Assembly: GCA_921293015.1 (NCBI GenBank)
Contig: OV121081.1
Span: 63,195,022 to 63,259,021 of the forward strand
DNA: 64,000 nucleotides
DNA from: Phorcus lineatus
Lineage: Eukaryota; Mollusca; Gastropoda; Trochida; Trochidae
Direction of reading: 5' to 3'
The notes under the pieces are model-generated. The model ran no database searches. It had not been told where the DNA came from and saw nothing but the letters and a program-made list of their open reading frames with translations. How positions within the stretch are numbered: the stretch's first letter is position 1; every line of letters begins with the position of its first letter. Below, piece after piece: positions 1-64,000 of the stretch. Both the position numbers and the translations under genes were made by a program.

Positions 1-1119
1 TTAAATAAAGATAGTCAGTACATGAATGTTTTAGTTCAGTAAATGATTTCACTATTACATGTACTAGTATACCTAGACCTACATGCATTGAACAGTGACT
101 GTATGCTTAACTGTACAACAGAGGTTCTATTTGCAAAGTTGTTGTTTATATTCAGTTTGAATGTTTCTCCTTCAAGTTATAAATTAGAATTTCTTTACAT
201 TCTTCGATTAAAATTCCGATGATTTTCACTACAAAAGTAATTTGTTTCTTTCGTAAAGTGTTTTTCCTGCTTCAATCATTCACGTGAACATGATCCTTAT
301 CCTAGCTTTAATGTTCATATCATATGGCCACTAAGAACATGCAGGGACATTATCTTCAATGTTATCATGATCAAGAGCACATATTTGGGTTAATGATACG
401 AGATGAAGGTTCTGTTCCCAAATGTAAGGCTTCGTTTACTTTTGAAAAGGTACGAGGCATGTAATGTAATATAATATAATGTAATGTAATGTAATGTAAT
501 GCCTGGGGCAGTCTGACACTGCTTATAGAACATCATTTTTGAGGTTTTCTGACATCTTGACAGTTCTTTTATTAACAGATTGCGTTAATCATAATGCTGG
601 TACCAACCGTGCTGTTTCATGTTCACCACAAGGGTAAATCTATTTATGATTATAAACGTTAACTCCTGATGAAAAGCTGTTGAAGACGCTGTTATCTCCC
701 AGCAAAGAAACTATGTTTTCTACATGTAAATATTAGTAAGAAACTATTGATGTGAAACAGTTGGAAGACTCCTGAAATCGCAGTTAAACAGAAAGCAGTT
801 GTTTAAAAGCTTTTTGATAAAGATCAGATCATATCATTAGGTTGCAAGAACCTTTGTACAGGCAATTTTTTACAAATGAATTTCTCAATAGCTGACAGTA
901 CGTCCTATGGGAACTGCCACCCCTTGACTCAGTACCTTATCGGTGTGTGGTGGTTTGTGTGCTTCAGAGACCCCGAGAGCTATGCAAGTCAGAGCTTACA
1001 TGCTCCTGGCTGGACAGCATAAGCATAAGTGATCCTTGTCTAGTTCCTGGGTCAACAATAGCCTTTTTGTCGACAGCCAGTTTTACGTCTGTTGACCAAA
1101 CAGCACAGTACCCCCTATT
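1..1119. other. Gene-free AT-rich flank
   Basis: No coding exon is seen on either strand. It holds a short TAATG microsatellite and, from about 905, a 50-bp motif that recurs at 3134. Confidence 0.5.
460..501. repeat. GTAAT pentanucleotide microsatellite
   Basis: Imperfect run of GTAAT/ATAAT units, read directly from the sequence. Confidence 0.9.
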
Positions 1120-2173
1120 AAGAAGAAAATTGAGGCGCACAGTGTAATTAAGTTTTTACATTTGAAGAACTATACTGCACGTAAAATTCATAATGAGATT
1201 ATATCTGTTTATGACAATGACAGCCCATCCTATGACACTGTTGTTAGATGGCAAAGGAATTTCCAAACATGCCAGATGTCCCTCGCAGATGAGCCAAGAA
1301 GTTGACGCCCCTCACTTACTGATGATATGGGTGTCATCAAGAAGGTTGAGACGCTGGTTCAAGAAGATCGCCGCGTAACTCTACAAACGATAATGCATGA
1401 AACAGTTCCGAGTTATGGAAGTGCATGGAACATACTCCATAACCAGTTGCATATGTCCAAAGTATCAGCACGCCGGGTTCCTCGTTTAATGACTCCATTG
1501 CAAAAACAGAATCGAAGGGACATGTCACGGCAGGCATTGGAGCTTCTGGAACAAGACGAAGAGGATTTCTTCAAACGTCTTGTTACCATGGATGAATGCT
1601 GGGTCTATCAATATGACCCTGAGACAAAAGAGATGAGCAAAGAGTGGAAGCATGCTACGTCACAACCTCCCAAAAAGGCCAATGTGCAAAAGTCTGCAGG
1701 AAAGGTCATGGTGTCTGTTTTTTGGGATTGTCGTGGAGTCAGCTTGACGGATTATCTAGCTAAGGGTTAGACCATCACTGGAGCTTATTACTGCAACCTG
1801 CTGAGCAAGATACGAGATGCCATTAAACGGAAGCGCCGCGGAATGATCACCAAAGGTGTACGCCTGTTAGCTGACAATGCCCCAGCTCACACTTGTCAAG
1901 CAGCTGCTGTGGAGGCACGGCGATGTGGCTTTGAAATCTTACCGCCCTATCCCCCCCCCCCCCCCCTTTGTACCAAGTGACTTCTTCTTGTTCCCCTAGA
2001 TGAAAAATCCACTTCTTGGACCTCGTTTTGAGGACACCAATGACATCATTCGAGAGGTGGAAGCTTTGTTTTCCATGAAATCAGGGGTCTTCCATTCAGA
2101 CGGCCTGCGCAAGGTCAAGAAGCGATGGGGGAAATGTGTATCTCTGGATGGTGACTATGTAGAGAAGTCTTAA
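1120..2173 (+). pseudogene. Broken mariner-family transposase
   Basis: This is a decayed mariner (Tc1/mariner superfamily) transposase, the DNA-cutting enzyme of a cut-and-paste element. One frame gives the N-terminal helix-turn-helix region (FLHLKNYTARKIHNEI near 1145), then VTMDECWVYQYDPE with the first catalytic Asp near 1590, LLADNAPAH with the second near 1870, a C-terminal MKNPLLGPRFED, and the ending GDYVEKS with TAA at 2171-2173. The frame is broken by TGA inside the SLADEPRS region (about 1303), TAG at 1768-1770, a C homopolymer near 1951-1967 that blurs the frame, and a TAG near 1999. No start Met is seen. Length is close to a full mariner (about 345 codons). It cannot make active protein. 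Confidence 0.9.
1951..1968. repeat. Poly-C tract inside mariner pseudogene
   Basis: A run of about 17 C residues where intact mariners encode a Pro-rich YPPYSPDL-like stretch. It looks like slippage expansion after inactivation; its length could also be an assembly error. Confidence 0.8.
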
Positions 2174-5100
2174 AAACATGAGAACAAAATAAAGTTTGTA
2201 CATTTGATATGTGTCTGTGATAATTGAAACTTTATATCCCCTCGTTTAACATGAAGGAAGTTTCCTCTTTATGTCATAACCGCTATGATAAAGTCTCCAA
2301 TATCTGGTCCTTGATGCCTCAAATGTAATCAATAACGCTATGGACTCAGTACCTTCCATCAAATTCCATTTATCTCATCTTATTTGTTTAGTTATAGACA
2401 AACTCATTATCTGCGAATACATTTATAAAGACTAACGGAAACCTGGATAACGCCTATGTCAACTTCTCTTTGAGGTAGATAGAAACCTTATTAATCAAAT
2501 TGGTCGGATCCTTTGTTCTTGTTATTGAAAATTTATATTTAGATGTTGTTTATAATTCATAAACTCTACAATCACTCTGACGAGCTTGGTGGAGCCTTTA
2601 ACAATAGCATTATATGAGATTTAATGACTTCTTCTCACCCAATTGTGTCTTGTAAGTGCTTCACAAAGTCATTATCACTCTTTTATAAGAGACCTTGTGT
2701 AGATAATCTAATACCGACATTTTGATGAAATGTTGTAAAGAAAGTGGAGGATTTCATATGAAAAAAATGTTCTAATTAGATTCGATGAAATAAATAAATA
2801 TTATTCTATAAATGAACAATGTTTTCCTTGTATATAAAACCATAAGAATATCTATTAAGTAAGGAAGATAAATGGAAACCTCCGACAAGGCAAGAAGATA
2901 TTTGATGCCGAGCAAGCCTGTCACATTACGTAAATATGTGTTCTCTCTGAACTAACGAGAGTTCATACCGTCCAGCTAATACTAGCTGAATCAACTTTGA
3001 TGAATGCAATAAAGTCATTGAGTCTGTATTTGAATGACATGAATCCTTAAAGATATGTTTTATTCAGATTTGATGTCGGTATGTGGGAGTAAATGAGTGG
3101 ACTCGATTCTAAAGTGATCTTTTTAATGAAAAGTAGTTCCCATGGGAACTACCATCCCTTGACTCAAATAGTATGGTGGTTTCATTAAAAGTTTTGTGTT
3201 AGAGATTATTTAATTATAAATTACATTATATGATAAATTGCGTTTTTATAATGTCCCGGCTTTATTGTTATTCCACGAGGTCAATTAGGTTTGATACCCA
3301 CAGCCCGCGAATATTACATTTACTGTTACAACGTATATCAAGTAATAAAGGTCACCATCCAGCTGTGCCATTTGTGCATTATCATTTGTTAAAAGGAACC
3401 GACTTGAGAATAACTTTTAATCTCCTTTAGAACCTTTAATTTCGTTGGTTAAGATAACTGTATTTTTACACCCATCTCTGATAAGTTCTCAGAGGGTAAA
3501 ATGACTCAAAAATAAAATAGTTATTTCTTTAAGGCCCTTAATTTCGTATCACAATGTTTTCAAGCACTTGAGTGCTGGCTTTGGGGGATCGCAAGGGAAG
3601 TCGATTACCCTAGTTCCATTAGTCTACAGTGCCGTACATTTAAGTACCTGGTTTAAATTAAAGTAAGTTTCTCACGGAATTGGTATTTAAGTGGCATTCA
3701 CTTTACCTACTGATTGTTTGATTTGAAAGAAGTGATTTTAATGACTTTTTGTTTTGCCTTGATGATTTCCATTATACTCATTAATTGAAAATATCTCAAG
3801 TTTACACCTATAAACGCCAAATGTAATACAATAGGTAGTATTCAATGAAAAAAGAACAACCAACTACAACCAACCAAAAGGGGAAATCACACTACCCTTT
3901 AACATGAGTACTAGTTATGTAACTCATCACTATCAACCAAAACCTGTCTTGTCGTCTGTTTGCATTTTTCCCATCGAGTGACTGCCTCTATCTTGCAGCT
4001 TTAAATGTCCTTTAAATTTTCTATCAAAATAGCGAGTTTAAACCTCAGAATAATTAAAAATACTTGTTTTCCTAAAACTTTATTTTTCCAAATAATGTTA
4101 CTTTAAATTTCCAGGTTTTCATCTAAACATGTTTAATTCAGCCCCTATTTCGCATAATTGCTCTGTTGAATAAATAACCCTAAGAGAGGTAACTGCCAGG
4201 GATTGTCATTTAGGCCATGTCTACCGATATGTCTAAATTTAAGTAGTGGTAATCATTTTATTACCTTACTTCCATGTTTTGAATTGGTAAATTTACCTTT
4301 TATTTGTTTTTTCATGTAGGTTATGTTAGCTTTGTTTAGAAATATTGCAAGTTTGTTGCAAGAGGTGAGCTTGTCGACATTTTAGATTTATAATTTGTTT
4401 CTAGGAGTAAGATTACCATTTTTCTAATTGCTTCTGCAGGCAATATCCATGTGTTTGTAAATATGTATTGCATGTCATGTGTCTGATGTGCATATTTAGA
4501 TATTTTGTAGGTCTTAAAGTTGTCTTGAGTGTACTGAATGGGGTTGTTTACAAGCTTAGATATTCTCTGCACTCAGATCAATCCTAAAAAGTCTGAACTA
4601 ACAATCAGAACACAACCCCGCCGGACCATCCTCACACACGTCTCTCTGTTTGTTTGGATGTTTACACTTGCAATGCATGCGACTGCTAAAAAAATAGCAC
4701 TGTAAAATGTTTCTTAAGACAGATTTCAAACAGATTTGACAGAATATGAGAACACCAAGTCCGAATTTTATGAGCTTTATTTCTGATCAAATTTTTTACT
4801 TTATCTTGTGCCATTAATCTCCAAAAGAACCCAGTAATAAAAGAAGATGTCAACATAAGAGTTTTGAAAGTACTGGCATTTAAGATCCTTCCATTGTATT
4901 CCTATTGATTCCTTCCAGATCTGAACCGTCTCAAGCCGATAAATCAAGAGGAAATATCGACGTTCGACTCAGGTTAGCAGGACATTACCACAAAACTTCG
5001 CCAAGCGTAGAGTTATTGCACCAATTACCGACAATACGAGGCGATAGATGTTACAGTGACTAACAATTGTCATTTCTCCATGTTATTTGTGGAACAACAT

Positions 5101-6496
5101 CAAAGGAACCCGTCTAAATGGAAATGGATCAAGGCTGAATGGTAATGAACAATAAACTGGGTGACTTAGTTTCATATTTCTTCTCATGTGGAACACTCGG
5201 AAGCAGCATTTACACAAATTGGAAACACGTGTTAGTGAATGGACGCACTTGAGACCTCTCTTGCGGGATATGTTCATGTTTTCATCCTGCATATCTGAAC
5301 CAAGACCTCCGTTATTGTTGACGTCAAAGTGTAATAGAATTTTTTATTGTGAGATCACTTAACCTTTACGATGTGTACATTTTCGTTATTCAAATTACCA
5401 TCCTATATCTAAGGATATATATTTTTTTTATTTTTTGCATTATTTTGATAAGAGATATCTATGGCTGCGTGAAGAAAGTAGATTACAAGCTTATGTTTTA
5501 AATCTGTTCATAAATTATTTGTTCATGGGGCCGTGAATTGAATTAACTTGAAACTTAAAAATTACAAGCTGGAATAATTCATGTACTGACATTCAGGCCA
5601 AAGGTGCAGCGCTGAAGAAGAAAACTAATAACTTCTACATCAAAGATAATAATTCTTTTCAGTCTAACTAATTCATATTTGTTCTTTTTTTTTAAACCGT
5701 CTAAGAAAAACACAAAGATTGTATTAGCTGTCGTAATCTACCATTAAAACAAACATTCATGTGTAAAACAATTTGTAGATGGTGAATGCAATAATCTTGA
5801 AGAAATTTAATCCTCAAATTAAATGTACTGGGAATAGTGAAAGACATGAATTTCTTCTTCCGGGTGTGATCTACAATAGGTATCTGAATTTTTATTTGTA
5901 TATTTCAAAGTAGAGAATCTCCATAAACTACTATCAGTGGTTGTTAAAGTAACACTCGTAGCAGTGTTCGATCAATGAGTGGGGCTTCAGCGAACTCTTT
6001 ATTAAATATCCGTGATTCTATCCTTGCACAAAATTTCAAGGAAGTTATTTTAGTTGCCAATATCTAGGCAACAATACATAACCATGACTACATATGTAAA
6101 GCAGTCTACAAACTTTAAAATCCACTTTCATCTCCTGATTGTTCAAATATTGAACATTTCAGAATACTTCTAGTTGTTCAAACACACCAAATAGAAACTT
6201 CCTTCAGTGGTCAGGCGGTCAACAAAGTGACGAATCTTCGTTAAGATGAAATAAGAAGATAAAACAATAACCTTCAAAAAAATTTATTACATCATAAAGT
6301 GGAGAGATATCTGTACAGAGATAATTTTCTGATTGCATGTGAGAAACATTGGACATACATATAAAATGTTCTGGAAAGTTAACTTTACAAATTTACAAGT
6401 TTCAACACAGTGAATACATACGCGTATATGATTCCCTTCTCTAAGATGTAAACTTTTCGTTACTATTTCGTGGAATCATGCCTTCACATTATTTGC
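2174..6496. other. Gene-free repeat-derived DNA
   Basis: AT-rich sequence with no exon-like GC-rich stretch and no convincing protein similarity on either strand. A TATCCCCTCG motif near 2236-2246 after the mariner stop could be the outer end of its 3' terminal repeat; no matching 5' end was found. Confidence 0.45.
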
Positions 6497-8090
6497 AACA
6501 CTCAATTCAAAGCATATAATGTTCATAAATCAGTTAAAAATGTTCTTAACAATTAAATCAAAAGGTTTTACTGTTATTGTGAATCGACGTTGTGAATAGA
6601 CATTCTAAGATAACTTTATTTTGATGAAATTTCAAAAGGTCGGCCTGACAAACATAATTTTCAATAGGTTTTTTTTCTGCTTAATTGAAACTTTTATCAC
6701 ATGTTTAGTAACATCAGGATAAGTTATATATAAAAGACGTGCACGAAAACAAGTGGAAAAATATCTTTTTTTAAAAACCAAGGTGTTAATGTACACCAGT
6801 AAGGAAGGAAATATCTGAGATTATCAAAAGCATCCATGAAATGTTATATAGATTAATTTATATCAGAGGGTCACAATCCTGCATCTGACGAGCTATTTTA
6901 TAACATTATGTCAAACCCTGTAAACTTGCATTGACTTACATCTTGCTAATTCAACACTGTTGTAGTTTTCTTAGTTCTCGGGAAAATTTGTATTAGTTCC
7001 TTGTTGCACGGACGGACGACTTAAGGGACGGACTAGCGGATGCCTTGTCTGCCAATAAGCTTATAAGGCCATTTAGATCTAATGAGCTAAATGCATAGGA
7101 AAAAAATCTTTTGTACAAAAGGGCATTAACGGACAGCAACATGGTATTTAACGAAACTTCAATATTTTATCCATTAGCAGAAAATACTTCATACATATTC
7201 CCGAAGTTCCAGACCGTGACAGAATTATTTTTAAAATGTAATTCATATGACTTTTAATTTTCCAAATAACAACTGATATTATCCCCATAGGTTCCGGGTA
7301 TTGCAGTTAATCGTCTTTAGATGAAATTGACTCGATAAGCCATCTCCTGTACTTATCCAATGAAAAACTGTTCTATGTTCCTTGATACTTTTTAATCACT
7401 GTGGTGTATGTCTAATAAGTTCCCCTTTACATTAAGAAGTTAAGATGATGGTTTTCTATTAACATCCTACTCTAAATCAATCTCCTTATACACGATACAA
7501 TTGTTTATAAATGTTAGAATAGAGGTTTCAGAATACTGTTAATAGTAATGGAAGATGAAAACAATATCAAACATGTGGCGAAATATTGGTTTCAATGACA
7601 TGTAAGAACCTTTTATAAATGGAGAGATATATGACACTGTAGCAGAATTAGCGAGTAGTAGTTCGCTCTGTGTGTTACCACAACGTGCTCTACAATGATT
7701 TCAATCATGGTCATGAATATCTTTACCCTAAGGGATTGCAGTCCTAAATTGTGACTTCATACGACATGATAACTAGTCCCCTGAGTTTATCGATTCAATG
7801 CAGCCACAAACCAGCCAGACTCCTTGTCACTGAAACATAGCTATAGAAAAGACGTACGGTCTGTTATCTTAGGCCCCGCTTGTGACAAGTGTATTGTATT
7901 GTAATTAAAGTACTTCAATATCATTCTTCCTCATTTTAACAAAATCATTTCCCTATGCATAAGGTAGAGTCTAAATTAAATCATACACAACCAATACATC
8001 ATTCTCTCCCAACAGAGGTAGATCCGTCATAAATTCCTATACAATTTATGACGGAGCTACCTCTGTGGAGAGAGAATGCCAATAAATGGG
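6497..8090. repeat. Tandem duplication, copy A
   Basis: First copy of a large direct duplication. Shared landmarks with copy B include a stretch about CGGCCTGACAAACATAAT (6640/8238), GTTGCACGGACGGACGAC (7004/8561), CCCCATAGGTTCCGGGTA (7283/8835) and TAAGGTAGAGTCTAAATT (7961/8988). Copy A carries about 540 bp (7311-7850) that copy B lacks. Confidence 0.85.
8000..8078. repeat. Near-perfect foldback (hairpin)
   Basis: Arms 8000-8035 and 8043-8078 are inverted copies of each other (CATTCTCTCC...AATTTATG/...). A small MITE-like palindrome is the simplest reading. The right arm recurs at 9425-9455 in copy B. Confidence 0.85.
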
Positions 8091-8097
8091 AATTTTG

Positions 8098-9460
8098 TGT
8101 TTCTCAATTCAAGGCATATAATGTTCGTAAATCAGTGAACAGTTTTCTTAACAATTAAATTAAAAGGTTTCATTGTCATTGTGAATTGACGGTAATGATG
8201 AACAAACATTCTTTATCCTGATGAAATTTCATAACATCGGCCTGACAAACATAATTTTCAATAGGGTTTGTACTGAGAAACTTTAATCCCATGATCAGTA
8301 ACACCAGGATTAGTCATATATAAAAGACGTGCACGAAAACAAGTGAAAAACAAATATTTTTAAGGAAGGAAAAATCTGAGATTATCAAAAGCATCCATGA
8401 AATTTTCTATACATATAAATGTATCAGAGGGTCACAATCATTTTACGATTTATTTTTAACAATATGTCCAAACCCTGTCAACTTTCAATGACTTACATCT
8501 CTCTATTTCAACAATATTGTAGTTCTCTTAGTTCTCAGGAAAGATTTGATTAGTTCTTTGTTGCACGGACGGACGACTTGAGGGACGGACTAGCGGGTGC
8601 CATGTCTGCCAATAAGCCAATAGGGCTATTTAGATCTAATGAGCATCGGAAAAAAATCATTTGTACAAGAGGGCATTTAACGGACAGCATCATGGTATTT
8701 TACGAAACTTCAATATTTTACCCATCGGCAGAAAACGCTTTGTACTTATTCCCGAAGTTCCAAACCGTGACAGAATTATTGTTAAAATCAAATTTTGTAT
8801 GACTTTTAATTTTGCAAATAACAACAGATATTATCCCCATAGGTTCCGGGTATTGCAGTAATTTGTATTTAGAAACGACGCTGGGTCTGTTATCCTGGGC
8901 CCTGTATGTAACAAGGGTATTGTATTGTAATTAAAGTACGTCAATATCATTCTTCCTCATTTTAACAAACACAATGTCCTATGCATAAGGTAGAGTCTAA
9001 ATTAAATCAGACAGAACCAATACATCATTAACTCCCCAGATAAAATCCTATACAACCTCTCTCTTATTAATAAAAAGGCTTCTTGTTCTAGTAATGTAGA
9101 ACGCTGATTGGATGCAATCAAATTTAGTTGTGCAATCAGCGACGCCGTTTTAAAGAGTTGACATTCAAATCGCCTAAATTATTTCTCTCAGCTTTCCAAA
9201 AGCTAAACGTTATTCGAATATGCACATTGCACTTTGAGTATTCTTTAGAAAACACATACGACTCTTTTTGCGACTGTATCATTGCAAAGGTCTGTGTGAC
9301 GACACGTTAAACATGCATGCGGTATTTTCATTGGCTGAAATATTGCCAGGTAGTTAAAGTTGCAATATTGCGCCGGTTGGGAAAACCGCCGGAAGCCCGT
9401 ATTAAGACAGAGGTTGTATAGAAATTTATGACGGAGCTACCTACCTAGAATGCCAATACA
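8098..9460. repeat. Tandem duplication, copy B
   Basis: Second copy of the block at 6497-8090, in the same orientation. It lacks the 540-bp segment of copy A but holds an extra inserted element at 9053-9416. Confidence 0.85.
9053..9416. mobile_element. MITE with CAACCTCT terminal inverted repeats
   Basis: Ends CAACCTCTCTCTTA and TAAGACAGAGGTTG are inverted repeats, flanked on each side by TATA (9049-9052 and 9417-9420), which fits a TA target duplication as used by Tc1/mariner elements. Copy A at 8036-8050 is the matching empty site. No transposase is encoded. Confidence 0.8.
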
Positions 9461-11405
9461 TTGGAAATGTGCGTGTCTGATCCGAGTACTGCTTCATACA
9501 GGTTTTGTTTTGTGATCCTCACTTTAGCTAAGCGGCGAAGACTTTAGGAAGCTATTGGTACAGTTTGATTTGAGATAATTCAGGCATTTGATCGTTGAAA
9601 CGTGAGCAAGGTGAAAGGTCATTGACAAGGGCAACTGACACGACCTTAAGAAATCATTCAGAGATTTCAATGAGAGTGGAATGTTTAGACATTGTCATAT
9701 ACATTGCATAATTGCCGAAGCCAGTATGCTACCATGCAGGATGATAATATTATTTTTGTGTTCATATTAATTCATTTGCACTGCTTCTTAAAAAAATCTA
9801 CCACTCTACCACACGCCTTTACCAAAGCTAGTCCAAGCGAAGAAAGCAATTGTGGTGTAAAACACCGATCAATCTCATCATATAAGTCTTCAGTTGAGAA
9901 GAAAGAGATTGAAAGGGAGGACTGGGCACCGTGGTGAATCTTCATACATATATAATAATACATATATAATAATACATATATAATAATACATAATAATAGA
10001 AGTTAAACATATACATTTAGACGGTGGTTAAGTCAATTCAAACTACGACATTATAAACATGATTCAAATTATGTCGCAATCAATGAGTCCTGACTAAGAC
10101 GAGATGAGATCAGGAGAAGGAACCGTGAGGCCAGTTACAGTTTCACCTGGCGATTTGAAAAACACCTACAGTTCATATAATCATTTTTATAATACAAGAG
10201 GCGATAAACCGAAACCTTGCTTTTCCTTCCAACAGATATATAATACATACCTGTACGGCAAAGATATCGGTGTTAAATCAGAAATCGTTAATTTAATTTG
10301 GTGAAGTTTGGTCGTTGATAGTAATGCAAGTCCTCCGACAATGTAGTCCAAACAATTTATAACAGTATATTAAAGGGGTGATAAAACTTGTTCTGTCGTT
10401 CATTTACGCTTTGAAAAGGTCGAAGATAGATCTCTGTTTAAATTTCCGATACAGAGCAGAGACCCGGTTATGCACAACCTTGTTTATATGTTTTATAGAT
10501 ACATATCTATTATCAGGGTCCGGCGCCCGGGTCACATTCTATGTCGTCACTTATTATCCAGAAGGAGTGAGCTTCCATTACTAATCGGAATCACTTTGGG
10601 TCTGCTGATGTGTGATATATACAATAAAAGTACTTTAAATATAATTAGAAAATAGAAAATATTAATCCACATGTAAACGTTGCGAATGAAGAATTAATGT
10701 AATAAACCGTGTTACATGAAGCGCACGTATAACACACTCTGAAGTGTCACTCGTCACGTCTACCATGTTTGACCATGTCTTTCATCACATGAAACGTAAA
10801 AAGTCCAGGGCCCGTCAATGCTTTGGCCATTTGTCCGACACGGTACATGTTTTCAGGCCGCTTCTCTGACATCTGCCCTTCGTGTCAAACGCCACTGCCG
10901 AGGTTCCAGGATGGTAGCAACAGGGTTCATGAGGTCACAGCTATACAGTTGGCCAGTGGGCTTTCGAATAAAAATATAACAAATATATAAATCATTTAAG
11001 CTTTGAGTTATGTTTCAAATGGAAATTACCAAGCAAATTAATTTTTAAAAATTGAAAGTATTAAAACTTCAAATATCAAAATCTGCATACATATACGCGA
11101 AATCAATATCAAATCAATATTTACTTATCATGAATTTTGAAGCAAATTCCAGCTCATAATGGAGGATGTTCATGTATAAACCACCAAGGATTGGACAGAA
11201 AAATGCTGTTTATAAACATGGCAATTCACAACACTGAAAACACCAAACTTTACGCACAGGTAATCTATTTAATAGATCTTTGTGTTTTTTTGCTAATTTG
11301 AAGTTATTTGACGTAAGCGGGAAGTGGTGATATGTTAGCTCCGTTTGCTTCTATACTTGTTTTATTTTGAACAACTTCGGACAAAATAGAAGCTGACTAT
11401 GAGTT
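9461..11405. other. Gene-free interval
   Basis: No supported exon. A TA-rich microsatellite lies at 9946-9999. A GC-richer patch at 10800-10960 stands out from its surroundings, but its frames are short and no family is recognised. Confidence 0.4.
9946..9999. repeat. ATACATATATAATAAT microsatellite
   Basis: Three tandem copies of a 16-bp unit, read directly. Confidence 0.9.
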
Positions 11406-11733
11406 TTCATCCTGCTAAATCAGCGTATATGAATCCGCTCTCGCTCCTTCCTAATACTCTGATCTCATTCAAGCCAAGCTAGCTATCTAACCAGCCAATG
11501 AGACGACTCGCACTCAGCAACAACGGCACAACCCGGATGGAAAAAAATTGTTGAGTTCAAGCTAGTACCTTCAAGTTCCGTTATGAACGACATTTCATTG
11601 GCTGAAAAAAAAATAACAGGTGAGTATAGCCACGAATATCAAGCCGCCAGCCATACGAGGGATTTAGCCCAAAAGAGATCGGTGTATTAGGAAGGAGCGA
11701 GAGCGGACTCATAAACGTTGATTTAGCAGGATG
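11406..11733. mobile_element. Inverted-repeat element (MITE-like)
   Basis: Long terminal inverted repeats: CATCCTGCTAAATC at the left is mirrored by GATTTAGCAGGATG at the right, and the match continues inward through about 65 bp including CCGCTCTCGCTCCTTCC. ATGAGTT at 11399-11405 and 11734-11740 looks like a target duplication. Another copy of one arm lies near 37132-37203. No coding capacity. Confidence 0.75.
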
Positions 11734-12197
11734 ATGAGTTGTCTGGTCGAGTTCGATCTGATGACGAGCGTCATGGACCTGGTGGAAACTATTCTCAAAT
11801 ATAATGCAATTATTCCTCAATGCTTAACGTTCTCACATGAACGTATTTTGGCGAATTACTGCCATTCCGTTTTTGGTTCGTGGAATAAGGAGGGAACTTA
11901 AGTTACGTTCAATGTTTTGGGATATTCTTCCGTTTAAGCATATCCATGTCTGTCCATAAAGTTCAGTTGTCATAATGTCAATTCTTTTCAAGTCAACATC
12001 GGTTTGGGGTAATTTAACTCAAGAACGTAGTACGAATGGGTTTTCAGTTATATAGGTGTAAGCGATACATACAATATTAATGTGAAGTGTCTTCAAGAAC
12101 TTTTGAACGTTTAGAAATGAAGTACAATATCAAGAGTGATAAGACGTGGGTAATGGGTATTCATCTCTTCTTCTATCCGCTCAGATTGGATAAAGTG

Positions 12198-12476
12198 TCA
12201 CATAACCTTTACAATTTTAAAAGATAGGTTTAAACATTTGAATTCAAAATTAACTGACTTGCACTCCATCTTGCTGACGGAGAAGATGCGCATCAAGTAG
12301 TCACGTGACTTGTTAGCTTGATGAGTACTGGGCACTAACAAGTACACGCCGGGGTCGAGGAAGAAACGCCCGGATGTTTCCCGGTACTCGGCGTACGTCT
12401 CTTCGTTCTCCGGCATCAGCGGGTCGGACGAGAGAAAGAAGTCTTTATTCAAGGCACAGCTCGGGCGCTCTCGGAG
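12198..12476 (-). CDS. Calpain exon 10, end of CBSW domain
   Basis: Acceptor TTTCAG then LRERPSC in phase 0. It contains DFFLSSD and [18 protein letters not shown], typical of the calpain beta-sandwich. The last 15 or so codons before TGA are AT-rich and look intronic; a usable donor GTCAGT occurs after SKMEC. Confidence 0.8.
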   Translation of the reverse strand, partial: LRERPSCALNKDFFLSSDPLMPENEETYAEYRETSGRFFLDPGVYLLVPSTHQANKSRDYLMRIFSVSKMECKSVNFEFKCLNLSFKIVKVM

Positions 12477-15346
12477 CTGAAATGGAAATCATAAAGATAA
12501 TCAATAATTATTGATTTGTTGTATGTCATTCATGTCATTCGATATACTTAGAGCTCTATTGTCTTGGTATAATTGTGTTTATAATCCTGCAACTAATAAT
12601 TTATCTTGCCTTAGACAAGTGTTTCAAATTTGATAACTTGTCATTTTTCTATTTCAATTCTAATAATAAAACAAATGTCATTGAAATGAAATCTACATGC
12701 TCCACTACATTACGCGTGTAGATCTGACCAGGCTCCGTTACGTGAGCCGTCAGGTTTGCCTCTGACATAAATCAAATCAGCCAATCAGCGAATTCGCCCC
12801 GTAATCTGTGGTGCAGGCGAGTTGCATTTCGCTTGTACTCTTTTCAGATCTCGGAAACCAAAAACTTCCGACTGTTTTCCGAAAGTCAAACTGCCTAAAT
12901 ACCCGAATTAATGTATTTTATGTACATTCAATTTACCCTAGCTCGTTTTGTTGGACAAACAAGTGAAATCGAAGCTTTGGAGTTATCTTTCGCAAAGCAA
13001 AAACTGCATTCCTCAACGTTATCCTTTAGTAGACCGTATCAATCCAAATGCTTATTCTGGAAACAGTTACGTTGAATAAACGTCTTTTAGTTTGTAGTAA
13101 TCGTTGAATAATTTTAAATTATGTGAAACAAATTAACCATAAACATGCTGAAAAACAGAAACAACCAAAACATGTACACATACCAATACTAAGTTTCTTG
13201 ATAATTATATATTAGTCATATGCGACGTTTATATGCTAATGAGATTGACCCTTGTTTTGTCAAAGTCTGAAATGTTATAATTAAATCTGCTGGGTTAAAG
13301 CCTATTACCGGACAATTGCAAATAACTTTAACTTAGTCTGTTTTTGAAAATCGAAAATTCATAAGAGTTTCAATTTCTACTTGCGTGATTAATTGCAAGC
13401 TCTTTGAAGAGACGCGCGTTGTGAATGTTTGATGGTATCTGCGGCAAGTCAATGAGATTTAGAGGTCAAACGGAAGCAAAGGTTAACCTGGCGGCTTGAG
13501 TAAGGGAGCCCAGTGAGATTTATAATCTGCGTAACGTAGTGCAGCAATGTTTGACTTTATTTTGATGAGATTGATAATAAAACCTACCTGAAATATTTCA
13601 AAGCCCACGGCGTGTATCACACCCCCTTCTAAGGTCTCGTGACGTCGATACACCTGCAGGAGCGCCACGGCCAGCGGAAGTCGTCCGGAGTACCGCCTCT
13701 GTACACTCGCTGAGGAGTGAAGAAGTGATGCCATTGGTAAATACATACGAGATACTTGCTTATGAATACAGAGATTCTGCAGATTCTAGAACCTTCACTA
13801 GTTAGGTGTAGTGATTAAGGTCCGTCATTGCATGTAGGGATTTACTACATGAGGTCATGGTCAGTCGTGTTTCTTTGCTATCTTAGTTATATTGTCTGAA
13901 CTTATTTTTTATTTTCCTCCTGCATAAACGAATGAATACACGTGAAACATAATTCTCTAACTCAGTCAACAATATTTGCAAACCGATGCTGTCATCATAT
14001 TCTTTAACAAAAGTACCGCTAAAATGATTTTGTAATGGAGGTGCCCAAGAACGCGCGAAACCATCGCATATGTCCCGCAAATAAATGCTGGGTCAGCTCA
14101 ATTAATATTTCCTGACTTCGAAGTTGAGCAACATGAAACCTCGTAACTTACCTCAAAACGAATAATATTACAGCTGATTGTAACTAGGTGGACTCTGTAT
14201 CAACCCGTCTCAAAGAACAGATAACCTCCTCAACCCGTGGTCAAGGACAGATAACCTGGATCAATCCGTCGTCAAGATCAAATAAACTGCACCAGTCCGT
14301 CGTCAAGGACAGATAACCTGAATCAATCCGTCGTCAAGGACAGATAACCTGAATCAATCCGTCGTCAAGGACAGATAACCTGAATCAATCCGTCGTCAAG
14401 ATCAAATAAACTGCACCAGTCCGTCATCAAGGACAGATAACCTGAATCAATCCGTCGTAACGGTCAAATAAACTGCACCAGTCCGTCGTCAAGGACTGAT
14501 AACCTGAATCAATACGTCGTAACGGTCAAATAAACTGATAACCGTGCCAGCCCGACTTAAGGAGAGATAACCGGTATACCATCCTCAAGTACAGGCAACC
14601 AAATTAAACCTGACTTGCTGGTTATTATATGAATTTAAATACTATAGCATGGGTGAGTTGAAGCTCTCAAGTAAATATGAAGGTTTTGAGACAGGATGTG
14701 ATACGAAAACAGCAATATATCACTATCTATAAGCGTATCGTTTTGACATGTATTAATTGAACCACTGAAGTCTCTCATTACTATGACTTCGATTCTCTTC
14801 AACTTTAAACCACGGCTAGTTGTGAGGTTTATATAGACAGAGTAGTATTGATAGTCATGATTATAACATATAGATACTTGATTGATGACGTCTGTCACAG
14901 CCCTGACTTCTATTCGTTTAAGAATATATTTAACAATATATAATGTTTACATAAAAATGCTAATAACCTCCACTTAATATCTCACCAGAAAGTGTACAAC
15001 TTAAAATTATTGAGAGTGTGTACGGTTTACATAAGGCATCTGAAACATATTTGATTGATATGACATAGTAATAATTTGAATTGCTGAACCTTAACTGGTT
15101 CTACACAGCCACCCCAACCTTGCCGTTACCACGTTATCAGTCTGCTAGACGTGGACAGAAACACAGTAAATCAGTTACTAGTATTCGCTTAATGAAACAT
15201 TAACACTTTGAAGGTATTCGTAACGTATTAGCGCTTCGACAGACATGGCGTCAATTAGAACTCACAAGTTTGTTGAAAGGGAGATGAAATGACATTCCTT
15301 ACGTCATTCTGTCACACAGAGGTGTCTCAACTCAAATCTTCCCACG

Positions 15347-15396
<50 letters not shown>

Positions 15397-18300
15397 CGCG
15401 TGTGCTATAATTCATTTACTGCCATTAATGTGTTAAGACTGTTTTACCCCTTTAAGATTTTGACCAACGAGTGGGAATTAAGTATGCATAAGGACTATCT
15501 TGACATGGTCATTATCTTCTTTTCTGTACACTTGAAGACTGATGGATAAACCATCACCTTTGCAAATTACTAACAGTTGCTTGGTAACGGGTTCATGGTG
15601 ACCGCAGAATAAGAATCTTACAATATTGATGTCTGATTACTATGTTCAACCGTACCTAGGCTCTGATAAATGTCAAACATTTTCTGAATTTATTAAAAGG
15701 GACGCACTAATTTGGTATATCTAATGGGGAATATATGGATATTTCTGTTTCTAGAAGTTTAACAAATTCAAAATCAACATTCCCCTTCATGTGAAACTAA
15801 AGAACGAGACGTGAGGCCAGTTTCGTGTACTGGGACTGTGAAGATGTATATCACGATTTCAGTGTTCATACAATAAATGCAGTATTACATTAAAGAGACA
15901 CTCCGTGATTTTCATAACATATTATTTACCTTTGATGCGAACCTAAATGTCATATGTGGTGATATAATATCAAAAGATCTGAACTTTTCATGTCCAAAAG
16001 ACATATATATGACAAATACTGGTGTTCCATGAATATCTAAAAACAAGCCTTATAAATGCACAGAGGTGTAGAGGTATCACGTCAAATATACATGGATATT
16101 AGTTATATAACCTAACAAACACTATCAACTCCTAACTGACCTCCTGGCTGTTTCAGATAAGTCTCCAAAATTACGTTTGACTATTTGACGCGCGCCACTG
16201 TCCGGTTTTCGATCATAATTGCGACGTTCTGCCTTCATATTGTCCCTGTTAAAAACTCAATAAGTTTTAAAAGATGTCCTTTTAGTAACAGTCGATACTT
16301 CGCGATCAAATGACACCATTGATTAAGTTTGGCATATATGACTCAACCAACTCACGGAGTGGCTCTTTAAAGAAAAAAAATAAAGAGATAATTTCACATG
16401 ATTATTTGACAATACTCTTAAATCCTCATCGACAAGGGCCAGGTCACGTAGCAATAGGAGAATGGTGGACTCACCGTCGCTACAGATGGTGAGAAGGTAC
16501 TGCGGGTTTGTATGGAAGGAGTCGCACTCCAGCCAGCCGCCAGCATTCACCCCGCTCTGCCACCGGCCCTTGATAAACTTCTGGTACTCTGCCGCAGATC
16601 ACAAGCATAGATATAAACACTGCAACTTAACTTAACAATGATGCAGTCATCAGTTCTGTTGTTTATAATACATGCATAAAAATAAAAACTGTAACAATAT
16701 TGTCGTGTATTGGTGATTTGAATCTGTTTACCAAAGAGACACATGGAGAATTAAAACTGTCACATGACATTGACTTATTAATTTTTATATTGAGTTCACT
16801 GAATGTTGAAGGAAACGGAAGACAGGTGAGAGTGGAAGGATTCGAAGGAAACGGAAGACAGGTGTGAGTGGAAGGATTCGAAGGAAACGGAAGACAGGTG
16901 TGAGTGGAAGGATTCGAAGGAAACGGAAGACAGGTGTGAGTGGAAGGATTCGAAGGAAACGGAAGACAGGTGTGAGTGGAAGGACTGGTAGGGAATGGAA
17001 GGACTGGTAGGAAGTTGAAGACGTGTGATTGCAAGGAATGGTAGGGAGCGGAGGACAGCTGTGGGTGGAATGATTGGCAGGACACGAAAAAAGTTCGAGT
17101 GAATGTATTGGTAGGGAATTGAAGACACGTGTGAGTGGAAGGATTGGTAGGGTGTGGAAGACATGTGTGAGCGAATGTATTGGTAGGGAGTGGAAAACAC
17201 GTGTGAGTGGATGTATTGGTAGGGAGCTGAAGACACGTGTGAGAGGATGTAGTGGTAGGGAGTTGAAGACACGTGTGAGTGGAAGGACTGGTAGGGAATG
17301 GAAGGACTGGTAGGGAGTTGAAGACACGTGTGAGTGGATGTTTTGGTAGGGAGTGGAAGACACGTGTGAGTGGATGTTTTGGTAGGGAGTGGAAGACACG
17401 TGTGAGTGGATGTTTTGGTAGGGAGTGGAAGACACGTGTGAGTGGACGTTTTGGTAGGGAGTGGAAGACACGTGTGAGTGGATGTTTTGGTAGGGAGTGG
17501 AAGACACGTGTGAGTGGGAGGAGTGGTAGCCAGATGACGTGGCCTGGGTAAGCGGACGCCTCGGGTCGATGGAGAATGACATGCAGGAAGGTGTATGATT
17601 GTTGGGATAAATGGATGGATACATTTCATAAACACGTTTGGATAAAAGTAGTTTTGATGAATTATACATGGGCGTTTAGGGGACGAATCCATTGGGTATT
17701 TTTATGATATGGTGATTGAATTAGAAATGGACAAAATGCGTAGGATACAATGATTAATGTTAGATACATTATCTAAAACCTCATATAAATCTTCAAAAGC
17801 AATACAATTTGGATGCAGTTCCATACATCCGATGATATTTAATAGTAGAGAGAACTGAATAATAAATGGAAACGAAAATGACATTTAAAGCCCATTAGGA
17901 TTATCCCCGTGACTGATTTCAGGTTTTCCATCAACATACTATTTTTCCGATAGAAGTTAGTTCTCTTCTGATAAATGTCATATCTGAGTGATTTATCTCA
18001 CACTATTGCCTGGTTATTTAGCTTTTAAATCGAAGAATCAAGCAAATGCATTGAATATCATCATTAAAAAGCGTCTTTATATAACATATTGAACAGTGAA
18101 CACAAAATGCGGTGTAAATTGAATTTTTTTTTAATTTATAAAAATCTGCCACAGAACATCAGACAAGCATCCAATACTGAACTTAAAGTATTTATAAAGA
18201 ACCCAAAAAACAGCTTTGGTTGTTTTTATAAGAATGACCATGGAACTCGTATTAGGCCTTGTATGACATACAAAACCCCTTGTGCCCTACAACAGGATAC

Positions 18301-21300
18301 GTTACATAACCATAATTCCTTTTACAGGTCTCAGTGTTGGTAATGACTTGTGATAATCTGCTTGTATACCTGCTTTGTCGCTGATGCCGTCGTGGTCGAA
18401 GTCTGGAGACAAGTTACAGATGATCATGTTGCAGTACTCGCGTCTGAAGTCCTGGAATGACATCCAGAACTCGCCGTCATCTTGTGACGTCAGCTCGAGC
18501 TCCAGTTTGACGTCATCAGGGACCCGGTTCCACTCGTCGCCCCTGCAAATTGATCATGTTTGCCTGATACTGCTGCTAGAAGGACCCGATATTAGGAACT
18601 TGGTTTCAGAGTTCCACTTACAATTTTGAAAAAGTTTCCAAATCATGTCGTCGCACATCTAATGTATGTGATGAAGTTTCCAGTTGATTTTATTTTCGTG
18701 ACTCCACCTTAATCAATTTGAACTAAAATCATTAACGCTTTTGCAATCTTACGTTCTTGATAGACGGGTAAAGCTGACATCACTATCAACACCATATGTT
18801 TCCTATTTCTGAAGCGACCGAGACACAAGCGTAAACACTATTTCCTACTAAAACACGTTCCACAACAAAGTATTTCCAATACGGTATGATAGGAATTAAA
18901 CGTCTCCAACTAAGTGGAGAGTTGGCAGAGTTTGAAGAGCATTTTTGAAATGCTTAATCTGTAACAAAGATACTTGATATTAAATTATATTCGACGGTTG
19001 ATATACGGTATAAATTCTTCTATCACAAATCGAAAAATTGACATTGTTGAAATCTTGTATGCGTGTAAGCCGACTTATAGAAGTATGTATATAATCATGG
19101 AAACAAAAGCTTCTTGAAATATCTTTATGCTATAACCTCTTCACTATCTGAGGTCAAATGAAATAATCATTACACGTTACACACCGTTGCACAGGCACTA
19201 AAGAATATTAAACCAAACTTATTTCCATGGAAATAGGAAAGTTTGGTTGATCTAACAATTGCTTCATATCATAATGAACTTCTATAGAATTGCAGCTCCA
19301 ATGACAAACTATTTAATGATAAGCTAAGAAGAAGGTCCAATGGAAGTATGACTGAGGAAAAAATTGCTATTTGTCTTTTTCTAGTGCATGATACCTATTA
19401 GAAATATGTTTTGCTATTATGTTGCTTGATGGTATCTTAAATTGTCCATAAACCTTCTAAAGAAAGACATTAGGTAAAGAATTACCTGCATAAATCAATA
19501 GTCCACATCATTAGTGCTGAATCATAAAGCGATAGAACCAATTGTTCAAATAAATCGTCTATTTTTAGCTCAAATGAGACAATTTAAAAAATGTAATTAT
19601 CTTACTTTCAATATAATTAATTGATAAGTGGCATTAACTAAAATCATAACCTCTTACATATGTTATTAGCATAAAGTCTGTCCATTAACCGGTTACTTTA
19701 TGTATTTTACCAAGTATTATGTATTCTACCAAGTATGATGTATTCTACCAAGTATTATGTATTCTACCAACTATTATGTACTCTACCAACTATTATGTAT
19801 TCTACCAACTATTATGTATTCCAACAACTTATGTATTCTACCAACTATTATGTATTCTACCAACTAGTATCTGTTCATCGTTTTCTAAACCAGATCACTT
19901 CAATTTCTATCCGTAGTCTACAAGTATGTTTCACATTCTATCGCACGGGTCCATATTACAGGGCCTATTTTCACTTACCTTAAACCAACCTTATCTTTAC
20001 AGTTCATCATTAAGTCGACTTTAAGTACGCCCCTTACTCAAACGCGACTGAACTCTCGATCTTCTCTCTCGACCGTCATACTAAATGTTGAACCATTGCT
20101 AAAGCTGTTTTGTATTGAAAAGCCTCAACCATTTAAGGTCTTAAGTTGGAATATTAGAGATGAATTTAAGACATAAAACTTCCTACATGTAGGCAATTGA
20201 CGTTTTCCGTAAGAGTACTCTAGTACTTAAAAAGCAGGAGGTGTAAATTGTAAACTAAATTGCAAACAATAAAAAGGACAAAACTCTCAAAAATAGAAAT
20301 GAAACAGTTTCTTTTAACACAATAATCCCCTCAATGAAACATCAATGAAAAAGGGTATTCTTCAATTTTATAAAAACACTCGGTCACATTTCAACCCACA
20401 CAAGACCGCCTGATTCTACAAAACCTCTACAAAAAGGCAATATTTCTTAATCTTTTTTGCTTTTAGGACAATTATAAAGCTAATGAACCTTTTTGCTTGT
20501 TAGATAACTTTAAAGCTAAGAACCTTTTTGGTTTAGGACATCTATAAAGTTAATGAATCCTTCTGCTTGTATGACATCTATTAAGCTAATGAACCCTTTT
20601 GTTTTAGGACATCTATAAAGCTAAAGAATCCTTTTGCTTGTATGACATATTTTAAGCTAATGAACCCTTTTGCTTGTATGACATCTATAAAGCTAAAGAA
20701 TCCTTTTGCTTGTATGACATCTATAAAGCTAATGAACCCTTTTGCTTGTATGACATCTATAAAGCTAATGAACCCTTTTGCTTGTATGACATCTATAAAG
20801 CTAATGAACCCTTTTGCTTGTATGACATCTATAAAGCTAATGAACCCTTTTGCTTGTATGGCATCTATAAAGCTAATGAACCCTTTTGCTTGTATGACAT
20901 CTATAAAGCTAATGAACCCTTTTGCTTGTATGACATCTATAAAGCTAATGAACCCTTTTGCTTGTATGACATCTATAAAGCTAAAGAATCCTTTTGCTTG
21001 TATGACATCTATTAAGCTAATGAACCCTTTTGTTTGTAAAACATATTCTAAGCTAATGATTAATGAACCCTTTTGCTTCTAAGATATATATTAAGCTAAT
21101 TAACCTTTTGCTTGTAAGACATACTTTAAGCTAATGAACCCTTTTGCTTCTAAGACATCTATTAAGCTAATGAACCTTTTGTTTGTAGGTCATCTATAGA
21201 GCTAAAGAGTGATCATGAACCCCTTTTGCTTTTCAGATAAATGATGATCACAGATATAAAGAAGGTGTTATTTTCTCACAGATTCTTCATTGCTTGGAGC

Positions 21301-24300
21301 CCAACGCTCTGATTAGAACAAAATAATTTATGGAAAACTACGAACAAACGGATGTTTTCATGTTTGGCTTTGATACCTTCCCACATATCACGTGTGCTGA
21401 TATGAATCTAAATTCCAAATTCCAAACATTAATATCTAACAGAAAGCCAAAGAGACTGATCCCTATTTCCATGTATGTGCAGCAGCCAAGGTCACACGTC
21501 CAAGATTCATGGGTAGAGGTTGCTTAACCTTCTAAAAGCGATCCACCTCGTACATTCATCCTATGTGTGGTAATCAAGTTCAACTATGGCCAGCGCTAGC
21601 TACGAAATATTTTCCGGTTTCGAAAAAACATCACGGCGTTTATCTTTATACTTGAAATATTTGAACAGATTGCAATTGATTTGATAATATTCACAACAAA
21701 CTTTTCCCGTGAATGGACTACCATTTATATAGTTTAGTAAATAGGGTCCATTCAAGCAGATTGCCCTTCCCATTTTAGAAAGTTTAAGGAAATAGGGCCG
21801 AATGACAAAACATGGCCTAATGCATGAGCAGTGATGCTATACTACAATCATGGTATAATCTAAGATGATGTGGATTTATCCGGGCCAATACTAGAAGGTT
21901 CAATTAGCTGATTAGGACAGGGGACATATTCTGACACTGACAGTGATTAACCAACTTCCTAGCAAGGCAAAATTGGCGACAGTCCTATTCATTCGTTGAA
22001 TTAAGCCTTGTCGTGCCGTTTTAAACCTTTATGCCTGAACGTGATAGTCCAATATAATGGTTGCATTTGAACACCGTAGAGAGCGCTGCACACAAACCAC
22101 GAACTTGGTTCCAAGCATCAAGGTGGTAACCAGCCAGTAATGGAAACAAGTGCGAATTATGCCTTGCAAGGGAAGACAGAGAAGTGATAAGTCTCACCCG
22201 TCGCACCAGGCGCCCTCCCACTCCGTGTCCCCCCAGGGATTGCGCACCCGGATCAGCTTGGCGGTGGAGTCTTGATGGGGTATCTCCTCGACCCCCGTGA
22301 TCACATACGAGTGGTTGGAGATCATCCCCTTCCTCTCCTGCTCGGCTCTCTCCTCCTTGTCCTGGGGATACAAAGACACGCCCAGGAGTCATTGGAAGGT
22401 AGGTTAGTAAGTGGACATTGGGGGGAAAAGCATCTTTATACGCCTATAGGAGTCTTATCAATACCCCAAATTTCTCTCCTGTCTTTCATTGGTTTTATCT
22501 AAATAAGAAATGATGACGGAGATAACGTAAATAAATGAAGAACAGAAAACAGAAGTTATTTAAGGGTACGGACACTGCCTTGTAAGGCAAGAACACACTC
22601 AAGTCAGCAAGTTTACCTCGACAAGACTTGGCAGTCAAATCCTCTCCGTATGCATAATTAAAGTGGTGTTGCATAATTACTTTCACGAGTGAAGGAGAAA
22701 CAGTTCCAAAGGAGTTCTCAGGTATCTTACTTATTGCACACCATGGATATAACATCTTGCGAAATTAGCATCTTCCAAAGTAGGAGAAACATCTTAAATG
22801 AATACTTATTAATAAGTATTGTTTGTTTGCCTTTCTGAATTTATCTTGAGGCATAATCGGTTATTTTTAAAAGGTAAGCATTACAATTAAAAAATTGTAA
22901 TTCATATCACATCTGTATGATGTCCCTCTGCCTTCATATGTTCATCAAAATTGTAAAGTGAGTTAAAACAGTTCGAGCATGGTATAAGAAGGGACCCACC
23001 ACGCTGAGACAGCCAATGACGGCGCCACACTGGAATGCAGCCCTGATGAGGTAGAAGTCGTGATCCCTCAGATCCACTGGGTTGTACCACTCAGCCAGGC
23101 CTCCCGTCAGATCCGTGAATGCGTCGGCTTCGAACCCATACTCAAGAGCCTCGTAAGAATGGTTCAGTCTGTGCAAGCAGGGAAATATGGTTTTACACAA
23201 TTTGAGATATTAGAAGCCGCAAGTATCCACTCTCAATCGAAACTACTGGCGGCAACTTTACTATGAACACCTTTTAAACATTTAAGGCAGGGAAATTAGG
23301 GGACATGTACCTTTCGTTTGAAATCTGCTTCTGTGATTACAACAGACTGCCTGGAAGTTGGTAACATTTATTTTTGGCAAAACTTAACATTCCAACAAAC
23401 AAATTGAATCAGCTTTGCGAATCTACTGCATCAGCATATTTCTGCCCGAAAAGCTCCTACATTTCCTCGAACAATCCGATCTTTAATCCGGGTACTGCCG
23501 TGTTCGACGGAAGTCATGTCATTGGCTAGTTACATATAGAGCGCAAACAGAGATGGGGTGATGTTAGACCAAAGGACTTACTTGGCGTACACCTTTTCCA
23601 CTAGAGAGACCAAAGGACTTACTTGGCGTACGCCTTCACTCGAGAGACCAAAGGACTTACTTGGCGTACGCCTTCTCCACTAGAGAGACCAAAGGACTTA
23701 CTTGGCGTACGCCTTCTCCACAAGAGAGACCAAATGACTTACTTGGCGTACGCCTTCTCCACTCGAGAGACCAAAGGACTTACTTGGCGTACGCCTTCTC
23801 AACTAGAGAGACCAAAGGACTTACTTGGCGTACGCCTTCTCCACTAGAGAGACCAAAGGACTTACTTAGCGTACGCCTTCTCCACTAGAGAGACCAAAGG
23901 ACTTACTTGGCGTACGCCTTCTCCATTAGAGAGACCAAAGGACTTACTTGGCGTACGCCTTCTTCACTAGAGAGACCAAAGGACTTACTTAGCGTACGCC
24001 TTCTCCACTAGAGAGACCAAAGGACTTACTTGGCGTACGCCTTCTCCACTAGAGAGACCCAGAACTCGTCAGGGTCCGAGGAGTGAGCGAAGAGGATGCT
24101 CCCGTCCACAGTTGGAAGCATGTCGTCGATGATGACGTCGATCCACTCCCCGAACTGCCAGAACCTACAGTGGAATCGTCCGTCATACGCTTCTGTTCCG
24201 AATGTGTTGTCCTCAGGAATGATCTGCAGATCAAAAACAGTTTTTAGTCATCTCAGGCCATCAGACATGATTCCTTATTGTTTGTGGTCCTTACTTCATT

Positions 24301-27300
24301 AGGCATTGATGTTCTTACAGATGTTACGTATCTATCTTACCTAGCAGGTTCTGTTACTAGGATTGTACTTTCTATGCGAGAAAGACCGAATGCTGATTGG
24401 TTGCAAAGCGAGCATTCAACTTGTTCCGTTAACTGTAAGAGGATTGGAACTACAAGACAGGTGCGATATGTCTCTAACTTATATACACGAGACAGAAGTC
24501 AGTCGAAGAGGTACGATTCTTACCCAGCGGGCACAAATATGCCAGGTATTAAAGGACCGAGACTTCAAAACAAATACCTTTTCTTTTCGGGAATGAATCT
24601 GATAAACCTAGTTGTGGTAGTGATTGTTTTTAAAGTATACCTTTCCAACAACATTAAAAGTAGAATTTATCCTGCATTGATTTAAGATTTTCATAGTAAA
24701 TACTTGAAAAAATAACTTTCATGAATCAATACAATATCACAAACGAACAATTTCAAAGAATCAATATTTTGTAAAAAAAATATTCGTTTACGGGTTAATT
24801 ACCTACAGGAAGATGTCACCTTACTTTGACACAATACACCTGTAGTTGTAAATGGCGTCGCTCTGGCGTTGGCGTACAACGTTTCTTTAAGTTCGCCAAC
24901 AAACCATGTGGGGTTTTTTCTAATAACTATAATTTAGAAAATTTATTATGTAATTTAAAGATATTAATCATTTATTGCTTTATAAGATATAATATTTCAT
25001 CGATCGTAAAATATTTCAACAAGTACTCGTTACTGGTTCGTAAACACGTGCAAATTATTCAAACAAAAATAGCAATTTACTTAAACGTCGAGTGATAAAT
25101 AATTCATTCTTTGCGTTATATCCGGAAGCATTTATCTATTGGGATCGCATGACTCCGTGGTTAGATGTTTACACACGCTATCATATTCCACTAAAAACAA
25201 TCGTGTTTTGAAGACTTTTTGTTTTCATTTTCGAGTACCTTTTAGGACTAATTACCCTAATCAAGATCTGTACATATTTGACTGTTCATTATTAAAGTGC
25301 AAACGCTTGAATTTGTTATCTATAGAGATTTGTATAATCTAGTGTTTAATCGTACAGTGTACACACCCTCCAGCAAAACACAAACATCGCACACATTTAA
25401 TCGATGCCACAATCTCCATAATGACAATGGACTCGTGGGTCATTATACAAGCACATGTACCGGCCTGCACTGATAGATTGTCTACTGCCTACCGAGTAAA
25501 CAGTCCATACAACGTTCTCGCCTTGAGATGAAATTAGTTGTTAATCCTGTAGTATCATAACACCGTGCAACACGGGTACAGATCTAGTTCCATATCCGGG
25601 CAACGTCCCTCAGTCTCTCTAGGGGGTCTCTGTTGCTATGGTGCATACAATCATAAGCCAAGTTTAGCCTTTGGCAAATGATATGAAAATAACAACAATT
25701 CGCTATATCCGAACAAAGTGAGTCGCACACATAGCAAATATGGTTATTTGTAATCTGTAGCAGAAAGCTTAACTTTGTGTATATGAATGAAGCCGACCAT
25801 TATCATAATGAATTATATGTCTTTATAATATCAATCCACATGAGTGTACTCTACCTAGGTATATACTCCCTACTACCCATTGTCTGTTAAACTTTACAAA
25901 CATTGTTATTTCACTCAGTGAAAATACGGATTTCATCTTCAAAGATTAATAGCGTATTTGACCATTGAAATTTGGTAAATCATTTTCAATCCATCATTGA
26001 AATTTGACATGATTTGTTTGGGTTTGTCTTTGACTAACCAAAACATAATATAAAACTATTATCAAATTGAGTTATATTAACTTTTTAATTGAAGCATGAT
26101 TCAATATTATCTTGCACTTGATGACTGACTTGATGTAACTGATTAAAATAATTGCGTGTGACAGAGCGATTTCTGCCGATGATTGTGTACGTAATTACAA
26201 ACACAATCCTAAGGTCTGTTGTCGGCGTTATGCTCTTACAAGTAGTATTATTGCCAAGCAGTAGAACAGAATTTTACACCCTTGATACTTAGTTTTTTCT
26301 TCTACTTTAATTACAGTTTAATCAGAAAGAGGACCATTGTCTGCAGCTCTATTCAAAACCTTGTTTGTTACCTCGTTTAGCCATTACATGAAAATTTAAA
26401 TAAGAAACATATCTCACAGAAATTGATAAAAAAAATATACATCTTCAATTTTCATTCCATTTTTAGACTGTCATTACTTAGGGGAATAGAACATGTGTTT
26501 ATTTTTCATCATGTGACCGGATGTACCAGTCATTTAACAATACTTCAGTTAAAACTTATACACGTACACATATTTACAAATTTATTTGACAAACCATGAC
26601 TCTTTTATATCTGAAATAATATATATATATTAATATTTATTCCAGTGTTTTTCCATATGCCCAAGACCGTCTCTAAATATATCCATCAGACGTTATAAAC
26701 CGGTATCCCATGCTACCCTATAGGTGACTCTGCTGGATGGTGAGGGGCATCTGTATAATCATGGAAGTATAACATGTCAATGAAATACAAATCGTGACTT
26801 TCGAAAAATTGTTTTTCGAAAAAAGAGATAATTCACATCAAACACTAATGCCACATCGTGACATCAAAGCAACTTGTGATTGTGATGTGATCACCGTGTG
26901 AGGTTTTCGACATGAAGTGGTCTAATTTTATTCTAACAATCATCAATATTAAACGGAAGTGTAGTCGAACTGTATGCAATCACAAAGCTCTTTGCAGGCT
27001 TTGAACACAAAGGAAACGATATAATTTTGAATGGATATCAGTAGAATTGCCTTTATGTGATGAGTGAGTAAGTTGCGTGTCTGGTCATGGCAAGTTGATG
27101 AAGCATTCATGTTGTAAAATTGAAAAGGTCGACAGAGTTGATTAACAGGAAGTGATTTATGTTGCTGACGAAACCTTCGTTCTTCGTATGATATATATGA
27201 GACTAAATAGAGGACATTAAACATTTTCAGTGTTTTATAAAACATATCACAGCGCGTTTATATTCTGTTAGTAAGAGATTTGGAGGTTCTGGTCTCCAGG

Positions 27301-30300
27301 CCACTTCATATCATTGTCAACTGTCACTTAGCAACGTGGACGACGTGAGATTGAGTGAATATTCTATATCGTCTCGATGATGAGAAAAGAGATATCTCAC
27401 TGCATTAATGAAAAGATTTTTTCCAGATTAAGAAATCGCTTAATTAACAGGGTGTTTTCGGATACTTTAGAAGACGCATGCATGAACTCGCTGTAGGTGC
27501 AAGCTATAAGTCGTATGACCTACTTTATCTGAGTTACTCAGCTATACAGAAACCTATTCCTGCCATCAAGTAGTGTGGCTCATCTGAACAGGAATATAAT
27601 ATTATATTTGTATTCAGTTTTATTTGCGATGAGATTTTATTATAATGTTTTCTTTAAAAAAAGGTTTATCATCTCAATATACGTACAAACGCACTTTCGG
27701 CATCATTAAGAGTTTGTAGCTATAACGACAGACGTTCTCGCTTTAAAGTGAGTTTCGTTACGTGCCATTTTATCTTTAAACGTTAATGTTTGATATCTGA
27801 TTTTATTCATCCTAGCAAAGTTGGAATTTACACTCTAAACACAGGCATCAGATAATATTTTCTGTTAAACGATTGTAGAAAAAGAGGATATTTTAGATCT
27901 AAGTATAGTATAGAAGGATATAGAAAGATACATTATAGCACAACCGTTATTAGGCCGTAGGGTTAGATAAGACTACATAGAATTAAGTTTACCTTGCCGG
28001 ACATTTGCTGAAACGTGGTTTCTATGGAAAATCCTAAGCAATATCGTACACTAGGTGTCGTTTCGGGACTTCATATTCACAAAACGCATTGGACACATTT
28101 AGGACATTGATTTTGTCAAATCACCCAACTCATTCGTATCTACTTCAAAGTTGACTAGAAATTCCAGCTTTCATTATATTCATTGGGAGTGAAAAGACAT
28201 TAATAACTTAAAAACCTTCTAAAAGAAAATCAAGTATACTTTTAGATAATTGTTCTAGGAAATCGTACACAATTTATCGGAATTTAAACGTTATTTAGAA
28301 GTTGATGAGAAGGATGTGGAGGCAATTTGAGCAGAGCCGCTAGAGAATTGGGTACTGACCAAAACAGATGATGTCAAACAACGAGGGGTAAGATGTAATC
28401 GCCTTAAAACGCAGGAGCCTGAGCTGAAAGAAGCTCTCTTTCTATGTTTCAAAGATCATGACAAACATGTAGAGAATTACATCAATATGAGAGATTGCGA
28501 CTTAGCACGGATGAAGGTGAAGGGAATATCTGAGATCTCGCTCAAGATCAGAGGTTCCCGCCTTCGCGCGGTCTGAAAACGTCTCGGCACGTCGGCCCGG
28601 AAGATTACTCATCAAGACAAACAAGACTTGACCATAACAAAATGTCCGCGGTGTGCAACATTCCGACAGGAGGCGGCCAGTAGGATGCTACCAACAAGAG
28701 GCGGTCCTGATATGATATCCTTCTACAGATGGTGTCTGATTCAGAGGCTTCAATTTTCCTATCTTCAAGCTCCAGTTCCTTTCGGCTATGTGGTGTAGGC
28801 GAGTTTGGTGAAGAAGTGGCAGAAGCTCAACTCCAGGCTGAGGGATCTTTCTCAGCTGAAGCTGAAGGCTTGATCAACTCAAGAGGAAAATATCGAACTT
28901 CATCCGTCGGGTCGCTCACTGCAGAAGTTGAAGATTGAGCACTCAACTAAGCATGAGATGGAGACCGCCAACATGTACAGTTGTGTTTTGTTATGTAGGT
29001 TTGTCGTGGTACAAATGCTTTCGATTGGTGTTACTTTGATAAATTTGAATGATAAATTTTATTCTTATATATGGAAAAACTGGATAAACAAAAGAATCCT
29101 TCTCATCGTTTGTATGAGATATCACATGTTGACATATCACTTTCACAGGTTATGTCTTATGTTTAACGAGAACAGACTTTAGTGTTGAGAAGTGTCTAGT
29201 TCCCACCACATCCCTTCATCACATCTTCAAACTGATGTAGCACATCTGAACTAATAACGTTATGTCGTTTAAGCGTTTAACAGTATTGTTACCGAAGGAT
29301 TGGTTTTTTAAGGAAATTAAGGGAATAAGATGTTTTTATTGAATGCTTCTGTCAGTTAAATACCCTATCATCTTCATCGGTCGGGGAGTAACGACCCCTT
29401 AAAGAGTGAATAAAAGCAAATACAAATTGTATGAGGTAACATGTATAAATTACTTTAGGTAACATTAAACCTTTTCCTCATAGCATGTGACGAGAATCAT
29501 CATCATCTATCATTTCCAGCTGCGCTTTAAAGCTTGAAAAGAAACCAGCACTCGTTTAAGTTAATGAGGGAAACATTCTTTGCAAAAAACGGTTTTCTAT
29601 CTCCAAAAATACCTACTTTAGCCATGAGCTGTGGTTTCTCTGCTATGGCTGAGAGGGTGGAGAGGAACCAGCAATCGTTCAGGTCGCCTTGCTTCATGTC
29701 GTGACGACTTGTTCCATCGGTAATAAGACTCGGTTTCCCGGACAACTCCTGTAATGGGAGCAGCATATAACATTTAATAGGTATTGATTAAAAAAGAAGA
29801 TTATAAATCTCATTTGGAAAAAAAATCTATTATACGACAACGAATAAACTCAATTAGGTATTGATAGACAAAGACAGTACATGAACGGATCTCATTTGGA
29901 AAAATCTTCAACAGGTCTACGACCAGTATCAATATAGGGGGATTTTTCATTTCTTAAAGGGTTAACTGGCGCTGAATTAGGTGCCTTATCTCATTGCCGG
30001 AGCTTGGTATTTTCTAATCAAGCCTTGAATATTCTTTGATCTCAAAAAGTTTAACCAAATAACTGAGTCTCTTCAGGTGCGCTCTGGTGCTGAGCTCTTG
30101 CAAAATGCGAGGTACAATGAATAATATCACATAAGCTGCATACAATTATCATTTGTGTCCAAAAAATAGCACCAAACTAAACGTTACTCTAAAACTCATG
30201 GTGTATTTGCCTTAGCGTTTACACATCACGTTTTACTATCAATATGTATATTCATATTGATTTCAACATTCGTGACTTGAATGGTCGAATATTTTCTTTT

Positions 30301-33300
30301 AACAATGGTAAATTAATAAAAAGAACATTTGTGACATATAAATATAACAAGTTACGTCTTCTGCTTCTGATTGTGTGAGTATCTGCAGTTATTATTACGT
30401 ATATATGAGTTTTTCTACTTTATGAATAATAAGTAAACTGTAAGATGGTGGTTGTGACACATACGGATTATACAATTTCAAAAGAGAAAGCGATACTCCG
30501 ATTTGGTGAACACTTACCCCTGGTCGTTTCCAGATTATCTTTTTATCCATTTTCTTTTTTCGGAAGACTGATTTGATGTGAGGAGGAAACTCCGGGTCGA
30601 GATAGAGCCCAGTAGCGGAGGACCGGTACGCGCTGGGAGCCTGTGGGAAATATGGGATATACACGACTGCACATGATCAAACTTAGAGAAAAGAGTTGAT
30701 GTCCTCCCATGGGGTAAAGTTTGGGGATTAACGAGAAAATATCAATTTTATCACGTTGCTGATATTATTGCAAGGTGAAAATTAATCTCATGACGAGAAA
30801 ACCTACCCGTATTCGGCTTTAACCATATTAACTATCGCCAATAATTATCGTAATCCCCAAAAAATTGGAAACTATTGCCTTTATAAGACCTATTTCAGAA
30901 TTCATTTTCTATAATAAAAAAACAGCATAGGGAAATGTATTTCAATATATTATAGTTCTGTATGTCTTCTTTATATATATTCTTTATACTAGGAATAAAA
31001 TGCACCTATTCTTTAAACGTAGCCATTTTACACAGGAGTGAGTGAATTGATCACCTTAGCATGAAAAGTATGTACTGATATGCTGCCGTGGGACCCTCTG
31101 CATGACAGGTTGTCTTATCTATAATGAACAGTTAATAACCTGTGGAGCCACCTTTGTTCTTTTAAAGAGCAGCAATTTGTGCGTTAACAATAGCAACAAC
31201 CACATTGTTCCATAAATTGACGAAAGAGTTTAAAATGAAAGTAGGGTATAAGGTGGGTTATATGTACGTCGAAAGGCGCCACATGGTCGACATGGTCCTG
31301 AGTGTGTTCAATGAGATTCATATCTGGGCTGTAAGATGGCCACGGTTGTCGATGAACACAATGAAGCTTCCACTATCAGGTATGTGGGGACAGATGCATT
31401 GTAATCTTGCAGTTTGATAGTGTTTCTAAACAATATTCGAGCATGTGGTAAAAACGTTAACGTTCTGTACAACGTTGTTCTGTTGAACTCCATAAGGTCG
31501 TTTTACTGCTCTAGTGTAATCCAGTCCTTACATAAAACGACATCGAGCCCTGCCATGCGCCATTCTGCATTTACTCTGTAAGCAGTCTTCATAAAGCTCC
31601 CTCCATTCAACCGTCTCCCACACTTTCCTCTATCTACACAATAAATATTGAAACAAGATTCATCAGTAACTAAGACATGAAGTTAATGTTGTAGTCGAAC
31701 GTTGGTGTTTTGCTCAAGAAAGACCTTCACGACTATGCTGGCGGGACTGAAACGGTACTTTAGAAGCCAACCACGCGATATAACTATGTTGAAATGCTAG
31801 GGGTAATTGATAATTTGTGCGCTTCCATTTGAGAACCATGCAACACAGTGGCACCAGGCTTTAGACTACACTATCTGACTCTCAATACATTGGTTGAAAG
31901 TGTTTGGTTCTGTCATGTCGTTTAAACTACATGCGTTCTGAGTCGAGAAAGCCGACCAAAGGTGTGATTTCCGCCAAGACAGTGCTACTATCCACACATC
32001 AGCTGTTGCCATGTTAATAATCAATCAATCAATAACAGAGAGTTTCAATTTCTTGAACATCCAATCTAATCGCCTGATTTACATCCCTGAAATGTTTTTA
32101 CGATAATGTCATTGACGCCGTGAATTTGTTTTTAAGAAAATAACAGACGGGGACTATGTTGAAAATGAATTTGAATTGAATTCTTCTTTCTTTTCATGCT
32201 GTGTTCACTATATAGCTACGAATAAATCACCCCTCCTAATCTGTCATTTATGTAACTATTTATAAATTGGAAAATAACAGCCCCCCATCCTCATTGGAAG
32301 AGCATTGGATTTAGTTTCCCACTCGATATAATAAATTAGTTAATTGGTGTTTTTTTTAGAATAATATCAATTAGAAGGTCGTTCATTATCCTCTTTGGAT
32401 ATATTGGAAATTGACCATCCATAACATCTTGACAAAAGTTGCTTCATTATCATGTTACCCACTTAACCAAGTTCTAAAATAGTACATGTATTATATACAA
32501 GTACACTAGATTATCCTAATCACGGGATTATTATCTTAGTTAACAAGTAAGAAATATCATCTGGTTGACTAAACCAAGTTCATACAGTATCAACTGGCAG
32601 ATAGACCATAGATATCTCAGTTTCCCATATTTATCAAACCACATTATACTGTTCACTAATAAATCTTGAATAAATAATCAGGTCTTTAGATTTAATTACT
32701 ATAATTAATATAAGGACGTGGTTCTTCATGCCATTTTCTGATTGGCTATTAACCTTTTCTCTTTGAAAAGTATGAACATGAAAATTAAATCTTAAAGATA
32801 AGACTGTTAATATAAAGGAAAATGTTGAAATTACGTGATTACGTGATTGTGATACTTATCAAAAGATATTTTTTAAATCGACAACGAGGAATAGTAAAAT
32901 TTTCGTATTAATGAAAGACATCTGATATAAAATTATTAAGAATATATTTTTTTAAAAACTTCAAATATTGACTAACTTTAGTTTGAAAGTTTGTTAGGGT
33001 GTTTTCACGTAAGAGAATACATTCAAAAAGCATTAAACATTTAGAAGTGGTCAACGTTATGGCCTGTTTTGGTCACTGTCTTTTCCCCTTTGTGGTCAAA
33101 TTTATTACCCTTTCCGATTGAAGTTATAATCCTTTCTGGCCAAAGTTATTACCATTCCTGGTAAAAAAAAATGTTACCCTTTCTGGTCAACAACATTACC
33201 CTGTGTGGTCAAATTTATCAAACTTTTACTTCTGCGTTCAGATTCATTATCTTTTTGGTCAAAGTCTCCTATATGTTCAATGATATTATTATTTCTAAAC

Positions 33301-36300
33301 ACGTTATTACGTGTTTGTTAAATTTTGTCATTTACCATCTTTAAGTTTTGTTCATAAAAACACATAGCTCTCGGTGTCATTGTTGCACGCGATGTAAGTT
33401 CTTTTTAGTAAACGCCTTTATAATATTGTTACGCTGATATAGATACAAGACTCGGGACACTGTGTATAAAGAGAAGCTACTTTGCGTGCAAGTAAATTAC
33501 TTAGTTCGGTCTGTGAACTCCTCGGTCGGTCCTCGCTTTACCGTGTTTTGGTTGAATTATATGATTTGGAACTAGACCAATACTCGTATCAACTGCAGGA
33601 GTGAGTATACAGTTCAAACAATAAGTTTTAGCTTAGACACATGTAGCCTAAACGAGACACCGAAAACACCAGTTAAAGCAAAAACTAAAGCTAAGTCCCC
33701 TTTGTCGACAGAGCTAGGGGGATCGAGTAATAAAATGTCAGATGACAGTGCAGGATGGAAAAAAAAACTTTTTGTACTATTCAAATATTGACTGGTATAC
33801 AATGAAAACAGAATTTCTGATAAGTATAAAAACATATTTTTAAGAAGATACTGTCTCGAAAAAAAATACAAAAATGTTGAAGCACATTTTACAAGGGGAC
33901 AGAATACTTTGTATTACAGTTTAATGACAAGATTATGTCACTTTGAATTGTCGGTGATCCAACACTCCTCGTACGAAAAATACGCCGATGTAAATTTAAC
34001 CCTTGTACATTAAACCCCACTGATATGTTGTGTTTAGGTACTCTCAAAGGACATTAACTTTGAATTAATTTAGTAGGATTATAACATACTTATCATGACA
34101 CTCTATCATATTCACAGATACGATAATTGATAAAACACACACAAAGTAATTTGAGTCCTCCAGTTAAAACGTTGTGCATAAAGTAAGTTTTTATGGAAAA
34201 CAACGTTCACTAATGATAATATCAATATCTAACATTAGCGTTATGACAAGGTGGAAACAGTTAATGATTTCAAAATACAAATGTACTCGTTACCCTACGT
34301 TCTGACGACACGTTGTCTCAATAATAATGGTAGGTAATATTCGAACGACATGTTACTTATGTTATGTGAGATACGTTGGCGATTAGTCGGGGAACTATTT
34401 TTATTCATTATTACCAAAATAGACCTTAGTTTTCACGATATTAAGCTAGTTTCCCTGATGATATTTTGGGAAATGAATAATTGATTTGACCAACCGCGGA
34501 ACTAGGAAGAAATTAAATATGTGCTGAGTCTTACTTTGTGGATGTACACGTTGTTTCTGACGTCATAAAACAATAGCTTGTGATATGTACGTCACGGGTC
34601 GACTCAAGAGAATAGTGGTTGCATGATTTTAAAAAATTAGGATGTAGAATATGGAATTATTATCATCATTATAACTAAGCACGTCTGTGAAAGACTCCCG
34701 CTCTGACTCGCGCTTAGAAAAGTCACACACGCTCTATTCAATCATCGCTATGGACCCTTCAACCAATCAGATAACTACAGCGTTAAGCCTACATCAAGGA
34801 AATGGATTGTTAGCTTTCACTGGAGTTTATAATGTTTCTGTGTGTTGCCTGATCACGGTTTTATCTTTAAAAAGTTATTTTTCATGAAAGAATCCATCAT
34901 TAACTGCGGTCCCTGATTCAGTTACTATCCCCTATTGTTCGACTTCCGTGGGCGGCCATAGTGAATGATTAATATGTAACACTGCCATTCCTTTGTGTTT
35001 TGAAGAGAAACCCCATTTGAAATACACTTTGAACTGATACGTTATCCAGAGACTGAAATCAGATAGGTTTACATGTACGCTGTTTTTGCTCTACAGATGA
35101 TTAATCATCTCTCACCTTGTAACCCTGTTTTGACGTCATTCCACTGTTCTCGGGGAAACATATTTCTTGAATGTCATTCAAGTATCAATTGGTTACGTGA
35201 GGTAAAACATGTAGATCTGAATCCTTTTCATGGTTGAATGGTGAAATTCGTAGTATACAGCGCTGTTTGGCGATAAGTTACAACCTCCGAGTCAGACGCC
35301 ACAGCTTTCATGACTAACAAGTACAAAGTTGAGAAATTACAAGGCTTAGTTTGCCAGGAATTGACGCTGGCGCGAGTTATAGCTTGCCGAAGTGTAACCA
35401 ATTTAAAAAGGCACTCTTTTCCTTTGTTTCCAGAAATATATCTATCGACTGATGCCAAGTTTAACAGAGTAAGAGACCGATCAGTCACACATATGGCTAT
35501 ACATACACTATTCAAAAACATTTCGTCATATTCAATGACGGTCTAAGGAGGTAAAAAGTCTGATAGAATACAGAAAATGGCAAGGGGTAATCCTCGTTCA
35601 TTGTAGCTTTTCTCGTCGAAATGTTAGTTTCTTTGAACTAAGGTAAACAACATAATAACTGAATTTTCGGGATAAAGTGACTATGTTTGAATATTTGTTT
35701 TAGAAAAAACCACGAACAATGTGAAGAAACAAAACAGACCGCTAGCATTAACTACTTTCACATAGATAAATAGAAGTGTTACCTTTTGTTGCATGATATC
35801 TCATTTTCTCCATTATTAAAATGAAATCATTCAAAGACAATGTTACGAAATTGATTTAAGTGAAATTATACTTTTAGGTGGAAAACTCCACATCTAGTAT
35901 CCTCTATAGATTTGACAAATGTATATATATCATATTGATAAATGTTTTCGTTTAAAACTTGTATATTCTTGCACTCGGAAATAAATATACAAGCAAAGTG
36001 AGAAGATATGAATTCGTTTCATCTGATGTGGTGTTCGGGCACGTGGCAAACAATGAGCATCTTGATCTGTAGTATTGATTTATATACTAACAAATACAAA
36101 ACCAACAAAACATCGAAACTTAGTTCATCTGGATCTTCAATTAACTTTTTTTATAAAGTATCATCTCAATGACATATTGATTTGTATGAATTTTAGCGTT
36201 CAACATTAAACAGAGGTTTGGGGAAAATGGGATGTCATCTTTCACATCGATAAGAAAATTACATTTGGAAGCAACAGTTATCTTACTTGAAGATTATGTA

Positions 36301-39300
36301 ATCGGTAGTCACGCGGTCTAAATGGAAGCGAGCGACCTGATGTAAGTACAGTCGGATACCTATCAGAAATTATACATAATACCTGAACTAAATTGTTTTC
36401 CTATTATTGCATTTGATGCTACCTGGTTGCCATGACGACACTCCGCCTCTAACAAACTGAACGGAAGTTGTGTATTGAACGTCAAATCAAAACAAATCCA
36501 TTTCACGGCTAATGAACCTTTGTTGTTGTGTCGATTGATAATCTATATAATCTCTATATATCACTGAATGGGTGTGGGAATATATTGATGATCGTCTACT
36601 TTAACAAAACCGCTTCTACTAAGCTAAACACACATTGATTCATTCCACACTTACAGCCTTACAGACTTAAAGTCACATCCCTGTATTGTGAAGTGAGTAA
36701 ATAGGGTCCTTGTCTTGAGCAATGTTAACGCTAAAGTAAAACGAGTTGGGACAATCTAAGGGATTAACCGATTATTGCAGCGTATGGATGTGACGGTAAT
36801 CATAGCGTGTCACGTCAACAGTATTACGCCCTCACGTCATAGTCATCTTCTTGCAACGGAGCTCGATCCTGCTTCCCGCAAAGCAAAACCTGCAGCAGTC
36901 TCTGTTACTCGTTAATGTAAGACTTGCTGCTGAGCGGCAAACTTGAGAAACTGTGCAAGACATAGATTAAAATGTGCGGAGACAACGCGAGAGCCATGCG
37001 GGCCAAATAGTCGTAATCTTCAGACGCTGGATTGTCTGGGCTAAACGAAACTGAAATACGTTTTGTTGAACATGTTTAACAATGTTCATTTGATAGTTCC
37101 GTATCATTATACTATCAGATAGCTAGCGATACGAGAGTTTTGGCTTGAAAGAGATCAGGGTATTAGGTAGGAGCGAGAGCGGATTAATATACGCTGATTT
37201 AGCTTTTCTATTCTGTAGACTATAGTCTACATTTTTTTAGGTAATAGCATTGCAACGTTTTATTATGATTTCACTCGATAGACATTACTGTGAGTGAACA
37301 ATCTGATGTTCGTATCATTTAAAGGGACACATAGTATATAATCGGAGTCGAATATGTCAGACTTTTTTAATGATGTTAATCCATCGAGAAGTAGTGGTTG
37401 TATCTAAAACTCACTATCTTAGAGCTTATCAGTTCAGTATAGAGACAATATAGAGGTCTAAGTGGTAATTTGTGATCGAAAATCGGACAGTCGAGCGCGC
37501 CTTTGACTCAAACGTAAATTTGGAAACTGATCTACAGCAGGCAAAGAGACCTATATGTAGCTTCTGTTTAGTAGGTCATTTAACTATTATCCATGTAAAT
37601 TGGACGCAGAATTTCTCGTATCAACATCAATAACAACTCTTCTTGTTTTGTAATTGAAGACAGGAATTTATCCTTAATTGGGTAATTTAGAGATAAAAAT
37701 GCAAGTTTTGGGAGGATATTTAAACTAAATTGAAGGCATAAGGTATTATGGCTCTTACCTCAGTATATCAGTAGCCACTATTCACGTAAGTAATTAAAGC
37801 TTTGATTGAGGAAGAGCGACCTTTATCTTCTTTGCAACTAAGGAATCAACTGACATATAATGAAATATCGCGGGACATTATGTTTTCTTGATCAACATAA
37901 GATAGATTGGAAAACATACCAGAAGGCTCGCGCTGTAGGGTTCAAAAATATCACAGACTTCAAATGAATTTGTGAATGTGACACCACGTTTTGTTTATCT
38001 CCCTCATGAAATAAGGTTGTGGTAATCGCCCATTGACAAAGCGTTTTCCCGGATTAAGACGTCACTTTGAGTTTTGAGTTTAACATGGTCGATTAACGTC
38101 TCGGTTGTTTAAAAACATTGCCTTCAACCTAATATAACTCGAGAAGTAACATGAATAGATATAGTCAGTGAGTTGGATGCAAGTTTGTGTAAAACTTTCC
38201 AGTGTTAATAGTAATTTGTTGGTATGAAGGTGGATGTTAGAGATTTATGAGACATGATTTACGTCGTCAGTCAACGCAGTCAACTATCAAACAAACAAAG
38301 GAAAGTAATTTTGAAATGCCTCAAAATTGCAAGCATTTTACTTAGACCTTATAAGGGTTACAGCATGGCGATTGGTTCAACCTACATCACTTCCTGTTAC
38401 TTTACAATTTGTTTGGTATTTGAACCGGATGGGACACTTTAAGATTGTTTTAGCATGCATTATTGTGCAATAGGGGTTCGTTAGATTCTGTTCAAAGAAT
38501 CGATTTAAAAAAAAATACAATTGATCAAAGTTGTGGAAACTTTACGTTCTTTAATGTACTCTTTACTTGACAAGCAAGATATTTCATGCATAAATGTCTT
38601 AACTTAGAAATAGCAAGTTGATTATTATTGATTAGTATACGTAAATCTATCCACATTGGCTAATGACGAACATTCTCTAAATATCGTCTCTTTGTCAAGA
38701 ACGTGTTTCCTCGTCAGTGCTGATTCTGGTCAGTTTCCCATCCATTTCGGTCGAAAGGAAACAATTACATTCATTATTGCAGAACATTCAATTTCCCTTG
38801 GGCAATAATAACAGTACTTATCATTATATTTTGAGCATCCCATTAGCTGTATACCGAATTGAGTGACGTATGCTACAGTGGCTGAGAATGGCATATCATA
38901 GCTGTAGAGGCTGTCTTATATAGTCCTTGCTTGGATATAGGAGCACCTCAATCTGCTTCCGTCATATAAGAACTCCTGTCGAATGGTAAATAAATCCCAC
39001 GAAAAACCACAACTGCAAATATCCTGCACAGGGGACGAGGAATAGGCGACAATCATAAGCCAAAGTCTTTGAAATCGTCATTGCTATTTCAATATAAACG
39101 ATGTATTTTCTAGAAGACTCGAGACCACATTAGATGTGTATTTCGTGCCTTTGCCATTCTAGTTTATTCTGTAAGATGAATACCACATTAACAGTTCTTA
39201 AAGGAATTATTGCCAAGAAGTCTGCAGAAGATATTAAACTAAGAGAGAGATTTTAACTGACGCAAATAAGAAATTTACAAATACCATGGTACCATTCTTT

Positions 39301-39623
39301 GTTTGAACTAAAAATAATAAAAGCACAAAAAGGATTGGATTCAACATTAAATGACAATTTCTTAAAAGGAAATACTGAATATCGATACAGACGAGAGATG
39401 TTTATGGAAATGGTAAACATGTCTTGCTCAATCGGTAGGACCAGTCGTTCTATTGATTAAAACAACACGTTTCATAAGTTCATACCTTACTTCCAGACGC
39501 AACGATATTGGTCCACGTTCTAGGGGTAAGTCTCTCCGGCTTCTCGATGATATTGGGGTAAATGAGCTTGGCTTGAGGCCAGGCCAGTGAGCTATCTGCT
39601 TCCAGTGATGAGGAACATCCCAT
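12198..39623 (-). CDS. Calpain-type cysteine protease (whole gene, 10 coding exons)
   Basis: Calpains are calcium-regulated intracellular cysteine proteases. Coding exons in transcript order: 39486-39623, 30518-30640, 29617-29748, 24030-24223, 23000-23168, 22198-22361, 18370-18542, 16475-16588, 13588-13709, 12198-12476. Every junction has GT/AG and phases agree, giving 535 aa. Residues 1-46 are a linker starting MGCSSS, a likely myristoylation/palmitoylation signal. About 60-360 is the CysPc core with Cys113 ([10 protein letters not shown]), His269 (SNHSYVITG) and Asn293 (RVRNPWG). About 365-520 is the CBSW domain ([31 protein letters not shown]). No penta-EF or C2 domain follows: either the terminal stop is real, or a donor at AA|GTCAGT (12253-12252) leads to exons not seen. 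An out-of-frame ATG lies 25 nt upstream of the chosen start. The gene family is certain; the subfamily is not. Confidence 0.9.
13588..13709 (-). CDS. Calpain exon 9
   Basis: Acceptor CTCCTCAG, donor CAG|GTAGGT. Encodes [20 protein letters not shown] and HAVGFEIFQ, the middle strands of the CBSW domain. Confidence 0.88.
14200..14560. repeat. 31-bp minisatellite
   Basis: About eleven imperfect units around GACAGATAACCTGAATCAAT, with GTCAAGG spaced 31 bp apart (for example 14302 and 14333). It lies in calpain intron 8 (transcript order). Confidence 0.9.
15349..15395. repeat. (AT)n microsatellite
   Basis: About 23 AT dinucleotides without interruption, in calpain intron 8. Confidence 0.97.
15890..16370. 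mobile_element. TTAA-flanked MITE, copy 1
   Basis: 481 bp. The ends TTAAAGAGACACTCCGTGA and TCACGGAGTGGCTCTTTAA are inverted repeats, with TTAA at both borders. TTAA target sites are the hallmark of piggyBac-like transposition, so this is probably a non-autonomous piggyBac-type MITE. Copy 2 is at 41326-41808. It sits about 105 bp from calpain exon 8. Confidence 0.85.
16475..16588 (-). CDS. Calpain exon 8
   Basis: Acceptor GCGGCAG, donor ACG|GTGAGT. Encodes [20 protein letters not shown] and [12 protein letters not shown], the start of the CBSW domain (GNW...GGC...NPQY-type pattern of classical calpains). Confidence 0.9.
16796..17525. repeat. 36-bp minisatellite, two sub-arrays
   Basis: 16803-16990 has about five units around GGATTCGAAGGAAACGGAAG; 17000-17525 has about thirteen related units around GGTAGGGAGTGGAAGACAC. 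Because 36 is a multiple of three, long repeated open frames occur by chance on both strands. Many units hold the palindrome CACGTG. In calpain intron 7. Confidence 0.95.
18370..18542 (-). CDS. Calpain exon 7
   Basis: Acceptor TTTGCAG, donor GCAG|GTATAC. Encodes [17 protein letters not shown] and [17 protein letters not shown], the end of the protease core; GEFWM and ICNLSPD are typical of classical calpains. DFDHDG resembles a calcium loop. Confidence 0.92.
19699..19866. repeat. 19-bp minisatellite
   Basis: About eight units of TATTATGTATTCTACCAAC with variants, in calpain intron 6. Confidence 0.93.
20470..21230. repeat. 36-bp minisatellite (second, unrelated)
   Basis: About twenty units around AAGCTAATGAACCCTTTTGC; the centre (20640-21010) is nearly uniform and both edges are diverged. 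The unit is a multiple of three, so two plus-strand frames stay open; there is no start context or homology to suggest a protein. Confidence 0.95.
22198..22361 (-). CDS. Calpain exon 6 (catalytic His and Asn)
   Basis: Acceptor TATCCCCAG, donor GACGG|GTGAGA. Encodes [13 protein letters not shown] with His269 and [19 protein letters not shown] with Asn293. Confidence 0.95.
23000..23168 (-). CDS. Calpain exon 5
   Basis: Acceptor TTGCACAG, donor GTG|GTGGGT. Its first base completes the Lys codon split with exon 4. Encodes [20 protein letters not shown] and GGLAEWYN, a well-conserved CysPc segment. Confidence 0.93.
23560..24062 (-). repeat. 41-bp minisatellite of calpain exon end plus splice donor
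   Basis: Twelve units; GGACTT landmarks at 23574, 23615, 23653, 23694 and then every 41 bp to 24022 (one spacing is 38). On the minus strand each unit reads GGTCTCTCTAG, then TGGAGAAGGCGTACGCCAA, then the donor GTAAGTCC. The unit nearest the exon is the true end of calpain exon 4, so coding bases and the 5' splice site were duplicated together. Confidence 0.97.
24030..24223 (-). CDS. Calpain exon 4
   Basis: Acceptor TGATCTGCAG, donor GCCAA|GTAAGT at 24029-24028. Encodes [40 protein letters not shown] and [13 protein letters not shown], the central CysPc region. Its 3' end is unit 1 of the donor minisatellite, so exon length depends on donor choice. Confidence 0.95.
24224..29616 (-). other. 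Calpain intron 3
   Basis: 5.4-kb intron. AT-rich, with no recognised exon apart from a plus-strand transposase-like fragment at 28380-28640. Confidence 0.6.
28380..28640 (+). pseudogene. Possible pogo/Tigger transposase HTH fragment
   Basis: One frame gives [20 protein letters not shown], then a stop, then [17 protein letters not shown]. Order and spacing resemble the CENP-B-type helix-turn-helix of pogo/Tigger transposases (a WF-like motif, then KKR-G-S-RKIT). Short and decayed; no catalytic domain seen. Similarity judged by eye only. Confidence 0.4.
29617..29748 (-). CDS. Calpain exon 3 (catalytic Cys)
   Basis: Acceptor CCATTACAG, donor AAA|GTAGGT. 44 codons containing [20 protein letters not shown]; the Cys before Trp is Cys113, the protease nucleophile. 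Confidence 0.96.
30518..30640 (-). CDS. Calpain exon 2
   Basis: Acceptor TTCCCACAG, donor CCAGGG|GTAAGT. 41 codons: [20 protein letters not shown] and KKIIWKRPG, matching the calpain LF-DPEFP...W-RP region just before the catalytic Cys. Confidence 0.92.
31270..31930 (-). pseudogene. Decayed Tc1-like transposase
   Basis: Minus-strand frame gives [20 protein letters not shown] (DES.F region with catalytic Asp, about 31665-31605), then after a stop [20 protein letters not shown] and [12 protein letters not shown], matching the Tc1 LQQDNA-PHTA motif, then a degraded SPDLNPIEH region. Several in-frame stops. A short, inactive relic inside calpain intron 1. Confidence 0.75.
33050..33260. repeat. 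Degenerate tandem repeat
   Basis: About seven diverged units of roughly 30 bp built on a TTACCCTTTCTGGTCAA motif. Read by eye; boundaries approximate. Confidence 0.65.
37132..37205. repeat. Partial copy of the 11.4-kb inverted-repeat element
   Basis: GGCTTGAAAGAGATCAG, GTATTAGGTAGGAGCGAGAG and CGCTGATTTAGC match one arm of the element at 11406-11733, in the right-arm orientation. Confidence 0.8.
37319..37570. repeat. Diverged TTAA-MITE relative, inverted
   Basis: Starts TTAAAGGGACACA and contains GATCGAAAATCGGACAGT and AACGTAAATTTGGAAACTGA, the reverse complement of the core of the MITE at 15890. The far end was not found. Confidence 0.65.
38471..38770. repeat. Direct repeat upstream copy (flanks calpain exon 1)
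   Basis: About 300 bp, strongly similar to 39862-40156 in the same orientation. Shared runs include TTGATCAAAGTTGTGGAAAC and CCTCGTCAGTGCTGATTCTG. Confidence 0.92.
39486..39623 (-). CDS. Calpain exon 1 (start codon, acylation motif)
   Basis: ATG at 39623-39621 in context TACCATGG. 46 codons: [20 protein letters not shown], then [26 protein letters not shown]; donor AAG|GTATGA. It ends in phase 0 and exon 2 begins in phase 0. MGCSSS fits an N-myristoyltransferase signal (Gly2, Ser6) plus palmitoylatable Cys3. A different frame here gives a longer open stretch from 39658, but it lacks the splice and phase fit. Confidence 0.8.
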
Positions 39624-39861
39624 GGTACATTGTCCCGGATCCTTTCATGGCAGGTCAATCCTCACCCCTACACCGGGGAGGAGACCTGCCGAAACGTATA
39701 TTCAGCTTGAGGAGCCGTACACCGGTTCAGTAGCATAGGGTAGGTAGGGAGGGGTTCTCATGATAGACTCGTTATCCAGTCAAAGTCTCACATGTCGGTG
39801 AAGGTTAACATCCCTGCTTGGACTGTATCTGGAATAAGAACATTAACATCGCTTTGTAACA

Positions 39862-40156
39862 TTGGGGTTCATTAGGTTCTGTTCGAAGAATCGATTTCTT
39901 TAAAAATTCAATTGATCAAAGTTGTGGAAACTTTACGTTCTTTAATGTACTCTTTACTTGACAAACACGTTATTTCATATATAAATAACTTAGAAATAGC
40001 AAGTTGATTATTATTGATTAGTATACGTAAATCTATCCACATTGGCTAATGACGAACATTCTATAAAAATCGTCTCTTTGTCAAGAACGTGTTTCCTCGT
40101 CAGTGCTGATTCTGGTCAGTTTCCCATCCATTTCGGTCGAAAGGAAACAATTACAA
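39862..40156. repeat. Direct repeat downstream copy (flanks calpain exon 1)
   Basis: About 295-bp partner of 38471-38770. The two copies are about 1.39 kb apart and bracket calpain exon 1. Confidence 0.92.
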
Positions 40157-41325
40157 TCATAATTTCTCATAATTTCGTATAAGGTAACATACCTCTGCCA
40201 AGGAAACAATCAATTACAATACAATAGAAAATAGGAATATTTGCATGTCAACATTTCTAACTCCTTGGTTTATTTTCGTGAGTTATAAAGTTTGCTTCCA
40301 CGATTAACGATGACCTCAATCAGGATGAATACATACACAATCTGTCACTCGAAATCTTACATTTCATTTTTTAGATTTAAAAAAAACTTTCTATTATATC
40401 GCTGCCAGCCAATGAATGATGTCCCACAGCTGTCACATAGCATAGCGAACAGTCACTGTAACATTCAGATGGATTGCTACTTGCAAGTGACTATTCATGT
40501 TCCCACCAGATAGTCACTGGTAATCAAAAATTTTACACATTGAAACCATTAAACAAATGCATGCCTTGATCATTCACATACAGTTGATATAACAGTGTCC
40601 TTTTAACTCGTCCGGCTTATCAAATGAGACATAACGGTTTCGGGGAAAATATAATTCAACTGAAATGGTCCCTAGCAGTGACCAAGTGCTATAGGGCTGG
40701 TTAGTATAGAGGCCTCTGGGTTACTTGATATTACACATTAAATATTCAATACGTTAGATCAATTCTACCAACTCAAACTGATACTGGAAGAACTTCATGC
40801 TGCGGTACTGCAGTGTCATCTTGCTACTCATGTACAAGTTGGTAAGAGGAACAGTGACAACTTCTTTACATATCAAGTTTAAATCTATTACCCATATGTT
40901 CAATGAATGGAGACATATTTTCCAAATGTGCACATATCACATTTATTTAACGGAAATTTATAGCGTGAGCTATCGCGTCTTATCGTCTCTGACGTCATAA
41001 AACAATTGTTCATGACAGCACTGTAGAAGGCACTCGCAAACAAGGAGATCGTTTACTGGATATTTAATAGCATATAAGAATTTATATCGGTAATAAAGAC
41101 ATAATTACTCTCGAAAATATGTCTTATCAATTTTACTAAACTCGTAAGTATTTGTCTATAAACCTCGCATTTTCTCTTTTCGAAAACGTCATATTACCCG
41201 ATTTGTCGGGTAATAATCTCTATAAATGCAATGATTCGGTTGGGTTATCGTTAATATCTTCAATATCGTATTGTTTTGTTTCTTACATGTACAGTGACGT
41301 CTTATTCCTTTGAATGTCGAGGTAT

Positions 41326-41808
41326 TTAAAGAGCCATTCCTTGATTTTCATAACATATTATTTACCTTTGATACGAAATTAAATGTCATATGTGGTGATA
41401 TAAAATCAAAACATCTTAACGTTTCATGTCCAAAAGACATACATATGACAAATACTGGTTTTCCATGAACATCTAAAAACAGCCTTATAATGCACAGAGG
41501 CGTAGATATCACGTCCAATATACATGGATACTAGTTATATAACCTAACAAACGCTATCAACTCCTTACTGCCCTCCTGGCCGTTTTTTTAAATAAGTCTC
41601 AAAAATTACGTTTGACTATTTGACGTGCGCCACTGTCCGGTTTTCGATCATAATTGCGACGCTCTACCTTTATATTGTCACTGTAAAAAAACCATTAAGC
41701 TTTAAAATGTGTCTTTTTGGTAACAGTCGATACTTGGCGATCAAATAAAAACCATTGATTAAGTTTGGCATATATATGACTCCAACAACTCGCGGAGTGG
41801 CTCTTTAA
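41326..41808. mobile_element. TTAA-flanked MITE, copy 2
   Basis: 483 bp, same orientation and structure as 15890-16370; TTAA at 41326-41329 and 41805-41808, ends TTAAAGAGCCATTCC and GGAGTGGCTCTTTAA. Confidence 0.85.
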
Positions 41809-43124
41809 GGTGGAACGATAAAGTATGACACGTTATTTGTAATTCACTCCGTCATCACCTACATATACTATCCCAATACTATATACAAGAGAAAATCACA
41901 CCACGTCTGCAACGACAATAATCAGTATTGAGTTATGAAATGTGCCCTTCTGCAAATCAGATATTGAATGAAAATGGTTGTCATAAAATAAGTCGGTGAA
42001 GGACGGTGTCTGACTGAGAAACAGACGAATCATTTGAGTATATCAAGAAATTGATTGTGACCTTTAACATTTTACAACCATTTTACATGAAATACCAAAG
42101 CAATTAAACTATACGATATTCACTCAAGATTCGAAATGACATTCATACATATAGAGTATGTAGTTGTATAAAGTAGGTGCACCGTATTCATGTAAACTTT
42201 CAACTGATGTGATTCCACTCGCTATGCCAGCACCTTCTCTGCTTTATATGAATACACATACATAATTCATTCCAATCCATAACCTCCTCAAGAGGTCGTT
42301 TCAAGCTCCTGAGAGAGAACTGGAATTGCTGATAAAAAATATGTCTGTTTACATCGAATATTCTTCACAAAGAAGCCAAACTTACCCGTACTCTGTAGAT
42401 TATTCTAAACAGGCACAAGAACTTGTCGTCTGCTTCATGTATCGTCTGCTTCTTGTATAGTCCGCTACTCTGCTATGCTTCCGAACGTGACAATCGCTGT
42501 GGTGATATATCGATTGTCAGCACGTGACGGGATATGCAATACCATCGTGCTTAATGGCAGCTTGGAAAACGTATGTCTTCAGTAACAATGAGTTATATTG
42601 TCATACGATATGTCCATTCCTTCGATATTATGATATTTTAATTACCGTTTCACCGATAAGTATCAGCATATGATAATATTATGTCGACATGATCGCTGTA
42701 TATTTTCAAAAGATATATCGGTCGTATAAGGTGGACATTTGACTTCTTTTCATTTTCATACGAAATTTGAGTAGTTTCCTAGCCGAGTGTTAACACATTT
42801 GATGTCATATGAAGTGCCGATTCTTGTGCTGTACATTGTCACATGAGTGATATTACATCATTTTGTCCTCTTCATTGTTGTTGCTTAATAAAAGAGACAC
42901 AGAGTACATTTCCAAATGTTGTTTGTTGTTAATTACGTACCATTACACCATTAGTTTTGTAGTTTTTACTTAAATGCCAAAATTATCATGTTAACTTATT
43001 TTCAATAATAATCGACAAACGGCAATGTAAACGTTAAAGAGTTTGAAATGCTGCGTCCCATTTGATTGTGTGCTACTTATGTTATATGCATAACACACCC
43101 ATATCATATTTTGTCGTTGTGTCA

Positions 43125-43205
43125 GCTGTAAATAAGTTTCCAAAATTATATTTGAGTCATTGACGCGCACCACTGTCCGGTTTTCGATCACAAATCGCAA
43201 CTTTA
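43125..43205. repeat. Fragment of TTAA-MITE core
   Basis: Contains CACTGTCCGGTTTTCGATCA, identical to the core of both full copies. Borders unclear. Confidence 0.7.
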
Positions 43206-45182
43206 AGATGTTTATTTTCGATATTCTGAACTGATATAAGCATTAAAATGGTTATTCCCAATTACAACCACACGTTCTCGACATAATTACACCATTATTA
43301 AGCTTTGATCCCAACAATATACTATGTTAAGGTGTCTCACAGCGATGTCCTTTTAGTTACATGACCAGGTTTCAATCACAATGATTTATCTACAACTTCA
43401 CGTCATATAGCCATTTGATCACTCTGGTTTCATGAAAGCGATGACACCGTCTCAGATGTATAAGTTGTCATATGTCCACTTGGTCGCCATGGCTTCTAGA
43501 CTTAGTTCATCCTACTAAGCCATGAGGACAGACGTATGTCATGCGGGAGCTCTACGGATACAAATACGCTGATGTAGGAGGACTGACGAACTCTAATCAT
43601 CATTATTACGACTTGGGACAAGAATGAAAGTTATTGTTATCATTCAATGGCCGTCAATGAGTTCGTTTCCACAAATTAATTTAATTTTATGGGTAATATT
43701 TCGTTATCTTTTGTTCTTTGCCAAGTCAACCTAACCGTCTTGACTCCTATTAGTTATTCTGAGGTTACAAATTCATTAAGAATCATTTATGTATTCGACC
43801 TTTTCATAAGAGTAGTCATACACGGTCTACGAATAGAACGGTTAAAAGCCTCGGTACATTTCCTTCAATCAATATGAATATCATGTTTTAAAGATCGTTT
43901 TCATCGCAAATGAATATTTCATTTATAAGTTTCTAAACAATATTATATCGAATAAGCGTTTAGATATATGTTAATTTGACAGTATTTAAAATGAATATTC
44001 TGGTTTGATTCAGCAATTCAAAGTTAAGAAGTTTCCGTCTAGAAGTATTGAATTTTGGCTTGAAGTGTTTTGTTAAGAATCCTCTATTCCTTCTATGGTT
44101 ATTCAGTTTTTAACTTTCTCTGTTTTCAGCGTCATGACTTTCTGTTATATACTTTCAATACACATTATTAATATTACTTATGAAGCCCTATGTTCAACGT
44201 TTAAAGTAAAACTTTTAATCAATCATGCAACTACCATCGCGAATTGTAACCATCTGAATGCATCTATCACCCCGATACATCAAAATGTAATGTCCGGTTG
44301 AAACGCACCATTAAATCTATCGATGTAAACGCATATTTTGTTTATGCTAATGACTGTTACGACACCACAATACTACAGTGGCCAGTTGGACAGCACGAAT
44401 ACGGCACAGGCCACTCGTGACTGTTGCTATGGTGTCACGGAACGCCAACGATGAAATAATCCTTATTGATGAGATGTGTCTCCAACGTTAGCGAACACTA
44501 CTAAACTAATGACTATTGTCCCATTTTCCACTCAATAGATCCATTTGTATATCAAGCGATTACCAAATTGTTGTCAAGGACAATAAATCAATAAGCACTC
44601 CAGGCTGTTATCACTTGCAGAGAGCTCTCCCATCGATTCTACCGCTTACAGGTGGGGTTGGTAGCTTGTTGGTCGGAGTCAATGAGTTAGTTGGCTCCAT
44701 TGAGAGACCAATGCTCCCCTCGGGTCAATACAGACAAGCCGTCAGAACCACATCATTTGGAGTTTATTGTGAAATCGTGTAGTTTGTGCTGCTCGGGAAC
44801 TTATATCGATTGTCGATTGCAGAAAAATCTAGATCAAAGGGTTTTTTCTCTTCAACAACAAAATCACGTTCCTGCTTGTAATGTACTGAACTCATGTTTT
44901 CTTATTTTGTTACACACTAGGACGGAGATTCATCAAGGATGATTATCAATGATCATATACGCCTCTACACCTCGAATTAACTTCAGACAAAAGAAATAAA
45001 TGCAACATATTACATCAGCAACTATTTTGAGTTAACAGGGTTGTTTTCGAAGAGAGGATGAAACAAGGTCACCACCCTTCCCCCATCAACGTCAATGTCG
45101 GTGAGTGTCTGATGGACCATATATGCGGTCCTCGGTTTAGAATCTATGAATCAAAAGCAGAGCGAACTTGTTTGCTGTGTAT

Positions 45183-45259
45183 TCTCATTGAATCAGATCG
45201 AAACAATCACTCGTAACTCACGAGGAACGAGTGATAAATTCGATCTGATTTCAATGAGA
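45183..45259. repeat. Foldback palindrome
   Basis: Arms 45183-45214 and 45227-45259 are near-perfect inverted repeats (TCTCATTGAATCAGATCG against CGATCTGATTTCAATGAGA) with a 12-bp loop. Confidence 0.85.
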
Positions 45260-45949
45260 TTGTTTGCTGAGATTGTTCGCCTTAGATTTGTCACCGGTAC
45301 CTGTTGGTTCTGTTAAGGATTTTTGTCCTTCAACAACCACGTCTTGTTTTTTGAGGTTTTTTTGTTGTTGTTGTTGTGTTAAAGATCTTCATGAGAAAGT
45401 TTCTTCCTTCTGTCCGTTATCCTTGACTGCTGTGAGATCTCTCTGGAATAGGAAAGATCTGATAAAATACAGTTATCGGTATATATATGTATATAGAGGC
45501 CAGCTATTCAAAGCATTCATCCACTCATTTAGCAATGAGCAGTCACTCTGCGACCATTCGGCTGCGTCATTGTTTTCTACCTTTCGGATTTACCAGCCAG
45601 ATTCATCTTAAAGACTGATCTCTCAACTGGTGTTTTACCAAGGAATTTGGTGTATATGTTTTCACCAGCTTTTTGTGACTCTATACCTATTTGTATTAGT
45701 TTATATTGTGACTTTTTTCGTGTTTTATTAATAAAATCTAATTGTAATTACATTCAATTTTTGTCATATTTTTCTGGTTTGAGTATGGACATTTTCCTAT
45801 TCTCTAGAATCCTAGACTCACATGTGACATTCTGAATATAAGATAACACGTTCTATGAGTAGATCACTGCTACTATGAAGCTGAATTCGTCTTCTACTTA
45901 CATACGACTACAGAAAGTACAGAAACGTTCATTATTTTCTTTGTTATAT

Positions 45950-47740
45950 TTCCTGCTCGATGATAGTAGCAGCCCGAGATAATAAAATTCGTTAACGATT
46001 TCCATCATAGTGAAACTGTAAGTTGATTGGTTGACTTGAATTTCGGAAAATCACTATTTTGGTCTTACTGATATTAACAGAAAGTCCCCAATATTTGAAA
46101 TAGGTAGATAGGCTGTTCAAACAGTTCTGTAACCAATCATGTGTTTCGCTTACTATAACCATATCGTCGGCAATATCAGGTATAGTTTAAGATCATCTAA
46201 GCGTATCCCGGCTTCGTTCTCCTCTCGTAGATGCTGTTCAAGACCTTCGATTAAGAATAAGAACAGGAGTGGAGATAAAATTTCACCTTGTCTGAGCCCT
46301 GAGTTGTAATTAAATATTGGACTTGTTTTGCCTCTCAACTTGACACAGGATTTGACATTTCCATACATGGAGCGGAATAGTCTAATTTCTTTACAGTTTC
46401 AGCCATAAACCATTTCTGTAATCACTATCAAAGGCTTTTCGTTGTCTAGAAAAACACAAAATAAATGCCCCCTTTCTTTCAGACTTTTTTTCTATCAAAG
46501 CTTGCAGGATGAATATTGAATCGACTGTACTGCGTTTCCTTTTAAATCCAAATTAAATAATCGCATCTGATTAAGGTTTGTTTTCCATGGCAATTAAGTT
46601 TAAACTTGCATTCAAAATCTTGGTAAAGAAATTCCGAAATTCCGAAGTGTAATTCCTCAATAATTGTCCCCTCAGGTTTTACTGCCTTTCTGGTGTATAA
46701 GTATCATTTGCCCGACTGTCCACCCGCCTGACTAGACTGAAGATGCGATTCCGCCGTGGTGAGAAATCACCGATGCAGTTCCTAAATTCAGTTGGGCCTC
46801 TCATGATGAAGAATTGAAAGCACAAAACGCAGAAAAGATGAAGAATTTGATATAATGCATAAGAGAATAAATGCTAAACACAACAATCAGTATTTGTTTA
46901 TATTTTGGACATTCCATTATAGTTTAATATTGAAATAGTGTATAGTGTATAAACACAAGAATCGGTATTTGCTTATAATTGGTACATTCCATTATAGTTG
47001 GAGGAGTCAGTGCAGCCATTCGTAAATGTTGTTGTTTTAACCGTTGTGCGTTATGAAGTTCTGCGTTGTGGGACGATACCGTCCACACTGAAGGAAAATA
47101 TCCGGAATTATATATCCCATTGAATAAGTTGATAATATCCTCAATGAAGGTGTCTTTTAACTCGTCCATATATTCTACCAACATGAAGTCATCTTTTCAT
47201 ATCTATGAGTGCATCCAAAAGTTCATCTTGTGAAATAGGTTTATTTAGAGATTCATATCTAATGCTCATATTGTTTTAATGTCTGCAAGTTCGTCTTCAA
47301 AATTATGGTTTTCAGAGTCAATATCTGTGTGAATGTCTTTAAAATGATCAAAAAACACATTCAAATCTAAATCATCGGTAACATTATTATTTTTATTTCT
47401 GATGAACCTTTTCCAAAATTATTTTGGTGATTTCTATTTTAAATCCTAAAGTTCCTCTTCTAACGTTTGTCTATACGCTCTTTTCTCCTCCTGCACATTC
47501 TGCTTGTACTTTTCTCCAGTGAAGTACATGTTTTCGCTGTGGTGTACTTGGAGATTTATCGTAACTTTTGTTTTTAAGTTTATAGTTTTGTCTTAAGGCG
47601 TTGTAATTAACAAACCCTTTATTAAAGTGTGTTCTTTGAAATTGTCCATGTCCAATCTGTTTGAAGAAATTATCTGCAATAATTGCAACTTCAGATGTAA
47701 AGAATTTTAGACAGTCGTCTCCTCTCGTCGAGTACAATCG
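45950..47740 (-). pseudogene. Decayed non-LTR retrotransposon (LINE) reverse transcriptase
   Basis: Successive minus-strand pieces follow the order of a LINE reverse transcriptase: an N-terminal part (IINLFNGIYNSGYFPSVW near 47130), palm motif A (SRQRKAFDS near 46440), LRQGEILSPLLFLFLIEGLE near 46290, a YADD-box relic IADDMV near 46165, and LNSLSTYFKYWGLSVNISKT with KIVIF near 46060. Frameshifts and stops separate the pieces, so it is inactive. Family (CR1/RTE/jockey-like) not resolved. Confidence 0.82.
46860..47005. repeat. Two-copy tandem duplication
   Basis: AACACAACAATCAGTATTTG...ACATTCCATTATAG recurs about 80 bp on as AACACAAGAATCGGTATTTG, within the LINE relic. Confidence 0.7.
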
Positions 47741-50564
47741 GTGAACAGCAACTATAAGTGTAAAATCATATAGCGCTTCCAGATTTTACTCAACGAGTCT
47801 CTACGGCTCTCATAGAGTAACAGGAAATGATGTACAATGTCGGGATTGTGTAGTAAATTCTTCGATAGCGTATCAACAAGCTTTATCATTATTTTGTTCA
47901 GTTAACTCACCTTTACCGACTACACCAAATGTACAACAGCTATGTTTTAAATATTGCATACTTGCACACCACAAGTAATATACGTGATTTTCAGAATTTA
48001 TAGAAGATTTTACATGCGCTTCGTTCGGAAGATGTTGCATTTGATTAATGTGTTAAATCATTTTTTAAACGTCGATTCATAATCAATCAATAATCTGTTT
48101 TGTTTTGAGTTCAAAAACATATTAGTTGATGATACTAAAACGTATATAAATCTTTTTAAAGTTTTTGTTTATTCTATATCATATTTTCGATTGAAATAGG
48201 GCATGTACTCAACCATACATTCAACATGATGCAGCTGCTAATGATGATGGAGGGTATTTGTTTTTTTAATGAACAATTACTAATAAAGTATGTTATGTAA
48301 CAAGCTCACTAAATCAGTTCTGTCTTATTATAAGTTTATATATACTGAACCTGCAGACGTAGAAAAAAAATACTATTTATCTGGAAAATTGTTTGTATTT
48401 TGAAATGCAATCAAATGGGGAAAATAAATAGCATAATGCTAATAATCAATGACCTCCGATTTTCACAACTTTCGTTTTAGATCATTTTTGTAGTTAAGTT
48501 AAGATAGCGATTTGTGTTATGTTTAAAAATTGAAATTTGCGGATTTACAGACAGACAAATTTATTACAGTGTAAGGCCTCGGACCTAAAATACAGTATAG
48601 AAATCGATTAATTAATTTGATTTTGTTTAGAGTTCAAGAGTTTTCCCAACGTGCGTTGAATACTTTGTATAGGAATTGTCTTTTTATCCTGACGATTGCA
48701 TGAGTTAGGTGATTTATTTTCTAATGTTGGATTTTCATAGACACATTGCACATTCTCCGTAGATGATGATACCTGGCACAACACAGGAGGCAATTTTTCT
48801 AAACAGTAACCCCTTAGTGTTGTTTGTGCCAAGTTTGGTGCCTATATCATATTTTGAACCATTTTTTCACTAATCTGCTCCACTAAGTGGGCGTTTTCTC
48901 GATAGCGATATGCATTTTCAACGACAAAAAGTTCGCGATTTTTCGCTAGTGACCCCCATTTTTTTCTTCGAATTTAAGTTTCATAAAATGTCAGGTTCAT
49001 ATCATAAAAGTTTTTAAAAAATTCTAAATTTGGGAAATTTATTTTTCTTGAAAATGCATAAAGATTTCATGCTAAAAAAGAAATTTTGATTGATAAAAAA
49101 TACTCGAAAATAATAATTTTAATGTTCATTTTCAAATATTTTTGGGACTAGACTAAGATTAACAATTTTGCTATTTCTGACTTAAACGATTAAAGTTTTG
49201 CATAAATTTCACTTAGTTACGAAATTATGAGGGAAAAAAGGTAATTCATTTTTCGACACGGATTTTACTCGAAAACGATCATGCTGACCCCCATTTTTTA
49301 TATGATTTTTGAATTCAGCACACTCAGTTCTACAAACTTTGAAACAAGCTAAGTTACATCAAAATCTAAATACCCTCGTGTTACTTATTTCCATGGTAAT
49401 AAGACATAATCTTCTATAAGTGTTAATGCCGATAATGTCAAACATCCTAAACATCATAAAGTGATAGAGTACATATTTTTCAACTAGGTAATGTTAAACA
49501 AACAGTTGTTTTACTCTTTTGTTAAATCTTGTTCACTTTTTAAAAACAGATGCAAATTGGTATTAATTTATTTGGTGTCACCTGTTTTCATGGTATTTCT
49601 ATTATATAAAATTATGAGAATACAACGCATGCAATAACTTCAATTTTTCCTTTTTTTTAAACACAGATCGATAGTGTACAATATAGCATTTAAATTGATG
49701 TTGACATGTGTTTAAAATATTTACAGGGTCATTGAATTATTTCACTTTCGTCAATATTTATCATAAAATGTCTAGCAAGCAATGCAAAGTTTAACTTTGC
49801 AAGCAATAACTTGCTTTCACTGCACCGGAAAATCATACAAAATAGCCAAAAATATATAAGAATCAACCTTTCTATGATTCCATATATTTATTAGTAGAAC
49901 AGGTATCATACTCAAAAGTCAGGTGATTCAGGATAAGAATAACATGGGTTTACTGGAAAAAATTGTTTGAAAAATTATGTATACATGGATTAGGCTATAT
50001 TTTTTAAAATCAACCATAAATGTTGTCCAAAAAAGGTGTTATGTGAAAAGCATGAAATTTCATTTGATTTTCATCACTGAAATGAATCAGTGAATAGATT
50101 GATGAAATAGTGATCGTTTCCTTCTTGGATCAATGCAGAACAACTGGTGAATAAAATAAGTGCTAACATGTCTGGGTGCAGTAAGGGGTTAGAGAGAATA
50201 TAGACATCTTTTGTAAATACCACGAAAACAGGTGACCCATGAAAACAGGTTAATTACTCCATGGTATTTTTATTTCTGGGTAGGGTATGTCCTTAAAAAA
50301 TATTCTCTCCCGTTAAAATTTAATTTTCACATATTTTTTAAGGATAATTGTGTAGTTATTTAAAAAAAAACTAACAATGTGTAGATCTAAATTCTAATTT
50401 TGATGTTAATATAAACGTATTATGAAAATACCCACGATAATAGGGACCTCCTTCTTTTATCGTCCGTCTACTTAGCCTAGCTAAATAGCAAACGGGAGCT
50501 TAATTATTGAAAACGCATTTAAATTTCCCGCCTTTAGGTTTTGACGACCACATTTAGGCGATTA
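47741..50564. other. Intergenic AT-rich DNA
   Basis: No exon, RNA gene or recognisable element is seen on either strand. Confidence 0.5.
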
Positions 50565-50656
50565 TCTTCAAATTACCATCGCTGAAGACGGAAATATTTA
50601 TTTTAATTTTTCTTCAAATTACCATCGCTGAAGACGGAAATATTTATTTTAATTTT
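50565..50656. repeat. 46-bp perfect tandem duplication
   Basis: TCTTCAAATTACCATCGCTG at 50565 repeats at 50611. It lies about 540-630 bp upstream of the CREB3 start codon. Confidence 0.93.
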
Positions 50657-50760
50657 ATTTCCATTTTTAAAAAAAGGAGTTTACCTCTTTTAAAACCATA
50701 TTCATCGTTTTCGGAAAACTGTTCTATATTGTTCGGTAGATTTCGGAATTTTACGGAAGT

Positions 50761-50769
50761 TCCACGTCA
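50761..50769 (-). promoter_or_regulatory. UPRE-like site TGACGTGGA
   Basis: The minus strand reads TGACGTGGA, the unfolded-protein-response element core (TGACGTGG/A) bound by XBP1, ATF6 and CREB3-family factors. A CCAAT box follows at 50786-50790. About 430 bp upstream of the CREB3 ATG. Confidence 0.5.
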
Positions 50770-50900
50770 ATCCGGATGTTGTGGCCCAATTACTCCGTAC
50801 CTCGACACACAAGGAATCGCTTAGCTGCTGTTCACATTTGAGACTTCGCTAACCGTGTGATGAGTTTCATCGATGAGTTGAGCAAATGCTAAATTTAGCA

Positions 50901-50908
50901 TCACGTCA
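50901..50908 (-). promoter_or_regulatory. UPRE-like site TGACGTGA
   Basis: The minus strand reads TGACGTGA, matching the UPRE consensus TGACGTG(G/A). About 290 bp upstream of the CREB3 ATG. Confidence 0.45.
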
Positions 50909-51096
50909 ACGAAAGAAAGACTTCCCTTGGATATTACAATTAGAGATTAGTCATTTAGTAATTTACAACTAACGATATCATTACTTTGTTTCACTTGGAT
51001 CATATTTCGCTATTTGACAAACTTTTTGTCTCTGATTTCTGTTATTAATGTTGTCATAGAGTTTGCGGAAGTGGAAGTTTGCACAACAAGGCGGCC

Positions 51097-51126
51097 ATGT
51101 CCGTTTGGCCAACTGACTGGGAATGA
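51097..51126 (+). other. Possible upstream ORF in CREB3 5' leader
   Basis: ATG in context GCGGCCATGT opens nine codons (MSVWPTDWE) and ends at TGA 51124-51126, 70 nt before the main ATG. It matters only if transcription starts upstream of it. Confidence 0.35.
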
Positions 51127-51130
51127 CGTG
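51124..51130 (+). promoter_or_regulatory. UPRE/CRE-like core TGACGTG
   Basis: Third TGACGTG core, 65 bp upstream of the CREB3 ATG; it overlaps the stop of the possible upstream ORF. It could be promoter or transcribed leader. Confidence 0.4.
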
Positions 51131-51195
51131 TCTATAACTACAACACAAACCTTGACACGACAAAGATTACGCTGATATAAACATTCTCGGTTAAG

Positions 51196-51297
51196 ATGGC
51201 GGTTCAACCTCCCCCCAACCAGATTTTGGATCTTCTTTTCGATCACGACGATGGTGTTTTGAAAGAGGAACTCAAAGATGTTCAAACCATAGATTTT
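51196..51297 (+). CDS. CREB3: CREB3 exon 1
   Basis: Start ATG in AAGATGG context. 34 codons beginning [20 protein letters not shown]; acidic and hydrophobic, as in CREB3 activation domains. Donor TTT|GTAAGT. Confidence 0.9.
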
Positions 51298-54200
51298 GTA
51301 AGTTTCTTGCTTCTGCACTATCACTTACAGATATGTGCGCATTACCTTCTTTATTTCATCATCTAAATGTTGTGTTGTCTTCCGACACGTATGAACAACT
51401 GACACGATATAAACACGCTGATCACACTGGTGATTCACTAGAGGCTGCCAAACGCTTACTCCACATTGCTTTTATAACGATGGTTGCAGCTGCTGCATGT
51501 TGATCACATTGTGTCTTGTTTTGGATTGTGACATAGTTTTGATAAGATGGCGACAAACTGTCATTAAATATGATACTTAAGAAAATATTATGTTTGATAT
51601 CGATGATATTGTGATATTGGAAAACAACTTGACACATGGTGAACTAGCAGACTGTCGTACATATTGTGAAATCATCTGATATCAAACATCAAGGTGTTGA
51701 TCACATTCCCAGTGTCTTCCCTCTATGGTGCCAGGGGATGTTGATAGTTCATTATTGAGATAAACTCTGGACAGTACTTTTCACAAGGACACAGTTGACT
51801 TACCATTGCCTGCAAATGTTAATATATTTGTAATTGTCATACAGTTTTTGATGATAGTTTACAAATCATTGTTGAATATGCATCCTAGTGATAAGATACT
51901 ATTTACGGGACTTGCTGCTATGTCCGCGTTAGATCTTGATGTCGCCAGGAGTGGGAGCCCGACTGCAATGTGGGATATGGTCGCTGTGGGTATTAGCTGT
52001 TGTAGCTTATGGTTGTCTGTAACATCAGCAGTTACTGGTCTTATTTCTAAGGCTACTTTTATAATGAAACATTTGCCCTTTATGTTACTGCAGTTTATTT
52101 ATTAAAACCTTTGATTAGAATTTTTTATTCATTGAATGCATGAAAGATTTTGAATGTCAAACTCACTTTTCCTTACATGATTTTCTTTTGATTTTGTTTG
52201 ATAGTGCATGCAAGGTTGGTAAGTATCCTCTTCATAACCAAAGAGACAAATTATTTTTCTCATATGTGTTCTAGCATTATCTGTATATCGGAAGAAGTAT
52301 ATGTATTATCTGATGCCATAGGATATATTGATCTACCAGCTTCATTATTCAGAATCAAATTGTGATTGTTTGACTTTTTTTCACAGAATGACCTTGATAT
52401 TGACCTCCTTCAAGACAGCTTGTTTGACTCGCTCGGATTGTTGACAGAAGAACAAAACGTGAAACAGACAAAAAATGATGACAATTCACATAGAGTGCAC
52501 TCAGACCATGATTACTTCTGCCAGAAATCCCCGAGCCAGCACAGTGACAGCGGCGTGTCTCTAGACTCGATGGGGGACTCACCGAGAACATCCACTGGCT
52601 CCCCTCCAAGTCAGGATGACTTGGAAACTGTGTCTAGTGATGGACTTCTTTCAGATTCAATCAACAGCCAATCACAGTTCCTGACACAGACAATTGTCCA
52701 ATCAGATTCAAGCACACTTGCCTTGGAGGATATAAATATGCAAGATATCAATGTGGACTTTACTGGAGTCAGTTCCTCAGATTTCATGGACACTTTTGAT
52801 TTTCTGTCCACAAATAAGGATGTGTCAGTCAATCTTGGTAAGTCCTTTAAGTAATAACTCAATTTATTTGACAATAGAATTCTTCAAATGGAAAAAATGG
52901 TATTTAGGCCTACCTAACAGTGAATGTTGAACAAGTCCTGTTACTCAAATGCACTGAAACAGGGTTGAAATCATGAAGATCAGAAAAAAAAAGTTTGAAA
53001 ACAGACCCCTATCAAACTTGGAGCTGACATGGGGAAATAAAAAACAAAACATATTATTTGAAATATGAAACAAGTAGTGAGATTTATTGATACACAAGTT
53101 AAGGTAATGGTAACTGAACGTAAGAAATGGAACTGAATGATTATTTATCTTCTATTCTAGTGAAAATTATTGTACGAAATTTTGAGCTTTTAAGATCTCT
53201 TCTGTTAAATGGTACATCAGATGATTTTGATTACGATCATTAATTTATCTAATCATTTCATTTCTTTGTGACTGTGGATGAAAGATGGAAATAAATGGAT
53301 TTAAGATATTCATCTTGACACTACCAACTGTATACTTTATTAACCATAACTTGATTGTTTGCAAAATGCTGTCTAGATGTTGTAACAATGATATAGTGAA
53401 GATAACCAGTCAGGGTGACATAAAAGTATATAACATTGTGTTTGTTAACAGATTCAGACAGTGACACAACAGCAGACGCGTCATATATCACCGTGAGCAC
53501 CGGAGAACAGAAGGGAGTTCAGATTCTAAAGCTGACCTCCAAGAATGACTCTCTTCCCTTCACAATGCGGGACGTTAGTCCAGAGGTCTCCAGCACCACC
53601 AAGGTATTGCACTGACATTTTCAAAAGAAAAGAATTTGCACAAGCAATTGAATAGAATTCAACAGATTAAACTAAAACTTTGGTTAAAAACTTGATGTAT
53701 TTGATGTACGATATGTTTCTTAAACATAATTGACACACCCCTTGTGTCCCAGTTCCCAGACCTACAGCTAACAGAGGAGGAGAAAGACCTGCTGACTAAA
53801 GAGGGCGTGGCACTCCCGTCCCACATGCCTCTCACCAAGGAGGAGGAACGGGTGCTGAAAGCTGTGCGCAGGAAGATCAGGAACAAGGTCAGATGCTTTT
53901 CTTTGTTCTCCACGATAGGTCTGTGGTTGAATAACTCTTAGTTTACCTGCTAAACTAGGTAATAAGCAATCTTTGAATGTCTGAATTACAGGAACTGCAG
54001 CTTGTTAGAAAAGAGATAAGTTTGATTGACCATAGACAAATGGTTCCTTTGTCATAAACATGTTCATATGATAAGCAAATGTTTGAAACTCATGAAAATG
54101 TAAATCCAAAAACACTTATATATGATTTCTATTTTCTTAAGTCTGTTTCACACCTAGTGTTTCCAACATTCTTTCTCAACTTGTTTTAATAGCTGTTGAT

Positions 54201-55912
54201 CATGGTCCACAATCTGATCTCACTACTTGACCACTGTACCAATTGAAAAGCATCATAGGCTCCTTGTAGTGTTTGGTCAAATGAAAAGTGTTTATCTTCA
54301 AATCTGTTAATTTTAAACTCCACAAATATAAAGATTTGTACAAAATGCTGCAGGTGTCTGCGAAGGAGAGTCGTAAGAGAAAGATCGAGTATGTTGACGG
54401 TTTGGAGCGGCGAGTGAAGATCTGTACGAGTGAGAACCAGCAGCTGCACAAGAAGGTGGAGGCCCTGGAAAAACAGAATGTGTGAGTGTTTACTGATGTG
54501 TACATATCTTCTTGCAATGTGGAGTCATCTTTGTTAAATTGTTGACTTGTTCAATATAAAAAAAATATGAATAATTTGGTCTGCAATCATCATTAATTAA
54601 TTAATTAAGTAATGATTACATATGATACCAGAATACTACTTCTTGACTTGAGCGTCTATGAACCTTGTGGGGAATTTATAGTTAAAAAAAGACATTTCGT
54701 TATTGAACAGTATTTATGATTAATTCATTAAGAAATGTCATGGAGTATTTTAAAAGTTTGGCTACACAATAAATGTTAATTTTTTAAAAATTTGATAAAA
54801 CTTTCAGCTTCTTTGTAGGATATAAATATACTGGACAAAAATAATTAGTGATATATGAAAATTCTGAAATTATCAACAGTAACATATTTTTACATTGATC
54901 ACCTGATGAAATATTTATCATAAAATTGACAATATCCCTAACTTATTTTGTTCTTTATTTATATATATATATATATATATAGGTAAAAAAAAATTCTGCT
55001 GGCAAAAGATAGGGCTCGACAGGATATTCCAGGTTTTATCGGTTTAAAAGTTGTTTGTTGAAAGTCAGATCTGCCTGTCAAGGGTTAACTGTTTAGGTGT
55101 TCATGGGTATTGTCTGGCCCTTTACAGCACTCTGCTGACCCAGTTGAAGAAGCTGCAAATGCTGGTGACCTCCAAGTCAGGTCGCCCTGCCCAGACCACG
55201 ACCTGTCTAGCGGTGCTGCTCCTCTCATTTGCGCTCCTCGTCATCCCAAGCTTCAACCCCTTCTCTAGAAGCAGCTCCATGTCTGAACTCAAACAGATGC
55301 CCATGCCTGGTAAGCCCTGTGATTTAGTTAATACTCTGTCATGTCTTAACAAAATAAAATTCCCATCAGATCAGAAGCTTCCCTTCATGGTATATTTTGG
55401 TCCAGTCAAACATCAATGGTTAACAGAGCCTTGCTGCTTCTCATCTTAGTTCTTGCTTTGAGGGATGCGGCCTCTCAGATTTCTGAAGATCTGGCACAGA
55501 AAAAATGATGAAATGCAGCTTTATTCTGTTGAAAGAGGCACCCCATTGTAATGATAAACTCATTCATAGTTTTCTCATTCCAGGCAAGTCAAGAAGTCTC
55601 CTGACAACGTCCGACCCGCTAATGAACAATGATGCAGATCCATATGGGGTGTCTGTAAAACCAGGTCCTCCTTGGGACGTGAAAACTCCCGCCGTTAAAA
55701 CAATGAGTGGACGACTGCCTGCAGAACCAAGAGCCTTTGTGGATGTCATGGAAACAGATTCCAATGAGACAGATCATGAATTGAATGCAGTAACTCCTGC
55801 GGTCCAAATAGAGGGAGCTTCTGATCTACATGAGAATACACAGGACGAGGATACGTACCAAACAGGGCAACTATCTCATCGCAAACAAAAGTTGGAACAG
55901 GTGGATCTATGA
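51196..55912 (+). CDS. CREB3: CREB3/Luman-type membrane-bound bZIP transcription factor (whole gene)
   Basis: CREB3-family proteins sit in the ER membrane, move to the Golgi under stress, are cut by Site-1 and Site-2 proteases, and release a bZIP factor to the nucleus. Coding exons: 51196-51297, 52387-52837, 53452-53603, 53753-53887, 54354-54481, 55128-55309, 55584-55912; phases agree, 492 aa. Residues 1-235 form an acidic activation region including [20 protein letters not shown], a family-typical block. The basic region spans exons 4-5 ([18 protein letters not shown]279-x7-R287), followed by a leucine zipper to about 335. A single membrane span is at about 346-365 ([17 protein letters not shown]), with RSLL at 387-390 as a Site-1-protease-like RxxL. 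Exact paralogue (CREB3 versus CREB3L) was not resolved. Confidence 0.95.
52387..52837 (+). CDS. CREB3: CREB3 exon 2
   Basis: Acceptor TTTTCACAG, donor CTTG|GTAAGT. Encodes [19 protein letters not shown] and the conserved [20 protein letters not shown], with many Ser/Asp residues. Confidence 0.95.
53452..53603 (+). CDS. CREB3: CREB3 exon 3
   Basis: Acceptor TTGTTAACAG, donor AAG|GTATTG. Encodes [20 protein letters not shown] and a linker toward the bZIP. Confidence 0.9.
53753..53887 (+). CDS. CREB3: CREB3 exon 4 (bZIP upstream region)
   Basis: Acceptor TGTGTCCCAG, donor AAG|GTCAGA. Encodes [20 protein letters not shown] and [19 protein letters not shown], the conserved CREB3-family extension and first half of the basic region. 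Confidence 0.96.
54354..54481 (+). CDS. CREB3: CREB3 exon 5 (basic region, zipper)
   Basis: Acceptor AATGCTGCAG, donor AATGT|GTGAGT. Encodes [20 protein letters not shown] and the zipper, close to CREB3 vertebrate proteins. Confidence 0.96.
54958..54982. repeat. (TA)n microsatellite
   Basis: About 12 TA repeats in CREB3 intron 5. Confidence 0.95.
55128..55309 (+). CDS. CREB3: CREB3 exon 6 (zipper end, membrane span)
   Basis: Acceptor CCCTTTACAG, donor CCTG|GTAAGC. Encodes [20 protein letters not shown], then the hydrophobic [18 protein letters not shown]. Confidence 0.95.
55584..55912 (+). CDS. CREB3: CREB3 exon 7 (lumenal tail, stop)
   Basis: Acceptor CTCATTCCAG. Encodes [20 protein letters not shown] and the lumenal C-terminus; TGA at 55910-55912. 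Confidence 0.93.
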
Positions 55913-56316
55913 CTATCTTAAGGCCTATAAATCCTGTTGAAAAGTTTTAATCATGGCAGCAGAAATTGTCACCTGCTCGTGTAGTAAAGATCATCTTGAG
56001 GTTACAATACTAGCTCAGTTCACCTAACATCAGATACAACGTGCTGCTAAGAGAATATCGTGCTCAGGACTAACTCTTTCATCCTTAATCTCCCAATCAC
56101 TCGTCTTTCTTTCATTACAAAGTTAAGCATTTCCGGGTCAACAAGTATGATGATGAGCAATCACTGAATTATTTGTTATTACTTTACAATGATCTAAAAT
56201 TATATCCAGACTTACACAGAATGTAGTATAGTTATCCTTGTTTCTATGGCTTTTCTTTCATTGGTGAAATTTTATCAAGATTGAGGAAGAATGTTGTAGT
56301 TCATTCATCATTCATC

Positions 56317-56436
56317 TACATTACCACAGGAATTCTTATGTAATATGTTAATTCTTTCATTGCCAGCTGATCCTGCTACATTATCACAGGAATCCTTATG
56401 TAATCTGTTAATTCTCTCATTGCTAGCTATCCTGGC
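56317..56436. repeat. 60-bp tandem duplication in CREB3 3' UTR
   Basis: TACATTACCACAGGAATTCT at 56317 and TACATTATCACAGGAATCCT at 56377 start two diverged copies. Confidence 0.85.
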
Positions 56437-56868
56437 ATGTGTACATGAGTGATGTTCTGATTAAAATGTTCACAAGTAGTCTTTAAGATTCACAATTTCA
56501 GTTAAGTAAGTGTTTGATATTGACAATCTGAGAAATTACATCCACACCACAACTGTCAATTTCAACTAATCCCAGTGAAATCAGAGATCAGCTGATTCAA
56601 CTTCTCTATAAAAAAATGCTTGTATATTCTAGGGTGTTGTAGTTACACGTGCAGGACAGATTTATAATTATTGTGTTCATGATCTGCGGCACCAATCACT
56701 CGTCTGTACAGTGGATCTCAGTGACTGTACCTGGGGTAAATTGTGCATTAGCTTGTACATACTCATTTGACTAGTGAGCATATTTTTATTGTCAGTGGTA
56801 TATATTGTCTCAGTGCTGTATGAATTGTTGATTTTTGTTTGTGAATGATATATTTCTCATGTTTACAG

Positions 56869-56874
56869 AATAAA
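56869..56874 (+). terminator. CREB3 poly(A) signal AATAAA
   Basis: AATAAA followed within 20 bp by a GTTTTTGTAAAAA run; likely the 3' end of CREB3. Confidence 0.6.
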
Positions 56875-57205
56875 TCATGTTTTTGTAAAAAAAAATAATT
56901 TTTTTATCCTTCCCGTAACATATGTATGTAACTGAAGCGATAAAAATATGAGTTCGATAAAACCAGGATCGGCAGATTTAAACCAGCTTTTTATGAAAGT
57001 CTACCTCCTTTAGTTGCTAGATTTGGGGATAGATTCTTATACTGTCTTCGAGAGGCATTTTCAACTGTAGGCTATCATACCTTTTCAAGTATACAGATTA
57101 AAGATTATTCCAGGTAATAATGGAAGGTTATTTAGATGTGTTAAAACTCTTTACACCAAGATACTACTCAAACAACAAACAAACAATGTCTAATGTACAT
57201 TGATA

Positions 57206-57211
57206 TTTATT
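57206..57211 (-). terminator. NOL6 poly(A) signal AATAAA
   Basis: The minus strand reads AATAAA about 120 nt beyond the NOL6 stop codon. Confidence 0.6.
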
Positions 57212-57331
57212 GTGATGATTGAAACACTGATCAAATGTCTTATGTTCTTGATCAACTTATATAACGCATATAATTTCACTATCATCTTTGGGACTTCCTC
57301 TAACTTCACATAATATCTATATATTTTGGAG

Positions 57332-57478
57332 TTATTTCTCCAAAATTTCAATGTTGGCAACAAGCCCCTTGCCCATTATTTGAAAGTCATTGATAATAGC
57401 ATCCAGATTGACTTTGAGCGACACATTATCAGATGTAACATTCTCCGTGTCCGGCATGCAACCTCCCACTTCAGACAC
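57332..57478 (-). CDS. NOL6: NOL6 last exon
   Basis: Acceptor GTGTTGCAG. 48 codons with VSLKVNLDAIINDFQIMGKG and ending ANIEILEK, TAA at 57334-57332. Confidence 0.93.
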   Translation of the reverse strand: MSEVGGCMPDTENVTSDNVSLKVNLDAIINDFQIMGKGLVANIEILEK

Positions 57479-60400
57479 CTGCAACACAAGACACAGGGCA
57501 CTATAGATCAAATAATGACAGCATAACCATCAGGTTGTTATGGTAATGCGGGTATAAAAGCAACTTTGAAAATGATTCACAGAAGTTCATTCAGGGGTAG
57601 ATTTTGTTGAAATGGCCTTTTTCTCTTTTTTTAAAGATGCCTTTATTAGGTTAAGATATGTATTCTTTTGGACTACAATATATCTTGTATCCACTAAAAT
57701 CAGTAAGGTGATGTGGGGTTTAACTCCGTTTTAAAGAGTATTTCACTTTTTTCACAGCTGGTAGTCTTACTGCAGGGAAATAGCCTTTGTGGTGAAACCT
57801 GTGAGCATCGGCTGGAACTAGCGAACCTTGGGTAGTACTGCACTGAAATTCTTTGTGGCATTGGCCCTAAAACTTACTGTGTGTAGAACAGTTTTCAACT
57901 ACAGACAAAGTTGCCGAGCCCCTGGGGGGTTTTGAACCACCAACCTCTAAATTCAAAGCCGAATGCGCAGAAAAGAGCTTGAAGCACCATCCATTTTCAT
58001 TAAGAGCCCAATACCTAATGTTATCGTACATCTAGGAGTGTTTGCTCCTGTAGACTGGCCACTTACAGTCGTTAGTTCTAGCCTCATGGTGCCATCAATG
58101 CGATTAAGTACTGAACATATTCTAAACATTTCAGATTTGTCAGACAAATTCAATTTACCTTAAAGTCTCTAACTTCCTTAGCTCTTGGCTTCCAAACCAC
58201 TCCAATGAATGATCCACCAAACTTGTCGTAGAAAAAAAGAGCAACCTCATCAAAGGCACCCTGAAAAACATCAAAGGAAGAAAGCATCAGTCACCCGAGC
58301 TCCTCCTCTACGGTTGAATTTCTTATATAGGTGTTTATTTTGGATATCTAAGTGTTGAACAATAAAGTTATTGCTTGTGTTGAAAAGATTATCAAAACCA
58401 AACTCAACTCAATAGTACTGACTCCGGGAAATTGGATGGAATCCATACATTCTCGATTTATTGAAAACCTTATTTATTAACTCACAAGAAGCAACCCACA
58501 CCAACCTTGAGTTCCTGCAGGTAGAACTGGACTGGATCGTAGTCCAAAACTGGCATCAGCTTTCGCCAGGTGCTCTCAGACTCTCTCGCGGGAATCTTTG
58601 TTGTCATGGAAATGTCCACGGCTTGGTGTTGTCGAGGCAACTGTCTGTTCTTCAGGTGGATGATGAGGTCGAAGGCATCAAGAGGAGGTCTGAAGATTGT
58701 CTGTACCAAGAAATATAACAACCACATGAGCATAAACTTTCATTTTACAAACTTCATTTCAGGAATACAATATGCAACATTATCAAAAGTGATATTTGAG
58801 ATTGCAGAAAGAATATCCTTTTTGAGACAATCCTTCTGGTGGGACTTCAAAATTGCCCTTCAATTGAAAATAATTTTAAAATACAGAAGAATCGTAACAA
58901 TACAGTTAGTAAGTGTTCACTGTCAAATACCAGCAAGCTAACATTGAGATATGAATCATGAGTCACACATGTATCAATCTCACCTTAAAGTCGGCATCCA
59001 TAAAGTCTGAGAGTATTTGTCCCTCAAGAACCTGGCTAGACTCGCGGGCCAGTAGGACCACTCGCTGAAGGAGGGGAGCGGTGGGGCTGTCTCTCGTCCA
59101 GTGAGAGCTTAGAGGGTCCTGCTTGGTGCACAGACTCATTAAGGGGAAGCTACTCCGCTCTGATGCGAACCGGTTGTGTAGCTCAGATATCTCATCTTCT
59201 GCAAAATAATTTATTACAGTGAAGGTTTCTCTAAAAATTCAGTTTATGGTAGTGTACAAAGTATTTTATGAACCTTTTAGGCTTGTAGAAATCTAAAGTA
59301 GAAATATTAACCAGAGGAAAAGTAGTACTGCTACCTAATACAATGCAAGACAAGAGTGATGCAGAGTAGAGCATCAGCAGCACAAGTTTTGGGCTATATT
59401 GCAGTGATATCTGCTCATACTGACAGTAGTGGTATAGAAAAGGGGATCCATAATTACTTGGAGAAACAATTAGCAGGCAGGATAACATTTTTATATGCGC
59501 TTAAGACATATCTGAGAAGCAAACTATTCATCCTAAGTATATGTAGCCATTTCAAAATACCAAGATATTCAAAATTGATTGAATTCAACTCAGATTTTGG
59601 ATGATGACTTACTGGTGAACTCCTTGTTGAGGTTGACGACGAGAGGCTGAGTCTTCCAGTCATGTGTGGAGAGAAGAGTCAGGAAGCGCAGGAAGCCGAC
59701 CACGGGGGACCTACAACATTCCAACATTTGCTAATCTTTCTATATAACACTGCTTGTGGAGAAATACACGCAAGATTAGTAATGGCCCTCTCACTCCACA
59801 ACAACACTTAAGATTGTTGAACTCAATTGTATCATGGGAACACATATACACGAGGTGCAGTTAATCAACATTTTACATGGGAGTTGCATTATGGGAACAC
59901 ATATACACAAGATGCAGTCAATCAACATTTTACATGGGAGTTGCATTATGGGAACACAGTAAGTGCAGAAACTCCATGTCTTACATAAAGTTGAACTACA
60001 TATGATGTCCGTAGAAGTCTCACTGTGACAGTGAGTCTTCACGGCGGTACACTGTGAAGATATGAATCAAGAGTCCAAAAAGAAGTACAAAATCTCAAAC
60101 TTGATAACAATTCAATCAAACAGGTTCTTAAGGACTTTCTCGTTATTAACCTGTATACCCCGTTCAGTTCTAGCAAGAAGACTAGTTTGATATTCCAAGC
60201 AGATTAAGGATAACAGTTTAAGGTACCTAAGAGACTGATCAAATGTCTAAAACATCCAGCCTCTGAAGATAACATACCCAGGTACAGTGTAGGGGGCGGG
60301 GTGCTGAAGATAACATACCCAGGTACAGTGTAGGGGGCGGGGTGCTGAAGGTAACATACCCAGGTACAGTGTAGGGGGCGGGGTGCTGAAGATAACATAC

Positions 60401-63400
60401 CCAGGTACAGTGTAGGGGGCGGGGTGCTGAAGATAACATAACCAGGTACAGTGTAGGGGGCGGGGTGTTGAAGATAACATACCCAGGTACAGTGTAGGGG
60501 GCGGGGTGCTAAAGATAACATACCCAGGTACAGTGTAGGGGGCGGGGTGCTGAAGATAACATAACCAGGTACAGTGTAGGGGGCGGGGTGTTGAAGATAA
60601 CATACCCAGGTACAGTGTAGGGGGCGGGGTGCATGTAGACAGAGGCCACGAGTAGCTCCACTGCTTCCTCCGCGATGTGGTCGAGCATCATGTGACTAGC
60701 GACCCAGCGTTTAGCCAGCCTCACGGCCCCGCTGTATGTGTTGTGCTGCTGATGTATGCTGCAACGGAGAGAGCACGAGAGGAACTACTGCACTGATCAA
60801 TTTGATACAATACAGAATGTGATGAGGGGCACATGCCTGATCACTGCTCGAAATAGGCCTGAAAAGTTGATAGCCTAAAAAATCCCATCATATTGATTTA
60901 CTTAATTCCAATGGAAAAACAAAGAAATCTATTAACATGATTATCTTATTAATTTGAAGTCATTTCTAAAAATATCTGATTTTTCAGTCTGTATTTTCTT
61001 GCAATCTTAACATTGATTCTGGTAAATTCAATGCTTCATGTATTATCTATGTGTATATACATTCAAACCATTGTTTAGAGAAAATGGTTAATTGTATCAC
61101 ATGAGTAACAATGTCTCACCCATGCAGTGTGCTGGTGAGTTTCGGTCGCCCGCTGTATTCCCTCTGTAGCATCTTGGACTCTTCCGTGTCCTTGGACTGT
61201 ACCACTCCCTCCACAGTGATGGACATTTTAGCTAGAGTTATCTCCCTCATGTGACCGATCACAAGGCGGAAGACGAAACCATCCTATAGTTTGATATGAA
61301 ATGGGATATTATATGTCATGATGAAATGATTACTAAACTAACCTTATTTCAAAACAAACATACACAATCCAAATAACAGCAAAAGTCGAGCATATTTCTA
61401 TTAAGTCATATTCTAAGAACAATTTACACCTATTCCAAAGCTAAGTTGTCAAAGATTTTGAAAACTCAATATCCTAAAATATTATTACTGCCAAGATATT
61501 ATAACATCCCCATGTCCCAAACTCTTATCACAGATTCAAGTGTATTACATTGTTACTGAAATAAATTTATCACTGATCCATTTATACTGTACTTACCTTG
61601 AGGACGTCAAGATGGGTGGGTGCGACTCGGACAAAGAGAGAGGGGTCTTTCTTCCTCACAGAAAAGGAGAGTTGAATGTAGAACGCAGCCTTAAGACGCC
61701 GAATAGCTTCCAAATCATCAGGCCATTTGCCGCTTCCTTCAAGCTTACACATCACTGCAAATACAAACATTTTCAGCATGTTTTTATGTCAAAATTACAT
61801 ACATGGATTTTGTAATGGAATGATTTGATTGTGATAATGACTAGATAATAAAGAATATATACTAAAAGTATTAAGTTAACTGCATAATTCAGCCTTTTTG
61901 TGTCACAAGTAGAGGTGCAACACAATTCACGTGCCCTTTCTTCATGAATAGCCTTCACCTAAGCCTTGTTGTCAATTAGATCCTCAAATTCAACCAGTGG
62001 TACAAATGCGTATCACTCAGGATACTGTGTAGTAGAAAGAAGACCAACCTTTCAGCGAGGGCAGGTAGAAGGGAGCTGGTTTGTCCGGGTGAGGCAGGAA
62101 CTCCGACCCTGCTGACGCATTTGTTGTCTGAATGTTCCTCGGGATCGCCGGCATAGCTGGGAACACCTTCAGTAGACAATAGATTTGATGTGTAAATTGG
62201 TTTGAACTTCAATCAATATGTCTAAATATACTAAGGTAAACCTGGTGAAATTAATAACTTCCATCAAAGGTCTTATTTGTTCTAAAGACAAGGAGTTCAA
62301 ATCTCCCATTAGACCTGTGAAGGTAAAAATAGTTTGGGAATGAAAACATCATAAAATGGAAAGTCCACTGCTCTATGATTTTAAAGTAAATATGAGAGAA
62401 ACCGTTAAACATTGGCATCGCCAATGCAACGCTCTGACATCAGGAAGTCGCTTAATAAAGACATATTGCTGGAAAATATCTCCCTATCCTATTTCTCATT
62501 TAGTTCAAATTGATCCTTTAAGATCGATGGTTATGACTTTCACTTCAAATTCAAGATCCTAGGGCCATTAGTTATTTCAATCATACTCAGTTTCCATGAA
62601 GCTTCCTCACCTCAGAAAACCTGAAGACTGGGGCAACGCCCTGCACAGTTTTGACAGTGAGCGGGAGATCGTCCAGCTTGTGGAGGAGTTTGCTGAGCTG
62701 GTCCAGACTCTGTATGACTGCCATGTGCTCCTCCTCACCCGTTCCATACACAGAGTTGTCTCCCTTGGGCTTGGGGAGATGGAGGAGAGGATCAAGCTGG
62801 CTGCCCATGAAGTGGATTTGGCTCGGGGGGACGGCGGCATGTCTAGGTGCACACAGATTATTGGATTAGTATAAATCAAAAGACAATATTGCTAGCTTGC
62901 ATCTTGAAAGATGAGTAAAATTTCATTTGCTTTCATTCATACAAGTTCTAGCTCCTATCTCACCCTTGATTTAACCTTATAAAACAAAATCTACCTTGGG
63001 CAATATTATTTCCATATATATTATTTGTTGGTGTTAAACAAAATCTACCTCATGATAATAAAAATTCTTGAATTAAAAATTTTTTAAAAAGAAAATCAAA
63101 AAAGGCTTTGTAGCATTTAAATTTAATAGATTTAAAACAAACAAAATTAATACTGATGTGATTTTTTAAAATGATTTGAGCTAAAGATATTTCAACAAAC
63201 ATTATGTTTTATTTCATTCCCCAATGAAAGTACCTACCTGTTGAGGATATGTTTGACTACTTTAGCACAAATGAGTCTCCGGCGACACATGAGGGTTGAA
63301 TTGGTCCAAACAACAGCCTCGTGGATAGAGCTGTCCTGGAACCTCCGCAACTCTGACTTGTCTCCCCACATCTCTCGAAACTCGGCTGCCTTAAGTGACA

Positions 63401-63728
63401 ACAATCAGTCAAGCTTGGAATTAGTTATTCAGACACTGATTGGAAAACTTAACTTGAAATTTCTGTTATCTGTAATTATTCATAAAGCTTCCCACCATTT
63501 TTACTCGTTTCTCTTTCCAGTAACAGGTTACAAGGTAAAAATGGCTTATAAGAAAATTCAGATCTCATTTTTGTCATCATCGTTGATTATGTGAAGCTCC
63601 CCTACCTCTGGAGCCTGTGCTGGGGGCCCCTTCTCTATGATGCTATTGGCCGTCTCTTGGTTCAGCAGGAGCCCAAACGTTAGTGTGGTGCCCTCATCCA
63701 GCCCGGGGGGAGTCTCGCTCACACTCCA
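57332..63728 (-). CDS. NOL6: NOL6 (nucleolar RNA-associated protein, Utp22-like), C-terminal half
   Basis: NOL6 is a nucleolar protein of the small-subunit processome needed for pre-18S rRNA maturation. Exons in transcript order: 63606-63728, 63238-63389, 62611-62842, 62049-62166, 61597-61754, 61120-61283, 60606-60758, 59613-59710, 58984-59198, 58506-58700, 58159-58260, 57332-57478. All have GT/AG ends and matching phases, giving 618 residues ending in TAA. Family landmarks: LTFGLLLNQETANSIIEKGP, ELRRFQDSSIHEAVVW, HLPKPKGD, LPLTVKTVQGVAPVFRFSE, KLEGSGKWPDDLEAIRRLKA, VRLAKRWVASHMM, VGFLRFLTLLSTHDWKTQPL and FDEVALFFYDKFGG. Human NOL6 has about 1146 aa, so the missing N-terminal half lies beyond 64000. 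No break or frameshift is seen. Confidence 0.96.
57740..57970 (-). repeat. Possible tRNA-derived SINE fragment
   Basis: In the NOL6 last intron. The minus strand reads GAGGTTGGTGGTTCAAAACC, close to a tRNA B-box (GGTTCRANNCC); no convincing A-box or cloverleaf is seen. A SINE relic is the likeliest reading. Confidence 0.3.
58159..58260 (-). CDS. NOL6: NOL6 exon
   Basis: Acceptor TGTTTTTCAG, donor AAG|GTAAAT. 34 codons: GAFDEVALFFYDKFGGSFIG, VVWKPRAKEVRDFK. Confidence 0.95.
58506..58700 (-). CDS. NOL6: NOL6 exon
   Basis: Acceptor TTGGTACAG, donor AAG|GTTGGT. 65 codons including IFRPPLDAFDLIIHLKNRQL and LDYDPVQFYLQELK. Confidence 0.95.
58984..59198 (-). CDS. NOL6: NOL6 exon
   Basis: Acceptor ATTTTGCAG, donor AAG|GTGAGA. 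Contains LHNRFASERSSFPLMSLCT and LLQRVVLLARESSQVLEGQI. Confidence 0.95.
59613..59710 (-). CDS. NOL6: NOL6 exon
   Basis: Acceptor ATGTTGTAG, donor ACCA|GTAAGT. Encodes SPVVGFLRFLTLLSTHDWKT and QPLVVNLNKEFT, a highly conserved NOL6 block. It joins directly to the exon that carries the donor array. Confidence 0.96.
59834..59960. repeat. 57-bp tandem repeat (about 2.2 copies)
   Basis: ATGGGAACACATATACAC at 59834, 59891 and (partly) 59948. In the NOL6 intron after the donor array. Confidence 0.85.
60255..60631 (-). repeat. 41-bp minisatellite of NOL6 exon end plus splice donor
   Basis: Nine units with AACATA at 60271, 60312, 60353, 60394, 60435, 60476, 60517, 60558 and 60599, an exact 41-bp period. 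On the minus strand each unit reads CACCCCGCCCCCTACACTGT ACCTGG then the donor GTATGTTATCTTCAG. The unit nearest the exon is the genuine exon end and donor (60605-60604). Two units (60435, 60558) carry GGTTATG in place of GGGTATG. Confidence 0.97.
60606..60758 (-). CDS. NOL6: NOL6 exon carrying the donor array
   Basis: Acceptor TCCGTTGCAG, donor CCTGG|GTATGT. Encodes VRLAKRWVASHMMLDHIAEE and VASVYMHPAPYTVPG. The chosen donor gives the conserved join PG-SPVVGFLRF with the next exon; its copies continue downstream every 41 bp. Confidence 0.95.
61120..61283 (-). CDS. NOL6: NOL6 exon
   Basis: Acceptor AACTATAG, donor CATGG|GTGAGA. Encodes DGFVFRLVIGHMREITLAKM and LQREYSGRPKLTSTLHG. Confidence 0.95.
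61597..61754 (-). CDS. NOL6: NOL6 exon
   Basis: Acceptor TATTTGCAG, donor AAG|GTAAGT. Encodes KLEGSGKWPDDLEAIRRLKA and VRVAPTHLDVLK, close to the vertebrate sequence. Confidence 0.96.
62049..62166 (-). CDS. NOL6: NOL6 exon
   Basis: Acceptor CTACTGAAG, donor AAAG|GTTGGT. Encodes VFPAMPAIPRNIQTTNASAG and FLPHPDKPAPFYLPSLK. Confidence 0.92.
62611..62842 (-). CDS. NOL6: NOL6 exon
   Basis: Acceptor GCACCTAG, donor GAG|GTGAGG. Encodes IHFMGSQLDPLLHLPKPKGD and LPLTVKTVQGVAPVFRFSE. Confidence 0.96.
63238..63389 (-). CDS. NOL6: NOL6 exon
   Basis: Acceptor CACTTAAG, donor CAACAG|GTAGGT. Encodes AAEFREMWGDKSELRRFQDS and SIHEAVVW, the nucleotidyltransferase-like RRFxDG-type region of NOL6. Confidence 0.95.
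63606..63728 (-). CDS. NOL6: NOL6 exon (first in window)
   Basis: Acceptor TACTTCTTCAG, donor GAG|GTAGGG. 41 codons: WSVSETPPGLDEGTTLTFGL, LLNQETANSIIEKGPPAQAP. It begins in phase 0; upstream exons lie past 64000. Confidence 0.95.
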
Positions 63729-64000
63729 CTGAAGAAGTAAAGAACAACTTGGTAGGGCCATTAGCTTTACACAGAAACATCAAACGTGTTAAGTCAGTTA
63801 CTGTCAAAGTTCAGTTCATCCTCGTACTATGGTTTCCAGGGTGTTGTTTAATTTTGCCCAACAGGGCTGTAAAGCTGTCTATATCCTCTCATCTGAATGA
63901 CGTAGGCGATAAATGATATTTTGCCAATATATATATGTTGGCAGCTGTACAAGATATTTGCATTTGATATCTTCACAAGACACATTGATTCAGAGTATAT
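63729..64000 (-). other. NOL6: NOL6 intron, window edge
   Basis: No exon seen; intronic AT-rich DNA to the end of the window. Confidence 0.6.

Follow-up and report, generated by a model that had tools for sequence, protein, structure and literature searches.

Two 41-bp minisatellites at exon ends in Phorcus lineatus as probable mirage-type arrays

Does a minisatellite that carries a splice donor in its units serve the gene that hosts it, or is it an ordinary array that happened to begin over an exon end? The question is raised by a stretch of 64,000 nucleotides of the gastropod Phorcus lineatus (contig OV121081.1, positions 63,195,022 to 63,259,021; the window from here on), in which a calpain gene and NOL6/Nrap both contain such arrays. 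The original prediction described two arrays of period 41, unrelated in sequence, each unit holding an exon end plus a donor, and the tandem repeat finder (TRF) and the units agreed on all of this. Our analysis concerns what the units do, how often such arrays recur and how they may have originated.

Anatomy and splicing of the two arrays

The calpain features are the following (in all junctions below a slash marks the splice site).

23566..24059, minus strand: calpain 41-bp minisatellite, 12 copies and a 5-bp partial copy, from the end of exon 4 into the start of intron 4 (TRF and units)
24030..24226, minus strand: calpain exon 4, homology-matched part (tblastn of P0001; PDB calpains)
24030..24059, minus strand: exonic part of calpain copy 1, 30 bp, the end of exon 4 (units, homology, in-silico splicing)
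24019..24029, minus strand: intronic part of calpain copy 1 with the donor (GTAAGTCCTTT), the sole frame-keeping calpain donor in silico
23000..23168, minus strand: calpain exon 5, joined to the copy-1 donor, AA/A giving K (tblastn, in-silico splicing)

And those of NOL6/Nrap:

60263..60631, minus strand: NOL6/Nrap 41-bp minisatellite, 9 full copies, from the exon end into the intron start (TRF and units)
60606..60757, minus strand: NOL6 exon terminating in the array, homology-matched part (tblastn of P0024/P0025)
60606..60631, minus strand: exonic part of NOL6 copy 1, 26 bp, HPAPYTVPG (units, tblastn, in-silico splicing)
60591..60605, minus strand: intronic part of NOL6 copy 1 with the donor (GTATGTTATCTTCAA), the sole frame-keeping NOL6 donor in silico
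59613..59710, minus strand: next NOL6 exon, SPVVGFLRFL..NKEFT, acceptor TGTAG/G (PDB 7mq8 match, tblastn); by eye, its own donor reads ACCA/GTAAGT

The first gene matched PDB calpains (best E 6.6e-36), and a Haliotis protein was 83% identical across 90% of a 73-aa query; the second matched nucleolar protein 6 (PDB 7mq8, E 2e-08). TRF gave period 41 for both, with 12.1 copies and 94% matches at 23566-24059, and 9.0 copies and 96% matches at 60263-60632. In gene orientation the calpain unit reads GGTCTCTCTAGTGGAGAAGGCGTACGCCAA / GTAAGTCCTTT, 30 exonic and 11 intronic bp, and the NOL6 unit CACCCCGCCCCCTACACTGTACCTGG / GTATGTTATCTTCAG, 26 exonic and 15 intronic bp. The units are so unalike that a common ancestor of the two arrays was ruled out. 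Both do lie at exon-intron borders, as had been claimed, but they do not start exactly there: they begin 30 and 26 bp before, with the border inside copy 1.

In-silico splicing singled out that first copy. In calpain the junction AA/GTAAGT with CACAG/ACTGAAC gives K-L-N, and copy 1 was the only one of 12 donors with an open frame into exon 5. In NOL6, CCTGG/GTATGT with TGTAG/GTCCCC gives P-G-S-P, and again copy 1 alone preserved the frame (1/9). As in mirages, the tandem duplications of exon-intron boundaries known from amphioxus, the unit of both arrays spans such a boundary and the edge copy is, in silico, the authentic in-frame one; the downstream copies of both are predicted intronic decoy donors. 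The NOL6 array was also considered as coding, having long ORFs in all 3 frames, but splicing from later copies meets stops or leaves the frame in silico.

The copies have diverged. Among the 8 NOL6 decoy donors, 2 have decayed to TTATGT (copies 2 and 5), and the pattern of copies 1-2 appears again in copies 4-5, pointing to block turnover. Variants among NOL6 copies are located in the intronic 15 bp and those of calpain nearly all within the exonic 30 bp, so that conservation of the exonic part was discarded as a sign of selection, there being no shared pattern. One of the 12 calpain copies has a 3-bp deletion in the hand-read units. Such differences (point changes and the deletion), together with the many independent arrays of this kind and assembly contigs of tens of megabases, make it extremely improbable that reads were collapsed or duplicated at exon ends during assembly; nothing direct favours this artefact, although one lancelet mirage was seemingly misassembled in a genome draft (PMC3087553).

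Could the units be splicing cassettes, working in recursive or mini-exon splicing, as decoy donors that tune expression or as intermediates of intron gain? GTAAGT is intact in 12/12 calpain copies, CAG/GTAAGT is found in every unit shown for three arrays elsewhere in the genome (L023, L026 and L030), and mirages have been proposed as an intron-gain route (PMC3087553). However, intact donors are expected in a young array even without selection, the 2 NOL6 decoys are already lost, and no downstream donor gives the peptide of the next exon in frame in silico. The acceptor-miniexon-donor structure originally proposed for each unit does not hold either: the acceptor-like AGs scored 5.7 and 3.7, which is weak beside the 4.9-14.1 of 18 real acceptors; the weaker was equalled in 1262 of 5000 random 41-mers made tandem. 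The former 22+19 split of the calpain unit had taken coding CTAG for an acceptor, and a single 19- or 26-nt mini-exon from the array would shift the frame. We regard a cassette role as highly unlikely.

Exon-end arrays elsewhere and their period

The expectation that exon-end arrays recur was borne out. An exon-like 3' end was found at the array start in 9 of 31 other donor-motif arrays with the 5' flank read, while GTAAGT sites drawn from random DNA had one in 2 of 120 cases (Fisher P 9e-6), a comparison confounded on the donor-array side by genic density. All 21 exons used to train the exon score came from this window, and its cut-off of 7 was chosen after the scores had been seen; with 10 as the stricter alternative the figures were 5/31 against 0/120 (P 3e-4), and a comparison with 3000 random positions, 3.5% of which passed, gave P 0.005. 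The arrays fetched were 20 of the 21 period-41 loci listed, the 21st being the calpain array of the window itself, and 11 of the 13 distinct AGGTAAGT arrays listed, omitting a low-complexity one and a relative of L024. The AGGTAAGT control in random DNA comprised just 5 sites, 0 of them exon-like.

Units were read by hand, since the automatic edge-finder misplaced calpain and some others owing to indels and cut flanks. The first copy was set by eye in L047, L053 and L051, where automatic placement would score 10.6, 18.3 and 5.4. L045 scored 8.4 and was counted as a miss because its "exon" was array sequence. The acceptor of L023 is weak (3.9), and this array went undetected in an earlier run whose acceptor limit was stricter; L024 scored 12.3 in that run, a score that the later run did not reproduce. 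For NOL6 exon 7 the automatic donor was wrong, and its low score excluded it from the matrix.

Mirage-bearing genes are calpain, NOL6, an Alg9-family mannosyltransferase and a DUF2615 gene, further ones being less certain. Pfam backs two of the nine exon-end arrays. Among seven short peptides searched against Pfam six had no match, nor had the ORFs of L023 and L032; in PDB neither L023 nor L032 had a credible match with its short exon peptides (the L032 hits summed many tiny repeat matches), and L030 had none.

The period of 41 bp, thought to be special, proved not to be so, as exon-end arrays detected with the period left free had 28, 31, 37 and 50 bp. Tandem AGGTAAGT arrays among the matches listed (the first ~100 of 350) had periods of 25-50, none of 41. 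Long arrays in random DNA had periods of 48, 36, 23, 36, 40, 25 and 62, and TRF found 36 bp common to two unrelated non-splice arrays of the window. Exact period-41 triples numbered 117 for GTAAGT and 319 for the reversed motif, with 142 and 312 single motifs in 264 kb. Given the varied periods and the triple counts, a 41-bp rule was dropped. Distinct arrays were counted by hand among the first ~100 matches listed of 350, 364 and 117.

Proposed origin and the placement of arrays at donors

Both arrays are, in our judgement, quite probably mirage-type minisatellites. Each would have begun as a unit that by chance covered an exon 3' end and 5' splice site, and would then have undergone ordinary turnover and been tolerated. 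A short local duplication would have arisen first, in calpain by slippage or unequal exchange at the 5-bp direct repeat GGTCT. The calpain array terminates in a 5-bp partial copy, GGTCT, which is the footprint that a model cited in PMC3389668, with flanking repeats of 5-10 bp slipping against each other, would leave. At the NOL6 edge the hand-read units bear no slippage footprint, and the founding duplication there may have used at most 1 bp of homology. The duplication would then have expanded into the intron by ordinary minisatellite turnover, with copy 1 retaining the exon and a working donor and everything downstream presumably spliced out as intron; this role of copy 1 is why the array would be tolerated. 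Further copies would be decoy donors, of putative function at most. Per donor the event would be rare, and many cases could be yielded by a genome rich in introns and in 25-60 bp minisatellites. Random stretches held 7 long minisatellites of period 10-100 in 240 kb, which scales to ~28,000, and with a guessed 100,000-250,000 donors per genome random placement predicts ~105-262 exon-end arrays.

The window itself, with 12 minisatellites and 19 donors, has more cases than pure random placement provides: 0.12-0.18 founder units are expected over a donor, and the probability of at least two is 0.007-0.015 (0.026-0.054 if any splice site is counted). When whole arrays were dropped randomly in both gene spans, roughly half of the 20,000 trials had at least two arrays touching a donor. 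All these figures are post hoc, the window having been chosen for the pattern.

These two cases inside one window, and the 9/31 against 2/120 given above, are what speaks for donors as true hotspots, where something at exon 3' ends, be it transcription, splicing or R-loops, provokes local tandem duplication and creates a donor-specific class. Against it, tandem triples of the donor motif were no commoner than those of its reversal (350 and 364 matches; 117 and 319 at period 41), in a test of low resolution, since true donors are scarce among GTAAGT sites (2/120 exon-like). Minisatellites also seem denser in the genic window (6 strong ones in 64 kb against 7 in 240 kb), which alone possibly accounts for a ~3-fold excess. 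A true-donor share of 0.18 makes 5/20 unremarkable (P 0.28), and among the 11 AGGTAAGT arrays true donors may be expected to be frequent anyway, judging from 8 sites in 264 kb and the donor number above. Published mirages lie at acceptors too (PMC3087553). The R-loop origin suggested in the original prediction receives no support from this analysis: the coding-strand GC skew was -0.39 in the NOL6 unit, whose C-rich RNA is unfavourable for R-loops, and +0.14, nearly balanced, in calpain. On the whole we consider a donor hotspot unlikely. It is equally doubtful that mollusc exon 3' ends are birthplaces of minisatellites beyond gene density, with mirages as an instance of an animal-wide duplication coupled to splicing or transcription by which introns would steadily grow at their 5' side and decoy donors become available to intron gain.

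There is a hint of a preference of arrays for genes or donors beyond random placement. The donor octamer AGGTAAGT may be tandem somewhat oftener per single occurrence than its reversal, with 10 against 13 hand-counted arrays (in the stretch that both lists of matches cover) for 8 against 18 single sites in 264 kb, which are small counts.

Comparison with known systems

The original paper on the Adh mirage is reportedly that of Canestro et al. 2002 (NAR 30:2871). The original prediction knew of no described class of this form, but minisatellites at exon ends are not new: they match the amphioxus mirages, and human counterparts exist. The accounts of mirages in PMC3087553 and PMC3902484 describe tandem duplications of exon-intron boundaries in Adh3, the globins BflGb6 and BflGb9, TnC and PGBD5, which reportedly leave splicing undisturbed. 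As here, these are minisatellite-like, many of their units carry AG/GT signals, and the Adh3 units of 10-72 bp bracket the 41 bp of the calpain and NOL6 arrays. They differ in that RT-PCR and somatic length instability are reported for them (PMC3087553, PMC3902484), whereas our host is a mollusc, the donor side was examined and the arrays are known from the DNA of one assembly alone. Block patterns within arrays of this assembly suggest turnover. The literature consulted presents mirages chiefly as a peculiarity of lancelets and as a path by which introns are proposed to be gained; several of them in one mollusc genome suggest that they originate wherever introns and minisatellites abound. On the practical side, each mirage gives gene predictors a row of false donors.

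In humans, internal tandem repeats with units of ~30 bp on average cross exon-intron boundaries in segmental duplications, according to PMC2812944. They resemble our arrays as minisatellites over such boundaries and alter intron structure; they belong to recent paralogues, with alternative transcripts in 66% of intron cases, whereas ours are in conserved genes and were seen at the level of DNA. The human 6-16/IFI6 minisatellite (Turri et al. 1995 NAR 23:1854) supplies multiple splice donors, as related in PMC4526556. Here too tandem units carry donors at an exon end, but two downstream units of 6-16/IFI6 are said to act as donors, while downstream donor use in our genes would break the protein. 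Finally, intron gain by tandem duplication of AGGT-containing segments, with the Rogers model, potato RdRp and fission yeast 24-bp arrays as the cases treated in PMC4974935, likewise duplicates splice signals in tandem. There the duplication makes a new intron, whereas here an existing intron seems to have been extended at its 5' end.

Two minisatellites across donor sites

The two 41-bp arrays lie in two genes (n=2), calpain and NOL6/Nrap, both on the minus strand of the window (G000:C1:63195022-63259021, in an assembly of 957.8 Mb and 74 contigs). The DNA is that of a mollusc. The calpain exon had its three best relatives in the gastropods Haliotis, Patella and Gigantopelta (83% identity each), and a scallop protein likewise reached 83%. 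The splice border within both units was fixed from homology and the downstream exons.

Features of the array-bearing genes (the slash marks the splice border)
39.6, 30.6, 29.7, 24.2, 23.2, 22.4, 18.5, 16.6, 13.7, 12.5 kb, minus strand: calpain exons, tblastn with the Haliotis protein
23566-24059, minus strand: calpain array, 12 copies of GGTCTCTCTAGTGGAGAAGGCGTACGCCAA / GTAAGTCCTTT, plus GGTCT
63.8 to 57.3 kb, minus strand: NOL6/Nrap exons; gene identified by PDB 7mq8 'Nucleolar protein 6' and by relatives
60263-60631, minus strand: NOL6 array, 9 copies of CACCCCGCCCCCTACACTGTACCTGG / GTATGTTATCTTCAG

The original prediction of two exon-end arrays was correct: the units span the splice border, and in both arrays the real exon end is copy 1, the remaining copies being intronic. 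The donor is intact in 12/12 calpain copies and 7/9 NOL6 copies. When each copy was joined in silico to the next exon, an open in-frame product came from copy 1 only (1/12 and 1/9, respectively). The same NOL6 intron holds a 57-bp repeat of 2-3 copies (59827-59986), some 280 bp from the array. On the plus strand, the ORF list yielded by eye candidate mariner-like transposase fragments (around 1096-2000) and candidate exons similar to those of a bZIP transcription factor of CREB3/ATF type (around 52366-55909).

Each unit had also been read as an acceptor-miniexon-donor cassette, a resemblance that looks coincidental. Using matrices derived from the two genes (16 other donors, 18 acceptors), the array donors scored 7.7 and 6.8 against 4.8-12.1 for real donors, and the acceptor-like AGs scored 5.7 and 3.7 against 4.9-14.1 for real acceptors. 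The donor is present because the unit spans a border, and the AG is what chance often yields: in 1262/5000 random 41-mers made tandem, an AG equalled or exceeded the weaker of the two in score.

Array period and recurrence in the genome

The period of 41 bp, thought to be special, looks accidental as well. The calpain introns contain two unrelated non-splice minisatellites (16808-17529 and 20455-21205), both of 36 bp. Random stretches totalling 240 kb held seven long arrays (period 10-100, at least 3.5 copies, TRF score at least 200, four satellites of 145-170 bp excluded), with periods of 48, 36, 23, 36, 40, 25 and 62. Therefore, long arrays of this genome commonly have periods of 35-50 bp. 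The 36-bp period appeared again in unrelated random-DNA arrays (L007, 8161-8592; L017, 5684-6229) and is a common one here. Among the random stretches, L006 (G000:C1:13500001-13510000) consists throughout of 60 copies of a 167-bp satellite (97% matches), and L015 has a 170-bp satellite of 13 copies.

Searching the genome for three tandem AGGTAAGT (periods 20-50) gave 350 matches, counted per copy, against 364 for the reversed motif; among the matches listed (about 100 of 350) the periods were 25-50 and none was 41. Triples of GTAAGT at exactly 41 bp gave 117 matches against 319 for the reversed motif, while single motifs numbered 142 against 312 in 264 kb. Distinct arrays, counted by hand among the matches listed in the stretch common to both sets, were 10 for the donor octamer and 13 for its reversal (single octamers in 264 kb, 8 and 18). 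The reversed-motif control does not decide between chance and a preference for donors, because true donors are few among GTAAGT sites. One 41-bp GTAAGT array is present twice, about 30 kb apart (G000:C1:2000552-2002949 and 2030619-2032213), in what looks like a recent segmental copy.

We read the 5' flanks of 31 arrays elsewhere in the genome, 11 of AGGTAAGT and 20 of period-41 GTAAGT. An exon-like 3' end stood at the array start in 4/11 and 5/20, respectively.

Arrays starting at an exon-like 3' end
L030, 37-bp period: Alg9-family mannosyltransferase (PF03901, E 6e-22), matched up to the final complete codon ahead of the array
L026, 28-bp period
L032, 50-bp period
L023, 31-bp period, less sure
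L051, period 41: PF11027/DUF2615 (E 9e-11), array beginning at the donor itself
L053, L046, L055 and L039, period 41

Under one scoring scheme, 9/31 arrays had an exon score of at least 7, compared with 2/120 GTAAGT sites from random DNA totalling about 230 kb (Fisher P = 9e-6) and 5.3% of 3000 random positions (P = 3e-5); a tenth array, L045, was counted as a miss, its score coming from array-derived sequence. At a score of at least 10 the values were 5/31, 0/120 (P = 3e-4) and 3.5% (P = 0.005). The cut-off was chosen post hoc with the data already seen, and three array positions were set by eye. Of the exons of the window, 18/20 scored at least 7. Exon-end arrays do recur in this genome.

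L026 (G000:C1:57758001-57758901) has about 45 copies. Its exon-internal AAGTCAAA is found again in the donor's own GTAAGTCAAA, with 8 bp in common, so the direct repeat that founded the array may have had the donor itself as one of its two sides. The units of L023, L026 and L030 carry CAG/GTAAGT, which looks like a putative recursive-splicing (zero-length exon) site in tandem.

Birth of the arrays

Since the calpain array terminates in a 5-bp partial unit, the 41 bp were probably flanked by GGTCT on either side in its single-copy ancestor. Flanking repeats of this kind, 5-10 bp long, are the setting proposed for minisatellites to start by slippage or unequal exchange (PMC3389668). The NOL6 array has a footprint homology of at most 1 bp, and its copies 4-5 repeat the variant pattern of copies 1-2, as in block-wise turnover. 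An R-loop-type mechanism, suggested before, found no support: the coding strand has a GC skew of -0.39 in NOL6, where it is C-rich, and of +0.14 in calpain, where it is nearly balanced, which does not favour R-loops.

Most likely, a minisatellite would be born at random across a donor and would then be tolerated. Seven long arrays per 240 kb scale up to about 28,000, and for an assumed 100,000-250,000 donors random placement predicts 105-262 exon-end arrays, so that many are expected anyway. A hotspot, that is, a preference for donors in array birth, is a live rival. The excess of 9/31 over 2/120 could mean such a preference, or simply one for genes: the 64 kb of the genic window hold 6 strong arrays, whereas random DNA has 7 in 240 kb. 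For the period-41 arrays, 5/20 has P = 0.28 if genic density lifts the expected proportion of true donors among GTAAGT sites to 0.18, and P = 0.006 if that proportion is 0.06.

Relation to mirages

The class is real, and although no described class of exactly this form was known at first, the name already exists. PMC3087553 and PMC3902484 describe amphioxus "mirages", tandem repeats across exon-intron boundaries in Adh3 (units of 10-72 bp), the globins BflGb6 and BflGb9, TnC and PGBD5. There, both 5' and 3' boundaries are hit, the repeats reportedly leave splicing undisturbed and are unstable in length, and a model of intron gain was derived from them; related intron-gain cases appear in PMC4974935. 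In humans, minisatellites at exon-intron boundaries have been catalogued (PMC2812944), and that of 6-16/IFI6 gives rise to multiple donors (Turri et al. 1995, as cited in PMC4526556). Among the titles and abstract starts listed from the open-access literature there was no report of mollusc mirages, which is weak evidence of absence. To the known systems this adds several mirages in one mollusc, together with a clear method of counting them.
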